Shown piece after piece: positions 1 to 64,000 of a DNA stretch of 64,000 bases. The DNA comes from Lophium mytilinum (taxonomy: Eukaryota > Ascomycota > Dothideomycetes > Mytilinidiales > Mytilinidiaceae): the NCBI GenBank assembly GCA_010093605.1, contig MU004185.1:1794579-1858578 (forward strand). Direction: 5' to 3'. The notes beneath the pieces are model-generated. The model saw only the letters and a list, made by a program, of their open reading frames with translations. It was not told the origin of the DNA and searched no databases. The position numbers and the translations under genes were made by a program. The stretch's first letter is position 1. Every line of letters begins with the position of its first letter.

Positions 1-207
1 CGCCACGTGACGTTGAATCTCTGAGGCTCTGCCACTGCATTGTAAAGTTCCCCGCTATCTCATCCTCAACTCGCTCTTTTGGATGTTCTTCCAAGAACTT
101 ACGGGCCAGCACAGTGATTGTTCTTTGGCTACTTGACGTGTGCATGTCTTAGTACGTTTATGATTATATGATTTAATGATTTAGAAGCTCTCTAACCTTT
201 CTCCCTC

Positions 208-2701
208 ATGCGGCTTTTACGGCTTGAAGACTTCAGCCTCGTTGAAGTCGTTGGCAAGAACATTCCGCGCTATGCTGTTCTTTCACATACCTGGGGCCCA
301 GATCAGGAGGAGGTCACCTATAAAGACATAGTGAAAGGCACAGGCAAGAATAAAGCTGGCTATGCAAAGATCCAATTTTGCGAAAGGCAAGCATCCTTGG
401 ACAGCCTTCAATACATCTGGGTGGACACTTGCTGTAGGCATCACTGCTTGCATTTCATTAGAGCTTACTGACCCACTCTATAATAGGTATAAACAAATCA
501 AGCAGCGCAGAGCTTTCGGAAGCCATTAACTCCATGTTCAGTTGGTATCAAAGGGCGGAAAGATGCTACGTATATCTCTCAGATGTTAGACGTGATAACT
601 CTGGGGAAAGCGATCCGTTCCCTCGGCATATATGGACGTCGGCCTTTCGAAACAGCAGATGGTTTACTCGGGGTTGGACGCTCCAAGAGCTTCTTGCTCC
701 CACAATGATCGGCTTCTTTTCGACGGACGGCCACCTTCTTGGAAATAGGGCTTCACTTCTACAAGAGATCCACGAGGCCACAGAGATTTCTATTGAAGCT
801 CTTTTGGGAAGAAAATTATTATCTCATTTCAGCGTCGATGAGCGAATGTTATGGGCAAAGGGCCGCGAGACGAAACGCGAAGAGGACGCAGCATATTCTC
901 TACTAGGCATCTTCGATATTCATATGCCTCTCATCTATGGAGAAGGACGTAACAAGGCGTTGAGAAGGCTTCGTAGAGAGATCAGAGAGTCCTTAAAGGA
1001 TACTTCGCCCACTCGATCAATAGCGAACGTCTCTGAGCATGAAAACGCACCAAAACGTGAAGAAGGCACGGCTTCCTTACGATTATCATATTCACACTCT
1101 GACTTGGTCGTAGTAGGTCTTTCAACCCCTGACCAGGAAACGGCACGAGACCGAAAAACACAATTCCAAAAAACACGCTCCACTATGAGGGCCAGCCTCC
1201 GCGCAAATTCGGGCGCCAACACTCTGGTGCTAGAGGCAAGTCCCACCACAGAAGCAAATAACAATGAACGTTATGCTACTCCGCAGGCAGACACTGCCCT
1301 TGTGGACCGCGACGCCGAGAATGAACGTCTGCAGCGTGAATTAAGCGCTGCAAAAGAACAGATCACGGCGCTTCAGAGCCAAATCCTTGTGGCCAACCAA
1401 GGTGAAAGCTTCCTTACGGTACGCGACGACGACTATTTCGAGAGTGCCTGCCAGCGGCTATATTCGCAGGCGCAGGAGTGGGTAGCACGTTTCTCAAAAG
1501 CCTCTGACAATACCCGCTGCCGGTTGTCCGCCAATATTCACGACGAAAAGGTTCAGGATCGATTGGACAATGCTATCCTTGATGGCTCTGATGTAGATAT
1601 CCTGCTCGCTGATCGTGTGGAACGACGAAATGTCTTCTTGTCCGTCGTGATGGCCATGATCTGGGAATACGTCTTTACTAGATACCTTTTTGGTCTAGAT
1701 AGGGAACAAAGGCAAAAGTTGAAATCCTTGGAAAAGACCTTGCAAGAAACGGGTATGTAGTGTGCGATGTTTCCAAGGTCACACTTGAGCTAAGCATGAA
1801 TTCTGTAGCACCCGCCGGAGCCGTTGCGCAGTGGCGTGCGATCACCCTTACGTTTCTATCTAAGCGCGCGGCTTTCCAACAGCAGTGCGCTCAAGACACC
1901 GAGGCCGTGCTGCATGCGATCGATTCCACGGTAACTCGCGTCCTACCAGTATCGTCGGTGAACGTGTACCAATTTCAGCGTGCTCTTCGCGATATGCTCC
2001 GGTCGGCTGTCTCTCTATCCATCGAGATGCGCACGCAAAGAGCAGAGTACACCATGCTCCCGCCGCTTCAACCTGAGTATGATGCCAACGGAGATCTGGT
2101 TGGGAAAGTCCTCTTCAACGCAAGTCTCATGAGTGGAGGGTCAGGCGAAACCACCTCCGACAACTACGAGCTGGAACGGAAAGGAACGGTGGTTAAAATG
2201 GTCCTCTTCCCACTTGTTGTAAAACGAGGGGATGACAACAGCGAAGAGATAGTGATCTATCCAGCCCAAGTGCAGCTGGTTGCCAGCAACACTGTTGCTC
2301 AAGTTGACGCAAAGAAACGTACTCAAGATCGACAGAATTTGATGGATGCCGGCAACACTGTTGCTCAAGTTGACGCAAAACGTGCTCAAGATCGACAGAA
2401 TTTGATGATGGTTGCAGAAAGAAAGGTCAAGGCTCGGATGCTTAGTATGGACGATCAGGTCTTTAAAGAGACGGGGAAGATGTCACCAGCCATGATGGAG
2501 GATTGGGAAAATAAAGCGCGTGCGAAAGTAGCAGCTGATAGGGAGGCCCGCATAGTGAGCTATGGCAGGGTGCATGTGCGTGGTGGAAAGATTATGGACC
2601 AGTCAGAGATTGATGCTGTCGCTGCCGCGAGGATACAACCCACTTTGGACGAGATTAACGATGCCACCGAGAAGCAGAGGGCGAGGGGACGAGGAAATTA
2701 G
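208..2701 (+). CDS. HET-domain (heterokaryon incompatibility) protein, 3 exons
   Basis: I join three exons, 208-433, 487-1752 and 1809-2701, into a 794-residue protein. Both introns have good signals: GTAGGC...ATAG, and GTATGT...TGTAG with a CTAAG branch site. Read as separate ORFs, the last two exons would look like two genes. Visible HET-domain blocks in order are YAVLSHTWG (22-30), YIWVDTCCI (69-77), a WYQRAERCYVYLSDV block (from 95), GWTLQELLAP (138-147) and YSLLGIF...MPLIYGEG (from 212). A heptad-like, coiled-coil-prone stretch lies near 355-380. The long C-terminal part (about 500-794) matches nothing I recognise and carries two near-identical copies of a roughly 20-residue repeat encoded at 2282-2343 and 2347-2407. 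HET proteins generally act in non-self recognition and programmed cell death. This one has no visible NACHT or WD40 partner domain and no partner gene beside it. The HET call is sure; the joined 3' exon is likely. Confidence 0.85.
2282..2407 (+). repeat. In-frame tandem duplication inside the HET gene
   Basis: Two copies of a roughly 60-bp unit lie head to tail at 2282-2343 and 2347-2407. They differ by a single codon-sized gap (an extra AAG in copy 1) and a few substitutions. Both encode a charged segment containing NTVAQVDAK and QDRQNLM. The high nucleotide identity suggests a recent slippage duplication. Confidence 0.85.
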
Positions 2702-3715
2702 GCTCGATAATGAAGAGAAGAAGCGCTAGACCCGCACTGAGAAGGAAGGATCTGCAGGTCTGAAGGCTGAAGAAAAGCGTGTCAAGGGTAAGTTAGGGTT
2801 AGGGTTATTGCGTGTTATTGGTAAATATCCTGACTAACAACAGCAGAACGCCAAATATTTCATATGAAATCAGTCCAGATTTCGACGTGACGATAAGCAA
2901 GTCGGGTTTCGAGGGGAAGGGGGGTAGGTTTATTCATTTGGCAATGTTCAGGCGAATTCTTATTTTCAGTGTAAATGTAAGTAAGTTGGTCTGCAGGCGG
3001 GTAGGGCTGACTAAATAGCGCATATAGCTCTAGAGTAGTATATTCTTGAAGTACTCTGCAACTTGGGAACAGCTTCAAACTCGGAAGTAAAGTTCGTGGA
3101 GCCGGGGTCGGTGAGATACAGGAGGGGAACGATGGTGTGATATCTCGGAAAAGAAACACTTCACCGTATTGGTATCTCACTGCCAAATCATCACCAAATC
3201 ATGCCTACATCACATCTTAACGAAACCACTCATAAGTAATCAGTATCAGTCTCATTCTTTCCACTGCCTCAACCCCTCCCAATCCACCCTAAGGATCTCA
3301 CCATCGGATATCGTGTAGCACAAGAAACGCCGCATCCCAATCCGAAGTCCGCCATCCGAAAAGGACCATGATGCCACCCGACCCATAAGGGTGCTAAAAA
3401 CAGCCAACGCCATCGCTCAATGCAGCAAGAGTGAATGCCCTTTCAGAATAATGCCTAATGGAGGCATGGAAAGAGGTAAAACCAGAAATGATGATCGGTC
3501 TTTCGATCTTTTGAAGCCCGAAATAGAGTAGCTTAAGTCTTCCGTTCGCAAAGTAAAGCAAGAACACAACAGGTGAGAAGAAGAAGAGAAACAGTAAAGA
3601 AATTTTTTGTGATGTACATGAAAGTGAAGCAAACATCGAGACTCGGTTCTGGCTCATGGGCCAGAAATCCTCGGGCCGTGAGTTGAGATGTATCGATATC
3701 CCGCGTCGAAAACCA
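2702..3715. other. Intergenic region between the HET gene and TAF2 (convergent)
   Basis: The first 140 bp look like a decayed 3' extension of the HET gene: coding-like, charged codons in another frame interrupted by one stop, then an intron-like segment (GGTAAG...CTAAC...CAGCAG, about 2789-2846). It contains two adjacent TTAGGG units near 2791-2804, too few for a telomere. The remainder shows no gene. It must hold the 3' ends of both convergent genes. Confidence 0.5.
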
Positions 3716-6700
3716 CTACGGAGCCGGCGGTACTGAAGGCGCTGAAGCTCGGGGCCAATTTAACTTAAGCTTGAGTATCTTCGAAGGCCGTGGGGCTGCT
3801 GGGGCTGCCCTCGCAACGGCTGCTACTGAGTCGGTGCTCGCTTGGCGCTTGAGTGGCCGATGGTCGTCGTCGACGTCCTCGCTGCTTCGCTTTCTACTAG
3901 AGCCATTTCCGCTCGCAGCCGGCGAGAGCAGCGACGCAGCTGCTGCTAGAGATGGAGACTGGCGCTTGATATGTGCGTGGTCATGATGCCCTGCTACGGC
4001 TAGCACAGGTATGGAGTGTGCGGCGGCAGAGGGTGCTGCGGCAGTGGTGCGAGCAATTTTCAAAGAGGCCGGTTTCGGCGCCTTCGAGACTATAGTCGCC
4101 ACCTGCTGTTGCGGTACCTTGAGCCTAACGATACGGGACTTGGGGGCCCGAATCTTCTTTAAAGGAGCAGCCGGTGCTGGCAGTGCCGGTGGAGGCGAGA
4201 AGGCAGTGGAAGCCTGAGATGGTAAGGTTTGGGAGGAAGACGCCGACCGATGGATGGGAGGCCGGACGTCGAGGGATTTAGGCGTTCCTGAAGGCTTGAC
4301 TGCTGGTGCGGGATTGCCGTTGGTGACGAGATGTATCTTTGGAAGAGGTGGCTGTTTCTCAACAGCTTGCGCTTGAACATGGGCCACGATGGCCGCTTTG
4401 TTGCCCATCGTCAGCGTGAGGGTGCGCTTCGGCATAGCAGGCCTAGGACCGGTAGCTTTAGGAGCAGACTTATCCCAAGCTGGCTTTGGCATCGGCTTGG
4501 TACGAATCTTCTCTGTCTGAGAGAACTTCATCACGCCTCGTCCCCTATGCTGAGTTCTCCAATAACGTGGGTAACGCAGTACGATGGGAAGCGAGTCCTC
4601 AGCCTCGTACAGAAGGCCGCAGATCTCCAAAAGCTCCTCCATATCTCTGGCGCTTGTAGTTTGAGATCGGAGTGCCTCTTCTAACGCTTTCTTCAAAGTC
4701 TTATCCTCGGATATCTCCTTGCTCAGCGCGGCAAGAGCCCCGTTTACACTATTCTTTCGAGCAAGGTCGGCCTGGCGTTCAGTCGGACCGTCGTCCTGTT
4801 CGATATGGAGGATATCATCGCTCTGATCCGCCTGGGTGTCATCCTTCAATTCTCCCAAAGCTATCTGCCCAAGTGCATAGCCGAAGATACGGAGAAGTCG
4901 TCCCCTGAAGTAAGGGGAAGGGTCTGATTGCAAACTGTAGATCATGAAACTCAACACTGCCGGTTTTTTTATCATGCCCAGCTCCACAAGACAGTTCCAC
5001 GCCTTCACTCGCACGTTGTCGGCGTTACCTAATTTGGTGTACTTCATGAACTCCAAGGGTTGGCGCGGAATGACTCTATTCTGCATGAGCGTCAAAAGGC
5101 ACTCGAGAGCGGTAGTTGTGATGACGTTGTGGAACGATGATATCCACTCGTCGCTGCGTTGTAGACGACGTATTTCGGAAATAGCCGTCTGCTGGAATAC
5201 GAGTTCGTCCGTGTTGTCGACGTCATCATCGTCGTCAACCCAGCTGCGTTGATTCGTAGTTGTCAACGTCTGGGCAAGACACGACAACAAAATGGCAACG
5301 TAGTGACTGTCGGAGAAGGCATTGTCCCCGTTGTCATTGTATGTCAAAAGGTTGGAAATGAAGTTTTTCACCCGCATTGTCGCCTTGCCATTAGTGTCGC
5401 GTATCCTCGCAACTGCCTTCGGGATCGCGCATCGGATGAGATATAGGCTACGATCGGAGAAGTCGTTTGGACGTGTGATGTTGGTCCCGGGTCTACAGAA
5501 CAATGCCTTGAACGCTTTCTCGAGATGATCCAAGCCGATCCAATGGATATCTGCTCTCGCACAATTCGCTAGCGCGTCCGCTGCAATTGTGCGAATACCG
5601 TGGAAATATCGTCCATCCATCAAGGTTCGCACCAGGATGCTCGACAGTAACTCATGACCGGGCTTCGAGGAAAGCCATTGGATGGACTCAAGCTGAGCGA
5701 TTATATCCTTGTCCTGCTGCAACTGTGAGACGTACATGTACGAAGGCATGTTGACGGCGCTCTTGCATATCCACTCGAAATCGGCATCAATCCGGTACCA
5801 TTCGTAAGACTCTTGACTCATCTTATCTTCCTCATCTTTTGACCAATCGTAGAGCTCCCACTCACGAACCTCCTCTCCAGACTGGAGAACATCGCCGAGG
5901 CAGTACAGGAGGACATCATCCTGCGCATCTCCGACATCGATTCCTTGTGCGGCTGCAGCTCGCTCTTTTTGCCGGCGACTTCGCTTTAGGCGCTTGTACT
6001 TAGTGTTATATGGAATATCCACTTTGGTCTTCCGCGACTGGATGTCGACAATATGCTCATATGGCGTGCCATCTGCCTCGTGTATGCGAATGGTCATAGG
6101 CCCTGTGAAATGATGTTGCGTTGTTGCTGCATAAACGTGATGCTTGTCTTCCTTGACCTCCCTCAGAAAATTTGAGGAATCTAAAACAAGCTGGTCGTCG
6201 CCAAAGTTTCCCATCGAAGTGCCTTGAATTTGGTCAATATGCAGTTCAATCATCATCTTCTTTTTGTTGAATTTGGCAGTGCAGTGAAACGAGGGACACC
6301 CGCCACCCTCCACCCATTGTGCGAAGAACTTGTCTAACCGCTGGTGGCCGACTTTCTCGCATATGCGGTAGAATTCTTCAGTCGATATTGCAGAGTTCGG
6401 TAAAGTAGAGGCCTTGGCATTCAGAAGCATCCGCCAAAAGCAACGATCTACACCGTTCTTGCCACTCTGCTTGACGAGCCGTTGATGAAGAATCGACAAT
6501 ACCAACGGTGCTTTGAGTTCCATGAACTCCATTTCGCCAGGGTCCAGAGCAAGGTATGGTCCGAGGTCTTTGATAGACGGTCGCTTGACGTCCGTTGCAA
6601 CAATTTTGTCCGCCATAAGCTTCAGACGGTATTTGTGGTCGTTCTTTCCAAATAGTTCTCGCAAGTATAAATCGGTTATGAACCAGGCTCCTCCAACGAT

Positions 6701-8124
6701 GATCCACCAGTCGGTAGGAGTCTGTGGAATGACGTATACGCCTATCCATTGACTAGCAAGGCCGTATACCAGCATGCGAGTGACATAGTTGATTGGGTCT
6801 AGTTCATTTTTCGGGTAGAGCAGTCGAGTGCTGCAAATTGACATCGAAGCCGATATCGTGACATCGGTAGCCAAGTCATCGACAAAGCAGACCTTGTAGC
6901 TCGAAAAGGGATATGCCAAAAACTTCTCGGTGAAGAAGTCCGCAGCCTGTGCGAGCATCTCAGCGCTGTTCAGCACTTCCTCGGCTCGGCCTGGGAGACA
7001 AAAGGCGTGTATTCTGGAGGCGTTGGATCCTAGCCTCTCATCCACGTCACTGTCTCGAAATTCGGACAGATCGACATGCTCAAAGGGACCAACTGCGAAA
7101 GCAATGTGCTGAGGTAGAACCGGGGTTTCGCAGATGAACGAGACAGTCTTCCAGCTTGCGTTCTGTGTGTCGACGATCTTTGCAGGTTAGATCAACATCT
7201 GAGTTGTCAACAATGAAAACTTACATCATCTGTCATATCGCCCGAGCAGATCACAGACATCTCAAGCAACTTTTCCTCTTCGTCAAGACCCATAAAGTCA
7301 TCGTCATCGGAGCCCATGACACTGTCGACCTTACGAGCTCCGTTAGAGAGCTCATCGCCGCTGGTCTTGCTAAGGTCATCATGGCTGGCAACACCATTCG
7401 TAAGGGCACGAGGTTTGCGCAAAGCGTCTCCTAAAGTTCGAGGGCACCGGATGGAGAAGTCCCAAGTACATCTCGTCAAGGAGTCGTCCAGGCATGGGAA
7501 CAAACAAGAAGCGATGCCCGAATAAGGAGAGTTCCGAGTGAATAGATGCGGGTATTTCCCGTCTCCAATCTGAGCACCAGCAAATGCTAGTCCGTCTCTG
7601 AACTCATCGATATTGTATTCAACTACCACCTCCAGGGTATCAAATCCAGAAGGCTCAGCTGAGGAATGCTCCAAGGCCACATCTGCGAAAGCACTATGGC
7701 GTGTCACCATTCCAATATCCGCAAGGTCATCGCGGGCATCCGGTTGCGCAGGCTTAACATTCACGCCCTTCGGTAGAGTGATCACAAGCTCATTTTCTGT
7801 CCCATTCTTATGCGCATCAATCCGGGACTTGGGGAAATGATGCTGGTATATACCCGTTGTCAGATAGAGGTGGAGGCGTCTGTACAGGTCGCTGTAGGTC
7901 GAGGAAGCACTTCTGCCTTCAACGGTGACGGAAGTGGTCTTCAGTTGTCGGCAGTCCAGCCGTATGGTCCTGAGGTCTTTAACCGTGGGCTGGATAGTGA
8001 GTGCCGTTTTCCCTTTGATCAACCGCGACGCAAAGTCTATCTCGAGTCTGACGACCTGGTGTAGGACCGTGAATCCCAGGTCTGGTCGGGCGGCGAGCAC
8101 CTCAGGCTCCGTGTCCTCAGCCAT
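3716..8124 (-). CDS. TAF2: Transcription initiation factor TFIID subunit 2 (TAF2)
   Basis: Exons 8124-7225 and 7177-3716 (minus strand) are joined by a 47-nt intron in phase 0, giving 1453 residues. The ATG at 8124 is chosen because the longer frame upstream opens only with GTG. The N-terminal 700 residues follow the M1-aminopeptidase fold of TAF2, with FAVGPFEHVDLS just after the splice junction. The zinc-protease HExxH helix is replaced by YGLASQW, as expected for the catalytically dead TAF2 branch. HEAT-like helices follow, then a long Ala/Pro/Lys-rich disordered tail ending in K/L-rich blocks. TAF2 is a TFIID scaffold that contacts initiator DNA together with TAF1. It would act in the nucleus on class II promoters. 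The gene is convergent with the HET gene. Identification is confident. Confidence 0.93.
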
Positions 8125-9058
8125 GGCGCCGTAGGGGCCTGCTAGCCTCGAATCCACAGGGCAGACCGAGAGCTAATATTCATCTCCAATCTTCCCTAAA
8201 GGCGACTCGTGTCTCCGCTGAAGAGCGGGCCAAAAGCGTGCGGCGCGACGGGGTGGGTGATTGCGAGGTGACTGCGCAGTTTGTCGGGCGGCGCAGCGAG
8301 GCGAGTGAGGCGGGTGAGGTGGTCGGGTGTAGGCGCGTCTGGGCTATGCAAGCGTGGGATCGCGAAGGTGAGCACAGCAATAGGTGTCGGTAGACGAGAG
8401 TGGTGTTGAGGTTGTTGTGGGGGTATGTTGGATGTCCTGGATGCCTCTCACTTCGCGGCAACTTGTCTGGTGCACGGGCCAAGGTCGTCGGGCAGCCGGT
8501 TCTTCCGTTCCGCGGAAAGCTTGGCTCGGCGACAAAAGCGACGTCGACATGGTAACCTTAACGTTAACTTCCAATTCACGCGAGGATTTGCTGAGCTAGC
8601 TTTATGCATGCCCTTCAGGGTAGTCATAGAAGGCGAAAGTCATTGCATTAGAGCGTGGCCAGTCTCATGAACAAAGGCGGTGTCCTAGCACATGGACTGT
8701 TAGAAGTCATTTCGATACTCTATATGCGGTTTTCGAGGGCAGTATTTGCGACTCAAGCCTGTCGTAGAGACAGAATGCTATCTCAGCTACAGCTGTCTGT
8801 CCAAATCCTAGGCACATTACCTCTAACACTGCTTGTGGTAGCTCCATGGGCATTCGAGGCTCTCAAAACTACGTGAAAGCTGACGCTGCGGGAACTAGTA
8901 GAATATAACTCTTCACGGACTGTCTGACTTCTAGCTGGGTTACTCCTCGCAATGATGTTGAATGAATTAGGATAGGAATCGAGCAATAACACATCCGTGG
9001 GCTCCATATCATGCTCAGTATCTGGATAGAAAAGAGTATTCGCTTCTATTCTAAGCTC
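8125..9058. other. Intergenic region upstream of TAF2
   Basis: This is about 930 bp between the start of TAF2 and the 3' end of the APH-fold gene. The part next to TAF2 is GC-rich and should hold its promoter and 5' leader. No conserved ORF, RNA gene or repeat stands out. Confidence 0.6.
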
Positions 9059-10779
9059 TCACTCCTTTTCATCGTGGTCATCGAGAGGCCAATGTCTCGC
9101 CGTCATCTCTTTATCAAATTCATCATCCAAAGAATCCAGAACCTCCTGCTTCGCCTCCCTTGCTCGTATGATCGCACCATCATACTCCTCGTTTGACGTC
9201 CATCCATCCACGGTAATCCCAATGCGACGTCGTGAATACTCAAGACCAGTGTCGGTAAGCTCCCAGTCACGAATGATCCTCGTGATTTTCTCCACGTCGC
9301 TGTTGGTGTACGTTATTGGACATGGATTGTCAGCTTCGTTGCTCTCTTCGACAAGCTGCTTCCAGAACTTCTGCACAATTACAAAGTCTGCTTTGAGAAA
9401 TACATTATTCCCCTCCCATGGGTTGCCAGCGTGGCTGAAGAGTTTCCGCTTCAAAACGCCGGTGCCTTGCTGAAGCGCATCCCAGTGAGGCTTATTGTAT
9501 TTGGATGTGAAGCCTAGGTAGAAAAAATGGAGATGCCGACGTCTGTACTGCTCCATTTCCGCTGCTCGATCTTCTTCATCCATGTCTTCAAGATTACCTG
9601 GAAGTTTGGGAGCGACGAAGATCAGGGACTGTTCATCGCCGTGGTTCTGGAAATACTTCGGGATGCCGTAGGCGAGAAACAGTGGTAGAACGGAGCAGTG
9701 CTGCCAGTCAATGACGCCAACAATATCAAGCGTGTCGGATACGAAGATGTTCTGCGGCTGAAGGTCAGGATGACGAAGTGTAGGGCGAAGAAAGGCTTTC
9801 TCTTTTGGGACTAAATGCTGAACTAGACCCAGGTACTTCTGGATGTTTGTAGCGTGTTCTACCGGGCTCGACTTCTGGAAGTTCAACTCCTCTCTGTAAG
9901 CTCGTTCGAAAGGCAGGCGAGGCTTGCCATATTCCTGTAGCCAAGCTAGCTCCTTGAGAGCTAGTCCTCGAAGGACGTCTATGGGCTGGAGATCTAGTTC
10001 AAGTGTCAGTAAAGTGCGTCGTCATCGGTTCGTATACGCAGTCCTGCTACTACTCGAGTTGGCCCGGCAAGTTCACTGATCGTTTGAAGCAATAGATTTC
10101 AGATATATGAAACTGGATCGAAGCACCACTAGCAGCGGCACGCAGGTGGACATAACTCAGTAGGCACTTACAAGGACCACGGTCAATATCGAGCAAACTC
10201 CGCTCCTCATGCCACCACCGCTGCTCAACATTCGGGCCAACGCAAACGTCGCAGTCCCTGAGGGAAGGAATAGAAACTCGGGCCGTTTCCGGGGGAAGAT
10301 CATAGCCATGGTAGATGCTTCCATAGGCAGGAATGTCGATGGAGAAGAGCTTCGCCTCCATCTCGACCACACCCATGGTGACTTTGAGACGCTCTTTCTC
10401 CGTCAAGTCGAACCAGCGATCTCCCAGCGATCTTCCAGGAACTTTCTCCATCAGTATGTACTCGGACCCAACAGGGTTGCTAGAATCCGTGGAGTAGCCC
10501 AGAACTCTAGGCACAGGTAATCCATAGTGCCGCAGAAGCTTCAAGGTAGCCACTTCGCTAGCGACGGCGAATCCCTTCGGTTGAGTTGACGGGTACGGGA
10601 GGCGCGCTAGGATCTGTGTATTGTCGGCCATGGTAATTTCGAAGACGCGATTGAATCCGCCTTCTGCGAGCTTGCAAAAACTCTTGACGTTCATTCCAAC
10701 CCTGTCTGCTACAACCCTTTTCAACTCTTTTACATCGAAGACAAGGCGCCGCTCCGCCAGCCGAAGCTGTTCATTGAAA
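9059..10779 (-). CDS. APH-family phosphotransferase (AIM9-like); 5' exon unresolved
   Basis: Two exons are clear on the minus strand: 10779-10172 and 9993-9059, joined across a 178-nt intron (GTAAGT...ACTAG), giving 513 residues plus an unresolved N-terminus. The first exon starts at a good acceptor (GCCTCAG) in mid-codon, reading FNEQLRLAERR, so at least one upstream exon is missing. Candidate ATGs are at about 11034 and nearby. The N-lobe has a glycine-rich loop (LAEGGFNRVFE), and LARLP probably holds the nucleotide lysine site. The C-lobe has HPDLQPQN, the APH catalytic HxDxxxxN motif, and VIDWQH at the metal-binding Asp. FFYLGFTSKYN and HAGNPWEGN are typical of the fungal AIM9-like branch. 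Substrate unknown; a small-molecule or protein kinase activity is inferred from the fold only. Confidence 0.85.
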
Positions 10780-11670
10780 CTGAGGCAGTCAGTAAGAGCT
10801 GTCTTAAATGCGTGTACGGTGTCTCGTTATAAAAATCTATGCACTGTCCTGCCACTGTCTGTGGTGCCTCGCAATATTTTCGAGATTCCAAAGCAGACGG
10901 AAGCTCAGCATTACGAACGATCTATAAGCTCGCGAAGGCACCTCAGATTAAAATCAGAGGGACGCACATAAGCAAAACCGCGACCCGTTGCCCCAGATTC
11001 TATCATGACGTTGAAGCACTTCTCGCACGGGCATGATTCCGTATACTGGCACGTGACGAGTGTTGAAGTAGAATAAACTCACATCCATCTGCCTGACGTA
11101 TACTCGAAAAGTTCCGAGTCATCACCCAGCTTCGTAATTCTAGACGATGAAGAGAACTTCAGCAAAACTGCTGTGAGGAAACATCTCGCCGGAGGCGCGT
11201 ATCGCGTCGACGACGGGAACAGACAGGCTCTCAAGAGTGACATAGAAGTAGGCGAGCGGTTTCGTTTTTGAACTTGCCAGTTGTTGTCGTTGTTTGGAGG
11301 TCTCTAAATCTGAGTAGGGTGGGCGCGACAACTTACCCGTCGCTAGCAGTGTCTGAAGTGGTCTGGCAAGTTGACCAGTTGTTCAAAAGATAGGCTTGGA
11401 TCTAGTTGTTCCCCGACGTACTGAAAGCGTACGGATATGCTGCTCATTCACCGGAATCAATCTCATAACCACATTCAAGTCTCGCTACGTAGGTGAGCAC
11501 CTCGATCCTCTCACGCTTTCCACAGCCGCCCTCAATAAAACGTCACTGCACCTCCATCAATCCAGTCACTCTCCCTATTTGATCCTCTCAGCTTCCAGCA
11601 CTACAACCAATCAGGCATACATCGACTCACCACTGCCCGACGCGGTCGCACCCAACCTCAGACACCCAAG
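10780..11670. other. Intergenic region, divergent promoters
   Basis: This region contains the missing first exon and promoter of the APH-fold gene (minus strand) and the promoter of the first family member (plus strand). Just upstream of 11671 the plus strand is C/A-rich, as is usual for fungal 5' leaders. Nothing else can be supported. Confidence 0.5.
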
Positions 11671-12753
11671 ATGTCCCTCCTCCTCGCCCTCCCTGCAGAA
11701 ATCCGCCAGCAAATCGTCTCAGAAACCATCTCCGTCACAGTAGGCCACGGTTTCCACATCTCAATCGCGAGCACCGGCATCTGCAAGACTCTCCAAGCCG
11801 ACGCAAACGAAGTATTCCGAAGCTGGCTCCCCTCCGCCACGACCCGGTCCCCAATAGTCATTGAACGCGGCTCCGATGCCTGCTGGGCCGACTTCAATAA
11901 CCTCCTAAGCTTTCTCCACAAGCGCGCAGCGCGGCTAAACCGCCTTCTTACATGGCCCGGCATTGAAGTCGTCCAGATAAACGTGTTCAGCCAGTCCGGA
12001 TATCGTACGTGGGATTATTGGTGGAGTGTTCGCTGGGTAGACAAGCTACAGCGTCTACCCCGGAGCGTCAAGTGCGTCAAGCTAGACCTCACACTGAAAG
12101 AAGAAACGATGAGGGCGCTGCAGAAGGAGGATGTCCATGTGCGAAAGGTACACTGGTACGGCATTGTTACTATAGCCCAGGTAATCGTCAAAGGAGTGTT
12201 GGACGATCGTCCTGACATCTCGCTTGAAGTGGTGGGAGAGATTCCCGAGAGCGAGGTCGGTTCGGTTGCGCATGTGGCGCATCCGGACCCGGTCCCGGAT
12301 TTGGTTTCGGAACGCTGTTACGAGCTTGATGGGCTTGCTGAGAGGAACTATCGGAAGAGATTCGGGCCCCTGGAAGACGGTCTCCTCGCTAAGTTTGTCA
12401 AGAAAGTCACCGAAAGTCCTGAGAGGAGGGAAATAGCGAGATGGGCTAAGATTAAGGGGAAGAAGAAAAAGGATTTAAAGGAGACAAGACAGAAAATGAT
12501 AGAGACGAAGGCTAGCACGGGATTGGGCACCCGTGTGGCCGAGCTGAGAAGGCTTGCAAAGGAGGGACCATGGAGTTCCGAGGGCAACGCGACGACAGCG
12601 GACGGGGCGAAACGGCGGAAAGTGTTGGAGAAAGAGAGGGAAGGATTGGGCACTCGAGTGGCCGAGCTGAAGAAGCGTGCTAGGGAGGCTACATGGGAGT
12701 TCGAAGGTAGCGCGACAATTGAACACGCAGTGAAGCGGCAAAGGAGGAACTAG
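11671..12753 (+). CDS. Uncharacterised F-box-like paralogue family, member 1
   Basis: This is a single-exon gene of 360 residues with ATG at 11671. I do not recognise a named family, but three sister genes lie in this window. The N-terminus LLALPAEIRQQI (3-14) resembles the first helix of an F-box (LPxEIRxxI). Family blocks follow: CKTLQADANEV...WLP (about 38-53), KRAARL...WPGIE, LPRSVK..KLDLTL, then HWY and LEVVGEIPESEV. The last 110 residues are strongly basic. They end in two tandem copies of a roughly 40-residue unit, each starting GLGTRVAEL and finishing with KRRK or KRQRR, probable nuclear-localisation sequence. A nuclear or chromatin role, or a substrate-adaptor role, is only inference. 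Lineage-restricted expansion is likely. Confidence 0.8.
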   Translation: MSLLLALPAEIRQQIVSETISVTVGHGFHISIASTGICKTLQADANEVFRSWLPSATTRSPIVIERGSDACWADFNNLLSFLHKRAARLNRLLTWPGIEVVQINVFSQSGYRTWDYWWSVRWVDKLQRLPRSVKCVKLDLTLKEETMRALQKEDVHVRKVHWYGIVTIAQVIVKGVLDDRPDISLEVVGEIPESEVGSVAHVAHPDPVPDLVSERCYELDGLAERNYRKRFGPLEDGLLAKFVKKVTESPERREIARWAKIKGKKKKDLKETRQKMIETKASTGLGTRVAELRRLAKEGPWSSEGNATTADGAKRRKVLEKEREGLGTRVAELKKRAREATWEFEGSATIEHAVKRQRRN

Positions 12754-13762
12754 GCGGGAGACAGTGATGATACAGGTGCCAGTATTAGTGCGAAAAGTGG
12801 AGTAGTCATGGGTTAGGAGTGTTTTAACACTTCGAATACTGTCAAAGGCTGTTCCAAGGTACAGTCTTAGGCCACAAGTCTAGGCACACGGATTCATTAC
12901 AACTCTACTCCAACTTACCCACTCAATACCACTGTGAGGAGTAGCCTGGCCGCTGAGCAGGTAATTAGTTAAAAGGCAGTCTAATCTGTACTGCTCGAAC
13001 CTCGACATCAACAGTATTGTGCCATAAGTCCGGGCACCTGAAACTATTTCTGCCTTGCTCCAACTTTGCTTACTTAACATCAATGTTCGGGGTACCCTGG
13101 TTGCTGCATATCCAGTTGATCAAGAAGACTCTAATATAAACTGCTTGAAGCTTGACATCGCCCTTAGGTCCTTGAAACCCTGTGGGGATATACCCCAAGC
13201 AGTGGCGTACCAGTGTGCCCAGACTTATGGCCTGTCACTGTAGTTGACTCTGTCTGATATCAAGTTACTCCTTCACGAAAAGTTTTCTACGTCCTTGAGT
13301 AGGCCCTATAGGATCTTGTGGTTGCAGATTCAGATATCACAGTAATAGACCCTTCGATGAATCGATGAGAATGATAGCTCTGGATGTAACACACCTTTGT
13401 GCCGTTGGTACACATGGCATAGATATGCGACGTGGTATCGAGGTGAGGAACGTTTCCAAGAAGGCATGACGTTCCGTGGGTTGAGTCTCCCATTTTTGAC
13501 CTCACCATTGACTTCGACATCGTGATGATGGCAGATTGTAGCTACACTAGTGAACACACTGAAAGCCTCCAGAGACTGTGAAAGCGTGCGGATCTTCACC
13601 AGATTGGATCTCGCATGTACTACTCGAGTGCACATAAACCGCGACGTCTCCCTCACACTTTAGACACGCACCTTCACTCGCACCAGCCTTTCAAACCTCT
13701 ATCTCCATCTCGGACCCACTCACAACACCACCCCAACACACAAGCAGGGTCTCACCACAACA
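12754..13762. other. Intergenic region between family members 1 and 2
   Basis: Apart from the MITE at 12862-13240, this stretch holds the 3' end of member 1 and about 500 bp of upstream sequence for member 2, which becomes C/A-rich just before its ATG. No other gene is visible. Confidence 0.6.
12862..13240. mobile_element. MITE-like element, Tc1/mariner-type ends
   Basis: The element is 379 bp and begins CAGT and ends ACTG. Its 30-bp terminal inverted repeats match at 24 of 30 positions by hand alignment. Both ends are flanked by the dinucleotide TA (12860-12861 and 13241-13242), the target-site duplication of Tc1/mariner elements. No transposase is encoded, so it is non-autonomous. Inside, a second TIR-like start (CAGT...CCATAAGTC) occurs at 13012. 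The segments 12862-13011 and 13012-13161 are diverged tandem copies, with many C/T and G/A differences, so the element has been internally duplicated. It lies between family members 1 and 2. Confidence 0.75.
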
Positions 13763-14755
13763 ATGCCCGGCCCAACTCTCCTCACCCTCCCCGCCGAACT
13801 GCGGCAGCAAATCATCACCGAAACCATCTTCGCCGAGGTCACCGACGATGGCTACGAGATCTCCACCCCTCTGAGTGGCGTTTGCAAAACCCTCCAAGCC
13901 GACATCGACGATGTCCTTCCCATCTGGCTGCCCTCTACCAGCGCCTCTTCCGTCATCCTCACGACCAACAAAGCACCAGTGAACGGGCGAGGATTCCGAA
14001 GCCTCAAGAAAGAGCTCAAGAAGCGCGCCACGCGACGAATTGGGGGCGGTGCCTGGTCTGGCATCTCCGCCATCACGATCCGCGCCTACGAGGCGGCGCC
14101 TTACTACACCATCTTCAACACCTTCGAGCCTGTTAGACTCACCCAGACCGTACGGGAATTTCGTTGGCACAGTGGCCGGCGTTCGCTGCCTGCGAGTATC
14201 AAGCGCGTTGAGTTTGATCTCCGGATTGATTCGGCATCCTTACAAGCGCTGCAACAGATGCCGATGGGCAACCAGAAGGACTGGTGGTGCGAGGACCTAT
14301 GGACGGTTACGAAGTGCATCGAGCGATATACGGACGTCACTTTTGAGGTGGCTGGACGGCTTCCCGAGAGCCAGGTTGATGCGCTGTTGCATCGGCAGCG
14401 GAAAGGGGGAGTCCATTACTGGTACTGGAAGCAGGTGTATGCGAACCTTGAAAAAGACCACTTTGCTGGGTTCTTGGGGAATGTGAGAGAGGCGCGGGAG
14501 CGTCTCAAGATTGAGGAGGAGGCGGAGAGACAGAGGAAAATGGAGATGAAGAAATATAAGAAGGAGTTCGGCAAGAGGATGGCAGAGTTGAAGAAGAGGA
14601 AGCAGGAGAAGAATGGCGATCTGAGCACAGCGGGAGGCAAGCGTCTGAAGGAGGATCAGGGTGATGTTGATGGCGTTTCAGATGGGTCGTTCTTGGATCA
14701 ACCGTCGATGCCGTTCCGGTCTCGAGATAGTCTTCTGGATGGACCGGGCCAGTGA
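13763..14755 (+). CDS. Uncharacterised F-box-like paralogue family, member 2
   Basis: This is a single-exon gene of 330 residues with ATG at 13763. It shares all family blocks: LTLPAELRQQIITETI (7-22), GYEIST..SGVCKTLQAD (30-47), a WLP motif near 55, the degenerate block KRATRR...WSGI, LPASIKRVEFDL, and FEVAGRLPESQV. Its basic C-terminal helix runs KKEFGKRMAELKKRKQE, followed by a short acidic and serine-rich extension absent from the sister genes. The core closely resembles members 1 and 4. No enzymatic motif is seen. Function unknown; the LPAEL start and basic tail are the only clues. Confidence 0.82.
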   Translation: MPGPTLLTLPAELRQQIITETIFAEVTDDGYEISTPLSGVCKTLQADIDDVLPIWLPSTSASSVILTTNKAPVNGRGFRSLKKELKKRATRRIGGGAWSGISAITIRAYEAAPYYTIFNTFEPVRLTQTVREFRWHSGRRSLPASIKRVEFDLRIDSASLQALQQMPMGNQKDWWCEDLWTVTKCIERYTDVTFEVAGRLPESQVDALLHRQRKGGVHYWYWKQVYANLEKDHFAGFLGNVREARERLKIEEEAERQRKMEMKKYKKEFGKRMAELKKRKQEKNGDLSTAGGKRLKEDQGDVDGVSDGSFLDQPSMPFRSRDSLLDGPGQ

Positions 14756-15401
14756 TGGACCAACGGAGATCTGGCTATTAAGCCTGCTAGATACAGTCAT
14801 GCGTCATAGGTTTGGGCAAGGCCTCAAATCACGCTACCTTACCAAATTCACTTCTCCACGTGATGTTGTAAGGCTTTTGAGTACTCGAATGGCACATAGA
14901 ATTTGGAACAAACCCATAAGGTCAAAGAAAGAAATATAGAATTCGCCCAAGTGGCAAGCTCAGGGTCTTGTTCAGAGCCACGATTTGTGAGAGGGGTTCG
15001 TCCCCAACCTCCTCAATTTCACCGAATGGAGGGCTGAGAACGTGATTGGCTCTACCAAACTTTATCAGCTCTCTAATCGGAATCTTATAGTTCTTCGCAG
15101 AATCTCCTTGCGCTCTAGTTTCTCACTACACCTTCGACACTCAACTTCTAGCTCTGGCACATTTTACACTTACTCACTAACACCACTCGAGACTCTTCAA
15201 GAACTTACAACTTACTGCTGTCGACGCCTTCTGCACATACCTGTTCCACTCATACCACCACTCCGATCGTCGAACTGTGTTGGCTGGCCCAACTCTCACG
15301 ACCCTCCCTGCATACAGCCTCTCCGGTAGATTCGCCGCGACATCTAGCTCAGCTCTCAGCACCCTCTCTCTATCTCCCATCACTCCGCTACACCATACGC
15401 A
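14756..15401. other. Intergenic region between family members 2 and 3
   Basis: This contains the 3' end of member 2 and the promoter and leader of member 3. About 120 bp before the ATG of member 3 there is a diverged duplicate of that gene's own first codons (15280-15313, listed separately). Nothing else stands out. Confidence 0.6.
15280..15313 (+). repeat. Relic copy of the first codons of family member 3
   Basis: The 34 bp at 15280-15313 read LAGPTLTTLPA, against MAGPTLTTLPA at 15402-15434, with only a few base differences. The start codon is TTG instead of ATG. Weaker similarity seems to continue for about 25 bp downstream. This is a direct repeat about 122 bp upstream of the real start, best read as a remnant of a tandem duplication or a converted paralogue end. 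Confidence 0.7.
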
Positions 15402-16433
15402 ATGGCCGGCCCAACTCTGACCACCCTCCCCGCCGAGCTCCGCCAGAAGATCATCGCCGAGACCATCACCATCACCATCAGCACCACCACGCCCGTCTTC
15501 ACCCCTCTCGTCCACCTCTGCCCTCCCATCATCGCCCTGGGTATCACCGCAACCGCCGCGATCCTCCTGACCCTCTCCACCACCAACTTCACCCCCTTCG
15601 GCGACGTCTGCGCCCTCCTCCAAGCCGACATCCTCGCGCTCTGCGCCAGCTGGCTGCCCACCCCCACCACCCCCATCACCCTCTCGCAGAACACCCGCGC
15701 CAGCTGGGCCGCCCTCGCCGCCTTCTCCACCGTCGTCAACGCGCGCGCCGCCCGCCTGAACCGCCGCGCCTGGCCCGGCATCACGACGCTCACGCTGCGC
15801 TTCCTCGTCCCGACCTCCGCGCCCCTAGACGCCAATCTCTTCGAATCCATCGACCCGCCGTTCAAGTGGGCGAAGGAGCTACGCCGGCTGCCCGCCAGCG
15901 TGAAGCTTATCAAGCTCGATCTCTCGCTCCCCGACGCGCACATGACGCAGCTGTGTGCGCAGGAGCTCTCCACGCAGCGCGTCTTCTGGTACGAGTGTTT
16001 CCGCGCCGTGCGACTCCTGGATGATGAGGCCAAGCGGCGTGGTATCGTTATTGAGGTGCTGGGCGAGCTGCCGCGGAGCCAGGTCGCTGCGCTCGCGCCC
16101 GTGGCGGGGACGCCGGCGTATTTCACGATCTTTGGAAAGGTGGCCCGCATGATGCTGATGGCGGAAGGGTATTATCGGCATCGCTGGGGGGTGCTAGAGC
16201 ACTGCCGTCAGGGGGCTGTTCTGAATGGGTTCGTAAGGAGGGTTAGGGCTACCAAGGAGTGGAAGGAGGAGTGTAGGCAAGATGTTCTTCGCGGAGAGAT
16301 ATGGAAAAGGGAATACAAGAAGGTGATAGCGGAGCTTTCGAGGCGGATGTCGGCGCTGAAGAAGCGGAAGAGGGAGGAGGATGGGGAGGAGCTGGAGAAT
16401 GAGGAGGGCGCGAAACGGATGAGGACAGAGTAG
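15402..16433 (+). CDS. Uncharacterised F-box-like paralogue family, member 3
   Basis: This is a single-exon gene of 343 residues with ATG at 15402. Shared blocks are TLPAELRQKIIAETI (about 7-21), CALLQAD, ASWLP, NARAARLNRRAWPGI, LPASVKLIKLDLSL, FWYECF, IEVLGELPRSQV, and the tail RRMSALKKRKREE ending in KRMRTE. Unlike its sisters it carries about 35 extra, largely hydrophobic residues (roughly 28-62, with PPIIALGITATAAILL) between the first and second blocks. Codon usage is markedly C-rich in the first half, unlike members 1 and 4. No catalytic motif is seen. The hydrophobic insert could be an unspliced in-frame intron, though I see no clean GT..AG pair, or a true insertion. Confidence 0.8.
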   Translation: MAGPTLTTLPAELRQKIIAETITITISTTTPVFTPLVHLCPPIIALGITATAAILLTLSTTNFTPFGDVCALLQADILALCASWLPTPTTPITLSQNTRASWAALAAFSTVVNARAARLNRRAWPGITTLTLRFLVPTSAPLDANLFESIDPPFKWAKELRRLPASVKLIKLDLSLPDAHMTQLCAQELSTQRVFWYECFRAVRLLDDEAKRRGIVIEVLGELPRSQVAALAPVAGTPAYFTIFGKVARMMLMAEGYYRHRWGVLEHCRQGAVLNGFVRRVRATKEWKEECRQDVLRGEIWKREYKKVIAELSRRMSALKKRKREEDGEELENEEGAKRMRTE

Positions 16434-17632
16434 GCGAGGGGAGCGAAAGAGAAAGACCCAAGGCCAGGAGGATGTTTTCAATGTTGTCGCAATAGTCGCC
16501 GCAGAGGCGGGATATGGTTTGGAGGGTGCGCCATTGCTCTTGCTCGTTTGTCCAGCTACTGGAGAGCTGGAGTTCGAGGGAGGAAAGCGTAGTAGATGGT
16601 CTGGAATTGTCTGGATACCGCACTGCACGATTTTCGCTCTTGGTGGTATCCAATTTAGAGAGCATTGACGGCTGAGAGATACTCTTGGTTGAACCCAGTA
16701 TCGTGATTTTATACTCTTTGGTAGTTATGGCGTAGTCGAGTTTTTGTACTCAGATAATCGTTTGTTCGTGATTGAAATGACCCAGAAAGCTCGCCCTAGT
16801 TCCAGGATCATAAGCCTTCCATTCAGTCCCGGCCTTTGGAAAGGCATAGAAGTTAGACTCGTAGTGGTACAGAGCACGTGCTGCCGAATCGCAGCAGAGT
16901 TCGTGATACAGACTCGTAGCCTGTCGATCGGGTAGCAAAGGGGTTCCCAATGCCGCGGAAGCATCAAGTCTTACAAGCCTAAGACACGTTTAGCAGGTGG
17001 AATCCCGTATGACATAAAATACCCCTCTTCTCTAGACGTCAAGCTTCCCTACCTTCCAAGAATCGCAGCTCCAACACCCCAGCCAAGCATCGCGAGATCC
17101 CGTTGCGTGGCGCGCAACACAAACATTCGAGGCGGAGATGACTCCGACGAAAGCCCAGCGACGAGCATTCTCCCAGACACACAGACAGACAAGATAAGGA
17201 TGAGTGAGAAATTCTCTTTCCAGCAGCAGAAGCAAGCACCTTAGATTCAAGGATGGGTATCAATCATCTCAGAGTACCAATAGAACAACAATTCCCATCC
17301 CAGAATCCCTTTTTCCATAGGCAAGCAGCAAAGAAGCTCAGATGGCTCGGTTATCTCTCTCGCACTCTCTGAACTCGGTCTCGATCTCGATCTCGATCTC
17401 TCTCGCCCGCAGCAAGCAAATACAACAACAAGAAGCCCATGATTACCATCGCAAATGACCAGAAGATAAAAGGTGTCCGGACGGATTCAGAGACGAATCC
17501 CAAAGAAGTCGCACCAAGACATGCTCTCCACCCTCGAGTATTGGAGTTCGCCCGTGAGCAAATAGCCTTCTGTGTTCTCTCCGGAACGACAGAAGGGGAT
17601 GGGTGAACTCGCGTCAGTAATCAATGGACCAT
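16434..17632. other. Intergenic region, convergent 3' ends
   Basis: This lies between member 3 and the 3' end of the RRM gene. It contains a short TCTCGA hexanucleotide run near 17379-17402. The part next to 17632 is probably 3' UTR of the RRM gene. No protein or RNA gene can be supported. Confidence 0.6.
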
Positions 17633-18522
17633 CTACCACTGGCCTCCGCCCTGTTGAGACTGGCCATAGCCACCCTCGCCGCCACCTTGGCCACCGCCGC
17701 CGTAGCCACGGTCGCCTCCGCCGCCTTGGTAGCCTCCTCCGCCTCCGCCGGAGTAACCTGATTGCTGGTTGCCGCCCCAGTTGCCGGCACCGCCGCCATA
17801 GCCGCCTTGTTCTTGCAAGTTAGATTCAGGAGCTCTTGAGTGCGTTCTAGGTTGTAAACTCACCGCCTCCGCCGGATCGTCCACCGTAGCCTCCTCCTGG
17901 ATTAGAAATTTAGCATGGAACGTCCTGGAGAAAAAACGGGTTATCGAATCGCACCATAGCTACCTCCGCCACCGTATCCTCCACCTCCACGGCCTCCGCC
18001 ATAGCCGCCGCCTCCGCCGCCACGGGAGTAGCCTCCTCCACCTCCGCCGCCGCCGGATCGCTCAGAGGCCTTGTCGACGCGGATAGTTCGTCCATCGAAC
18101 CTAGGACTTGTTAGCATGCATGTGGGAGAATACCGAATTCAAGTGCCGTGCAAGCCATATTGCGGCACGGTCCAATCAAGTGGCGGGCCAGCACGTGGCA
18201 GAACAAAGGATCAAACATACTCGACGTTGTTCATGTTCTCAATCGCCTGGTCGGCCTCGCCCTCTTGAGAGAAGCGCACGAAGCCGAATCCACGGCTACG
18301 GCCAGTATCGCGGTCCTTTACGACAATCTGCAATCAGGTGAGCAGGATGTCGCGATGCGCGCGGCAGGGTGATGACGTACTGCCTCCTCGACGGTGCCGA
18401 ACTCCTCGAACTTGGTGCGGAGGGTGGCATCGTCGGTGTGCCAGGCAAGGCCGCTGGGGACTGTCAGTGATGTGCATGCGAAGTGAGGAGCGGTGGACTT
18501 ACCCAATGAACAGTTTGGACAT
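17633..18522 (-). CDS. Glycine-rich RNA-binding protein (single RRM)
   Basis: Six exons on the minus strand (18522-18503, 18453-18381, 18327-18221, 18100-17955, 17896-17864, 17805-17633) splice in frame to 183 residues. All five introns are GT..AG. The N-terminus [15 protein letters not shown] carries RNP2 (KLFIGG) split by the first intron. RNP1 is RGFGFVRF in exon 3. The RRM ends near residue 80 at [11 protein letters not shown]. The rest is Gly/Tyr/Arg-rich with RGG-like and GGYGG repeats and ends in GGQW. This is the architecture of cold-inducible or glycine-rich RNA-binding proteins, which bind RNA and often act as RNA chaperones in the nucleus and cytoplasm. Five introns in a 183-codon gene is high for this window, and regulated splicing is possible but not shown. 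Confidence 0.92.
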
Positions 18523-20553
18523 GGTTTCGGGGGTTTCGGACAGCGCTCTACCAAAGTCTCAATTCACACACTCTCAACAAATCGCGAACGGAGAAAGACA
18601 GGCATCGCAGGGTCGTCTGGCGACAGACGGAAAGTACAAAGAGGCAGGACAGGTAGGACAGGCAGGACGGCTGGAGGAGCCGCCGGGAGGTGAGAGCAAG
18701 CAGAGATGGCAACTCCGGAGAGCGAGGCAGCGAACAGCATGACGACGAAGGAACGAACTTTTGATTCTGGCTTCACGAGAGTGAAAGGTGGCAGCGCACG
18801 GTGAGCTGGTGCGCAGGTGGGTGGAAGAGGAATTGATGGAAGCTGGTGTAGGCGCAAGAGTTTGCGACAAGAAGTGGGTGTGAGAAGGGTTGGTGTGGGT
18901 GAGAAAGGTTGGTGTGGTGGAGATGGAGAGTGGAGGGGCGGCGGGGCAGATGAAAAGCAGGCAGAAAAGAGACCCCTCCAGTGGGAGAAGGGCGCTAGCG
19001 ATCAAAGCACTCACGCTACGGCTCAGTCGTCCAGGTGTGCTCAGCGACGGCTGTGACAGGTCGGCTTAGCGGTCGAAGCGCGGCGGATGCGTGGCAGGGT
19101 GGCCCGGTCGGTAGGGGAGCAGCTGTGAGCTTGTGAATTGCAGTGCAGTGAGGCCGTCTGATACGCTGGAGGTGCAGGAGGCGGGCGTTTTTGTATGCCG
19201 CTGGCTGGCTATGGACCGAGGGGCGCTGATATTGGCGCCATCCCGTGTCTAAAACATCATGCGGCCCATGGCTAGCTAGGCCCTATACGGCCCAATTGCG
19301 AGCAAGCAGGCAGCTGATGGGTCTGATGCATTGCGCACGCCATGCTTCACGGACCCGCTCCGATGCGCGCAGCAGGCTCTGCAGCGAGCCAGATGGATAT
19401 TGCGCATGCTTCGGTGTGTATCAATTCGCTTAACACGCAGAGCATCAGGGCACAAGCACACAAGGGCATCAGAAGGCAGCAGGGCGAGCGGCATTGTGGC
19501 ATCATTGGGCGTCGCGTTGGACAGAAGCGCGTGGGTTGCAGTGGAGGCGATCCCACAAAAGAAGCTTATCAAGATAATCGCGGTGCGGAGGCGAGCTGCT
19601 GGGCCTCCTTCCCCACCAAACACTGTATGCCTGCACCCACCCTGCCCCCGAGCCGGAATCGGCCTCTCGCAGACGGGCTGGTGTGCGTGGTCGGCCAAAC
19701 AAATCAGCGGCTCGTGCTGCCGTGGGATGCCCGGTCGGCAGCATTCGGGGTCGCCACGGCCACGGGACTCGGGATAGGGCTCCGTGAAGACGACGACGAC
19801 GACCATCTCGCGATCCCCGGCAGCATTCGTCGGCCTCAATCGTGGCTCTGAAAGGCACTGTGGCCGCAGCTGAGGGACAAGCGGTCTCGCCGGACTGCCA
19901 CAGATCTCGCCCGCGCCATGCATCATGCCTCTAACCTCTAGCCAGCAGCGCTGCATGGGGACAGGCACGCCAGCTGCAATCAACCGCTGCTCCCCGTCCA
20001 ATGCCATGATATTGCATGCTTCAGTCACGCGGCGAGCAAACTTACCGCAATCAGACTACCACAATCAGACTATGAAATCAAACTACGACAATCAGACTAT
20101 GGCTCTCAATTGACACTTCACGCTCTTCTCTGCCAGGCTGCCGTAGTATCTTCGGGTTGCGTGGTGTTGATTGCTCGTCATGTGGCAGGTGCTTTCCGCA
20201 TTGGGAAGCCGCAGCTGGATGCCTCCACCACATTGTCATCGTCACAGCGTCGTAGCTTTGATCTATGCACTTAGTGAACCTGCGAGCGCTGCAGCAAGCA
20301 AGAGCACCGTGATATCTCTGTTTGACCCTCCAAGCCGCATCGTCGCGCCCATCGTTACACAGTACCAGTCTGCGAGCGACCAAGAGTTCAGCCCCTCCGC
20401 GCTTCTCAACCATCCCCAAGGCCTCTGCAGTACGACGGCAGCTACACGTCTCGAAAGTCGGTGTGCCGTTGTGTCCCCCGAGTGTGAAAGCCACGTCGAA
20501 GCGCCTCGAGGAGTGTGTCGCCGGGCCTGGCTCCATGTGAAGCCTGTGGAGTC
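18523..20553. other. Two-kilobase intergenic region, divergent promoters
   Basis: This GC-rich stretch lies between the divergently transcribed RRM gene and the gene at 20554. Several long open frames exist, for example 250 codons on the minus strand at 19276-20028, but they overlap in opposite strands, lack familiar motifs and look like GC-driven spurious frames. Near 20050-20101 the motif AATCAGACTA occurs several times in close succession. No gene is called. Confidence 0.5.
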
Positions 20554-22683
20554 ATGGACGTCCGCAAATGGCTCGACGAGGTAGTGCATCCAGAGAAGGC
20601 AGCGAGCCTCCCCGACCAGCTAGGGCTGCCCCAGTTCCTCCATCCCAAAAGAGACAGACAGGATCCTTCAGACCAGGCCGGCGCCCCTGCACCTGCTCGC
20701 AAACATGGGCGCAAGGACAGGTCGGCCGCCTCAGACAGCTCCATTCTGCAGGCTCGACAGCACCGCACACGAAAGGATGCATCCGAACACGACGCACCTG
20801 TCATCGCCGGCGCTAATCGAGCCTCGTCGCCTGCAGAGCATCGCTCCGATCACTCCTCATCGGTGAGCGTTGCATCAGACCACCGATATGAACGGAAGCC
20901 AAGGCACAAGACGCGGCCCGACCTGTACGAGCCCAAGCAGGATGCCTCAAATGAGCGGGGAAGCCGGAAACACAGGAGGGGCAAGGACGAATCAAGGAAA
21001 GAGAAGAGAAAGTCGCGACGGAAGAAGACGGACAACCCGGGCGCTGGCCTGGTCCAGAGTTTTCATGCAAACAATGTGCCCAGAGACCGCTTGACCGTGA
21101 GAGCACACTTGCATGCCATTTAGCCAGGACGGCGCTGATGATTGGTGCAGTTGAAACCACGAGAAAAACTCGGCATTTTCAACAAGGGGCGCGCATCAAC
21201 GCCTGTCAAAGGCCGTGGCCGTAAGCGACCCTCCCGCCATATATGCTTGCTGGCCCCTTACTGACGCGATATAGTCCCTGACCTGGTTTTCTCCGAGATG
21301 AAATTCCTGCAGAAACGAAAAGATGCCCCAGAAGAGACACATAAGGAGGAGGAAACAAGAAAGAGGCGAAAGAAAGACCATGCGCAGGCAAACGAACACG
21401 AAATGTCTGCATACTTCACCTCTCTCCGGCCACCGCTAGCCGAAAAGGACACCAACGTCCAATCCCATCGGCCCCCCTCCCACCATTATCGTACACTCGT
21501 GCCGGCAAACGAACACAAGAAGCTAAGATCAGCTAGTATCGAGTCTCCTATACCCACCGTAGAGTTACCAGAGAAGCCGTACTTAGGATTCGGGGGCAGA
21601 GGCGCCCGGCACGAGAGCGGCTACCTGTCATGGTCGGAGACTGACCGGCTAGCTACTCAATCACCCGTCTTTCGGCGAGCCCTGACAACTATAGATGTTG
21701 GTCAATTAGAAGCAGCGCATCGTAAGCAGAACGATATCAATGCGACGACCAAAGGCCCTTTTCAGAGACCTACAAGCTTCAAGTCACCCAGCCATCACAC
21801 TCCTGATGACAGGAACAGTCGGCCGAGGGTGACTTCGTCGCTCCCCGCCAGCTTTTCGACGCGTCGTCCACCGTCTCGTGGTAAGTCCCAGCGACCACGA
21901 TCAGATCCTCAAAAACTGGCAAGAGTGTCAAAACAGAACATGGAAGAGCCGGAGACCTCCCCAGAAGTGGCTGCAGCTCCACCTCGCAAAGAGCGGAAAA
22001 GGGTGACACATCGACAACCGGTAGCGGAGAGTTGTTCAGACTCGAAGCCAAGTGATGATGAAGCTCGCGAAGGAAGTCGAGGTCAATGCGAACGGAGAGA
22101 GCAGGGCACTGATGGGCCAGATCCTGTCATAAAGACTGACCCAGATCCAGACACCTCTTCTACGTTGGGCAAACTGCTTCAAGAATGTGAATCGGCCGCT
22201 GCGCAGAAGGATGCTTGGCCGGATCGACAACGACAACAACATACTGACAGACGGCCAACAGTCCAGTTCGCTTTTGCTGACAATGGTAGCGAGAGAGGTG
22301 AGGATACACTCCATGAGGCACAGCAACTGCATCAGGTCACACTACCGCCGCTTTTTACCTCGCAGATACGCCCAAACTTTGACCAGGACTTTCCTAACCT
22401 TTTCGACGAGCAATTGCAACTCGGCCAGCAGGGCCAACTATTAGACATGTACTCAGAGGACGCGGACATGGGAGAAATTCAATCGATACTGAGGGCGGAC
22501 CGTCAGATGGAAAACTATGACGACGGACTGTCGTACTTACCGGACGGAATTTCGTCAACCGGACTCGGGCATTCGCCAATTGGTGACCCAGATCTGGAGG
22601 CTGGCGGTGCACACCGTCAACCTCCACCACCGGCAGAGGAGGGCATCTTTGCGAGCTTTTGGCGTCCGCATAAACTCTATTGA
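20554..22683 (+). CDS. Conserved disordered basic protein of unknown function
   Basis: Three exons (20554-21096, 21151-21220, 21275-22683) give 673 residues. ATG at 20554 starts MDVRKWLDEVV, which I believe is the conserved start of a fungal family; upstream in-frame codons offer only GTG. Both introns have clear signals (GTGAGA...GTGCAG and GTAAGC...CTGAC...ATAG). The small middle exon joins FHANNVPRDRLT with LKPREKLGIFNKGRAS and GRGLPDLVFSEM, the best ordered part of the protein (about 170-212). The N-terminal third is Arg/Lys/Ser-rich with a dense basic run near 130-165, suggesting nuclear localisation. The rest is low complexity, and the protein ends FWRPHKLY. No catalytic domain is seen. 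The protein may be a scaffold; function not known to me. Confidence 0.75.
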
Positions 22684-23109
22684 CGTGAGGTTCGTGTCAT
22701 GGGCCAGGCCATATTGTATACAAATAGCCCCTTTTAGCACCTTTATATAAGCGAAAAATTCGGGATCCATTCGTCCTTACAACCTTGGAACAGCGCTCAG
22801 CATAACCCTCGGCATGAAAGTCGAGCTCCGCATTCCGCACCTTTTCTTATCCGTCGATCACGTAATTCGTGTTGTATGAATCTAGGACGCCCATTGAGGC
22901 TCAGCGCGGCCGTGAGACCTGAAGTAATAAAGCCCCAGCACTTGGCCGTCTCATGCAGACTGCCAACCGTGACGTTTGCTACGCTGGCCACGCATAACAG
23001 GCCCTCCGCCCGGTACCCCACCACGGCCACTCCCGCCTCACTCGACAAAATTCAGTCCCGGACGAGACAGCTAGCAGGGCACATCCAACCTTCGCGAACC
23101 ACAGCAACC
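22684..23109. other. Intergenic region, promoter of inorganic pyrophosphatase
   Basis: About 425 bp separate two plus-strand genes. The 3' end of the upstream gene includes a TATATAAG-like stretch near 22744. The last 120 bp before 23110 are C-rich and pyrimidine-biased, typical of a leader for a highly expressed gene. Nothing else is seen. Confidence 0.6.
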
Positions 23110-24231
23110 ATGGCCTCTTCAACTCGCTCTCCCTACACCGCGCGCAAGGTCGGTGCTGCCAACACCCTCGAGCACCGCGTCTTCATCGAGAAGGATGGCG
23201 TCCCGGTGTCGCCCTTCCACGATATTCCTCTGTATGCCAACGAGCAGCAGACCATCCTGAACATGGTGGTGGAGGTGCCTCGCTGGACCAATGCGAAGAT
23301 GGAGGTACGACATCCAGACGCCATTGACTAACTCCCGCACGTCTGCTATACGGAAACTGACTCTACCCCGCTTCACAGATTTGCAAAGAGGAGCCCCTCA
23401 ACCCCATCAAGCAGGACATCAAGAAGGGCAAACTCCGCTTCGTGAGGAACTGCTTCCCGCACAAGGGCTACCTCTGGAACTACGGGGCATTCCCCCAGGT
23501 ACGCACCCCCTCCATACCCCTCACCGCTCCACCGCCGAATTCGAATTGACAAGGCACACAGACGTGGGAGGACCCCAATGTCATCCACCCGGAGACCAAG
23601 GCCAAGGGCGACAACGACCCGCTCGACGTGTGTGAGATCGGCGAGCTGGTGTCCAAGCCCGGCGACGTCAAGCAGGTCAAGGTGCTCGGCGTCATGGCGC
23701 TGCTCGACGAGGAGGAGACGGACTGGAAGATTATCGTTATCGACGTGAACGACCCGCTGGCCCCGAAGCTCAACGACATCGAGGATGTGGAAAGGCACCT
23801 CCCTGGCCTGCTGCGGGCGACCAATGAGTGGTTCCGCATCTACAAGATCCCGGATGGCAAGCCGGAGAACCAGTTTGCATTCTCGGGCGAGTGCAAGAAC
23901 AAGAAGTGAGTTCGCCGATATAACTACAGAGGAATTGAGTCTAATGTGTACAGGTACGCTACGGATATCGTCCGCGAGTGCGCTGAGGCTTGGGAGCGGT
24001 TGATCACTGGCAAGACTGCTAAGGGCGGCCTTTCTCTGTAAGTGATCCAATGGCACACACAATTTAGAACGTATACTGATATCCAGTAGCACCAACGTTT
24101 CGGTCCAGCACTCCGCTGACCGCACCGACCCCTCCACCCTCAGCATCCCGCGGGGCGAGAACCTGGCACCCGCCCCCATCGACCCCAGCATCGACAAATG
24201 GTTCTTCATCTCCGGCGCTCCCTCCTCTTAG
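23110..24231 (+). CDS. IPP1: Inorganic pyrophosphatase (soluble, family I)
   Basis: Five exons (23110-23304, 23379-23498, 23562-23905, 23954-24037, 24087-24231) give 295 residues, matching the usual fungal length. The signature GDNDPLDV (121-128) supplies the metal-binding acidic residues D122, D124 and D127. [12 protein letters not shown] and [12 protein letters not shown] are further active-site blocks. The enzyme hydrolyses pyrophosphate to two phosphates with Mg2+, pulling biosynthetic reactions forward in the cytosol and nucleus. The last intron ends in CAGTAG, a NAGNAG tandem acceptor, so one extra serine (GLSLSTN against GLSLTN) may be included or omitted. Codon usage is strongly biased towards C-ending codons, as expected for high expression. 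Confidence 0.97.
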
Positions 24232-24516
24232 ACACTAAATCACAGGATTAAATTGGGAAGGAACACACGGGGGCCGGGACGCGTTACATCATTAACTGAA
24301 CGCAGGTCACTAGAGATGGGAAGGGGGACCGTATGCAGATCTAGGAGTACAACACACACACGCCTCTTGATGGTGATATAGATAAAAAGCACGCGTCCAA
24401 ACTATGCTGTGGTTCCGAACTCCTGTGATGCCTTATGCCCCTGTGACTATTTACAGGACTACAGTTCTTATTCAACATGTTTTTATACAGTGATTGGTAA
24501 TTGTGTGGGCGTTGAT

Positions 24517-24958
24517 TCATCCACTCAACTCCTCCTTCCGCGCTAATATCCTCGAATGCCGATCCACCTCCGCCATTACCTCTGTTGAGCGCATCGTCTC
24601 CAGGTCGAGCTTGAGTTCCTTCCCGTCCTCTGTGATCAACAATTAGCCTCAGTTCAATCCTCGCCCCAATCATTATCCAGAATCCCCACTACTCCCACTA
24701 TCTCAACCCAATCAATCACCCCGGGACATTATATCTCCCTCCCAACCCGTCCGCAAGAGTGTAAGGGGTATACATACTAAACTTCACAAACAGCAGCGGC
24801 TTCTGCGTGCTCGTGCGCGGCAGAATGGTGTGTTTGATGAGCATGCCGGTGGCGCGCGCGTCCGGCGGCAGTTGGGCGAGGAAGGTGCGCGCGGTTTTAG
24901 AGAGCGGGGAGAAGGGGTTGAAGGAGGTGCGAACTTCGGAGAGGAAGCGGGTGATCAT
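24517..24958 (-). CDS. MRPL44: Mitochondrial large-subunit ribosomal protein mL53 (Mrpl44 type)
   Basis: Two exons, 24958-24778 and 24629-24517 on the minus strand, give 97 residues. The intron is GTATGT...ATCACAG. The N-terminus MITRFLSEVRTSFNPFSP, then KTARTFLAQLPPDAR and LPRTST, is characteristic of the fungal mL53 family. The second exon supplies DGKELKLDLETM and a charged C-terminal helix ending KEELSG. Length matches the family (about 95-100). The protein sits in the mitochondrial 54S subunit; the basic N-terminus can serve in import. It is convergent with IPP1, with about 285 bp between the stop codons. A single-exon reading would wrongly end in a frame starting MYTPYT. Confidence 0.9.
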
Positions 24959-25454
24959 GGCGGTGGTTGGGGTGGAAGAGGAGAGTAGCTGAGAGTATTA
25001 GATTGGAAGAATGAAGGGGATCATTGGGAGAGGGAGGGCTTACTGTGAGGAGGGGCGGAGAGCGCAATTGGAGATGCGGGTGTGGGTGCGGGTGGTTTAT
25101 TGATTTATGGAGGTTTTGCGGAGGGGATCGCGGGTTGTTCTGGTTGGATGGCTTGGCGTTGGTGGAGGAAACATAGGACGGAGTAGAGTAGACTGTTTAT
25201 AACTATTCAGTGGTGTATCTTTGTTAAGCATCATCTGAAGTCCCTCAACGTCTACTCAACAGTATTGTTTAGAGAGTTTCCACGCCTTCAAAGCTCCTCA
25301 GACGTCGTCCAACCCATCTATCACCCTTGTCCCCCAAAGACTCGCAAGAATAACCGACTACCACCGCATCGTCATGGCCCTGACGATTTAAATGGATGCG
25401 GCCCTAACCTAACACCTGGCCTCCCCTCCCCGCGACGACGACCTTCTTTCAACA
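24959..25454. other. Divergent promoter between mL53 and SEC20
   Basis: About 500 bp between two divergent genes. It is purine-rich on the plus strand next to mL53 and C-rich just upstream of the SEC20 ATG. No distinct regulatory motif is identified. Confidence 0.6.
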
Positions 25455-26853
25455 ATGACCACCCTCGACGACCTCCATGAACTATCCCACCGCCTCTCCA
25501 ACCTCTTCGACCAAAACAAAGCAGCCCTCCAGCTCATACACCGACTATCAAAACTCAACTTCGGCACCACCTCCGACGAGAACGGCGTCCGACTCGAGCT
25601 CACAGCCGAGATCTCGGAAACCCTAAAGCAAACAGAACTCGACCTCGACGTCGTCAGAGAAGACGTCGAACTACTAAGCATAACCCGGCCCAACGCTCGA
25701 GACCCCCGCCAACAACACCGGGACACCGAAAAAGAGCGCGAGAAGACACGGATAGCAGTCCAAGTCGCGAAGCTCGCCGAAGACCTGCGGAGGTACGTCT
25801 CCCTCACCCTCTCCTCTAGCTGAAACCGCCGTGCTAACGCCCCTCCCAGTACCCGTACGCAATTCGACAACGCCCAGCGCATCGCGAAGCGCAACGCGGA
25901 AGCCGCGAAGCGGAAAGAGCGCGAGCTGCTCTTCGCCGGCGCGCAGAGCGGAACGACCACACCCTCATCAGCGTCACGAAGGAAGGGGAAGGATATCTCA
26001 GCAGACGAGGTGCTAGTGAACGCGTCGAGCGACGTGACAGCAGCATTACGGCGGACACACCAGTTGATGCAATCGGAGCTATCGCGGTCGAGATTCGCAC
26101 AGGAGACACTCGAGCAGAGCACCGCAGCTTTAGCAGATTTGGGTACGTCATTGGCATTCCCGCTGCTGAAACGTGGCATGACGTACGGGGGCTAATATAT
26201 ATATTGCAGGCGACCACTACACTTCCCTCGACGACCTCCTCACCTCCTCCCGCAGCCTCCTCACAAACCTCGTCAAGTCGCAGAAATCGGATACGTGGTA
26301 TCTCGAGACTGCGTTCTATATCCTCGTTACTACTATCATCTGGCTCGTCTTTCGACGATTCCTTTATGGACCGCTTTGGTGGTTCCTCTACCTCCCGTTG
26401 AAGTTAACGTATAAGTTTGCTTTCTGGGTCCTTTCTGTTGTTGGTGTGACCGGCGGCGCGGCTTCGACGACGTCTGTAGCGATATCGGCGTCGCGGAGTA
26501 CGAGTTTGATTGTTAAGCCTAGCGCGACGGGTAGACCGCCGGCGAGGATGCCTGGACAGCAGCCGTATATGCGTGCTGGGGGTGGTGGGCATGGGGCGAA
26601 GAGCGATCCGAGTGATGAGGGGAGCATGTCGAGGCAGGTTGGGCAGATGGCGGAGTCTACGCAGCAGCAGGAGGGACAGCAAGCTCAGCAAGGACAGCAG
26701 CCAGCAGAAGGAGCGAAGGAGCAGCCGAGGAGAGGGGACGGGCAGCCGCTGGTGGACTCGGATAAGCCGCGGAATCCGAAGAAGAGGATGTGGGATGAGG
26801 ATGTGGAGAATGCGAAGAGGGAGGCGGAGGCGAAGGAGAAGGATGAGCTGTGA
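25455..26853 (+). CDS. SEC20: ER t-SNARE Sec20 (BNIP1 family)
   Basis: Three exons (25455-25792, 25850-26142, 26210-26853) give 424 residues. The N-terminal half is helical and charged. The Sec20 SNARE core spans about 180-235 with QSELSRSRFAQETLEQS and LLTSSRSLLTNL, followed by the family-typical KSDTWYLET. A transmembrane helix lies at about 241-258, followed by a second hydrophobic stretch to about 297. The lumenal tail is long, Gln/Glu-rich and low complexity. The last four residues are KDEL, an ER-retrieval signal; yeast Sec20 ends in HDEL, so this supports both gene end and identity. Sec20 acts with Ufe1, Use1 and Sec22 in Golgi-to-ER retrograde fusion. The extended lumenal tail is longer than I expect for yeast. 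Confidence 0.93.
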
Positions 26854-27060
26854 AGGGTATAGGAGCGATCATGAGAGACGATGGGATGAAATGAATATTA
26901 TTACTCCAATGCTGGAGAAGAACCATTGCGAGTTGAGATGTGACTTCGTCGAACCAACATCAGCGCCCTTATCACGATATATTGCACTGGGTTCTGGCTA
27001 CTTGACTGGCTCCTGTTTCTCCTGACACCGGAAAAATCCGCAGTTTCTATGACCCAAAAT

Positions 27061-27261
27061 AGGTTCCGTGCCAATAGTATGCCAGAATCGACTCTAAATC
27101 GTACGGACTGGCTCCCGTTTGTACTTCTCAGCTATGCGAGATTTACCCTGTGGTCATGGCCTAATATAAGACGTCGGCCACTTCGCATAACCTCGGAAGC
27201 TAAATCCCACTCTTCCAATAGCATGCTAACGTTGAGGCCAAATCGCGCGGACTATCTCCCC
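27061..27261. repeat. Dispersed repeat, copy A
   Basis: This roughly 201-bp segment is repeated in direct orientation at 28709-28909. Shared landmarks include GGACTGGCTCCCGTTT, CATGGCCTAATATAAGACGT and a terminal TATCTCCCC. Within each copy, a 40-bp motif starting AATAG(T/C)AT(G/A)C recurs near both ends. The pair could be remnants of LTRs of a short element or two copies of a MITE; neither shows clear terminal inverted repeats. Confidence 0.75.
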
Positions 27262-27313
27262 GGAAGTTGATAGACGCGACTACGTGCTGGCCAAGTTCCA
27301 ACTAATTGCTACG

Positions 27314-27490
27314 ATGTCTATTTTCTCTGCCTTTTTTAAGAAGCCACAGTCGCTAACCCTATGTAACGTGCTGAAGGCACTCTGCCCAAACTCTTCAATC
27401 GGGCCAAATGACTTTCATGACGCGGCGGCAGATACGCAGGCTTTGTTCGAGGTATTTGAGGCAGCTATTTCATATGCCAATATTAAGTAG
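27314..27490 (+). pseudogene. Fragment resembling the C-terminus of a DEDDh exonuclease domain
   Basis: A 58-codon open stretch begins at an ATG (27314) and ends at TAG (27490). It contains SLTLCNVLKALCP and then HDAAADTQALFEVF, which looks like the Exo III motif (H-x4-D) of DnaQ/RNase-T-type exonucleases. The Exo I and II motifs are not found upstream, so this is at most a truncated relic. It lies directly inside copy A of the dispersed repeat, so it may be cargo of the same lost element. Assignment is from motif shape only. Confidence 0.4.
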
Positions 27491-28312
27491 CTAGCTCGAG
27501 ATAGCAGATGAGAAGTACGGGAATAAGTTCAGTCGGCATAGGAAGAACATTCCGAACTTTACCAGATGCATTCTTGATAAGAGCTCCAAGTCCTGTGCAA
27601 TGTGATACCAGGGGGGTGCAGCTAATAGGTACCAATTCTCGATGGCTAGTTGCCGCATTCGTTCTTTCCTAATCTTCACGCATCGCTCTTCTGCTCTTCT
27701 TCTCTTCAACTCCTCTTCATTCCGTCTCCCTCAACCATGCTCACCGTTATGTGAGCCGGGAATTACAACGATCAACCTCTTTACTACTCTTTTCCCCCAT
27801 CTATCGGTGCCGCGGTCTCAGTTTCCGCAAGCTCTAGCCATCCAATCCTCCCACCCCGGCATCGATCGCCGCATCCTACAGCCACCCCATCCTCCAGTCG
27901 CGGTGTTAATCACTGCAGGCTCCAGCGCATCCTACCGTCTCGTGTTCTTGCCCCAACAACCGTCTACATGGCGCGCATCATGCTGCTGCAGGCTGTAGCT
28001 ACCCTACAAGAAGTGTACTATGACAAGAATCAGACCATTGAGGAACTGTATCAACAACAGGTTACTCAAAGGATACACCGCAGATGAAATCAGAGAGATG
28101 GCAGCGCAATGGGGCCTTGGCCCTAATAGACCGCCTACTAATGAATCGCTCAGAGCAGCATGGACACCATGAGAAGACGAAAAGCTGTACCGCGGACCTA
28201 TATCAGTGCCTTGTAGATCGAGAGACTCATGTTACACTCGTCGTGAAATCATAAACAAGGCTCGGATACGTGCTCTCGCCACCACGCTTTCATCAAAGAC
28301 GGCACCTACCAC

Positions 28313-28546
28313 CAGCGACCAGTCTTCTTCTTATTCAGTCCCTTCAAGCACCGCACCCTTACTTCCGGGGAGCATCGTATCTCCAAAGCCCCAGCGGTTC
28401 CAGTAACGCCCACTGATCCAGAAGCTTCAACGCCATACGTCTCTCCACCGGCCTTCCATCGGGGTCAGCGCCTGTTATCAGCGACCAGCCTTCTTCTCAT
28501 TTAGTGCCCTCGCGCGCCGCACCCTTTCCACCGAGGAGCATCGTAT
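28313..28546. repeat. Diverged direct repeat, 2 x 68 bp
   Basis: The segments 28313-28380 and 28479-28546 are of equal length and align without gaps, 166 bp apart. Both start CAGCGACCAG and end GAGCATCGTAT. Differences are scattered. They do not lie in any open gene. Confidence 0.7.
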
Positions 28547-28708
28547 TTTCCGCTACAATGTCCACCGGGCGGAAACGCCGCTCAGTTTCACCCGGGACAT
28601 TACTTGCCGCCGAATAAGAGGCTGTTCTTGACATCAACATCTTACAGACCGGGCAAGAGGTAGGAATATTTTCTGTAGCATGTCTTTATGCTTGCTAACC
28701 TAGTATAT

Positions 28709-28909
28709 GGTCCGCGCTAATAGTATGCCAATATTGACTGTGAATCACATGGACTGGCTCCCGTTTAGACTTCTTAGCAGTGCGAGATTAACCCGTTGTT
28801 CATGGCCTAATATAAGACGTAGGTCACATCGCATAACCTTGGAAGCTAATTCCCACTCTCTTCTAATAGCATACTAACGTCGAGGCTAAATCGCATGGAA
28901 TATCTCCCC
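28709..28909. repeat. Dispersed repeat, copy B
   Basis: This is the direct partner of 27061-27261, about 1.65 kb away. It ends next to the 3' end of the F-box gene. Substitutions against copy A are enriched for C/T and G/A changes by eye. Confidence 0.75.
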
Positions 28910-28970
28910 TATGCTTGTGTCCATGTTGAAAAGTACCAATATTCCAAGCTCTAACTCAAAACCAGAAATA

Positions 28971-30546
28971 TCAGCTGTCATCGGCACAGCACGAACGCCC
29001 ATAAGCGCTCGCAACCACACAACACGACTTCATCTCCGCCTCCTCGTTGACTCTATAGTTACTCCTCAGCTGGACCTTGAGCTCCACGCCCGCCTCCGCG
29101 TAGGAGTCTAGCAAATCCTTCGGAGGCGTCCACACCATCGCTTCGAACGAGATGCCGTCTGCAACAGTCAAGCCTGTCAGCAACTGCTCTGTCAGACGAA
29201 CGCAGCGGAGGCGAGGGAAGGCGGTCGGCTTAAAGGTCGCGAGTTCCTGGATCCAGTGGTAGTATTTGTGCGGCAAGTCGATCATGTTCTCGAGTTTCGT
29301 GACGTGGGGTGCGGAGAGGCTGAAGACGGCCGAGTAGAATTGGAAGTAGATCTGAGAGTGTGGTTAGGTTTTGCTATAGCGTGATTTATTATGGAGAGAA
29401 ATGTACCTCTAGTTCTTCTAGGTTCGGCGGTAACAACTCCCACAACCCGCGGCGGTCCTCGTGGTCTGCAACGAAGCCATGATCGATGTCCATGTGCTCG
29501 CCGTAGGCGAATGCGCCCCATTTGAACCAGAGACCGGGCGCGACGCACATTTTTCGCAGTTTTGGGAAGTTGCTGAAGTCGGCTCTGGTGTTGTCGGTGT
29601 TTGCCCATGCGCGGGGGTCGTTTGTCATGTGTAGCTCTTCTAGGGTGTGTTGTACGGGCTGGAGAGCTCGAGCGATTGCGGACGGGGTAAGATAGCGATC
29701 TGACGCCGTGAGACCGTAGTCGGGATCTCGGGCGCGACAACTCCGGCCTGGGAGAGTTGCTTTCAGCCGTTGAAGCTTTGGTGCGTATTTGAGAATTGCT
29801 TCGAGGACTGGTAGGGAGATTCGATACGTTCCTAGGTCGAGATGCTTGAGGCTGGAGGGCGCAGACAATCGCGATGCAAGGAATTTTTCTAAATTGGGGT
29901 TGAAGGTCTTCAGTGGCCCAGTCCCGCGTCCAATGTCGCAGAACTGGGATGCGGTGATTGTTTCGACTTCCGGTCGGATCATGACTGATGCCAGCTCGGT
30001 CGAGCTGAGTCGGCCCAGGTCTAATGCATATGATCGCAACGGGGACTTGGAGCTCTCTTTAAGGATGTATTTGGTATGATTGGGAAAACTGCGGGTGTGC
30101 CCAGTGATCGGGTTTCGGAATAGCTTATCTGATATCTCAAGGTGTCTTAGATTTGGCAAAGCCTTGAGCAGCGTCTCCAACTCGCCTTCATTTGATACGG
30201 TTGGCCTCGAGATCGCGGTCCAGGTGACACAGAGATTTTTCACCAGAGGACCGATTGAAGTATTATTTTCAAGACTGCGGAGTAAAAAATAGAGAGTGTT
30301 GCAGTCTGGATTCGGATTACCGCTGCGAGAGACTATATCGCTCCAGTGCTTTCTATCGGTGGTTGTCGGATATAACGAAAGACCGGAGCAGACTAGGATA
30401 TCAATGGCGCGGTAAATGTGAGTTCTAGCAGGGGCGAGCAATCGACGACACGTCCTTGAGACCCTCAGCAAGTCCCGCTTGGAGTGCTCGAGGTAAGCTA
30501 GAATCTCGAGCAAAAGGTCATCCGGAAGATCCGTGAGAAGAGCCAT
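28971..30546 (-). CDS. F-box protein with LRR-like region
   Basis: Two exons, 30546-29407 and 29351-28971 on the minus strand, are joined by a 54-nt phase-0 intron and give 506 residues. The F-box is at residues 5-45 (LTDLPDDLLLEILAYL ... RVSRTCRRLL). Downstream are irregular leucine-rich segments such as ALPNLRHLEIS, SSLKHLDLG, APKLQRLKA and TLEELHM, consistent with an LRR-like solenoid. F-box proteins bind Skp1 and present substrates to SCF ubiquitin ligases; the target here is unknown. The C-terminal exon has WIQELATFKPTAFPRLRCV, typical of fungal F-box proteins. It has no homology with the LPAEL family in this window beyond the idea of an F-box-like start. Confidence 0.87.
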
Positions 30547-31013
30547 TCTTTCTCTTAGACAGTGTGCATATATTTAGCACGATACGAGGAGAGTAGAGTT
30601 GTGTCCTAAGGGTGGAATATCTTAGAGTATGCAAGAGCGCGTTGTTCAGTGAGCTCGTGATGAAGGCCTAGGCGGTTTTTTTGCCTCCGAAAGTTTTTTC
30701 ATTGGATACTGGGAAGACTACAGATCTGGCGATGAGTGTGCCTAGACTAGGAAGCTGTTTTTGCGTAAAGATTGAGGAAATTCGAGGCGAGGTTGACGGC
30801 AGACGTTCAAATATCTTACGCTGCGAGTCAGCGAGGCTATTCCAAATTTGGCAATTTTCATACGCCGCCTTAGCTTCGCGTACAACCACTAGGCAAGCAA
30901 CACCTCTCTCTTTCATTAGCATCCATTTATGAACGTCTGCGTATGGTGACGATGCGTATGAGGACCTGAAGCAACTTCTTCCAAGACCCGTGTCCCTACT
31001 AGCCAATCGATGA
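30547..31013. other. Divergent promoter, F-box gene and DUF1294 gene
   Basis: About 470 bp. A 188-codon minus-strand open frame crosses this region and the DUF1294 gene, but it is the shadow of that gene. No regulatory motif is identified. Confidence 0.6.
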
Positions 31014-31532
31014 ATGTGGTCTCTCCTCAATCTCAACAACATCATGAATCCATCAAGCAACAGACGAACTACAGCCCTGTACAATCCCTCCATTGGCCAG
31101 TTCGATAAATATGGCTTTCGCAGAGTACCTCGAAAGGTTCCACAGAACGCCCCTCGGAACAGAGTCCGTCTAGAGAAAAGGCCAATAACCGTAGCAACTT
31201 TCATCGGATCTGGCGCCTTCGCTGTCCCAGTCATTGGAGGATTGCGCCTATGTTACCGTGGCACTGCTTGGCCATTGATTTGGACATCCGCCATGAGTCT
31301 AGCGACTTTCATCATGTACGGCTACGACAAGTACCGATCTCGCAACTCGGGATGGCGCGTTCGAGAGACTACGATGCACTTATTCGAACTGCTAGGGGGC
31401 TGGCCAGGAGCTCTGCTAGGTCAACACTTTTTCCAGCATAAAACAATGAAGAAGGCATTTCAGGCCCAATTCTGGGTCATTGTAGGGATTCATCAAGTGG
31501 TCTGGTTCGCGACCTGGGGCAACGTTTCATGA
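31014..31532 (+). CDS. DUF1294 membrane protein
   Basis: This is a single exon of 172 residues with ATG at 31014; a second in-frame ATG at 31044 is possible. After a basic N-terminus come three hydrophobic segments, about 60-83, 88-105 and 150-168. Between the last two lies the DUF1294 signature: MYGYDKYRS, W-R-V-R-E-T, then LFELLGGWPGALLGQ and FFQHKT. DUF1294 proteins are small predicted membrane proteins found in bacteria and fungi; no biochemical role is established to my knowledge. The bacterial flavour of the family suggests old horizontal transfer, but nothing in the local composition is unusual. Confidence 0.88.
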   Translation: MWSLLNLNNIMNPSSNRRTTALYNPSIGQFDKYGFRRVPRKVPQNAPRNRVRLEKRPITVATFIGSGAFAVPVIGGLRLCYRGTAWPLIWTSAMSLATFIMYGYDKYRSRNSGWRVRETTMHLFELLGGWPGALLGQHFFQHKTMKKAFQAQFWVIVGIHQVVWFATWGNVS

Positions 31533-31975
31533 AAGCGTATGATAGTAGGCCATACGGCGGATATGCTACTGCTCGAATGCCGTTTCGAATGCTAGACATC
31601 GTTCTCAGGAGCAGTCCCGTTGGCGGAAAACCTGCCATTTCCCCAAGATCTCGAACGAACGTGCACATTTGTAAATTGTCACGGCAAAGCACAGAAAAGG
31701 GTGGTCATCAGCGTTCCCGGGAACCTCAGAGTAGGATTGTACGTTGAACATCACACCCTAGAAAGGAATCGTCGAAGAGGACCGAAACCCATGATACACT
31801 TTTCAATACTCCCCTAAGACATCATTCCAGAAGACCAAACCATTAAAAGTAGGAAACCCGTCATAACCCGTCGTATCTTCCAAACAGCCGTTGTTCTCGT
31901 CCCGATATGTTATCGTACACTCCTGCCGCCGGACTCTTCACACATCCCTAAGCCGGCCCTATTGCCAGGATGCAT
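31533..31975. other. Intergenic region, convergent 3' ends
   Basis: About 440 bp between the DUF1294 gene and the small membrane protein gene, both ending here. Nothing recognisable beyond presumed 3' UTRs. Confidence 0.6.
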
Positions 31976-32342
31976 TCAGCGACCAGTGAAGCCGGAGGTT
32001 AGGTCATCACCAAGATCACCAGCCTTATCGCCGACAGGGTTCTTCAATCCTCCTCCAAGGGCATTGCCGAGGCCATTCTTCAGGTCGTTCACGTCTTTCT
32101 GGTCGGATTCGGGCATCTTGCTGATTTGGTCTGGCAAACTATCAGTACATAGCTAAGGTAATAACATGGTGGGTGTGCGTACCTTTCATGAGATAAGAAG
32201 CTTTGTTCTCTCCCATGGTCTCGAGTGCTTTCTTCTCCATAGCTCTCTTCAGCTCTGGGGGAATGCCGAAGAAGTAGACGGCGAGGGAAATCACGGCGAC
32301 AATGCCCGCGAAGACAGTGAGGACGGACGCGGTAGTAGGCAT
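31976..32342 (-). CDS. Small conserved single-pass membrane protein
   Basis: Two exons, 32342-32183 and 32130-31976 on the minus strand, splice in frame (GTACGC...TTGCCAG) to 104 residues. Residues 5-25 form a transmembrane helix (SVLTVFAGIVAVISLAVYF). It is followed by GIPPELKRAMEKKALETMG and ENKASYLMK before the splice, then DQISKMPESDQKDVNDLKN and a Gly/Asp-rich tail. I recall similar small proteins across Pezizomycotina, but without a function. The short lumenal N-terminus and cytosolic amphipathic helix suggest a tail-exposed membrane microprotein; the location is unknown. The first exon alone would run on into the intron and miss the conserved tail. Confidence 0.8.
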
Positions 32343-33083
32343 GGTGCTGGGTTTGGTTGGTCTGGTGAGCTTTAGGTAAGGTTTTGGGGAATGGAGAAGT
32401 GGAGGGGGGAAATTTTAGTTCAGGAAGTAGCAAACTGTCAGTGAACGAGAAAGCAGCAATGATTGCCCTGTTCATAAATAGGTATTTCGTGCATATTACC
32501 GCCCATGACGTCGGATCAGATCGACGCTTCCTTGGAACACGGGCCAACCTTCCCTGCCGTTGCCCAGCTCGCCTTACAACAAGGAAGAAAACGCCACAGC
32601 TTCAAGCCGTGGGCACGCCTCTAACTCCTGGACCCGTGAGACTCGCCGCCTGTTGCTCGGGAGGAAATTGTGTTATAAAGAAATTCTTATTTCGGACCCG
32701 CCAGCCTCGTTCAGGAAATGCCTAGAGAAATGCTGACTGACCAGTACTGCTGCTCAGCCGCAAAATTCAGCCCCAGGCGCGTTCAGGAGCAATGCTGGCA
32801 CAAGCCCCCACCTCCTCCCAAACCACGCAACCCCTCGACACGCCAATTCAGCGCTGAAGCTTCCACGCTTAAAGTCTCTGATATTTCCTATCCTCACTCG
32901 CCTCTACCTGCCCTGCTCCTCGAATCCACTCTCCACACCTCACCATCCATTCTCCAACCTCTTTCTCAGAGCTCTACAGTTCTACCCCGCCTCTCTGATA
33001 GCACGCTTGGCAGCCTGCTCACGAAGAACACCCCTCGCTGACAGCGCAACACTTGAGGCTCTGCCTTAGACGTCGACTTCACA
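32343..33083. other. Divergent promoter, small membrane protein and CaM-kinase
   Basis: About 740 bp. The 200 bp before the kinase ATG are C/T-rich, a typical fungal leader. No ORF or motif can be supported. Confidence 0.6.
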
Positions 33084-34572
<1,489 letters not shown>

Positions 34573-35028
34573 GGCCAGCGCCAAGCACTCCTGGACGATC
34601 CCTTACGATTCCTGTTCATTGTTTTCCTTCTTCTCGGGCGATTGTTGATTGTTGATGGGCTAGCGTCGCCCGTAGTTGGCCTGTAATTGTTCTCTTAGCG
34701 ATACCCTGTTGGTAGCAAAGGCCCAAGCAGGGAAAATGTCTAGACGCAGAGTGCGCACTCGATTGCTTCTCCCAATACACGAACATCGCTGAGACGGCGG
34801 CCTGATGCTGTGAATGAGATGTCTGTAGTCCATATTTAATGTGCAATGTGGCCCGTGCGGCTCACGTGACGCAACTCTCCCCAACACGCCCTGCCCAAAA
34901 CGCCAGGATAGCGAACGCGAATGAGGCCCTGTTCACGCCCGCCGTCGCAACCACCACAACGCCGGATCTGAGCCTAGAGATACCGAATTTCTCACTGACC
35001 TCGCCGAAGCGACCTAGCTGCAGTAAAA
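34573..35028. other. Intergenic region upstream of RSC4
   Basis: About 455 bp, with the 3' end of the kinase gene and the promoter of RSC4. No distinct element is seen. Confidence 0.6.
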
Positions 35029-37839
35029 ATGGACCGCGAAGCCAAGCGCAAGGCGGCCGGCAATGCGACGCTGGACCACGAGGGTCGCGCAGCCAAACGC
35101 CAGAAGTTGCCGGTGAGTGAAATCAAATGCGCCCGTGGTGAGAGGGTGGGCGGCGTGCAGACGGCGAACAGCGGCTTTTGGTGGTTGGGATTGGGCAAGA
35201 TGCTCCTTGTCGACGAGCGCGACGCTTAGGGCTCGACGACCAGCAGCATCTCCCACCTCGCACCTCCATGCCCCTCCGCACCGCACGCCCGTCGAACGCA
35301 GCGCCGCCGCTATCCACCGCCGCGGCCGCGAGCCTGCGGGATGCACAGGAACAGCATGACTGACGCGATGGATTGCAGGGCGACGCCGACCCCGTCATCG
35401 AGACGGTCGAGACGACGACGACCGTGGGCCTGAAGTTCGTCGACTCGCTGAAGGCCGCAAAGGACAAGACGTGAGTGCCTCCTGCGGCTCGGGACTGCGC
35501 CAGCCTCGCCTGGGTGCGATCGAAGAGCGTGTATATGCGCCTGCTCAGCCGCTGACAATTTGCTATAGAGGTCGCCCGATTGCTACCCACTTCCTTGCGC
35601 TTCCGGACAAGGTACGTCTTCTACACTCATGGGGATAGGCCTGGGCTAACAACTGCTGCAGAATGCACTCCCCGTCTACTACGAAGAGATCCTCCTCCCT
35701 GTCGCAATTGACACCATCGAGGTACGCATGCCTTTCATTCCCCACCCATACTCTTTAAATACACCGGGAAGGCTGTTTAGTCTTCGGGTACACGGTCTGG
35801 AGATGCGTGGACATCTTCCACTGCTGGGGGCTCACTCATACACTCACTAGACGAAATATAGAGCGCACTCATGACATTGGAACATTTGCTGACGGTAGTG
35901 AAATCAGACCAAGCTCAAAGCCGGACAATACTCCTCCCTCGCTCAGGTCGAAGGCGACCTCAAACGGCTGGTCCACAACGCGAAGACCTTCAACGACAGG
36001 AAGTCTCTCATCTACGACGATGCAGAGCGGGTTCGAAAGACGGCATCGAACTTTATGGTCAAGCACAACCCATCCTATAGGGACCCTGGATACATTGCTG
36101 TGCCGACGCCGATACCAGAGCATCTGGTGAAGGAGAAGGAGAAGGAAAAAGAGAAAGAGAATGGAGTCACCGGATCGGCCGTCAAGCCTGCGGCTGGAGC
36201 CCACGACAGTGCTGATCGCTCACGACGTGCGGCGCCTGCTCAACACACCCCAACAGTGAAGGCCTTGCGCGCAACCAGCCGATCTACTATTGTAGAAGTC
36301 GACAATGCCGACTATAACAACAAATCTTTCCAACAAGCCCAGGAGCAAATCGTTGAGCAATTGATCCATTATACCGAAGCCGACCTTCAGATATTCCAAC
36401 CTTTCATTAACCTGCCAAACCGATCCCTGAAGGATTATTACCAAACCATCAAGACGCCAATGTCGCTAATGGGCGTCAAGAAGAAGGTTCAGGGGGTCAG
36501 GGGTAGAGAACCGGCAACAGGTTTCACAGATTTGAAGAGTTGGAAGGCATTCGAGGATGAAATGAGTCTGATTTGGCGGAATGCCAAAACTTATAATGAA
36601 GACGGCAGTGACATATTCAACCTGGCTGTGGAGTTCGAGGTATTATATTCTCCCTCTACGATATTGAACCGCGTTAGCTAACAGCCTCAGGAAATCTTTA
36701 GGCAGCGTCTTGCAGAAGCAAAGTCGAAAGTGGAAGAGCCGCCACAGCCGAAGCTGAAGATCAACATGTCCGCGCCAAAACAACAGTCTATCAAATTGAG
36801 GTTAGGGGGCATCAAAGGAAGCCCTACTCCTGGAACCCCGACGCCGGATACACCAGCCGGCCGCAGTTCAGGCACTCCAGGTGTTATTGTCGACAGCGGC
36901 GCCCTAGAGAGGCAGCGAAGCCACGTCCAAGCCAGCATGAACGGGCAGAGACCGACTTCTTCCGGTACACCGTCGCAAGTTCAAGGACCTCGCAACCCAT
37001 TCGGTGGTGGTAGGTCGGGATCAGGATCCATCCCTCCTCTTAGCGGCGATCCAAGCTATAGTGCTGCCGCATCTCCAGGCTTGAACGGCGTCAAGACAGA
37101 AACTTATCATGCTCAATCCCCTGCCCTTAATTCGATTCGCCTCTCCAGCGCAGCTCCTGAGGTGCAGAACCCACGCCTCAGCGTTCCTATGCATACACCG
37201 CTCGGCGGCTCAACGATGCCGCCACCGCAACATATAACGCCACGGCCTACAAGTGGGAGCCCTCACCCTCTCCCGAACATGGGTCAGTCTTTCGGATACA
37301 ACCCACAGAGCTACAGCACGCAACCACCCCCGGCTGCATTTGAAAACCACGCACGCGCCGCGGGCAAATGTAAGTCTTTCGACATCCTATATCGTAATCA
37401 CTTACACTAACGTCGTCAAAAAGCTGGCTCAGATGCCCTACTCCCATCGATACAACTAAACACCCACCCGCTCCTCGTCCAGCAGAAACCTTGGTCCCAC
37501 TCCATCCCCGCCTCGCGCGACAGCACTCAGCAGTCCCTCACTCTCACCCTCCCCGCCGCGTACCACTACCTCCAGATCGTCCCGCACATCCCGGTCGCCA
37601 CGACGTCCCGCCTCTACCGCCTCTTCGTCACGGTAAACAACACCCGCATGCTGGAAGTCACGCGGCAGGACGGCCAGAAGGAGAAGGGCCGGCCGGTGTT
37701 TGAGGCTAAGCTCCAGCCGGGCGTTAATAGGATCGAGGTCGAGGCGGTCGCGGAGAAGGAGAAGGGCAGGAAGAGCGATGGAATGGGCGAGGTGGAGGGG
37801 GAGAAGTGCACGATTTTCGTGCATCTTATGAGGCCGTGA
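35029..37839 (+). CDS. RSC4: Chromatin remodelling complex RSC subunit Rsc4, tandem bromodomain
   Basis: Seven exons (35029-35112, 35379-35470, 35569-35611, 35662-35721, 35908-36639, 36691-37369, 37424-37839) give 701 residues. Bromodomain 1 (about 60-125) is assembled from four small exons: FLALPDK, PVYYEEI, then KLKAGQYSS and NAKTFN, whose Asn is the acetyl-lysine-binding residue. Bromodomain 2 (about 243-335) has FINLPNRSLKDYY, the PMSL block and NAKTYN. A Pro/Ser-rich linker follows, then a beta-rich C-terminal domain (about 565-701, with HPLLVQQKPWSHS and IFVHLMRP) characteristic of Rsc4. RSC is an ATP-dependent nucleosome remodeller; Rsc4 anchors it to acetylated histone H3. Start and splice phases all agree. 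Confidence 0.93.
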
Positions 37840-39986
37840 GACAGCTTGGACGCCTGCTGTGCAGGACCGGACGTAAAGCCACTGTTATGTGGCCATCGAC
37901 TGTTGGTGTTGGTTTCTGCTTGCGGCAGTACGATGGCCGCTCAGTAACTAAGCATAACTGCAAAGGGCGAGGTAGCACATCTGGGTAGTATCACGGTTGG
38001 CGTTTTCGGGTTTCGGACGTGGGCGAGTTTGATGATGGAGTTATTGTTTAGGGGTTTTCTCCTTGGAGGCGTCTGGAGGGCAGTGGTCCAGCGCTTTGTT
38101 GTTTCGTGCATAGTGTTCTTTCTCTTCTTTTTGCCTGGTGGCTAGCCACCTAGGACTCTTTTTGGGGGTGTAGGATTTGTGCTCGGAGTGTGGGTAGAGG
38201 GAGGGCATTTAGGTTGGGGTGGTACTGCGGAAGCGAGGCTGGTCAGGTAGTAACATCAGAGTTCAAGTCTTAGGTGGTGTGCATGGCGGAGTGAGGGTTG
38301 GGGTAGGTAGGAAATTTTAGATCGTGTGTTTTCTATTCATCATAAGTTTGAAGATCATGGTGTTAGTGGGCGAGATCTCTCTTTCGTTGGCGTGCGGTGA
38401 TGCATAGGGCTATCGTATTGATTGAGAAGGTAACTAACGGATTGTGGTCAGGTTTAACATGGGAGCGCCTGCGCCCATCTATGGAGTTGAGTCGCGAATA
38501 CCGTCGCATCGGAGTGTATTGAAAGCCTTGTAGAGACCATGGAGTCTGCAAGAGTGCAAGGCTACATAGGCACCGGATGTTTCGAATTTCAGCGCATGTT
38601 GAAGGCCCGTAGGCACGCTGGTTTGTAGGTGTTTGGCCCTCCTTTTTCTCGGCGCGCGAGCGGACCCCACCACTATTTCGATGAAATCGTATTATTATCT
38701 TCCCAAACCTTCGCCAATCATACTCTGCGACTAGACGTATCCCGTCACGGTGTCGTTTTCGTGCTAGCATATGTGGTTGTTGAGTTATCTACGAAAAGGT
38801 GGGTTGGGCCTCGAAAGTCGAGAAAGTCGTCTCGCTCTGTGCTCGATAGCTTGGCGGCCGCCAAGAGTTTCCGGAAAGGTTCACGTCCCGGGGCTTTCGG
38901 CGGCCGAAGCCTCTGGGAAGGCGGTCGCGGAGGCCGCTGAAAAGGAGAGGGCCGCCTGCAGAGGGTTTCAACACCTAGGTGGTGAGTACTGAGAGTAAGA
39001 TGGCGTAGTCCCTGCTAATTCAAACTCTTAGAGCAGGTCTCCGGATTATGCATACGCAGTATGAAGGCGTTTGTGCTCCCTTTTCCCCAGCACAGCTGCG
39101 GACCCCACCCCTATCTCAGTGGCCGCGCAATATTTCCACCGAAAAGGTGTTGCAGCACGTGGGGAATGGAGCTGCGGAGATGGAGCACGGGGAACGAGAA
39201 GAGCGAGTTTTTCAGGTACTCGCGGGTCCATCAAGCTAACCAAGAGACAGCTAGATACCCTTCACCCCGGCCTTCCAATCGATCGATCCTTACGTCTCGC
39301 GCATAGGAGCAAGATACAATGGGTCGTCAAGCAGCTCCATGCTTCTGAGGGGGACGTGGATTCAGTCGTTGAATGGACCATCACCCAATTAAAGGACAAA
39401 GCCTTAAAGGTCATGAAGGAAGACAACCAAGATGCGCAGGATGCTATAGAGCAGCTCGAGTTGCTGAAGAAGCAAGCAGTATGCGAGAGAGACTTTCAGA
39501 ACCATGCTGTATTTGCAAAACTTTCGGAGAAGGCAAACAGCCAAGGGTCATTACTGGCAGCTGGCAAATGGTATAGCTGATAACATGTAAAACACAAAGG
39601 TTACGATGGGACAAAGATCGCATTCATGAGGTTAAGTCGCCAGATATCTGGGTCACCACAAAAGTGTCTGCATCTTCTTCTATTCCCTTCTACTTTTGGT
39701 ACTGTACATCTTGACGGGTGGACGGGTGTCTGGCTTCTTATCTTATTCACTACATGACAGACGCTACTAATTCCAGCCCTGAACCTTTCACCACAGGAGA
39801 TTAAGAGTTTCCAAATCTTTACGACGCAGCACCTACTTCTACAGCTCTATCATCATCTCCTCTCCACTCGCTTTACACACACCACCACCCTTTCGGCCGC
39901 CTCGCCTCACCACCAAACCACAACATTATCACAGTCTCAGTCGCCCTACTTCGTTGCGCCTGTACCTAACCAAACGCCAAGTCGCA
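37840..39986. other. Intergenic region downstream of RSC4
   Basis: About 2.1 kb. The first 900 bp show nothing. A possible spliced gene of unknown type lies at 38771-39580 (listed separately). The last 200 bp before 39987 are a C/A-rich leader resembling those of the other family members. Confidence 0.5.
38771..39580 (+). CDS. Possible uncharacterised gene, structure unresolved
   Basis: An open frame ending at 39580 contains a coding-like, charged helical stretch from about 39230: KLTKRQLDTLHPGLPIDRSL, then IQWVVKQLHASEGDVDSVVEW and EQLELLKKQA. It has no ATG before this stretch, so an upstream exon is required. A candidate first exon begins at ATG 38771 (MWLLSYLRK) and ends at a strong donor, GTGAGT at 38982, but I could not find an acceptor that matches its phase. 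The family is unknown. It may be a decayed gene. Confidence 0.25.
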
Positions 39987-40994
39987 ATGTCGAGCACCAC
40001 TATCCTCAGCCTGCCCGCCGAGCTCCGACAGCAGATTGTCGCGCAAACCATCTCTGCTACAATCGACAAGAAAGGCTATCACATAACCACTCCATTCTCC
40101 AGCGTCTGCAAGACCCTGCAAGCCGACGCGAACGAAGTCCTTTCTCTATGGCTCCCCACTGCTAGCGCCGATCCACTCGTCTTCGTCAAGAACCCCGACC
40201 CCGAAACTTTCAAGCATTTCCATGCCTTCCACCAACTCTTGAACGAACGCGCAGCTCGACTGAAAAACAGCGCGTGGCCCGGTGTCTCAGAAATCACGAT
40301 CCAGGTCTTCGATCAGGTCTGGAACGGCACAAACTTGCTGAAAGGCACGCATGAGGTTTGGAGAATGAGCATGGGTGCGGCGGTCTACAGCTCCCAGTGC
40401 TGCGACTGGGTCACTCGGCTGGAAGGGCTCCCAGACTCCGTGAAGACGGTCAAGTTCGATCTCACTCTTGGCGTAAAAGAAACGGAAGCGGTGCGAGAAG
40501 CGGAAGAGTCTATGCAGAAGATCTTCTGGTACCGGCTTTTGCAGATGGTCAAAGTGATTGTGCGGCCTTCCCGAAGCCTTCTGAGCTCGGATCGTGTGAG
40601 CACTGTCCAATATGAGGTGGTTGGGACGTTTCCGGAGTGGATGGAGGATGCTATGGGTACACCGTCGGAAGTCGAACTCAAGTACTACAGGGGGGAGCCT
40701 GTGAGCTACGGCGAGGGCCTCTTTGCTGGGTTTATGAAGAATGTTCATAAGAAGCGAGAAGCGATTATGTTGGAGATGAAGACCGCGGCTGAGAAGAAGG
40801 CCAAGAAGCAGCTAGCCTTAGAGAACGCGAGGGAGAAGATGAGGAAGAAGATGATGGTTAAGAAGGACTTCGGCAGGAGGATGGTGGAGCTGAAGAAGCG
40901 GAAGAGGGAGGTGGGAGATGTCGGGGAGCAGTCTAGCCATACTTCGAACGGAGTCAAGCGGCAGAAGACGGAGGACGGAAGTGTATTTAGATAA
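39987..40994 (+). CDS. Uncharacterised F-box-like paralogue family, member 4
   Basis: This is a single-exon gene of 335 residues with ATG at 39987; the frame extends upstream only to a TTG. It carries the full set of family blocks: LSLPAELRQQIVAQTI (7-22), GYHITT..SSVCKTLQADANEV...WLP, NERAARL...WPGV, LPDSVKTVKFDLTL, IFWYRLL and YEVVGTFPEW. The tail is basic, with FGRRMVELKKRKRE and GVKRQKT. The central region also has a FAGFMKNVHKKRE block shared with member 2 (FAGFLGNVREARE). It lies 23.5 kb from member 3 with unrelated genes between. No function known; a nuclear role is inferred from the tail. Confidence 0.82.
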   Translation: MSSTTILSLPAELRQQIVAQTISATIDKKGYHITTPFSSVCKTLQADANEVLSLWLPTASADPLVFVKNPDPETFKHFHAFHQLLNERAARLKNSAWPGVSEITIQVFDQVWNGTNLLKGTHEVWRMSMGAAVYSSQCCDWVTRLEGLPDSVKTVKFDLTLGVKETEAVREAEESMQKIFWYRLLQMVKVIVRPSRSLLSSDRVSTVQYEVVGTFPEWMEDAMGTPSEVELKYYRGEPVSYGEGLFAGFMKNVHKKREAIMLEMKTAAEKKAKKQLALENAREKMRKKMMVKKDFGRRMVELKKRKREVGDVGEQSSHTSNGVKRQKTEDGSVFR

Positions 40995-41687
40995 TGATGC
41001 TGAGGGTGGGTCCAGATGAGGTGTTCTTGCTCGGCACGGAGTAGGGTGGGCGATGTACGGATTGAAAGGATTAGATTGATACAGTAACGTTCTCAAATTA
41101 GGATCTGAGGATAAATTGTAGATGGCTACACGGCTTATCTACGATGTTGCTCTTTCACAACGGCGGGCAGGGGGAATAAACTAGATTTAAATAATAAGCA
41201 CTCCTAAGAGAGCTTTGGAAGAACCAAACTTCTGCTCCGTAAATCGCACACAATAGAAAGCTTTACTATGACCGTTTCCAACACATATTGGATATGATTG
41301 GGCAACACAAGAATCAATCCGACCAATTTGGCGCCCCTTTCTGGCTCCTGGCTGACTCAGCACAAGACCGTGTATCTATCCTTCCGTAGTAGCTAGCGTC
41401 CTCCCTCCACCACCAGCAGGAAGTAACCCCCATCCAAACACGGCCCCAATATAGGAAGGATGCTGGGGTTCACATCAGATGGCAATAGCCACCTGATTAC
41501 CATAAACACTGCTGCTTTCGAGCAGATCAACAGAGTCCTTACCATTCACACTCACACTCACATTCTCACACTCACATTCACACTCTCGCATTCACACTCT
41601 CACATTCACACTCACAGTCACCCTAATCAACATTCGAAGGCATTTCTCTCTTTAGCCTGAGCTTTACTTTCAGACGCAGAGCTCGTT
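40995..41687. other. Intergenic region with a CA/CT-rich microsatellite
   Basis: About 690 bp. Besides the simple repeat at 41543-41622, only the 3' end of family member 4 and the presumed promoter of the peptidase gene are expected here. Confidence 0.6.
41543..41622 (+). repeat. CACACT/CACATT microsatellite
   Basis: About 80 bp of imperfect hexanucleotide units (CACACT, CACATT, TCACAC) lie 66 bp upstream of the peptidase ATG. This is probably in the 5' leader or core promoter and could be length-variable. Confidence 0.85.
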
Positions 41688-44054
41688 ATGATGCCTATCT
41701 CTTCCGCCAACCTCAGCACTACGCCCCGCCGTCAATGCCACCGGACACACTCGGTTCTTACTATTGCTACAACTGCTATTCTAGCTCTTCCTACCTTTTT
41801 GACGACAGCTCCTCTGCAGCCAAAACTACGATGGGGCCGGGATGGACAAACGAGTCTACGAAGGGAGGCCACAGCTGGGTTTAGCTGGGCTTCCGTATGG
41901 ATGTCTCTTCTCTTCTGGCAAAGCCTTGCCTATGGTCAAGATTTCTCAAATTGGATGTTCAATGACACGGTTCGTTGACCTAACGAGCTTTTCATCCCTT
42001 CATCGTTGCCTCACTCTTCTTCTGAATTCCTCTATTTATACATTGGTCCCCTATGAGCCTCTCACTTTAGGCGTTCAGGATGCTAGCGTGAACGCTCCCG
42101 ACTCTTTCCAAATATATGAAGAATCCAATAGTTGCTTCGGAATGTCTAGCTAACTTGACCGCTTTGTAGTTCCAGAGCCTCTCGTTCGAGTTTTCAAAGA
42201 ATCTCTCGTTCCAACCCTGTTATAGAGATTTCCAATGCGCTAGACTCCAGCTTCCTCTGGACTACTGGAACGGCACTAACCCAAACGAAACAGTATCTCT
42301 TGCGATCCTCAAAATTCCCGCCAGAGTTCCAGTCTCCGATACCAGGTATGGCGGGCCGATCCTCATCAATCCTGGAGGTCCAGGCGAGTCAGGGACAGCA
42401 TGGGCTAGGAAAGCCGGCCTCATGCTTCAGACACTCGTCGACTCAGCAGAAGACCCAGCCGTCTGCGCCCAGCTGGACTCGAAAGCAAAGTACTACGACA
42501 TCATCGGATTCGACCCTCGTGGTGTTGGAGAGACTACGCCTAGTGCATCCTGCTCCTTAGATGAACTGTCGGAGAACTATTGGCTCCAGGACGATTATTA
42601 TGAAGGCTCCAATACCACCTTAAGACGATTATGGGCTATCAATCAAGACGTAGGTTCCGCCTGCTCTCACAGCTCCAAAGCAGGAGACGATATCAAGAAA
42701 TACCTAACTGCGGCCTCTGTCGCCCGTGATATGCTAGAGATTGTCGAGAAACACGCCGAATGGAAGGCCAACGAAACTCTGCGTATATCGAACGAAACCG
42801 ATGCTGCAGTCGTTGAACGCAGCCGCAAGACCGAAAATTGCACACTCCCCTCCACCACCAAGCACGTCCCCTATGTCAACGGCACTGCAAAGCTTCAGTA
42901 CTGGGGAATCTCCTACGGCACCTTCCTAGGTAGCACCTTTGCGTCCATGTATCCTTCTCGTGTTGGCCGCCTCATCCTCGACGGTGTCGTTGATGCTGAA
43001 GACTACCTCCAGACCCTCTGGATCGACAACCTCAACGACACCGAAAAAGCAATGGCCCATTTCTACACCACGTGCGCCACAGCCGGCCCAGAGAAGTGTG
43101 GCCTCGCAGCTACCAACGCCACAGCCGCCGATGTCGAAAAACGAGTAGCAGCTATTGTAGACTCCGTCTATCACGAACCTCTCGTCGTATCCATTGGAGA
43201 TGGATTCCGATCAAAATACATAACCGACAGGGAGGTTCGCGACGTCCTCTTCATGATGCTCTACCAGCCCCTCGACAGATTCTCTCGCGTGGCCGACTCG
43301 ATGGCCGCCCTCCTACGTCGCGACGGTCATCGCGACGGTACCCTGTTCGCTCGAGTCTCCAACAGCTTCAAACCCGTATTCTGGAAATCAGCAGTGGAAC
43401 AGCAGGAGGCGGCGACGGTTTACCGCGCCATCCGGTGCTCGGATGGCGATTCCGTGACCAAGATGAGTTTCAATGACTTCGAAGCGTACGCAGACGAGCT
43501 CATGGCTCTAAGCCCTTTCGGCGGTGCTTTCGTGGCGGAAATGTCACTGGGCTGCCCGGCGATGACTTATCGGCCGCTGTATAGGTTCCGTGGGCCGATG
43601 GGTGGGAACACATCTCGTCCTATCTTGTGGATTGGAAATACGGCAGATCCCATTTCGCCACTGAAGAACGCGTTCAAGATGGCGAGTCTATTTGAGGGGA
43701 GTGTTGCTTTGACGCAGAACTCGACTGGGGTGAGTTTGTGGAGTTATGTGGACGAGTTTGTTGCAAGGCATTGTTGCTAACGAGATGCAGCACGGCTCTT
43801 ACACAGCACTCTCTTTCTGTACTCTCGGCCACATTCGTGCTTATCTCCATAAGGGTGTCTTACCGCCGCCGGACACCGTCTGTCAGCCCGACGAGCTCCC
43901 CTTCGGTGTTGTGCTCCCTCTTTCGTCAGCAGAAATGTCGGAGCTTCTTCCCTTACACGAAATAGAGCACAAGGAACGGAAAGAAGCGAGGAAGAATTTG
44001 CGACAAGCCCAGCGGAAACTTAGTGGATCTCGTCTTTCTGATCCTGAGGATTGA
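41688..44054 (+). CDS. Secreted or membrane-anchored TAP-like serine peptidase (alpha/beta hydrolase)
   Basis: Three exons (41688-41969, 42170-43729, 43791-44054), all phase 0, give 701 residues. The N-terminus has a hydrophobic segment (about 24-45), a probable signal anchor. The hydrolase has the oxyanion block NPGGPGESG and the nucleophile elbow GISYG with Ser342. The charge-relay Asp is in GNTADPISP (Asp587). His615 starts the last exon in HGSYTAL. C-terminal TAP-like sequences follow (Cys, TLGHIRAYL), then a Lys/Arg-rich tail. This is the tripeptidyl-aminopeptidase-like S33 group, which releases peptides from N-termini. Many NxS/T sites fit secretion. The first intron (200 nt, weak donor GTTCGT) is the least certain part, so the first 94 residues may be wrong. 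Confidence 0.85.
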
Positions 44055-44360
44055 GGAAAGCGGAGCGCTGGTTGCTGAGATTGCGAAAGGGAAGGGGCTC
44101 GTAGACAACGGAGAGGTTCTGGAGAGCATGGTTGAGAAGTCTTTCTGCTCAGGTTGTCTGAGTCTTCATGGGACACGACTGGTTTCGGCGTGATTATCGG
44201 TAGCTTTGAGCGTCCCTCATGGCGCGTCTAGCATTCGAGCGTGTATTCTGTATGATCACTCACGTGGTCTGTCTCCTTTAGTCATTAATTCAATTCCTTA
44301 TTTCCTACAAACGGCTGTTGAATAGGTGTCCATAGTGCTCAAGGTACAAAGTGACTCGCA
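44055..44360. other. Intergenic region, convergent 3' ends
   Basis: About 300 bp between the peptidase gene and the minus-strand disordered-protein gene. Nothing beyond presumed 3' UTRs. Confidence 0.6.
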
Positions 44361-45512
44361 TTACAGGGTATCGCCATCCCTACCATCCGTCTTACTTTCT
44401 CCGTTCTTGTAAGCCGTCTTAGCGCTCGTTGGGGAGCTGGTCTGGCTCTGGTGTTCCTGTCCCTCACCCTCTCTCTCTTTGTCTCCCTTTGCATCATCAT
44501 CCTGCCCAAGCTCGCTACTCCCCACATTTCCGACACTTGCAACCCTCATCGGAAATGTTTCACGTGTAGCAGGGATGGAACTCTCCGCAGGATCATCTCG
44601 ACTATCTCCCTCCGGGAATGGCGTGAAATGTGGGAGCGCTATCCGCGGAACTTGCGTATCAGGACTAGGAACTGGTTTGCGGGGTATCATTCGGACAGTC
44701 GTATCTGACCCATGCTTCGAAGAAGCTGGACTGCCATCTCTGGACGCGATCGCAGCCTTGCTCTCCTCTTGGGAGATTTGGCTTTGCTCGTTGGAAGCAG
44801 GCGACGACTTGGCTGAGTGGAGCTTGTCTTCTTTCATGGGAACAGTCGAACGTCGCGTTTGCGGCGGGGGAGTAGGCGACGCTGTGGCTGGTTGAACGGC
44901 ATCGGTGGCCGTGGCGGGGGGTGTCGGGTTGTTGGGAGTACTCGGCGTACTGTTCTCGTCGTGCGAAGGGCCGAGTAGGTCGTTGCTACTTGCAGAAGCT
45001 GCGGGAGTGTTTTCATCCGTCTTGATCTTCTTCGACGTGCCTGACGTAGTCGCGTCGGGATTGGAGCTGGACAATGTCCTTTTCACGGCTCTGAAACCCG
45101 TTACAACAGGCTCCGGGATATATCTCTTCCCTTTGCGCAGTATCTTTGCTAACCTGCTGCTTTTGGTCGAGCTGGTTTCGTTCGAGTCATCTCGTGGAGG
45201 CTGGTTCGTGTTTGTATCTAATATGGACGTGGGAGTTAGTACTGTACCCAAGATTTCATGTTTATTTTGTGCAATAATTATGAGTATCCATGCGAGCCAG
45301 CTGTCATGTTATTTCAGGGGGCAGTTGAATGATGGCTCCGTCTTGATGTGACAGGGCAATGCGTGAAGTCGGTTGGGTATATGGGGATCGCGGATGATTG
45401 GATGGGCTGCTACCTCACCTGAAGGGTTCGTTTCTTGTCCATTCCCAGACTCTTTAGTACTGTCGGTAGTAGAGCGGCTTCGCTTGCTAATTCCCAAGGA
45501 TAAGTTAGTCAA
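44361..45512 (-). CDS. Ser/Pro/Thr-rich disordered protein, 5' end unresolved
   Basis: On the minus strand a main exon, 45217-44361, joins in frame to an upstream exon ending at 45419 (donor GTGAGG, acceptor ATATTAG, 201-nt intron). The junction reads NGQETNPS then DTNTNQPPRDD. The upstream exon is open back to at least 45512 but contains no ATG in frame, so the true start lies in another exon; a possible acceptor is GGAATTAG near 45487. The only ordered-looking part is SSRLAKILRKGKRYIPEPVV and GFRAVKRTL, about 30-60 residues into the main exon. The rest is low complexity, rich in Ser, Pro, Thr and acidic residues. Family unknown. It may be a nuclear or signalling scaffold, but nothing shows this. 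Confidence 0.6.
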
Positions 45513-47464
45513 GGTGGCACGTGAGACAAGAGCTAGAGGGGACGATATCGGCGGTGCTGGTTAGGGTTGTTTATATGAGCGGGTACTGAAAAGAAGTTTG
45601 ACACCGTGTAATAAGTTTGACACATCTCTCAAAGCTTCCGAAAAGATGAGAGAACTCGCGAGCGAATCGGGGATGGTTCTTTCGTTTGGCATGACCATGT
45701 CTCAAAAGGGGCTTTCACATCAGGCTAAGTTTTGTGGACTGCGCAAACTCAATTAGCATCGGGAAATTTGTTTCAAGCGCCTCAAGATAGTCTAGCATTT
45801 TCGTTGTATGTGCAGATTCCCACGAATGATACTTGTGATGGCCTCCTTCAACGACAAAATCGAGACATCCGACAATGTACCCCCAGACCTTTGGTAGCGC
45901 GAAGAACGCGTTCTTGTATATCACTCGTCGCAGTAGGTATAGAAGTCGATTACTTTCGGCAGGTACGGGAATATGAAGGTAGCTGTGGTGTTGCAGAATG
46001 GCCGATTGAGGCTAGTTTTCGTGCGTCTCGAAGGGCTGCGGCTCGCATAGGTACGCAGGGGGGTTGGATGTTTCTCGCTCGCCTGAACATTCCCTTCTAG
46101 AGATTTAGAAACTCCGAATCGATAGTTAATGAAGGTGAAAACCTAGTTGTTGTGTAGTGGGTATGCGTCGTAGACGGAGGTCCGCGTCGGGGGGGCTGGG
46201 ACGCGACGTGGTAGCGCTCCCTGACCTTACGAGTCTTCGATTCTTCATAATTATGAATAATCGAGGTTCAGGAACTCGTCGTGGTCTGAGAACCTTAGTT
46301 CGTAGATGGCGGAGGCGTGGCAGTGGGCGGGTTATGATCGTTGCCGCGTTGCTCGGGTTCAATCCCTCTGTTCTGCCTCACCTGTTCGAGTTGGGCTTCA
46401 AGGCATCGTTGGACTCTTATAGCTGCACCCGCTACTGTGTCGTAAGTAAATATGACGCGTAATGTTCGGGTTGTCTAGCTTACGTTCCAGTTTCCTCTTG
46501 TCCCATATGACGAGACAGTAGGATGGGTTCATGGTATTCTCGCGTGTGCGTTAAAAACCAGAGGCCCGTGCGAGTTGATATGGGGGCAGACTGAAATCAA
46601 GACTGGCTCTTCTCCGTGACAGCGCCGGTTGCTTTCGACAAACAAAACTGGTGAGGAATAGTCTCTACGCAAAATAGGTGCGCACATACAAGAGAAGAAA
46701 GAGCCTGCGCTAGCTCTAGAGGGTGAGAACGCGAAGCATGCAGATGGGGACCAAGTGTTGTCACGGTCGAGTGAGCCCTGGGCTGCACGCTGCAACTGGA
46801 ACAGTACGAACACCCCTGTGAGCCTCTTCAAGTCTCCAATAGAGGGACATCAACGCCCCAAGCTACTGGTAAGACTGTGCAATCGGATTCGAACCCCATC
46901 GTCGCAAGGTTTGTTGAACCGGCTCAACGCAGGGCTCCGCCTCACGGATGTGGGTACACCGCTTCTTTATCGACTCAGTGACCATAGTCCGGGAGCTTCA
47001 TGTTTCCTGCTCTACTTCCCCAGCATGTCTAGACAACAGGATACTTGAGGTATGGACTGGCGAATGCGTATTTTGAGAGTCCTGGAGACAGCATTCCACG
47101 AGAATAGCTCTCATAGATCTCCAAAAACGATTTTTTGGCTCCCACCGACAGCGGCAGTAGGGTTGAAGACCACATCTGTGATAGCATTCAGCATCAGGAG
47201 GGCTAGTCATGCCATTGTCGCTGTTCCTCCGTGTATGAAAGGTGGCGTGCCGTGACGACTTGAACGTGTGGAAGGTTGCGGTCCGAGCGATCCTAGCCAG
47301 GAGTGTTCGGCTAGAGCCAAAGAGCCACCACATTTTGCTGCCTGATTGCCTTCAAAACGGGGCGAAGCGGTCGCCAGAGCGACCTCTAGCTCCGGTAAGG
47401 CTGAAGAACGACCTCCACCCTCTGATGAAATCTAGTCGGAAGGTCCAAAGGGGGTGTGTCATTG
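45513..47464. other. Gene-poor stretch
   Basis: About 1.95 kb without a supportable complete gene. It contains a coding-like minus-strand fragment at 45715-45924 (listed separately) and short repeats of AAGTTTGACAC near 45594 and 45613. At 46889 there is a sequence resembling a tRNA T-arm that does not fold (see rejected items). Confidence 0.5.
45715..45924 (-). pseudogene. Orphan coding-like fragment
   Basis: A 69-codon open frame on the minus strand reads like real protein (YKNAFFALPKVWGYIVGC, then EALETNFPMLIEFAQ), with plausible amino-acid composition. There is no ATG; the frame begins at GTG after about three further sense codons. I found no convincing exon on either side. It is best described as a gene fragment or an exon of an unrecognised gene. 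Family not recognised. Confidence 0.25.
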
Positions 47465-48481
47465 TCACCCGGAACCTTTTATGATGCCATTATTTATCCC
47501 GCTCATTATCAAGGGAGCGACGACAGCCATAAACCTAGAAAGACTTTAGTTCATGGTTGAATGGGATGTGATATCGGACTCACCCAGTGATGACAGTAAT
47601 TAAGGAGAGGGACGTTGGGTCCCCAATAACCAAGCCCACACAACCAGCAAACCCCAAGAACCAAGCTGCGGCAACCTCGAACCTGGTAATAACTCTTTCA
47701 CAGTGGCATAATGAATAAAGACAGAGAAGATTCACCATGACAGTGATAACAAGAACGAGAAGTCTTCCAAGAGACAAAAGGAGATTGCCATCCACAATGG
47801 AAAAGCCGTTTGGGTCTGCAGCCTTGGGCCGAAAGGGATTCATCTGGTGAAACATCGGAGCCAAAACGTCAGCCACAAGTTTGCTGATGATTGTCTGTCC
47901 TGGGTCAGGGTGCAGAGCCAAGAGATCTTCGGCAATCCCATCGTGGTCCGAAGTAGATCCCCAGTTGCACGCATCCGGTCCGACGAGAGACCGGCCGCAC
48001 TTCTCGTCAAAGTATCTCTGAAATGACCTAAGCTGAGAACCATTCACTACTCTAGGGTACATGGCCCTGTGCAGGAGAATAGACTTCTCTGAGGGGTAAA
48101 AATCAGCGCTAGGACATGAGAGCCAAAAGTGTAACCCAACTTACGATAAGTCTTCAATTTCTCGCGGAGTTTTTCTACAAGTTTCTCTTGCTCGCCTTTC
48201 GAATCTCTCAGTTGGATCCAATTTGCTGCATAATCTTTCCCTTCCGAAGTGTTGGAATCTGCAAGCTGGAGCTCGTGAAGTCTTCTCTCCAGGTCCTCGA
48301 TATCAGTTTGTAGGTAGAGAATGAGAAGCATCGAATCAGATTGGAAACTCCGGACGTGGGCGGCTTGAGGCGCAGTTATAGCCATAAAGCGCGCCACATC
48401 GGGGTACCCTTGTATGTGCTTTTGAGCGAAGTCCGCGCTTGCCGCCCCAATTCGCTCAATACCCGATGGAGCGTTAGCCAT
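47465..48481 (-). CDS. DUF6594-domain membrane protein A
   Basis: Three exons on the minus strand (48481-48145, 48088-47584, 47534-47465) give 303 residues. The ATG at 48481 (MANAPSG) is used; the longer frame upstream opens only with GTG. The N-terminal part has the family start GYPDVARFM, then FQSDSMLLILYLQTDIEDLE, the helical membrane-distal region of DUF6594. A hydrophobic C-terminus with three membrane segments follows. The third segment is completed only by the last 70-nt exon (donor GTGAGT, acceptor TTCTAG), reading GFMAVVAPLIMSGI. Without it the protein would stop after ITG. DUF6594 proteins are common in fungal accessory regions and have no established role to my knowledge. Confidence 0.82.
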
Positions 48482-51400
48482 ATTCGCAGGCAGGAAATAC
48501 CACAAGAATGGATTTTTTGTGCTAGGCAATTTCTTGAAGAAAAAACTGAGGCTAAGAGCTATCAGTAATCCTATCAGATGCACTTCGTGTAATGACTTTA
48601 TATTCACTCGGGAGACTGGACATTTTGAGGCTCAAAAGTCAGCACACCACCATCTTCGAAACAACGCAACAATGCAGCAACAAGGCAGCTGAGTGAAACC
48701 AGAGCGCCTACTGAATGTTCGGTAGTGAAGGAAAATGCAAGAGGAAGCAAAAATAGCTGTGTTGAGTCCTGGAATGTTTGGATCATCCTCTTCCTTCGCT
48801 CCTATCACAGACGGAGAAGGGTCGATAACCACGCTATCGGCATTAACAGATCACGAGGATTGGGCACACTCTCATCTCACCGGTTGCCTTGTGAGGCTCT
48901 TGGAGAGCAGGATAAGCGCTGTCAATACGTTATCGGGTCAAACTCCGAGAACGAGTTACGAGCACCTATCACATACCGTCGAATGAGGCAGAAAGACGAA
49001 GAGTCATGTTTCGTGCGGCACAGTACGCACACATGGTGAGGCTCCTGAGACTAAAAAAGAATGAGATGTGTGGCTGCTATTCTTGAGCGTCGGCAAGGTC
49101 GTGAATTGCATAGTCTCCACCTATCGTGACCCTCCAACGGGCATCGCAAGGGTAAGTATGGGGATGGGGCGGCGCGAGCCGCGCAGGAGGGCATCTTTGC
49201 ATGCTAGGCTGCATAAGGGATGTTTGTTGTATGGGTTGCTGATGGAATGGTGTGTTGCAATGACGACCTCGGGACAGTTCGCAGGGACGAAAGGATCTCC
49301 GGCGGCTTTGGCGAGATCTACTCCTCAAGAAATCGTCGCCACCGTCGCCAATGTCGACAACGAATATGGACAAGACACGTATGAGGCTCTCGACCGGGTG
49401 CGCCAGTGAACCGTGGGAGTTAGATGGAGATGTTGGGAGGAAGGCTGATGGATGCGCCCTTTAGGAGACTCGTTCTCGATAGCTTAAGACTGTCGTTTCC
49501 TCTAAAATAACAACAAGAAATAGAGGAAATGTCTTAGAAAGTCGCGTCGGAGGAAAAGCCACCAACATTTTAGGCACACCCCAGAAAGGCGCGAAGATTG
49601 GTGCTCTTGTTCCACGGCATGGACGATACCTAGCGTATTGAAACCGAGCAATCATAGTTCAAAGCAAGCGAGTAACGATAACGTGTAACCTTCAGGCAAG
49701 CTCAGGGGGAAAGGTACCTTCGCCTGAGAGATGAAGCTGACAAGGCACGCTGGAGTTCACTCAGACGCTCACCAAGGCATACAGAAACGCTTTTGCGGCA
49801 AGCCCACTGTTCAAAGTCATGCCCACGAAGACGAACACCAGGCTTCTGTAGCGATTCTAATTGACCGAGCAGAAGCTGAGAAGGTGTCTAATCTTTTCTG
49901 ACACTCTCTGATCAAAGACCAGCGATGAGCTAGGCAAGTAATCGAAGCATTTAGAGGTCACTGTGCCACATTTCCATCAGTTGTTCAGCTTTCAACGCTG
50001 CACACATTCTCGCATAAACCCAACGCGATGCTGATGCAAGTGCTGCTTCATTAGATACACTCTAGGGTTCCAAAGCCCTCATTGTCCTGCTGAGAGACAT
50101 CGAACTTCCTTCCTCACCCATCCGGGCCCTCCGCAATCCCTCGATGTAGCGACGATAAGCTGCCACACTGCGAGCTGTTATCCACGCTGAATTTAGCAAA
50201 GCATGCGCCTTCGCACATGTAAAAGGTCAACAGCGAGTGCTGCTCGGGCATAGAGCGTGGGTCATCCGAGCGGCGATAGAGGCTGGCACAGGATCGCTAT
50301 GGTGTGGGCTATCGAGCTTGAAGCTGGCTTAGAATATCCGAGAGACCATACATTGCGGATCCTGCGCTTCGTGTGCTTGTCTTGGGAGCTGTGGAGGTTG
50401 CAATGGTGTCTTGTAAGGAGAGTGTCGCGGCCAAAGATGAGATGGCGACGGAGGAATGAGCCGGAAGCTCGTCAAGTTAGGTTCTATTGGTTAAGTTTAG
50501 GCACATGTCCTAGTCAATTTCATGATGTGCTCTGAAACGAACTGTGCTTGAAATGGGGTGCCGTGTTGAAAGTGGTCGTACCTCTGTCCATCGTAATCAT
50601 AGTTTGAGAGGCAGTGAATGTCTCCGATCGAGCCTCATCGACTTCATCACCTCTGATGCCCGCGATATGCCTCGGGCACGAATAGAAATGAATTCCATGC
50701 ATACTCTTTGCTGATAAGAGGCACTCAGCCGCCCATGTGGCTTCCCGAAGCAGTACACCCCCTGACTTTTCCTCCCCTTCAAACTTGAGTCACCTCGACG
50801 ACGCACAATGCTAGACGCCGCATATGTTGGTGGTGGCAATATCTGAACTGCACCTTCGTATGGCTAGGCTCTATCCCTCGTTCTATCTTGAGGCTAACTG
50901 GGAGTGTTGCCTGACGACGAATGCCTCCCAGCTACCTCAATTCAGCCACGATCAATTGCGCAGCCTTCCATCACCTTCTCTACTGATAATGGTGGGCCTA
51001 CGTGGACCAATCTACGCGGCGCATGTCTTAGGCCTTACGGTTGAGCGAGCCAAGGTGAGGTAGCCGCGAGACCCGACCCCGGCATTTCGCTGTCCCCGAT
51101 TTTCTGCTTGCGCAACCCACAGTAACGCTTACGCAGTTAGACATGTGCCCAGTCGTCAGGCGAACGGCCCGTACCGCTTCGAATGCCTTATGGAGTGTGC
51201 TCCGTCCAAGGGAGGGTGGGGACTGGTGGCCATCGACTGCTCTCGACACCGCTACCCCAACACCCGGTCGGTCTGCTATCTCTGAGTGTGCTTCAGAGCC
51301 TCATCGTGTCCTTTCGCTGTGCCGCATACCTACAGTAGGCATACTCAAGCTCGCCCAAGGTGTGCTGCGATTCGAGCCACGGAGCCGCTTTGGGGAGCTA

Positions 51401-51860
51401 CCATGCGCTGGATCGCAGGACTAATGTGCCTAGAAGACGCGCAATAGTACCGGTGAGATATAGAGAAGAGTTAGTGGTCGGATGAGCGGTTGCCGTGGCT
51501 GATCTTACGATGCGTCGTTGTTCTCGTGCGTTGCAGCTGCCCAATTCTTGACGATGAGAGGACCAAGTAGGCAAATTGAACACTAGCGGAGCTATTATCC
51601 CGGAAACGAGTCGCGCCCGGTACTCTCTCTGCCTTACGATGCAAATGGCTATAGGAATTGCGAGGTTGACAAGCTGGGCTTCTTGGTTGCGAGGGCGAGA
51701 AACAGTAGGTGGTTGCATATAAAAACCGGGCGCCGTCTGACCATATTCTCACTTTATTTTCTTTCGCCATACCATCGTTCTAGAAACAACTTTGCCAGGA
51801 TTTGTGCCTTGAGAACATTGAGACTTGTTGGGTTGCGCGCCCCTCCAATAATCTGCCAGT
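48482..51860. other. Gene-poor stretch between the two DUF6594 genes
   Basis: About 3.4 kb of average base composition. Short open frames occur in all six frames, but none has a recognisable motif, codon bias or matching splice structure. I see no repeats longer than about 15 bp, no tRNA and no transposon ends. It includes the promoters of both divergent DUF6594 genes. Confidence 0.5.
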
Positions 51861-52848
51861 ATGCAGCCTCGGCTCTCCCTGGCCCATCCCCGGTTCTCAA
51901 AACTCCACGAACATCTTGCGACATGTCCGGAAAGCATGGTATTACCTCGTTATGGAAAGCTCTCGACTGAAATAATATATGAAATTATTGATGATTTCGA
52001 CGAGAAATGCAAGGAATTCGAAGAAGCGAGGGACCAGCTGGAGGAGTTCCGCCGTCGGGTGGTGCATGTGAGCAGTGCCGCGAACCCGGAGGCCCAGATC
52101 CAAGCTACCGAGAAGGAAATGAAAGAGATCGAGTCCAAGCTCAAAAGGCTCAAGACTGAACGGCGGGACCTCTGGTTCATGTATCGTAAGTTTCCAGACT
52201 CGAGCAGATCCCCAGCCGTTCCCAGTCGAACGACGCTAAGGATGATACCTAGACAACGCGCTCGATAGCTATGGAAAGACCGCCGCATTGCCAGATCCAA
52301 TCAAGTTCAATCACGGAAACTTCCACGAGGAGGTAAATAACTGTGATCCGGATGCAGAGATCCATTCGGTGTATGGCTCACTTGGAAGCATAATTGACCG
52401 GGATCTCTGTACCCTCAAAGGATATCCACCCATGGACCCCTTCTCCAACTTGATCATCTTTCATATTCTTGATCGACTAAGTAAGAGCAAGCGCTTCCAA
52501 CGCTTCTTCAAGGACAAGTCTACTCAGAAGCTGGGGGTGGTGGCTGGGGTCGTCACTAAAGCAACTCACGTAATCAATAGCATCCTTCTGCCCCTCTTTC
52601 TCGCAGGTTCTATAATCGGACTCTTCTTCGTCGAATCTATGATAGCTCGACTTGCTGTTATTGTTGCGTTGCTTTTGGTGTTCTCCTTCGCGGCGATATT
52701 CTTCGTGAGATCGGGTCGGAACGACATGGTCATCTTTATGTCGGCGTAGGTCTTGGCAAGCTAGAATGCCTCATGCATATGGCTAACATGAAGCAGATAT
52801 GCGGCTGTATTGGTAGTCTTCGTGAGCGGCAATGTGTCGTCTCATTGA
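51861..52848 (+). CDS. DUF6594-domain membrane protein B
   Basis: Three exons (51861-52185, 52253-52745, 52797-52848) give 289 residues. ATG at 51861. The N-terminal half is strongly charged and coiled-coil-like (EFEEARDQLEEFRRR, then KEMKEIESKLKRLKTERRD). After the splice come a polar region and membrane segments (INSILLPLFLAGSIIGLFF and RLAVIVALLLVFSFAAIFF). The final 52-nt exon (donor GTAGGT, branch CTAAC, acceptor AAGCAG) adds YAAVLVVFVSGN, which matches the canonical C-terminal helix of DUF6594 (AYAAVLVVFVG). This strongly supports the third exon; reading on without splicing would stop after SA. It is only distantly similar to protein A. Function unknown. Confidence 0.85.
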
Positions 52849-55800
52849 AAAGAGCAATCAAGCATCATAGAGATGAGGTTGAAGGAATTTCCGCGAGTAA
52901 GTCTAGCCTCCAGGCTCCCGTCCACACCGCCTCCCCCCCCCTGGTCCCCGGTCCATCTCCGACAGCCTCAAAACCATGGCCAAGCATTCCACGTGACCCC
53001 CCCTAAGATGATGGGAAGGGGCTGATGATATGACAGCATAAAAGATCGCCAGTGGCGCTTGACGACACACGAGTAGCCGAATAATCCAATTTTGAGGGCA
53101 CAAAATGGCAGTCCTTTCTTTCAGGTCCAGAACAACCTAGAGCAGTACAAACAAAAAGGATAGAATCTACGATCAGGTCTCCTGCGCTTCCTGTCATGTG
53201 TCCCGGCCTCACTTAACGCTGCGGGCGTCGAGGCCCGTCCTATTTGACCCCAGTCCAGCGAGACAGGAAACGAACCGTGCTATGGTGTCGCACCGCACCT
53301 CTACGCCGAGGCCTTCAAACACCAGAAGGTAAGATTGAGGAATGATGATGATGGCTTGACTTGATTCACCGTGTGGTCAAACCTTGGAAGGGGCTTGTAA
53401 AGAGGCTGGCTTGCCAGTCTCGCCCCGTTTCTATGGTGCAGACCGCAGCGGAGACTCTAACCTCCCCCTTCGCACACAGCAGCCTCCCTAACACACTCAA
53501 AGCGCGTCCTCGCTCACCTGGACCCCTCTCCGCGCCCACGATATCAAGGTGCATCTATTCGTTTCGAGGGCTCTTCCCAAAGAAGCATTTAGATATCGAT
53601 TTGATTCCCCCGTACACATTGCAACTCCCTCCTGATCAACACGGTTCTCTGGTCCGCGGAACCCTTCTCTAGTTACTTTCATGGCCATGGCCTCAGGCCG
53701 GGCAGTCTTCATCCCATTCTCCCGATGGCACCACAAGCCTACACGTATGGCTCGCCCTCATCGTGTCCCTTGTCACATAGCACTAATACAAACCACTTTA
53801 TAGCCCAGAGGAACTCGGAGGATGCCCAGAAGGAGCGGTCGCGTCCTGGAGACTTGCCAGATCATACATATTCCCCTCAAGGCAATACTGCGGACGGTTC
53901 GCAAATGACAACCAAGCGCGCAGACGGCAATACAACTTCTCCGTCCGATGAGCATAAGATCAACGTCTCTCCTAAAAGATGCTCCACCGCAGCCCCCTAG
54001 ATCCCAGCCTAATGTCAACCGACGCGACTTTCACGTCAACAAACGCACTTTGAGTTACGGCACTATCCTCTCGACGATAGCGATTGATTTCGATCATGCT
54101 TCGCTCCCGTGGAAGCTTTTGTCTTTGCTACCCTGAGCTACTATCGACAGTCAAGCTGCCCTGGTCCCTCCTCTAGCCCCATTGTGTCGCCCCACACAAG
54201 TATCCAGGATCACCATGCCGCAACGTCTATCCTTAGCTTCATCACAACACAACATTGTATTTGATATGGAAAGGTCCGCTATCATGGAGGCCGATTGGAT
54301 CATCCCGTCGGCGGTTCTGATAGTCGATCTGGGACATCGAGTTAGCAGGTTCTGGCATATTGGATGAAGGTGGACACTTGTTACTTGGACTTACCTATTC
54401 GTTCATAGAGTAAAGACAGTTCACAGACTCGTATCATCTCAAATACTCTTGCCGACTTGAAGGTGTGCTAGAACGGAAGGAAACGCGATATTCGTCTTTG
54501 TACTAATTCTCCGACCGCAGCAAACAGGGATACACGGCTCCTCCACTGATTTCAGAGAAGGTTATGATACCAGGTTAGACTATCTCAGATGCAGGCTGAT
54601 TGTCGCGTTACGGACTCATCTAGAAGGCTATGCTGCCAGCCACCGCAGACTACCTATCACGCTATCAGCTATTACCCCAACGGAAGCAAAGAGCGGTCAT
54701 AAAACTCTAGAGCCAGAGTGCGAAAATAGAGAGCAAGGTCAGCGTCCAAGTAAGCAGCCTCATCCATTCGATGTTCATGCACTAGCCTTCCTGGTTGCTT
54801 TCCCCTGCCACCGTTCATGGACCCATCTTCGATCTACTCGCTCTCACGACACAGTAGACATGTTTCATCATTGTCGGTCCGTACCGAGCGGACTTCTTGC
54901 TCCGACACAAGCCAATCAAAACTGTTGTTCGTCGTCTAGAAATGAACGCTAATCAATTCGCCTAGGATGCGTCCAGAAGGAACAGCAAGCCCACATCACC
55001 CCTGCAGAAGAATTCGAGAGTTGAGCAGCTTAAAGTGTACGGCCCTGCATTTCCGGGAAGCCGAGACATGACTACGCCAAAACCCATCGAAATACGAAAT
55101 CTGCTGGACCCTCAACCTCCCAGCAAACATACGGCAACCCGGCACCCTCGGAGCGACACTACGATTAATCCCACCATCGCCGATAACTGCTATCTCCTAT
55201 TTCGCGTAGGCTTAGAAAGACAACATCCTAGCTATTCCCACGACACAACCCCTCGACTTAGCATATGGTGCCACGAACGCTAGTACGTCTGTAGGGGCTG
55301 CTAAACCCTCTCTCGTTCGTTCGACTTAGCACACAAACAACGCACTGACAAGACTTGTCTATGATGCGAGCGCATATGCAGAGTAAAGAAGGGGAAGCGG
55401 AGCGGCTTCTCAGAATGAAAAAAAAACACACAAGACGCTAGTGAGACGCGTACCCCGGAGCAGGCTCCTGATCTCTCGTTTCAGAGACCAGCCTCTGTTG
55501 TCGATATGCTCCGCTCTAAGGAACTGCATTGAAAACCTGTTGCCGGCACCAGTGCTTACGCTCCGAGACATACTCGTGGTTCGAATACCCCATACTCGGA
55601 GGGAGATATAGCAAAGTAAATGGGATCCTTCCACGCGTCTTGAGACAGTGAGAGGCATTCGAGATTCTATCGTGGAGTCATCTGCACGATCAGCGAACAA
55701 CATACTGCCTGTGGAGACAACAGCAGTATTGTTAATAGCAATGAACTCTCGAAGCCGAATGGTTGGTTGCCGGCGATGAATGATGGACCGACAACTCAGG

Positions 55801-55986
55801 AGAGAAAGCCTCCCGTCCAATCGGTTGCCGTGCAATCAGCATTCGTTATACCTTCTCTAGACGTCTTTTACGTGCCTACGCGCCTAGGAACAAGCCAAAA
55901 CAGTCAAAACCTCACCTTATCACGGCCTCTCCGCATCAAACCTGGCCCCCCAACATCGCCGCCGCACAGGGTTGCTATCCAACCAA
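52849..55986. other. Gene-poor flank of the AT-rich block
   Basis: About 3.1 kb of normal GC content with no supportable gene. Open frames are short, lack motifs and overlap on both strands. The last hundred bases become C/A-rich with CCAACC repeats just before the compositional boundary. Confidence 0.5.
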
Positions 55987-56017
55987 CCAACCAATCTGAG
56001 CGACTCAGATTGGTTGG
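55987..56017. repeat. Perfect 14-bp hairpin at the AT-block boundary
   Basis: Arms 55987-56000 and 56004-56017 are perfect inverse complements with a 3-nt loop (CGA). CCAACCAATCTGAG forms the left arm. The similarity continues outward with a 1-nt shift (CCAA on the left, TTGG on the right). About 20 bp further, normal-GC sequence turns into RIP-type AT-rich sequence. It could be the fused terminal repeat of an element or a recombination scar. Confidence 0.8.
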
Positions 56018-57062
56018 ATTGGCGTATTAGTCAGCGAGAGGTTAAATTAGTTGGTTGGTTGGCCCAATATTAGCCAATTGCTAATTAGTTAGCTAATTAG
56101 TGTAGTTAATATATAGTAGTAATACTTAGTATAGTATTAAGTTAAAAACTATTAATTTACCTACTATTAATCTTTACTTTAACTTAATATATTATTATAT
56201 ATCTACTTTAATTACTATTCTCTTATAAGCCCGCCGTTTAGTATATTAATAAAACCTTCTCTCTTCTATAAAGATAGTAAGATTATTACTTCTATAATAT
56301 TAATACCTAGTATAGATCTATTTAGAGTCTATAGTAGGCCTATTTAATTAAAGTTATATTTATTACTAGTACTTATTACTAGAATAGATAATAGATTAAG
56401 AGCTATATAGATAAGGTAAGGGTATTTAGAAAGTCTTAATATTTAATACTTAATTAGATTAGTTATATAGCGGTTTTTAGTATATATACTATAGGCTAAC
56501 TATTAAGTATACTTATTCTCTCTAGTAGCTTATAATACTATACTTATAGTAGTAAAGAATATTATAAAGAAGTTATTCTTATTAAGGGCTAATACTTTCT
56601 TCTACTATTATACTATACTAAGTTTAATAGCGCGGTGCTTATATTTTAAGTTTTATAGCCGCTATACTCTATTCTTTACTTCTTTAATTTAATTTACCTT
56701 ACTAATTTAATACTTCTCTATAAAGTTCTACTTATATACTAAATAAAGTACTATAGCTATAATATAGGTAGATAAATAGTTAGTAAGATTATAGTACTTA
56801 TTAAGTTTAGTCTAGGTAAGGTTAATATTATACTTAAAGTACTTCTCTAGATAGTAAGTATATAAGACCTTAAACTTTTTAAAATAGAAAAAAAGATTCT
56901 TATATATAGATAGAACCTTTTAAAGAGAACCTTTTTTTTCTTAAAAGATTCTACCTTCTAGATACTTTATAGCTATTTTAAAGAGCTTTAAAAGCTATAG
57001 ATACTCTATAATTACTATCTAGTTTTTATTTATAAGAGTATTCTTTATAATAGCCGGCTACT
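56018..57062. mobile_element. RIP-degraded AT-rich sequence, element unidentified
   Basis: From about 56040 the sequence becomes extremely AT-rich, TpA-rich and nearly free of CpA and TpG, the mark of repeat-induced point mutation. No protein motif can be read in it. It lies outside the LTR marked at 57063, so it is either a different element or an older flank. Confidence 0.6.
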
Positions 57063-57137
57063 TATAATAGGTTATCTCTTCTATACTTTATAAGTACTTA
57101 TATAAGGTAGAGTATAGTTTAAGTCTTTATAGGGGTG
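57063..57137 (-). repeat. LTR segment, left copy (3' LTR of the minus-strand element)
   Basis: These 75 bp, starting TATAATAGGTTATCTC, are identical to 63926-64000. Sequence to the left of both differs, so 57063 is the outer edge of the left LTR. The inner end of the LTR cannot be set because the right copy is cut by the window end. TATA at the edge fits a RIP-mutated TGTA. Confidence 0.75.
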
Positions 57138-57985
57138 TAATATTATTTAGAATAGAAGGTAAATTAATCTTAGATATAAGATAGAGTTACTTATTAGTAG
57201 GTATAAGTTACTAATATTAAGTTAAATATAAGGTTTCTATTTATAAGAATAAGTATACTTAAATATAAAAGCTAACTTCTAAGAAATCTATAGCTTAGTT
57301 TAGATTAGTTAGCTTACTCTCTAATCCTGCTAATCTATAGCTTACTTGCCCCTTTCTTAGATTACTCTCTAATTCTACTAATTCTACTAATTTATTATAT
57401 AATCCCCTATCTTATAACTTTATAGCTAGATAGGGGAATCTAGTATATTAAGGTATTAGATTCTTATACCCCTAGGTCTAGTATATAGATTATATATAAC
57501 TAATTTAATCTACTTACTTACTTTCTTAAATACTATAGTAATTAAGTTATTAGTATTATAGATTATAATACTTACTTTCTCTTTTAAGGCTTTTAGCCTA
57601 AAAGTACTTCTATAGTAGGGTCTTAGATAAATAGCTAGTAATACTCTAAGTACTTAGGTATTATTATACCCTTCTATTTCTTCTTTTACTATACCTAAGG
57701 TTTTAAAATCTACTAAGTCCTTATAGCGTAATCTTCTATCTAATTACTCTATAAAATTTAGAACTAAGATGCTATTATATTCTTAGTATTAAAATAAAGG
57801 GTTAATCTATAAGGTATTAGAGGGGAATACTTACTATAGTAGCTATATTAAGTTAAGTAGTATATATAATATCTTTAGTATTAGTACTTCTACCTATAAG
57901 TTAGTATAGTCTACTATTATATCTATTAGCTACCTATTCTAGTTAGTTAAGGTAAATATTAGTTCCTGCTAACTCTATAGTAGCG

Positions 57986-58260
57986 AAGCTAGATTATAAT
58001 ATCTAGCGCCTAGAGAAAGAGAAGAAAGCCGCGGCTAATGTAGCGCGCGAGCTTCTAGCTAAGTCCTTTCGCCTGCGGAAGTAGAAATATCTACTAACTA
58101 AGCGGCGATCTAAGATGCTTTATTATGGGTTTTCTTCCCTAGAGGTAATAAAAGAGAAGAATTATAAAGAGAAGAAGTAGAGAGAATAAGAGTATATTAA
58201 GAGGAAAGCCTTACCTTTTATTAGCGCGTTTATCTCTACTAAGTTCTCTAGTCTAGTAGA
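57986..58260 (+). pseudogene. Relic resembling a pogo-type transposase C-terminus, nested
   Basis: On the plus strand, opposite to the gypsy element, a charged stretch can be read through three stops: LEKEKKAAANVARELLAKSF, then RLRK, LLTKRRSKMLYYGFSSLEV and KRKA. The alternating Leu/Lys/Arg helix ahead of a GFSSLEV-type turn recalls the C-terminal tail of fungal pogo/Fot1 transposases. The patch retains CpG-rich stretches (GCGCGCGAGC) and is visibly less AT-rich than its surroundings. It lies between the left LTR and the integrase region. The family call is an inference. Confidence 0.4.
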
Positions 58261-59031
58261 TTCTGCCTAGTTAGATAATATAATATTACTATTATTCTAG
58301 GCTATTCTAGATTCTAGTAATAGAACTATATTACTATCTAGTAGTACTTTCTAAGGTAGCTTTCTAGTTTCTATATATTTTCTAAGGTATTATATCCTTT
58401 CTACTTAATTAGGTACTCTATTTACTAACCTTATATTCTTAAGTCTAGGATTTTATTAACCTTATATTTATTATTATTATTAACCTTAATATTATTTTCT
58501 AGCTTAGCGTTCTAGGGTGCTAGTTCTAATAGTAAGATATAAAACACTAGGTATATCTTTATTTTAGGTAGTAGCCTAAGCTTATAATTTACTAGGCTAA
58601 TAATATTCTAGATTTTAAATAGTCTAATCTTAATATAGTTAAGTTTTCCGCTTAGTTATTTTATCTTAATATTTTTTTAGAGTAGGTATACTCTATTCCC
58701 CCTCTTAAAAGTAGAAGTAATACGCCTATATTAATTATAATACTATACTAACCTTTATACTAGAAATTAAATATCTATTAATAGCTGTTTTTATAGTTCT
58801 TTAATATTTTTAATAGAAAGTAATGCCCTCTAGGCCTTTATACTACTAATTTATAGTTCTTAATATACCTTTAGCTTAAAACTATAGTTTATATAGAAGG
58901 GTAATACCTTTATTATCTCTATAAATGCGCTATTATAAGTAAACTAAGCTATTAGTAATAGTAATACCTAATTATTCTGCCTATAATTAATATAGTATTA
59001 TAGGTATTATTCTAAAGTTTAATTAAGCCTT

Positions 59032-59055
59032 TCTATCTATCTATCTATCTATAGA
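59032..59055. repeat. TCTA microsatellite
   Basis: A run of about five TCTA units followed by the reverse TAGA sequence, inside the integrase region of the gypsy relic. Probably of secondary origin. Confidence 0.8.
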
Positions 59056-62000
59056 TAGAATACTATAGAGAGCTTATACTTTATCCCTAGTTATATAATA
59101 AGAATCTACTAGAATTTTAATATAAAGAGCTTATCTTAGTCTAAAATAACTTCTATAGATAGCCTATAATTACTAATAACTACTTATAGAAATATATAGG
59201 CTAGATCTTCTACTATTAATAATTTCTAATAAGGTATAAAGTATATATATTTAGTTAATCTATCTATAATTACTAATATAGTATTATACTTTATACCTAT
59301 TATAGGTTCTATAGACTATAGTAGCTTAACTATAAAGTTCTACGCTATAGATTTCTATACCTTTTTAGGTATTAGTAGACTCCTTAGTAGTCTATATAGT
59401 ATATATTATACTAACTTATTCTTTATATACTTATATTCTATAATAATCCTTTCTACTATTTAGCGCATGCCTGGAAAGTAGAAGGTTCTTAATAGTTATT
59501 TAATAGTTTTATTAATTTCTTAGTATCTATACGCTAGTGCGCTATAAAAGTCTCTTATAAGCTTATCTTATAGAGTTATAGGTATAAGTACCCGTTCTTA
59601 GAATAGTAGTAGCTCTAACTATTTCTAGGTATTCTAAGTTTTCTATAATTATTAACTTGCTAGGTTACTAGTTTACGCTTTCTTAATTCTCTTTTTCTAT
59701 TCCGCGTTCTTAGCTTAGTATGCTACCGCTAGCTATACGTAGTTAAATTTAAGGGTTCTAGGACTAATTTCTTATAGTATTATTAGTACCTAACTATAGT
59801 CTTTTACTATATAATCTAGCCTTCTACTTAGTGCGTCTATATAGGCATTTTTAGATCCTTTTTAATATATAATTTTAAAGTTAAAAGATTCTAGTTTCTC
59901 TAACTATTTAATCTATTATTAGTTTAACTCCTTAGTTATTATAAAGTAGGTTAGGTTTTTATAATCTATATACACCTATACTATATATAGGGCTTCTTTA
60001 AGATAAACTTTCTATTATTTAAATGCTTTTACTATAGCTAGCAGTTCCTTATTATAGACGTTATAGTTTAGCTTAGCTAGACTTAGCTTTCTAGAATAGA
60101 ATACTATAGGGTGCATCTTTTCTTATTTATCTAGCTAGTTAAGTATAGCTTCTAATGCTTTATCTAATGTATTACTTTTAATAGTTATTAGTTTCTAAGG
60201 ATTAAAGATTACTAATACTAGTCTTAAAGTAAACTATACTTTTAATTTATTAAATGTAACCTAGGTATCTAAGGTCTATTAATACTCTATATCCTTTTAT
60301 ATAAGTCTAGTAAGTAGTTCTATAATCTTTAAGTATTCCTTAATAAATTATTAATAGTAGTTTACTAAACCTAGAAAGAACTATAACTTCTTTAAGTTTT
60401 TAGGTTCTAGCTATTCTATAATAGATATAACTTTAGCTTTCTCTATCTTAATTCTATCTAGACTAATAATATATTCTAGGAATCTAACTCTTTATACGTA
60501 GAACTTATATTTCTCTAACTTAACCGCAAGATTATATTCTTTAAGTTTCCCTAGTACTTTCTTAATATACTCTTTATATTCTTCTTTATTCTCTAAGTAG
60601 ATTAGGATATTATTAAGGTATACTACTACGAACCGGTCTAGGTATCCCTATAGAGCTATATTTACTACTACTTAAAATATAGCTAGCGCGTTTATAAGAC
60701 TAAATAGTATAACTATATACTTAAAGTGTCTATATTAGGTTCTAAAGGCTATTTTCTATTCTTCTTCTTTCTTTATTCTTATAAGGTAGTAGCCCTCTTA
60801 GAGGTCTAGCTTTATAAAGTATTTTACCTTATATAAATAGTTTTTTAGTTCTAAGATTAAGGGTAAAAGATAATAGTTTTTAATAGTAATACTATTAAGC
60901 TGTCTATAGTCTATATAGAGGCGCATTTTACTATCTTTCTTTAGAATAAATATTACTAGGTAATCTACAGGTAATTCTAATAGTTAAATAAATTCTTACT
61001 TTAGGTTCTTATCTAGGTATTTCTTAAGTATTGCTAGCTTATTCTAGGATAATAAATAAATTAGTCTAAACTTAGGTTGTTCGCCTAGTTCTAGGGGTAT
61101 CTAGTAATTCTAAGGTTAGTGCTTTAGTAACGCATTCTAAACCTTTTTCTAGAAGATTTCTTTAAATTCTTTATATACTTTTAGCATATCTAGTACTCTA
61201 GCTACTTTAGCTAGCTACTAGTTATTAAGATTTATAGGTTAGTACTAAAATTAGCCTACTATCTATTCTTTTCTTTAGGCCCTCTATACGCCTCTTAAGG
61301 ATATTATATTAATCTTTAATTTTTACTTAGGCTTATTCTAGCGCGGGGTGCCTTTTAGTCCGCTTTCTAGTTAGAATTATATTTTATTAGATTTCTAATT
61401 AACTTAGGGGTTATACTATCTTAGCTAAGGTATTTCTAAGATTATATTATATCTTACTATATTTATAATATCTATACTAATAGTTTCTCTATATTTATTA
61501 ATCTATATAACTTCTAGTTAAGTTTCTATAGTTATGCGTCTACTACTATACTTTACTAGGCTTCTATCTACTAAATATAATCTATAGAGTTTATCTTTTA
61601 ATTACTATAGAATCTAGTTTTCTTTAATAAAGGTGTAGAATATATAGTTTTTCTAAGCGCTACTATCTAGTAGTGCCCTTATAGGTTTTCTACTAATTAT
61701 TACTCTAATAATTATATATTAGTTATTGGAAATAGGTAAGAAGTTAGGCTTTATTGCTAGGTTCTTCTTCCCCTTTACTTACTTTAGTTCTATTTCTACT
61801 ATAGTAGTAATAGTTACTAATAACTCTCTATAGGTTATCTCTAAGGACCTTTTATTTAGCTGCTCTAGCTATTCTTTAGTATAAGCGCCTGCTTATTTTT
61901 TAACTATTTATAAGGCTAATAGTTTATATATTTCTTTTTATAATATATAAGGTAAGAGTTCTAGTAGTAAATTCTCTAGTTTTATTCTTTTCTATAGTCT

Positions 62001-63925
62001 ATAGGGTACTATAGATCTAGTATAAATATTACTATTTCTATTTCTTTATTCTTATTTTCTATAATATAGTATTTAGCCTCTCTTACTAATACTAGGTAGG
62101 TAATAATATAGAATCTTATTTAGTATAGATACTACTTATAGCTCTCCTTATAGAATAGGTGCTTTTAATACTAGTTCTCTATATAAGATAGCTAGAATAT
62201 CTATCTATAAAGTAAATAGTTATAGTCTAGCCTAGAGTCTTTCTAGCTATATATACTCTTTTCCCTAATAGGTTATATACTTCTATAGATTTAGATGCTA
62301 GTGCTGCGTCTATATAGTTCTAGTAGTTCTCTAGCAGGTACTAGGCTAATTTCTCCGTTACTAGTCTATTCTAAATCCTCTTATTTTTTCTTACTAGAGG
62401 GTTCTTACTCTAGATTAAAAGTTCTAGGTATATAGTAGTTACTTATAACTATTTTAAGTAGAGCTTATTCTCTATATTCTAGTTATAGTAAGAAGTACTA
62501 TTATATAACCTTATTAATAGCCTATTATATCTCTAGGGATTCTAGTTTTATGCTACTATTAGAGTCTATCTCCTATTCTATTTTAACCCTAGTTACTTAT
62601 TTAAGTAGTAATCTAATTATCTTATATAATTCTTTTATTTCTAGGTAGTTAACCTCTATCTTATTATACTCTATATCGGTATAGTAGTTATTAAGGCAGT
62701 TATTCTTATTAATATACTCTTTATTAGTTATTATAGCTATAGTATATATTTTCTTAGGTTTATATAGATAGTAGCCTAATCCCTACTTATTAGATTAGTA
62801 GGTAAAGCAGTTATTATTATAGCACGTAGTCTATAATATAGCCTTATAACTAACTTTAGGCGTCTTTATTATTACTACTACTATTTAGTTATTATTACCT
62901 TTAGAGTACTTATTTATAAAGTATTCTATCTCTCTATATTATAGGCACGCGCCCTTTTTATATTATTTCTATTTTTCTTTATCTAATAGCGGTTAGTACT
63001 TGCGTTTCTTATATTATTTAGTATAATCTAGTTCTATTAGTTCCCTAGAGTAGTATATAATTATTTCTCTCTTATATACTAGTATATAGGGTTATAGGCC
63101 CTTATAGTTAGTTTTCTCTATATGTCTTTTATATTATTAATTATTAATATAGATTACTATCTTCTAGAGTCTATAGACTATTACTAGTCTATTACCTCTA
63201 GTAATTTTATTTTTAATATCTTCTTTAAGACCTCTATAGTACTATACTACTAGAGCTTTATCTTTCTATACTAGCTTTAAGAATATCTATATAAACTTTA
63301 AGGTATAGCGGCTAGCTAAGCTATACTATTTTAGGTTCTTAATTTATTATTCTATAGTTTAGGTTTTATTAATATCTCTAAAGGTAGTTTAGAGCGCTAT
63401 TTTAAAGTTTTAGTAGTTACTAAATATATTATTAGTCTCTATTTTTCTTTCTACTAGTTTAGTAGTATAGAGCTAGTCTATAAGTACTAGATTAAACTAG
63501 TTAAATACTTCTTTCTTAAGAAAGGTTACTACTATGCAGACCTTATCTAACTTAAATATAAAGTTATTACTATTATTAAGTAGGTATAGCTTTATCTACG
63601 TTAAGAAGGCTTATAGAGTTTCTCTATTACCTAAGAACTTTTTAGGTTTCTTTATCTTATATTCTCTATAGCTACTAGTTACCTTACTAGTTATAACCTC
63701 CCCTTAAATGGCCTAGAGGTGGCCCTAGAGGGCTAGAATCTTCTTATTCTTAGTTTTATTCTAGAGTTCTAACTATTAAACCTAAGTAAGTAGCGTTTAT
63801 ATTTATCCCGCTATATTAGCTATTATTAGTATAGGGCCTTAGATAGTACTTCTCTAAGGGGTCTATAGTAGTACTATTTTAATTAGGTATTTATATATAA
63901 TTCTCTAATATAGTAGTATTTAAAG

Positions 63926-64000
63926 TATAATAGGTTATCTCTTCTATACTTTATAAGTACTTATATAAGGTAGAGTATAGTTTAAGTCTTTATAGGGGTG
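63926..64000 (-). repeat. LTR segment, right copy (5' LTR, truncated by the window)
   Basis: This is the identical partner of 57063-57137. The offset of 6863 bp gives the combined length of one LTR plus the internal region, suitable for a Ty3/gypsy element. Confidence 0.75.

Follow-up and report, generated by a model that had tools for sequence, protein, structure and literature searches.

What kind of protein begins like an F-box protein, ends in a basic tail and answers to no named family? Four genes raise this question in a 64,000-nucleotide stretch of the Lophium mytilinum genome (assembly GCA_010093605.1, contig MU004185.1, positions 1,794,579 to 1,858,578 of the forward strand), which we refer to as the window. 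Many multi-copy families of filamentous fungi begin with LPxELR and are often labelled F-box-like, and an initial annotation of the locus described the four genes as a locally expanding, single-exon family with a start of this kind. Here we ask whether the genes form a family, how old its copies are, what its head, core and tail are predicted to be, and how it compares with families that have a name.

Four genes and their shared blocks

The list of open reading frames bears out the annotated starts (11671, 13763, 15402 and 39987, all on the + strand) and the arrangement of three genes in tandem with one some 23 kb off, the fourth gene lying 23.6 kb from the trio. Each gene was placed as an open reading frame and by homology.

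11671 to 12753, + strand: family gene 1, 360 aa, with its tail module present twice
13763 to 14755, + strand: family gene 2, 330 aa
15402 to 16433, + strand: family gene 3, 343 aa, with a 29-residue insertion
39987 to 40994, + strand: family gene 4, 335 aa, distant from the tandem trio

Full-length BLASTP between pairs of the four proteins gave E values of 1e-18 to 1e-48. When the K/R-rich tail was removed, all six pairs of cores matched at E 8e-17 to 1e-40, with scores of 64.7-127 bits set against a chance level of 25.8 bits, the best obtained over 100 rounds of shuffled cores. Of the 431 columns in an alignment of the four proteins, 45 are invariant, and the indels fall between the conserved blocks. 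Judged by these sequence comparisons, the four genes are a real, homologous family with shared blocks, as had been proposed. Beyond these four the window yielded no further intact copy: the unfiltered four-protein profile, searched against the 1486 six-frame stretches that reach 25 residues or more, gave nothing else better than E 1.6.

Closer inspection of the alignment recovered LPAE[IL]RQ[QK]I near the N-terminus of all four proteins. The block CKTLQAD...V..WLP, assigned by the initial annotation to three members, is seen in three, with gene 3 reading CALLQAD, and in the reduced form CxxLQADx7WLP it extends to all four. The other blocks held in part, with gene 2 departing from each of them: RAARL is present in three proteins and reads RATRR in gene 2, while the adjoining WPGI is found in two, with WPGV in gene 4 and WSGI in gene 2. 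Likewise, LPxSVK..K.DL is present in three proteins, gene 2 having LPASIKRVEFDL instead, and the WY of the W-Y motif is present in three and reads WC in gene 2.

Gene 3 carries an additional segment between the first two blocks, located by alignment and assessed by splice enumeration and a duplication test.

15504 to 15590, + strand: 29-residue in-frame insertion of gene 3, placed by the alignment before the LQAD block

Gene 3 has 61 residues between LP and C, where the other three genes have 31, 32 and 32. Of 318 candidate splices of gene 3, the 185 that kept more than 150 residues were scored with a profile built from the other three proteins. The unspliced reading reached 162.1 bits versus 161.2 bits for the best spliced one, which removes 84 nt (15541-15624), so that the scores favour neither a single-exon nor a spliced gene 3. 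Judged by eye, this splice has one point against it and one for it: it would delete the CALLQ of the conserved block, but would bring an earlier C to 31 residues from LP, as is usual in the family. The best spliced forms of genes 1, 2 and 4 exceeded the unspliced ones by 9.5, 0.7 and 6.6 bits (best of 639, 488 and 618 candidates, respectively), gains that we judge to be best-of-many effects rather than introns. The insertion itself gives a weak sign of internal duplication, with 43 of 2000 shuffles scoring as well.

Age, selection and duplication history

Local expansion, as claimed at first, draws no support from the divergence of the copies. Given that identity among the four is 31-39% over aligned codons and that Nei-Gojobori dS runs from 1.02 to 1.85 among pairs, above 1 and close to saturation, the four genes appear to be old duplicates. 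A tree of the four cores has a single inner branch, which joins genes 1 and 3 and genes 2 and 4 with support of 68/74, too low to fix the order of duplication or the origin of the distant copy.

Signs of later duplication are nevertheless visible in the tail of gene 1 and upstream of gene 3. The former was detected as a self-match of 76 columns at 80% and by translating both units, the latter as 28 bp at 89% and by gapped local alignment to the gene 3 start, which 0 of 2000 single-base shuffles equalled.

12520 to 12750, + strand: basic tail module of gene 1, duplicated in tandem and in frame, period 41 codons, units of 41 and 36 residues
15281 to 15363, + strand: decayed partial copy of the gene 3 start in the 5' flank of gene 3, with TTG for ATG

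We also considered whether constraint on the four paralogues has relaxed, so that they do nothing important and are heading for decay. The dN values (0.61-0.77), the decayed fragment beside gene 3 and the indels between blocks are all consistent with such a course, as is the upper range of dN/dS, up to 0.73 full length and 0.87 for one core pair. The ratio as such is below 1 in all six pairs, at 0.35-0.73 full length and 0.29-0.87 for the cores, and counts in favour of the adaptor reading preferred below, although with dS so near saturation the figures are rough and unreliable. However, four uninterrupted reading frames of 330-360 aa that have drifted to about 35% identity while keeping their blocks from end to end would not be expected without selection, and we regard decay as very unlikely.

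A genome active in RIP would hinder fresh duplicates. The four genes are without RIP-type mutation, their indices standing at 0.39-0.73 for TpA/ApT and 1.07-1.34 for (CpA+TpG)/(ApC+GpT), unlike the AT-rich block at 56000-64000, where the sequence shifts sharply to about 26% GC and the indices are strong (1.8 and 0.1, respectively, computed on 56200-64000). This block holds a 75-bp exact direct repeat (57063-57137 and 63926-64000, the second copy reaching the window end), whose copies are perhaps the ends of a mutated transposon, and an inverted repeat lies at its border (55983-56022, 42 columns, 90%). Elsewhere in the window, a direct repeat joins 27059-27261 to 28705-28909 (205 columns, 83% identity), and a short tandem duplication (2277-2348 and 2343-2410, 72 columns, 90%) falls within an open reading frame with an Eisosome1 domain. 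The other gene content of the window includes TAF2 and a bromodomain protein, together with an open reading frame at 534-1760 (+) that matches the last 26 positions only of the HET (heterokaryon incompatibility) model at E 0.00098, below the Pfam cut-off, and could be the 3' portion of a HET gene.

Predicted head, core and tail

From an alignment of the four sequences we obtained a core model of gene 4 with a mean pLDDT of 66 and a pTM of 0.66 (the five core models ran from 66.4 down to 50.9 in mean pLDDT), in which residues 1-60 score 59-77 in blocks. Its elements are H11-19, E23-27, E30-34, H38-46, H48-54, E65-68, H72-91, E102-106, H123-147, E154-158, H163-171, H174-192 and E208-212, where H is helix and E strand. 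The full-length model of gene 1 scored lower (mean pLDDT 56, pTM 0.45, first 60 residues 37-46) and begins H-E-E-H-E-H-E, the same order as the gene 4 core model; the two models share the same four sequences and hence are not independent. Both begin with a helix and two strands, go on through three helix-strand pairs and close with helices and a strand; the first helix of those pairs is split in two in the gene 4 core model. After the first helix, all four proteins are rich in alternating beta-branched residues (TISVTV, TIFAEV, TITITI and TISATI), which fits the predicted hairpin.

These models bear on the F-box-like start proposed by the initial annotation, since the N-terminus is predicted, with moderate confidence and from four sequences, as helix, beta hairpin and helix rather than as the three-helix fold of an F-box; at that confidence, this is the outcome by which the annotation itself would have its proposal refuted. 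In addition, the Pfam F-box models matched none of the four proteins and none of 10 fragments in an hmmscan reported up to E 10, although few matches weaker than about 0.1 pass the filters of HMMER. A true F-box gene of the window, at 29389-30546 (-), served as positive control: its open reading frame (29392-30546) had Pfam E values of 5e-9 for F-box-like and 1.4e-5 for F-box, and it found SKP2 in the PDB at 7e-4. The family may still consist of divergent F-box proteins, in which LPAELRQQI would form the first helix of the F-box and VCKTLQAD would correspond to its VCK..LA.D helix, with Skp1 binding, a place in an SCF ubiquitin ligase and a substrate-binding core. To the eye, LPxE..I, VCKxLxAD and W follow one another as they do in an F-box, and hhalign of the N-terminal profile against the control F-box pairs CKTLQADAN with CRRLLAPAR, though over 13 columns and at a probability of 0.6%. 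The family core aligned to the whole control gene at 0.4%, the aligned part falling outside the F-box, and all of these profile comparisons have low power with three to four sequences on the family side. Set against this reading, in addition to the hairpin between the helices and the Pfam result, no F-box chain appeared among the PDB matches, reported up to E 10, of either the core or the N-terminal profile, and the LP-to-C spacing of three family genes is 5-6 residues longer than that of the control (26, by eye). Collectively, the Pfam models and the predicted fold do not support an F-box in the family head, and we consider a divergent F-box unlikely.

A Foldseek search of the PDB with the full gene 1 model returned nothing at or below E 0.001 among the best 50 shown, and the core gave the same result among the best 50 shown from the PDB and from BFVD. 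With models of this quality, such a blank does not speak for a new fold. Two viral F-box proteins appeared in BFVD (ranks 8 and 11; E 0.65 and 0.74) and were set aside as chance, with TM at most 0.21. We nonetheless give a slim chance to a lineage-specific family with an undescribed alpha/beta fold, whose members would be nuclear adaptors with a constant LPxELR/LQAD head and fast-diverging loops, maybe a non-Skp1 offshoot whose F-box-like start acquired a beta hairpin.

The basic C-terminal tail reported at first is present: the final 110 residues contain 25-32 K/R alongside 16-21 D/E, so that the tails are acidic as well. Two K/R clusters, 12-17 residues apart, lie near the end of all four proteins (KRAR/KRQR, KKRK/KRLK, KKRK/KRMR and KKRK/KRQK), and residues R288, L292, E298, G312, K314 and R315 of the tail, in gene 1 numbering, are invariant. 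Because shuffles of K/R-rich tails give the two-cluster pattern in 4-16% of cases, the pattern alone is weak, and stronger evidence comes from a module that aligns in all four tails and is duplicated in gene 1. In a bipartite nuclear localisation signal, a pair of K/R clusters separated by about 10-20 residues takes the protein into the nucleus, and we infer from the tail sequences that import into the nucleus is the likeliest predicted role.

Alternatively, the proteins could be nuclear DNA- or RNA-binding regulators, in which the basic helical tail would bind nucleic acid directly and the N-terminal part would dimerise or bind a partner. The K/R content and the long helices predicted in the tail of the gene 1 full-length model lean this way, as does a DDX23-like match in the gene 4 tail (E 0.067), although at 14.6 versus 27 bits it falls below the Pfam cut-off and was taken as chance. 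The abundant D/E, the low model confidence in the tail and the finding of no nucleic-acid-binding domain at cut-off in Pfam or NCBIfam all argue against it, and we hold this reading to be quite unlikely.

The reading that we prefer, to which we give roughly an even chance, is that the four genes stem from old duplications in a filamentous-ascomycete family that joins an LPxELR alpha/beta head to a basic tail and serves in the nucleus as an adaptor or scaffold. In such a protein an N-terminal LPAELRQQI helix would be followed by a beta hairpin and the CxxLQAD helix, then by an alpha/beta core in which strands and helices alternate as far as about residue 215, and finally by a long basic helical tail with its paired K/R clusters. 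The tail might carry the protein into the nucleus in the manner of a bipartite signal or hold nucleic acid, while the N-terminal alpha/beta part could bind proteins as a module of the broad LPxELR type of fungi, similar to 2EXR and DUF7730. The variable loops would then give each paralogue a partner of its own, and Skp1 binding would not be needed. The locus suggests that an F-box-like label can be wrong, for here a start with the look of an F-box by eye failed the F-box models and is predicted to form a hairpin. Were the fold borne out by a deep alignment, it would help to separate true SCF adaptors from a second, unexplained type of fungal family.

Comparison with named families

The description of the family as unnamed agrees with our searches of Pfam, NCBIfam and PDB sequences, which returned no name for it, and no description of the family was found in the literature searched. 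Pattern searches gave 266 matches in prokaryote genome contigs and 63 in viral contigs, none of which was confirmed as a relative. No Pfam domain rose above its cut-off in the four proteins or the 10 fragments. We took as chance an NCBIfam cobalt-factor methyltransferase match in one of the four members (E 0.051) and, all below cut-off, the Pfam matches to DUF7096 in gene 1 (E 1.2) and to N-HEAT_ATR (0.15) and Sigma54_CBD (0.16) in fragments. In the PDB, the full four-protein profile matched five sequences, all to the tail, at E 0.41-0.82, the N-terminal profile of three members matched one chitin-binding protein at E 0.19, and the core profile had no match at E up to 10.

The best Pfam match in three of the four members was UBM (PF14377), at E 0.03-0.11 for whole proteins and 0.0022 for the best fragment, which raises the idea of ubiquitin-binding proteins in which LPAELRQQI would act as a UBM-type motif. 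The likeness consists of LP followed by a helix-like stretch. All of the scores lie under the Pfam cut-off of 23.3 bits (at most 14.1 for whole proteins and 17.8 overall), 15-19 residues are matched, the fragments were hand-chosen, gene 3 has no match and the family has one copy of the motif only, which together make ubiquitin binding extremely unlikely.

To the F-box and F-box-like families (PF00646, PF12937) the likeness is LPxE at the family start and VCK further on; the family differs in lacking a model match, in its longer spacing and in its predicted beta hairpin.

Many Pezizomycotina proteins start with LPxELRxxIY followed by CRQIxAEA and bear names such as 2EXR and DUF7730. 2EXR is fungal, with a helix-then-strand layout, and DUF7730-type fungal proteins have an LPxELR helix followed by a CRxIxAEA-type helix; DUF7730 is not known to have a basic tail. 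No match to 2EXR (PF20150) or to DUF7730 was reported by hmmscan at E up to 10 for the four proteins and 10 fragments, on the assumption that our library copy held both models. A passage of PMC9621593 gives 2EXR two conserved ExR motifs and describes the cluster from which it was built as mostly unstructured in AlphaFold predictions. All four family members have ELR or EIR near the start, like the first of these motifs, but there is no second ExR pair among the invariant columns, its expected place reading TLQ in three proteins and LLQ in one. As for DUF7730, the C[KA]xLQAD of the family resembles CRxIxAEA in spacing and type, and the family differs in having a basic tail and no hmmscan match. 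Although it is placed in neither, the family resembles 2EXR and DUF7730 in its general look.
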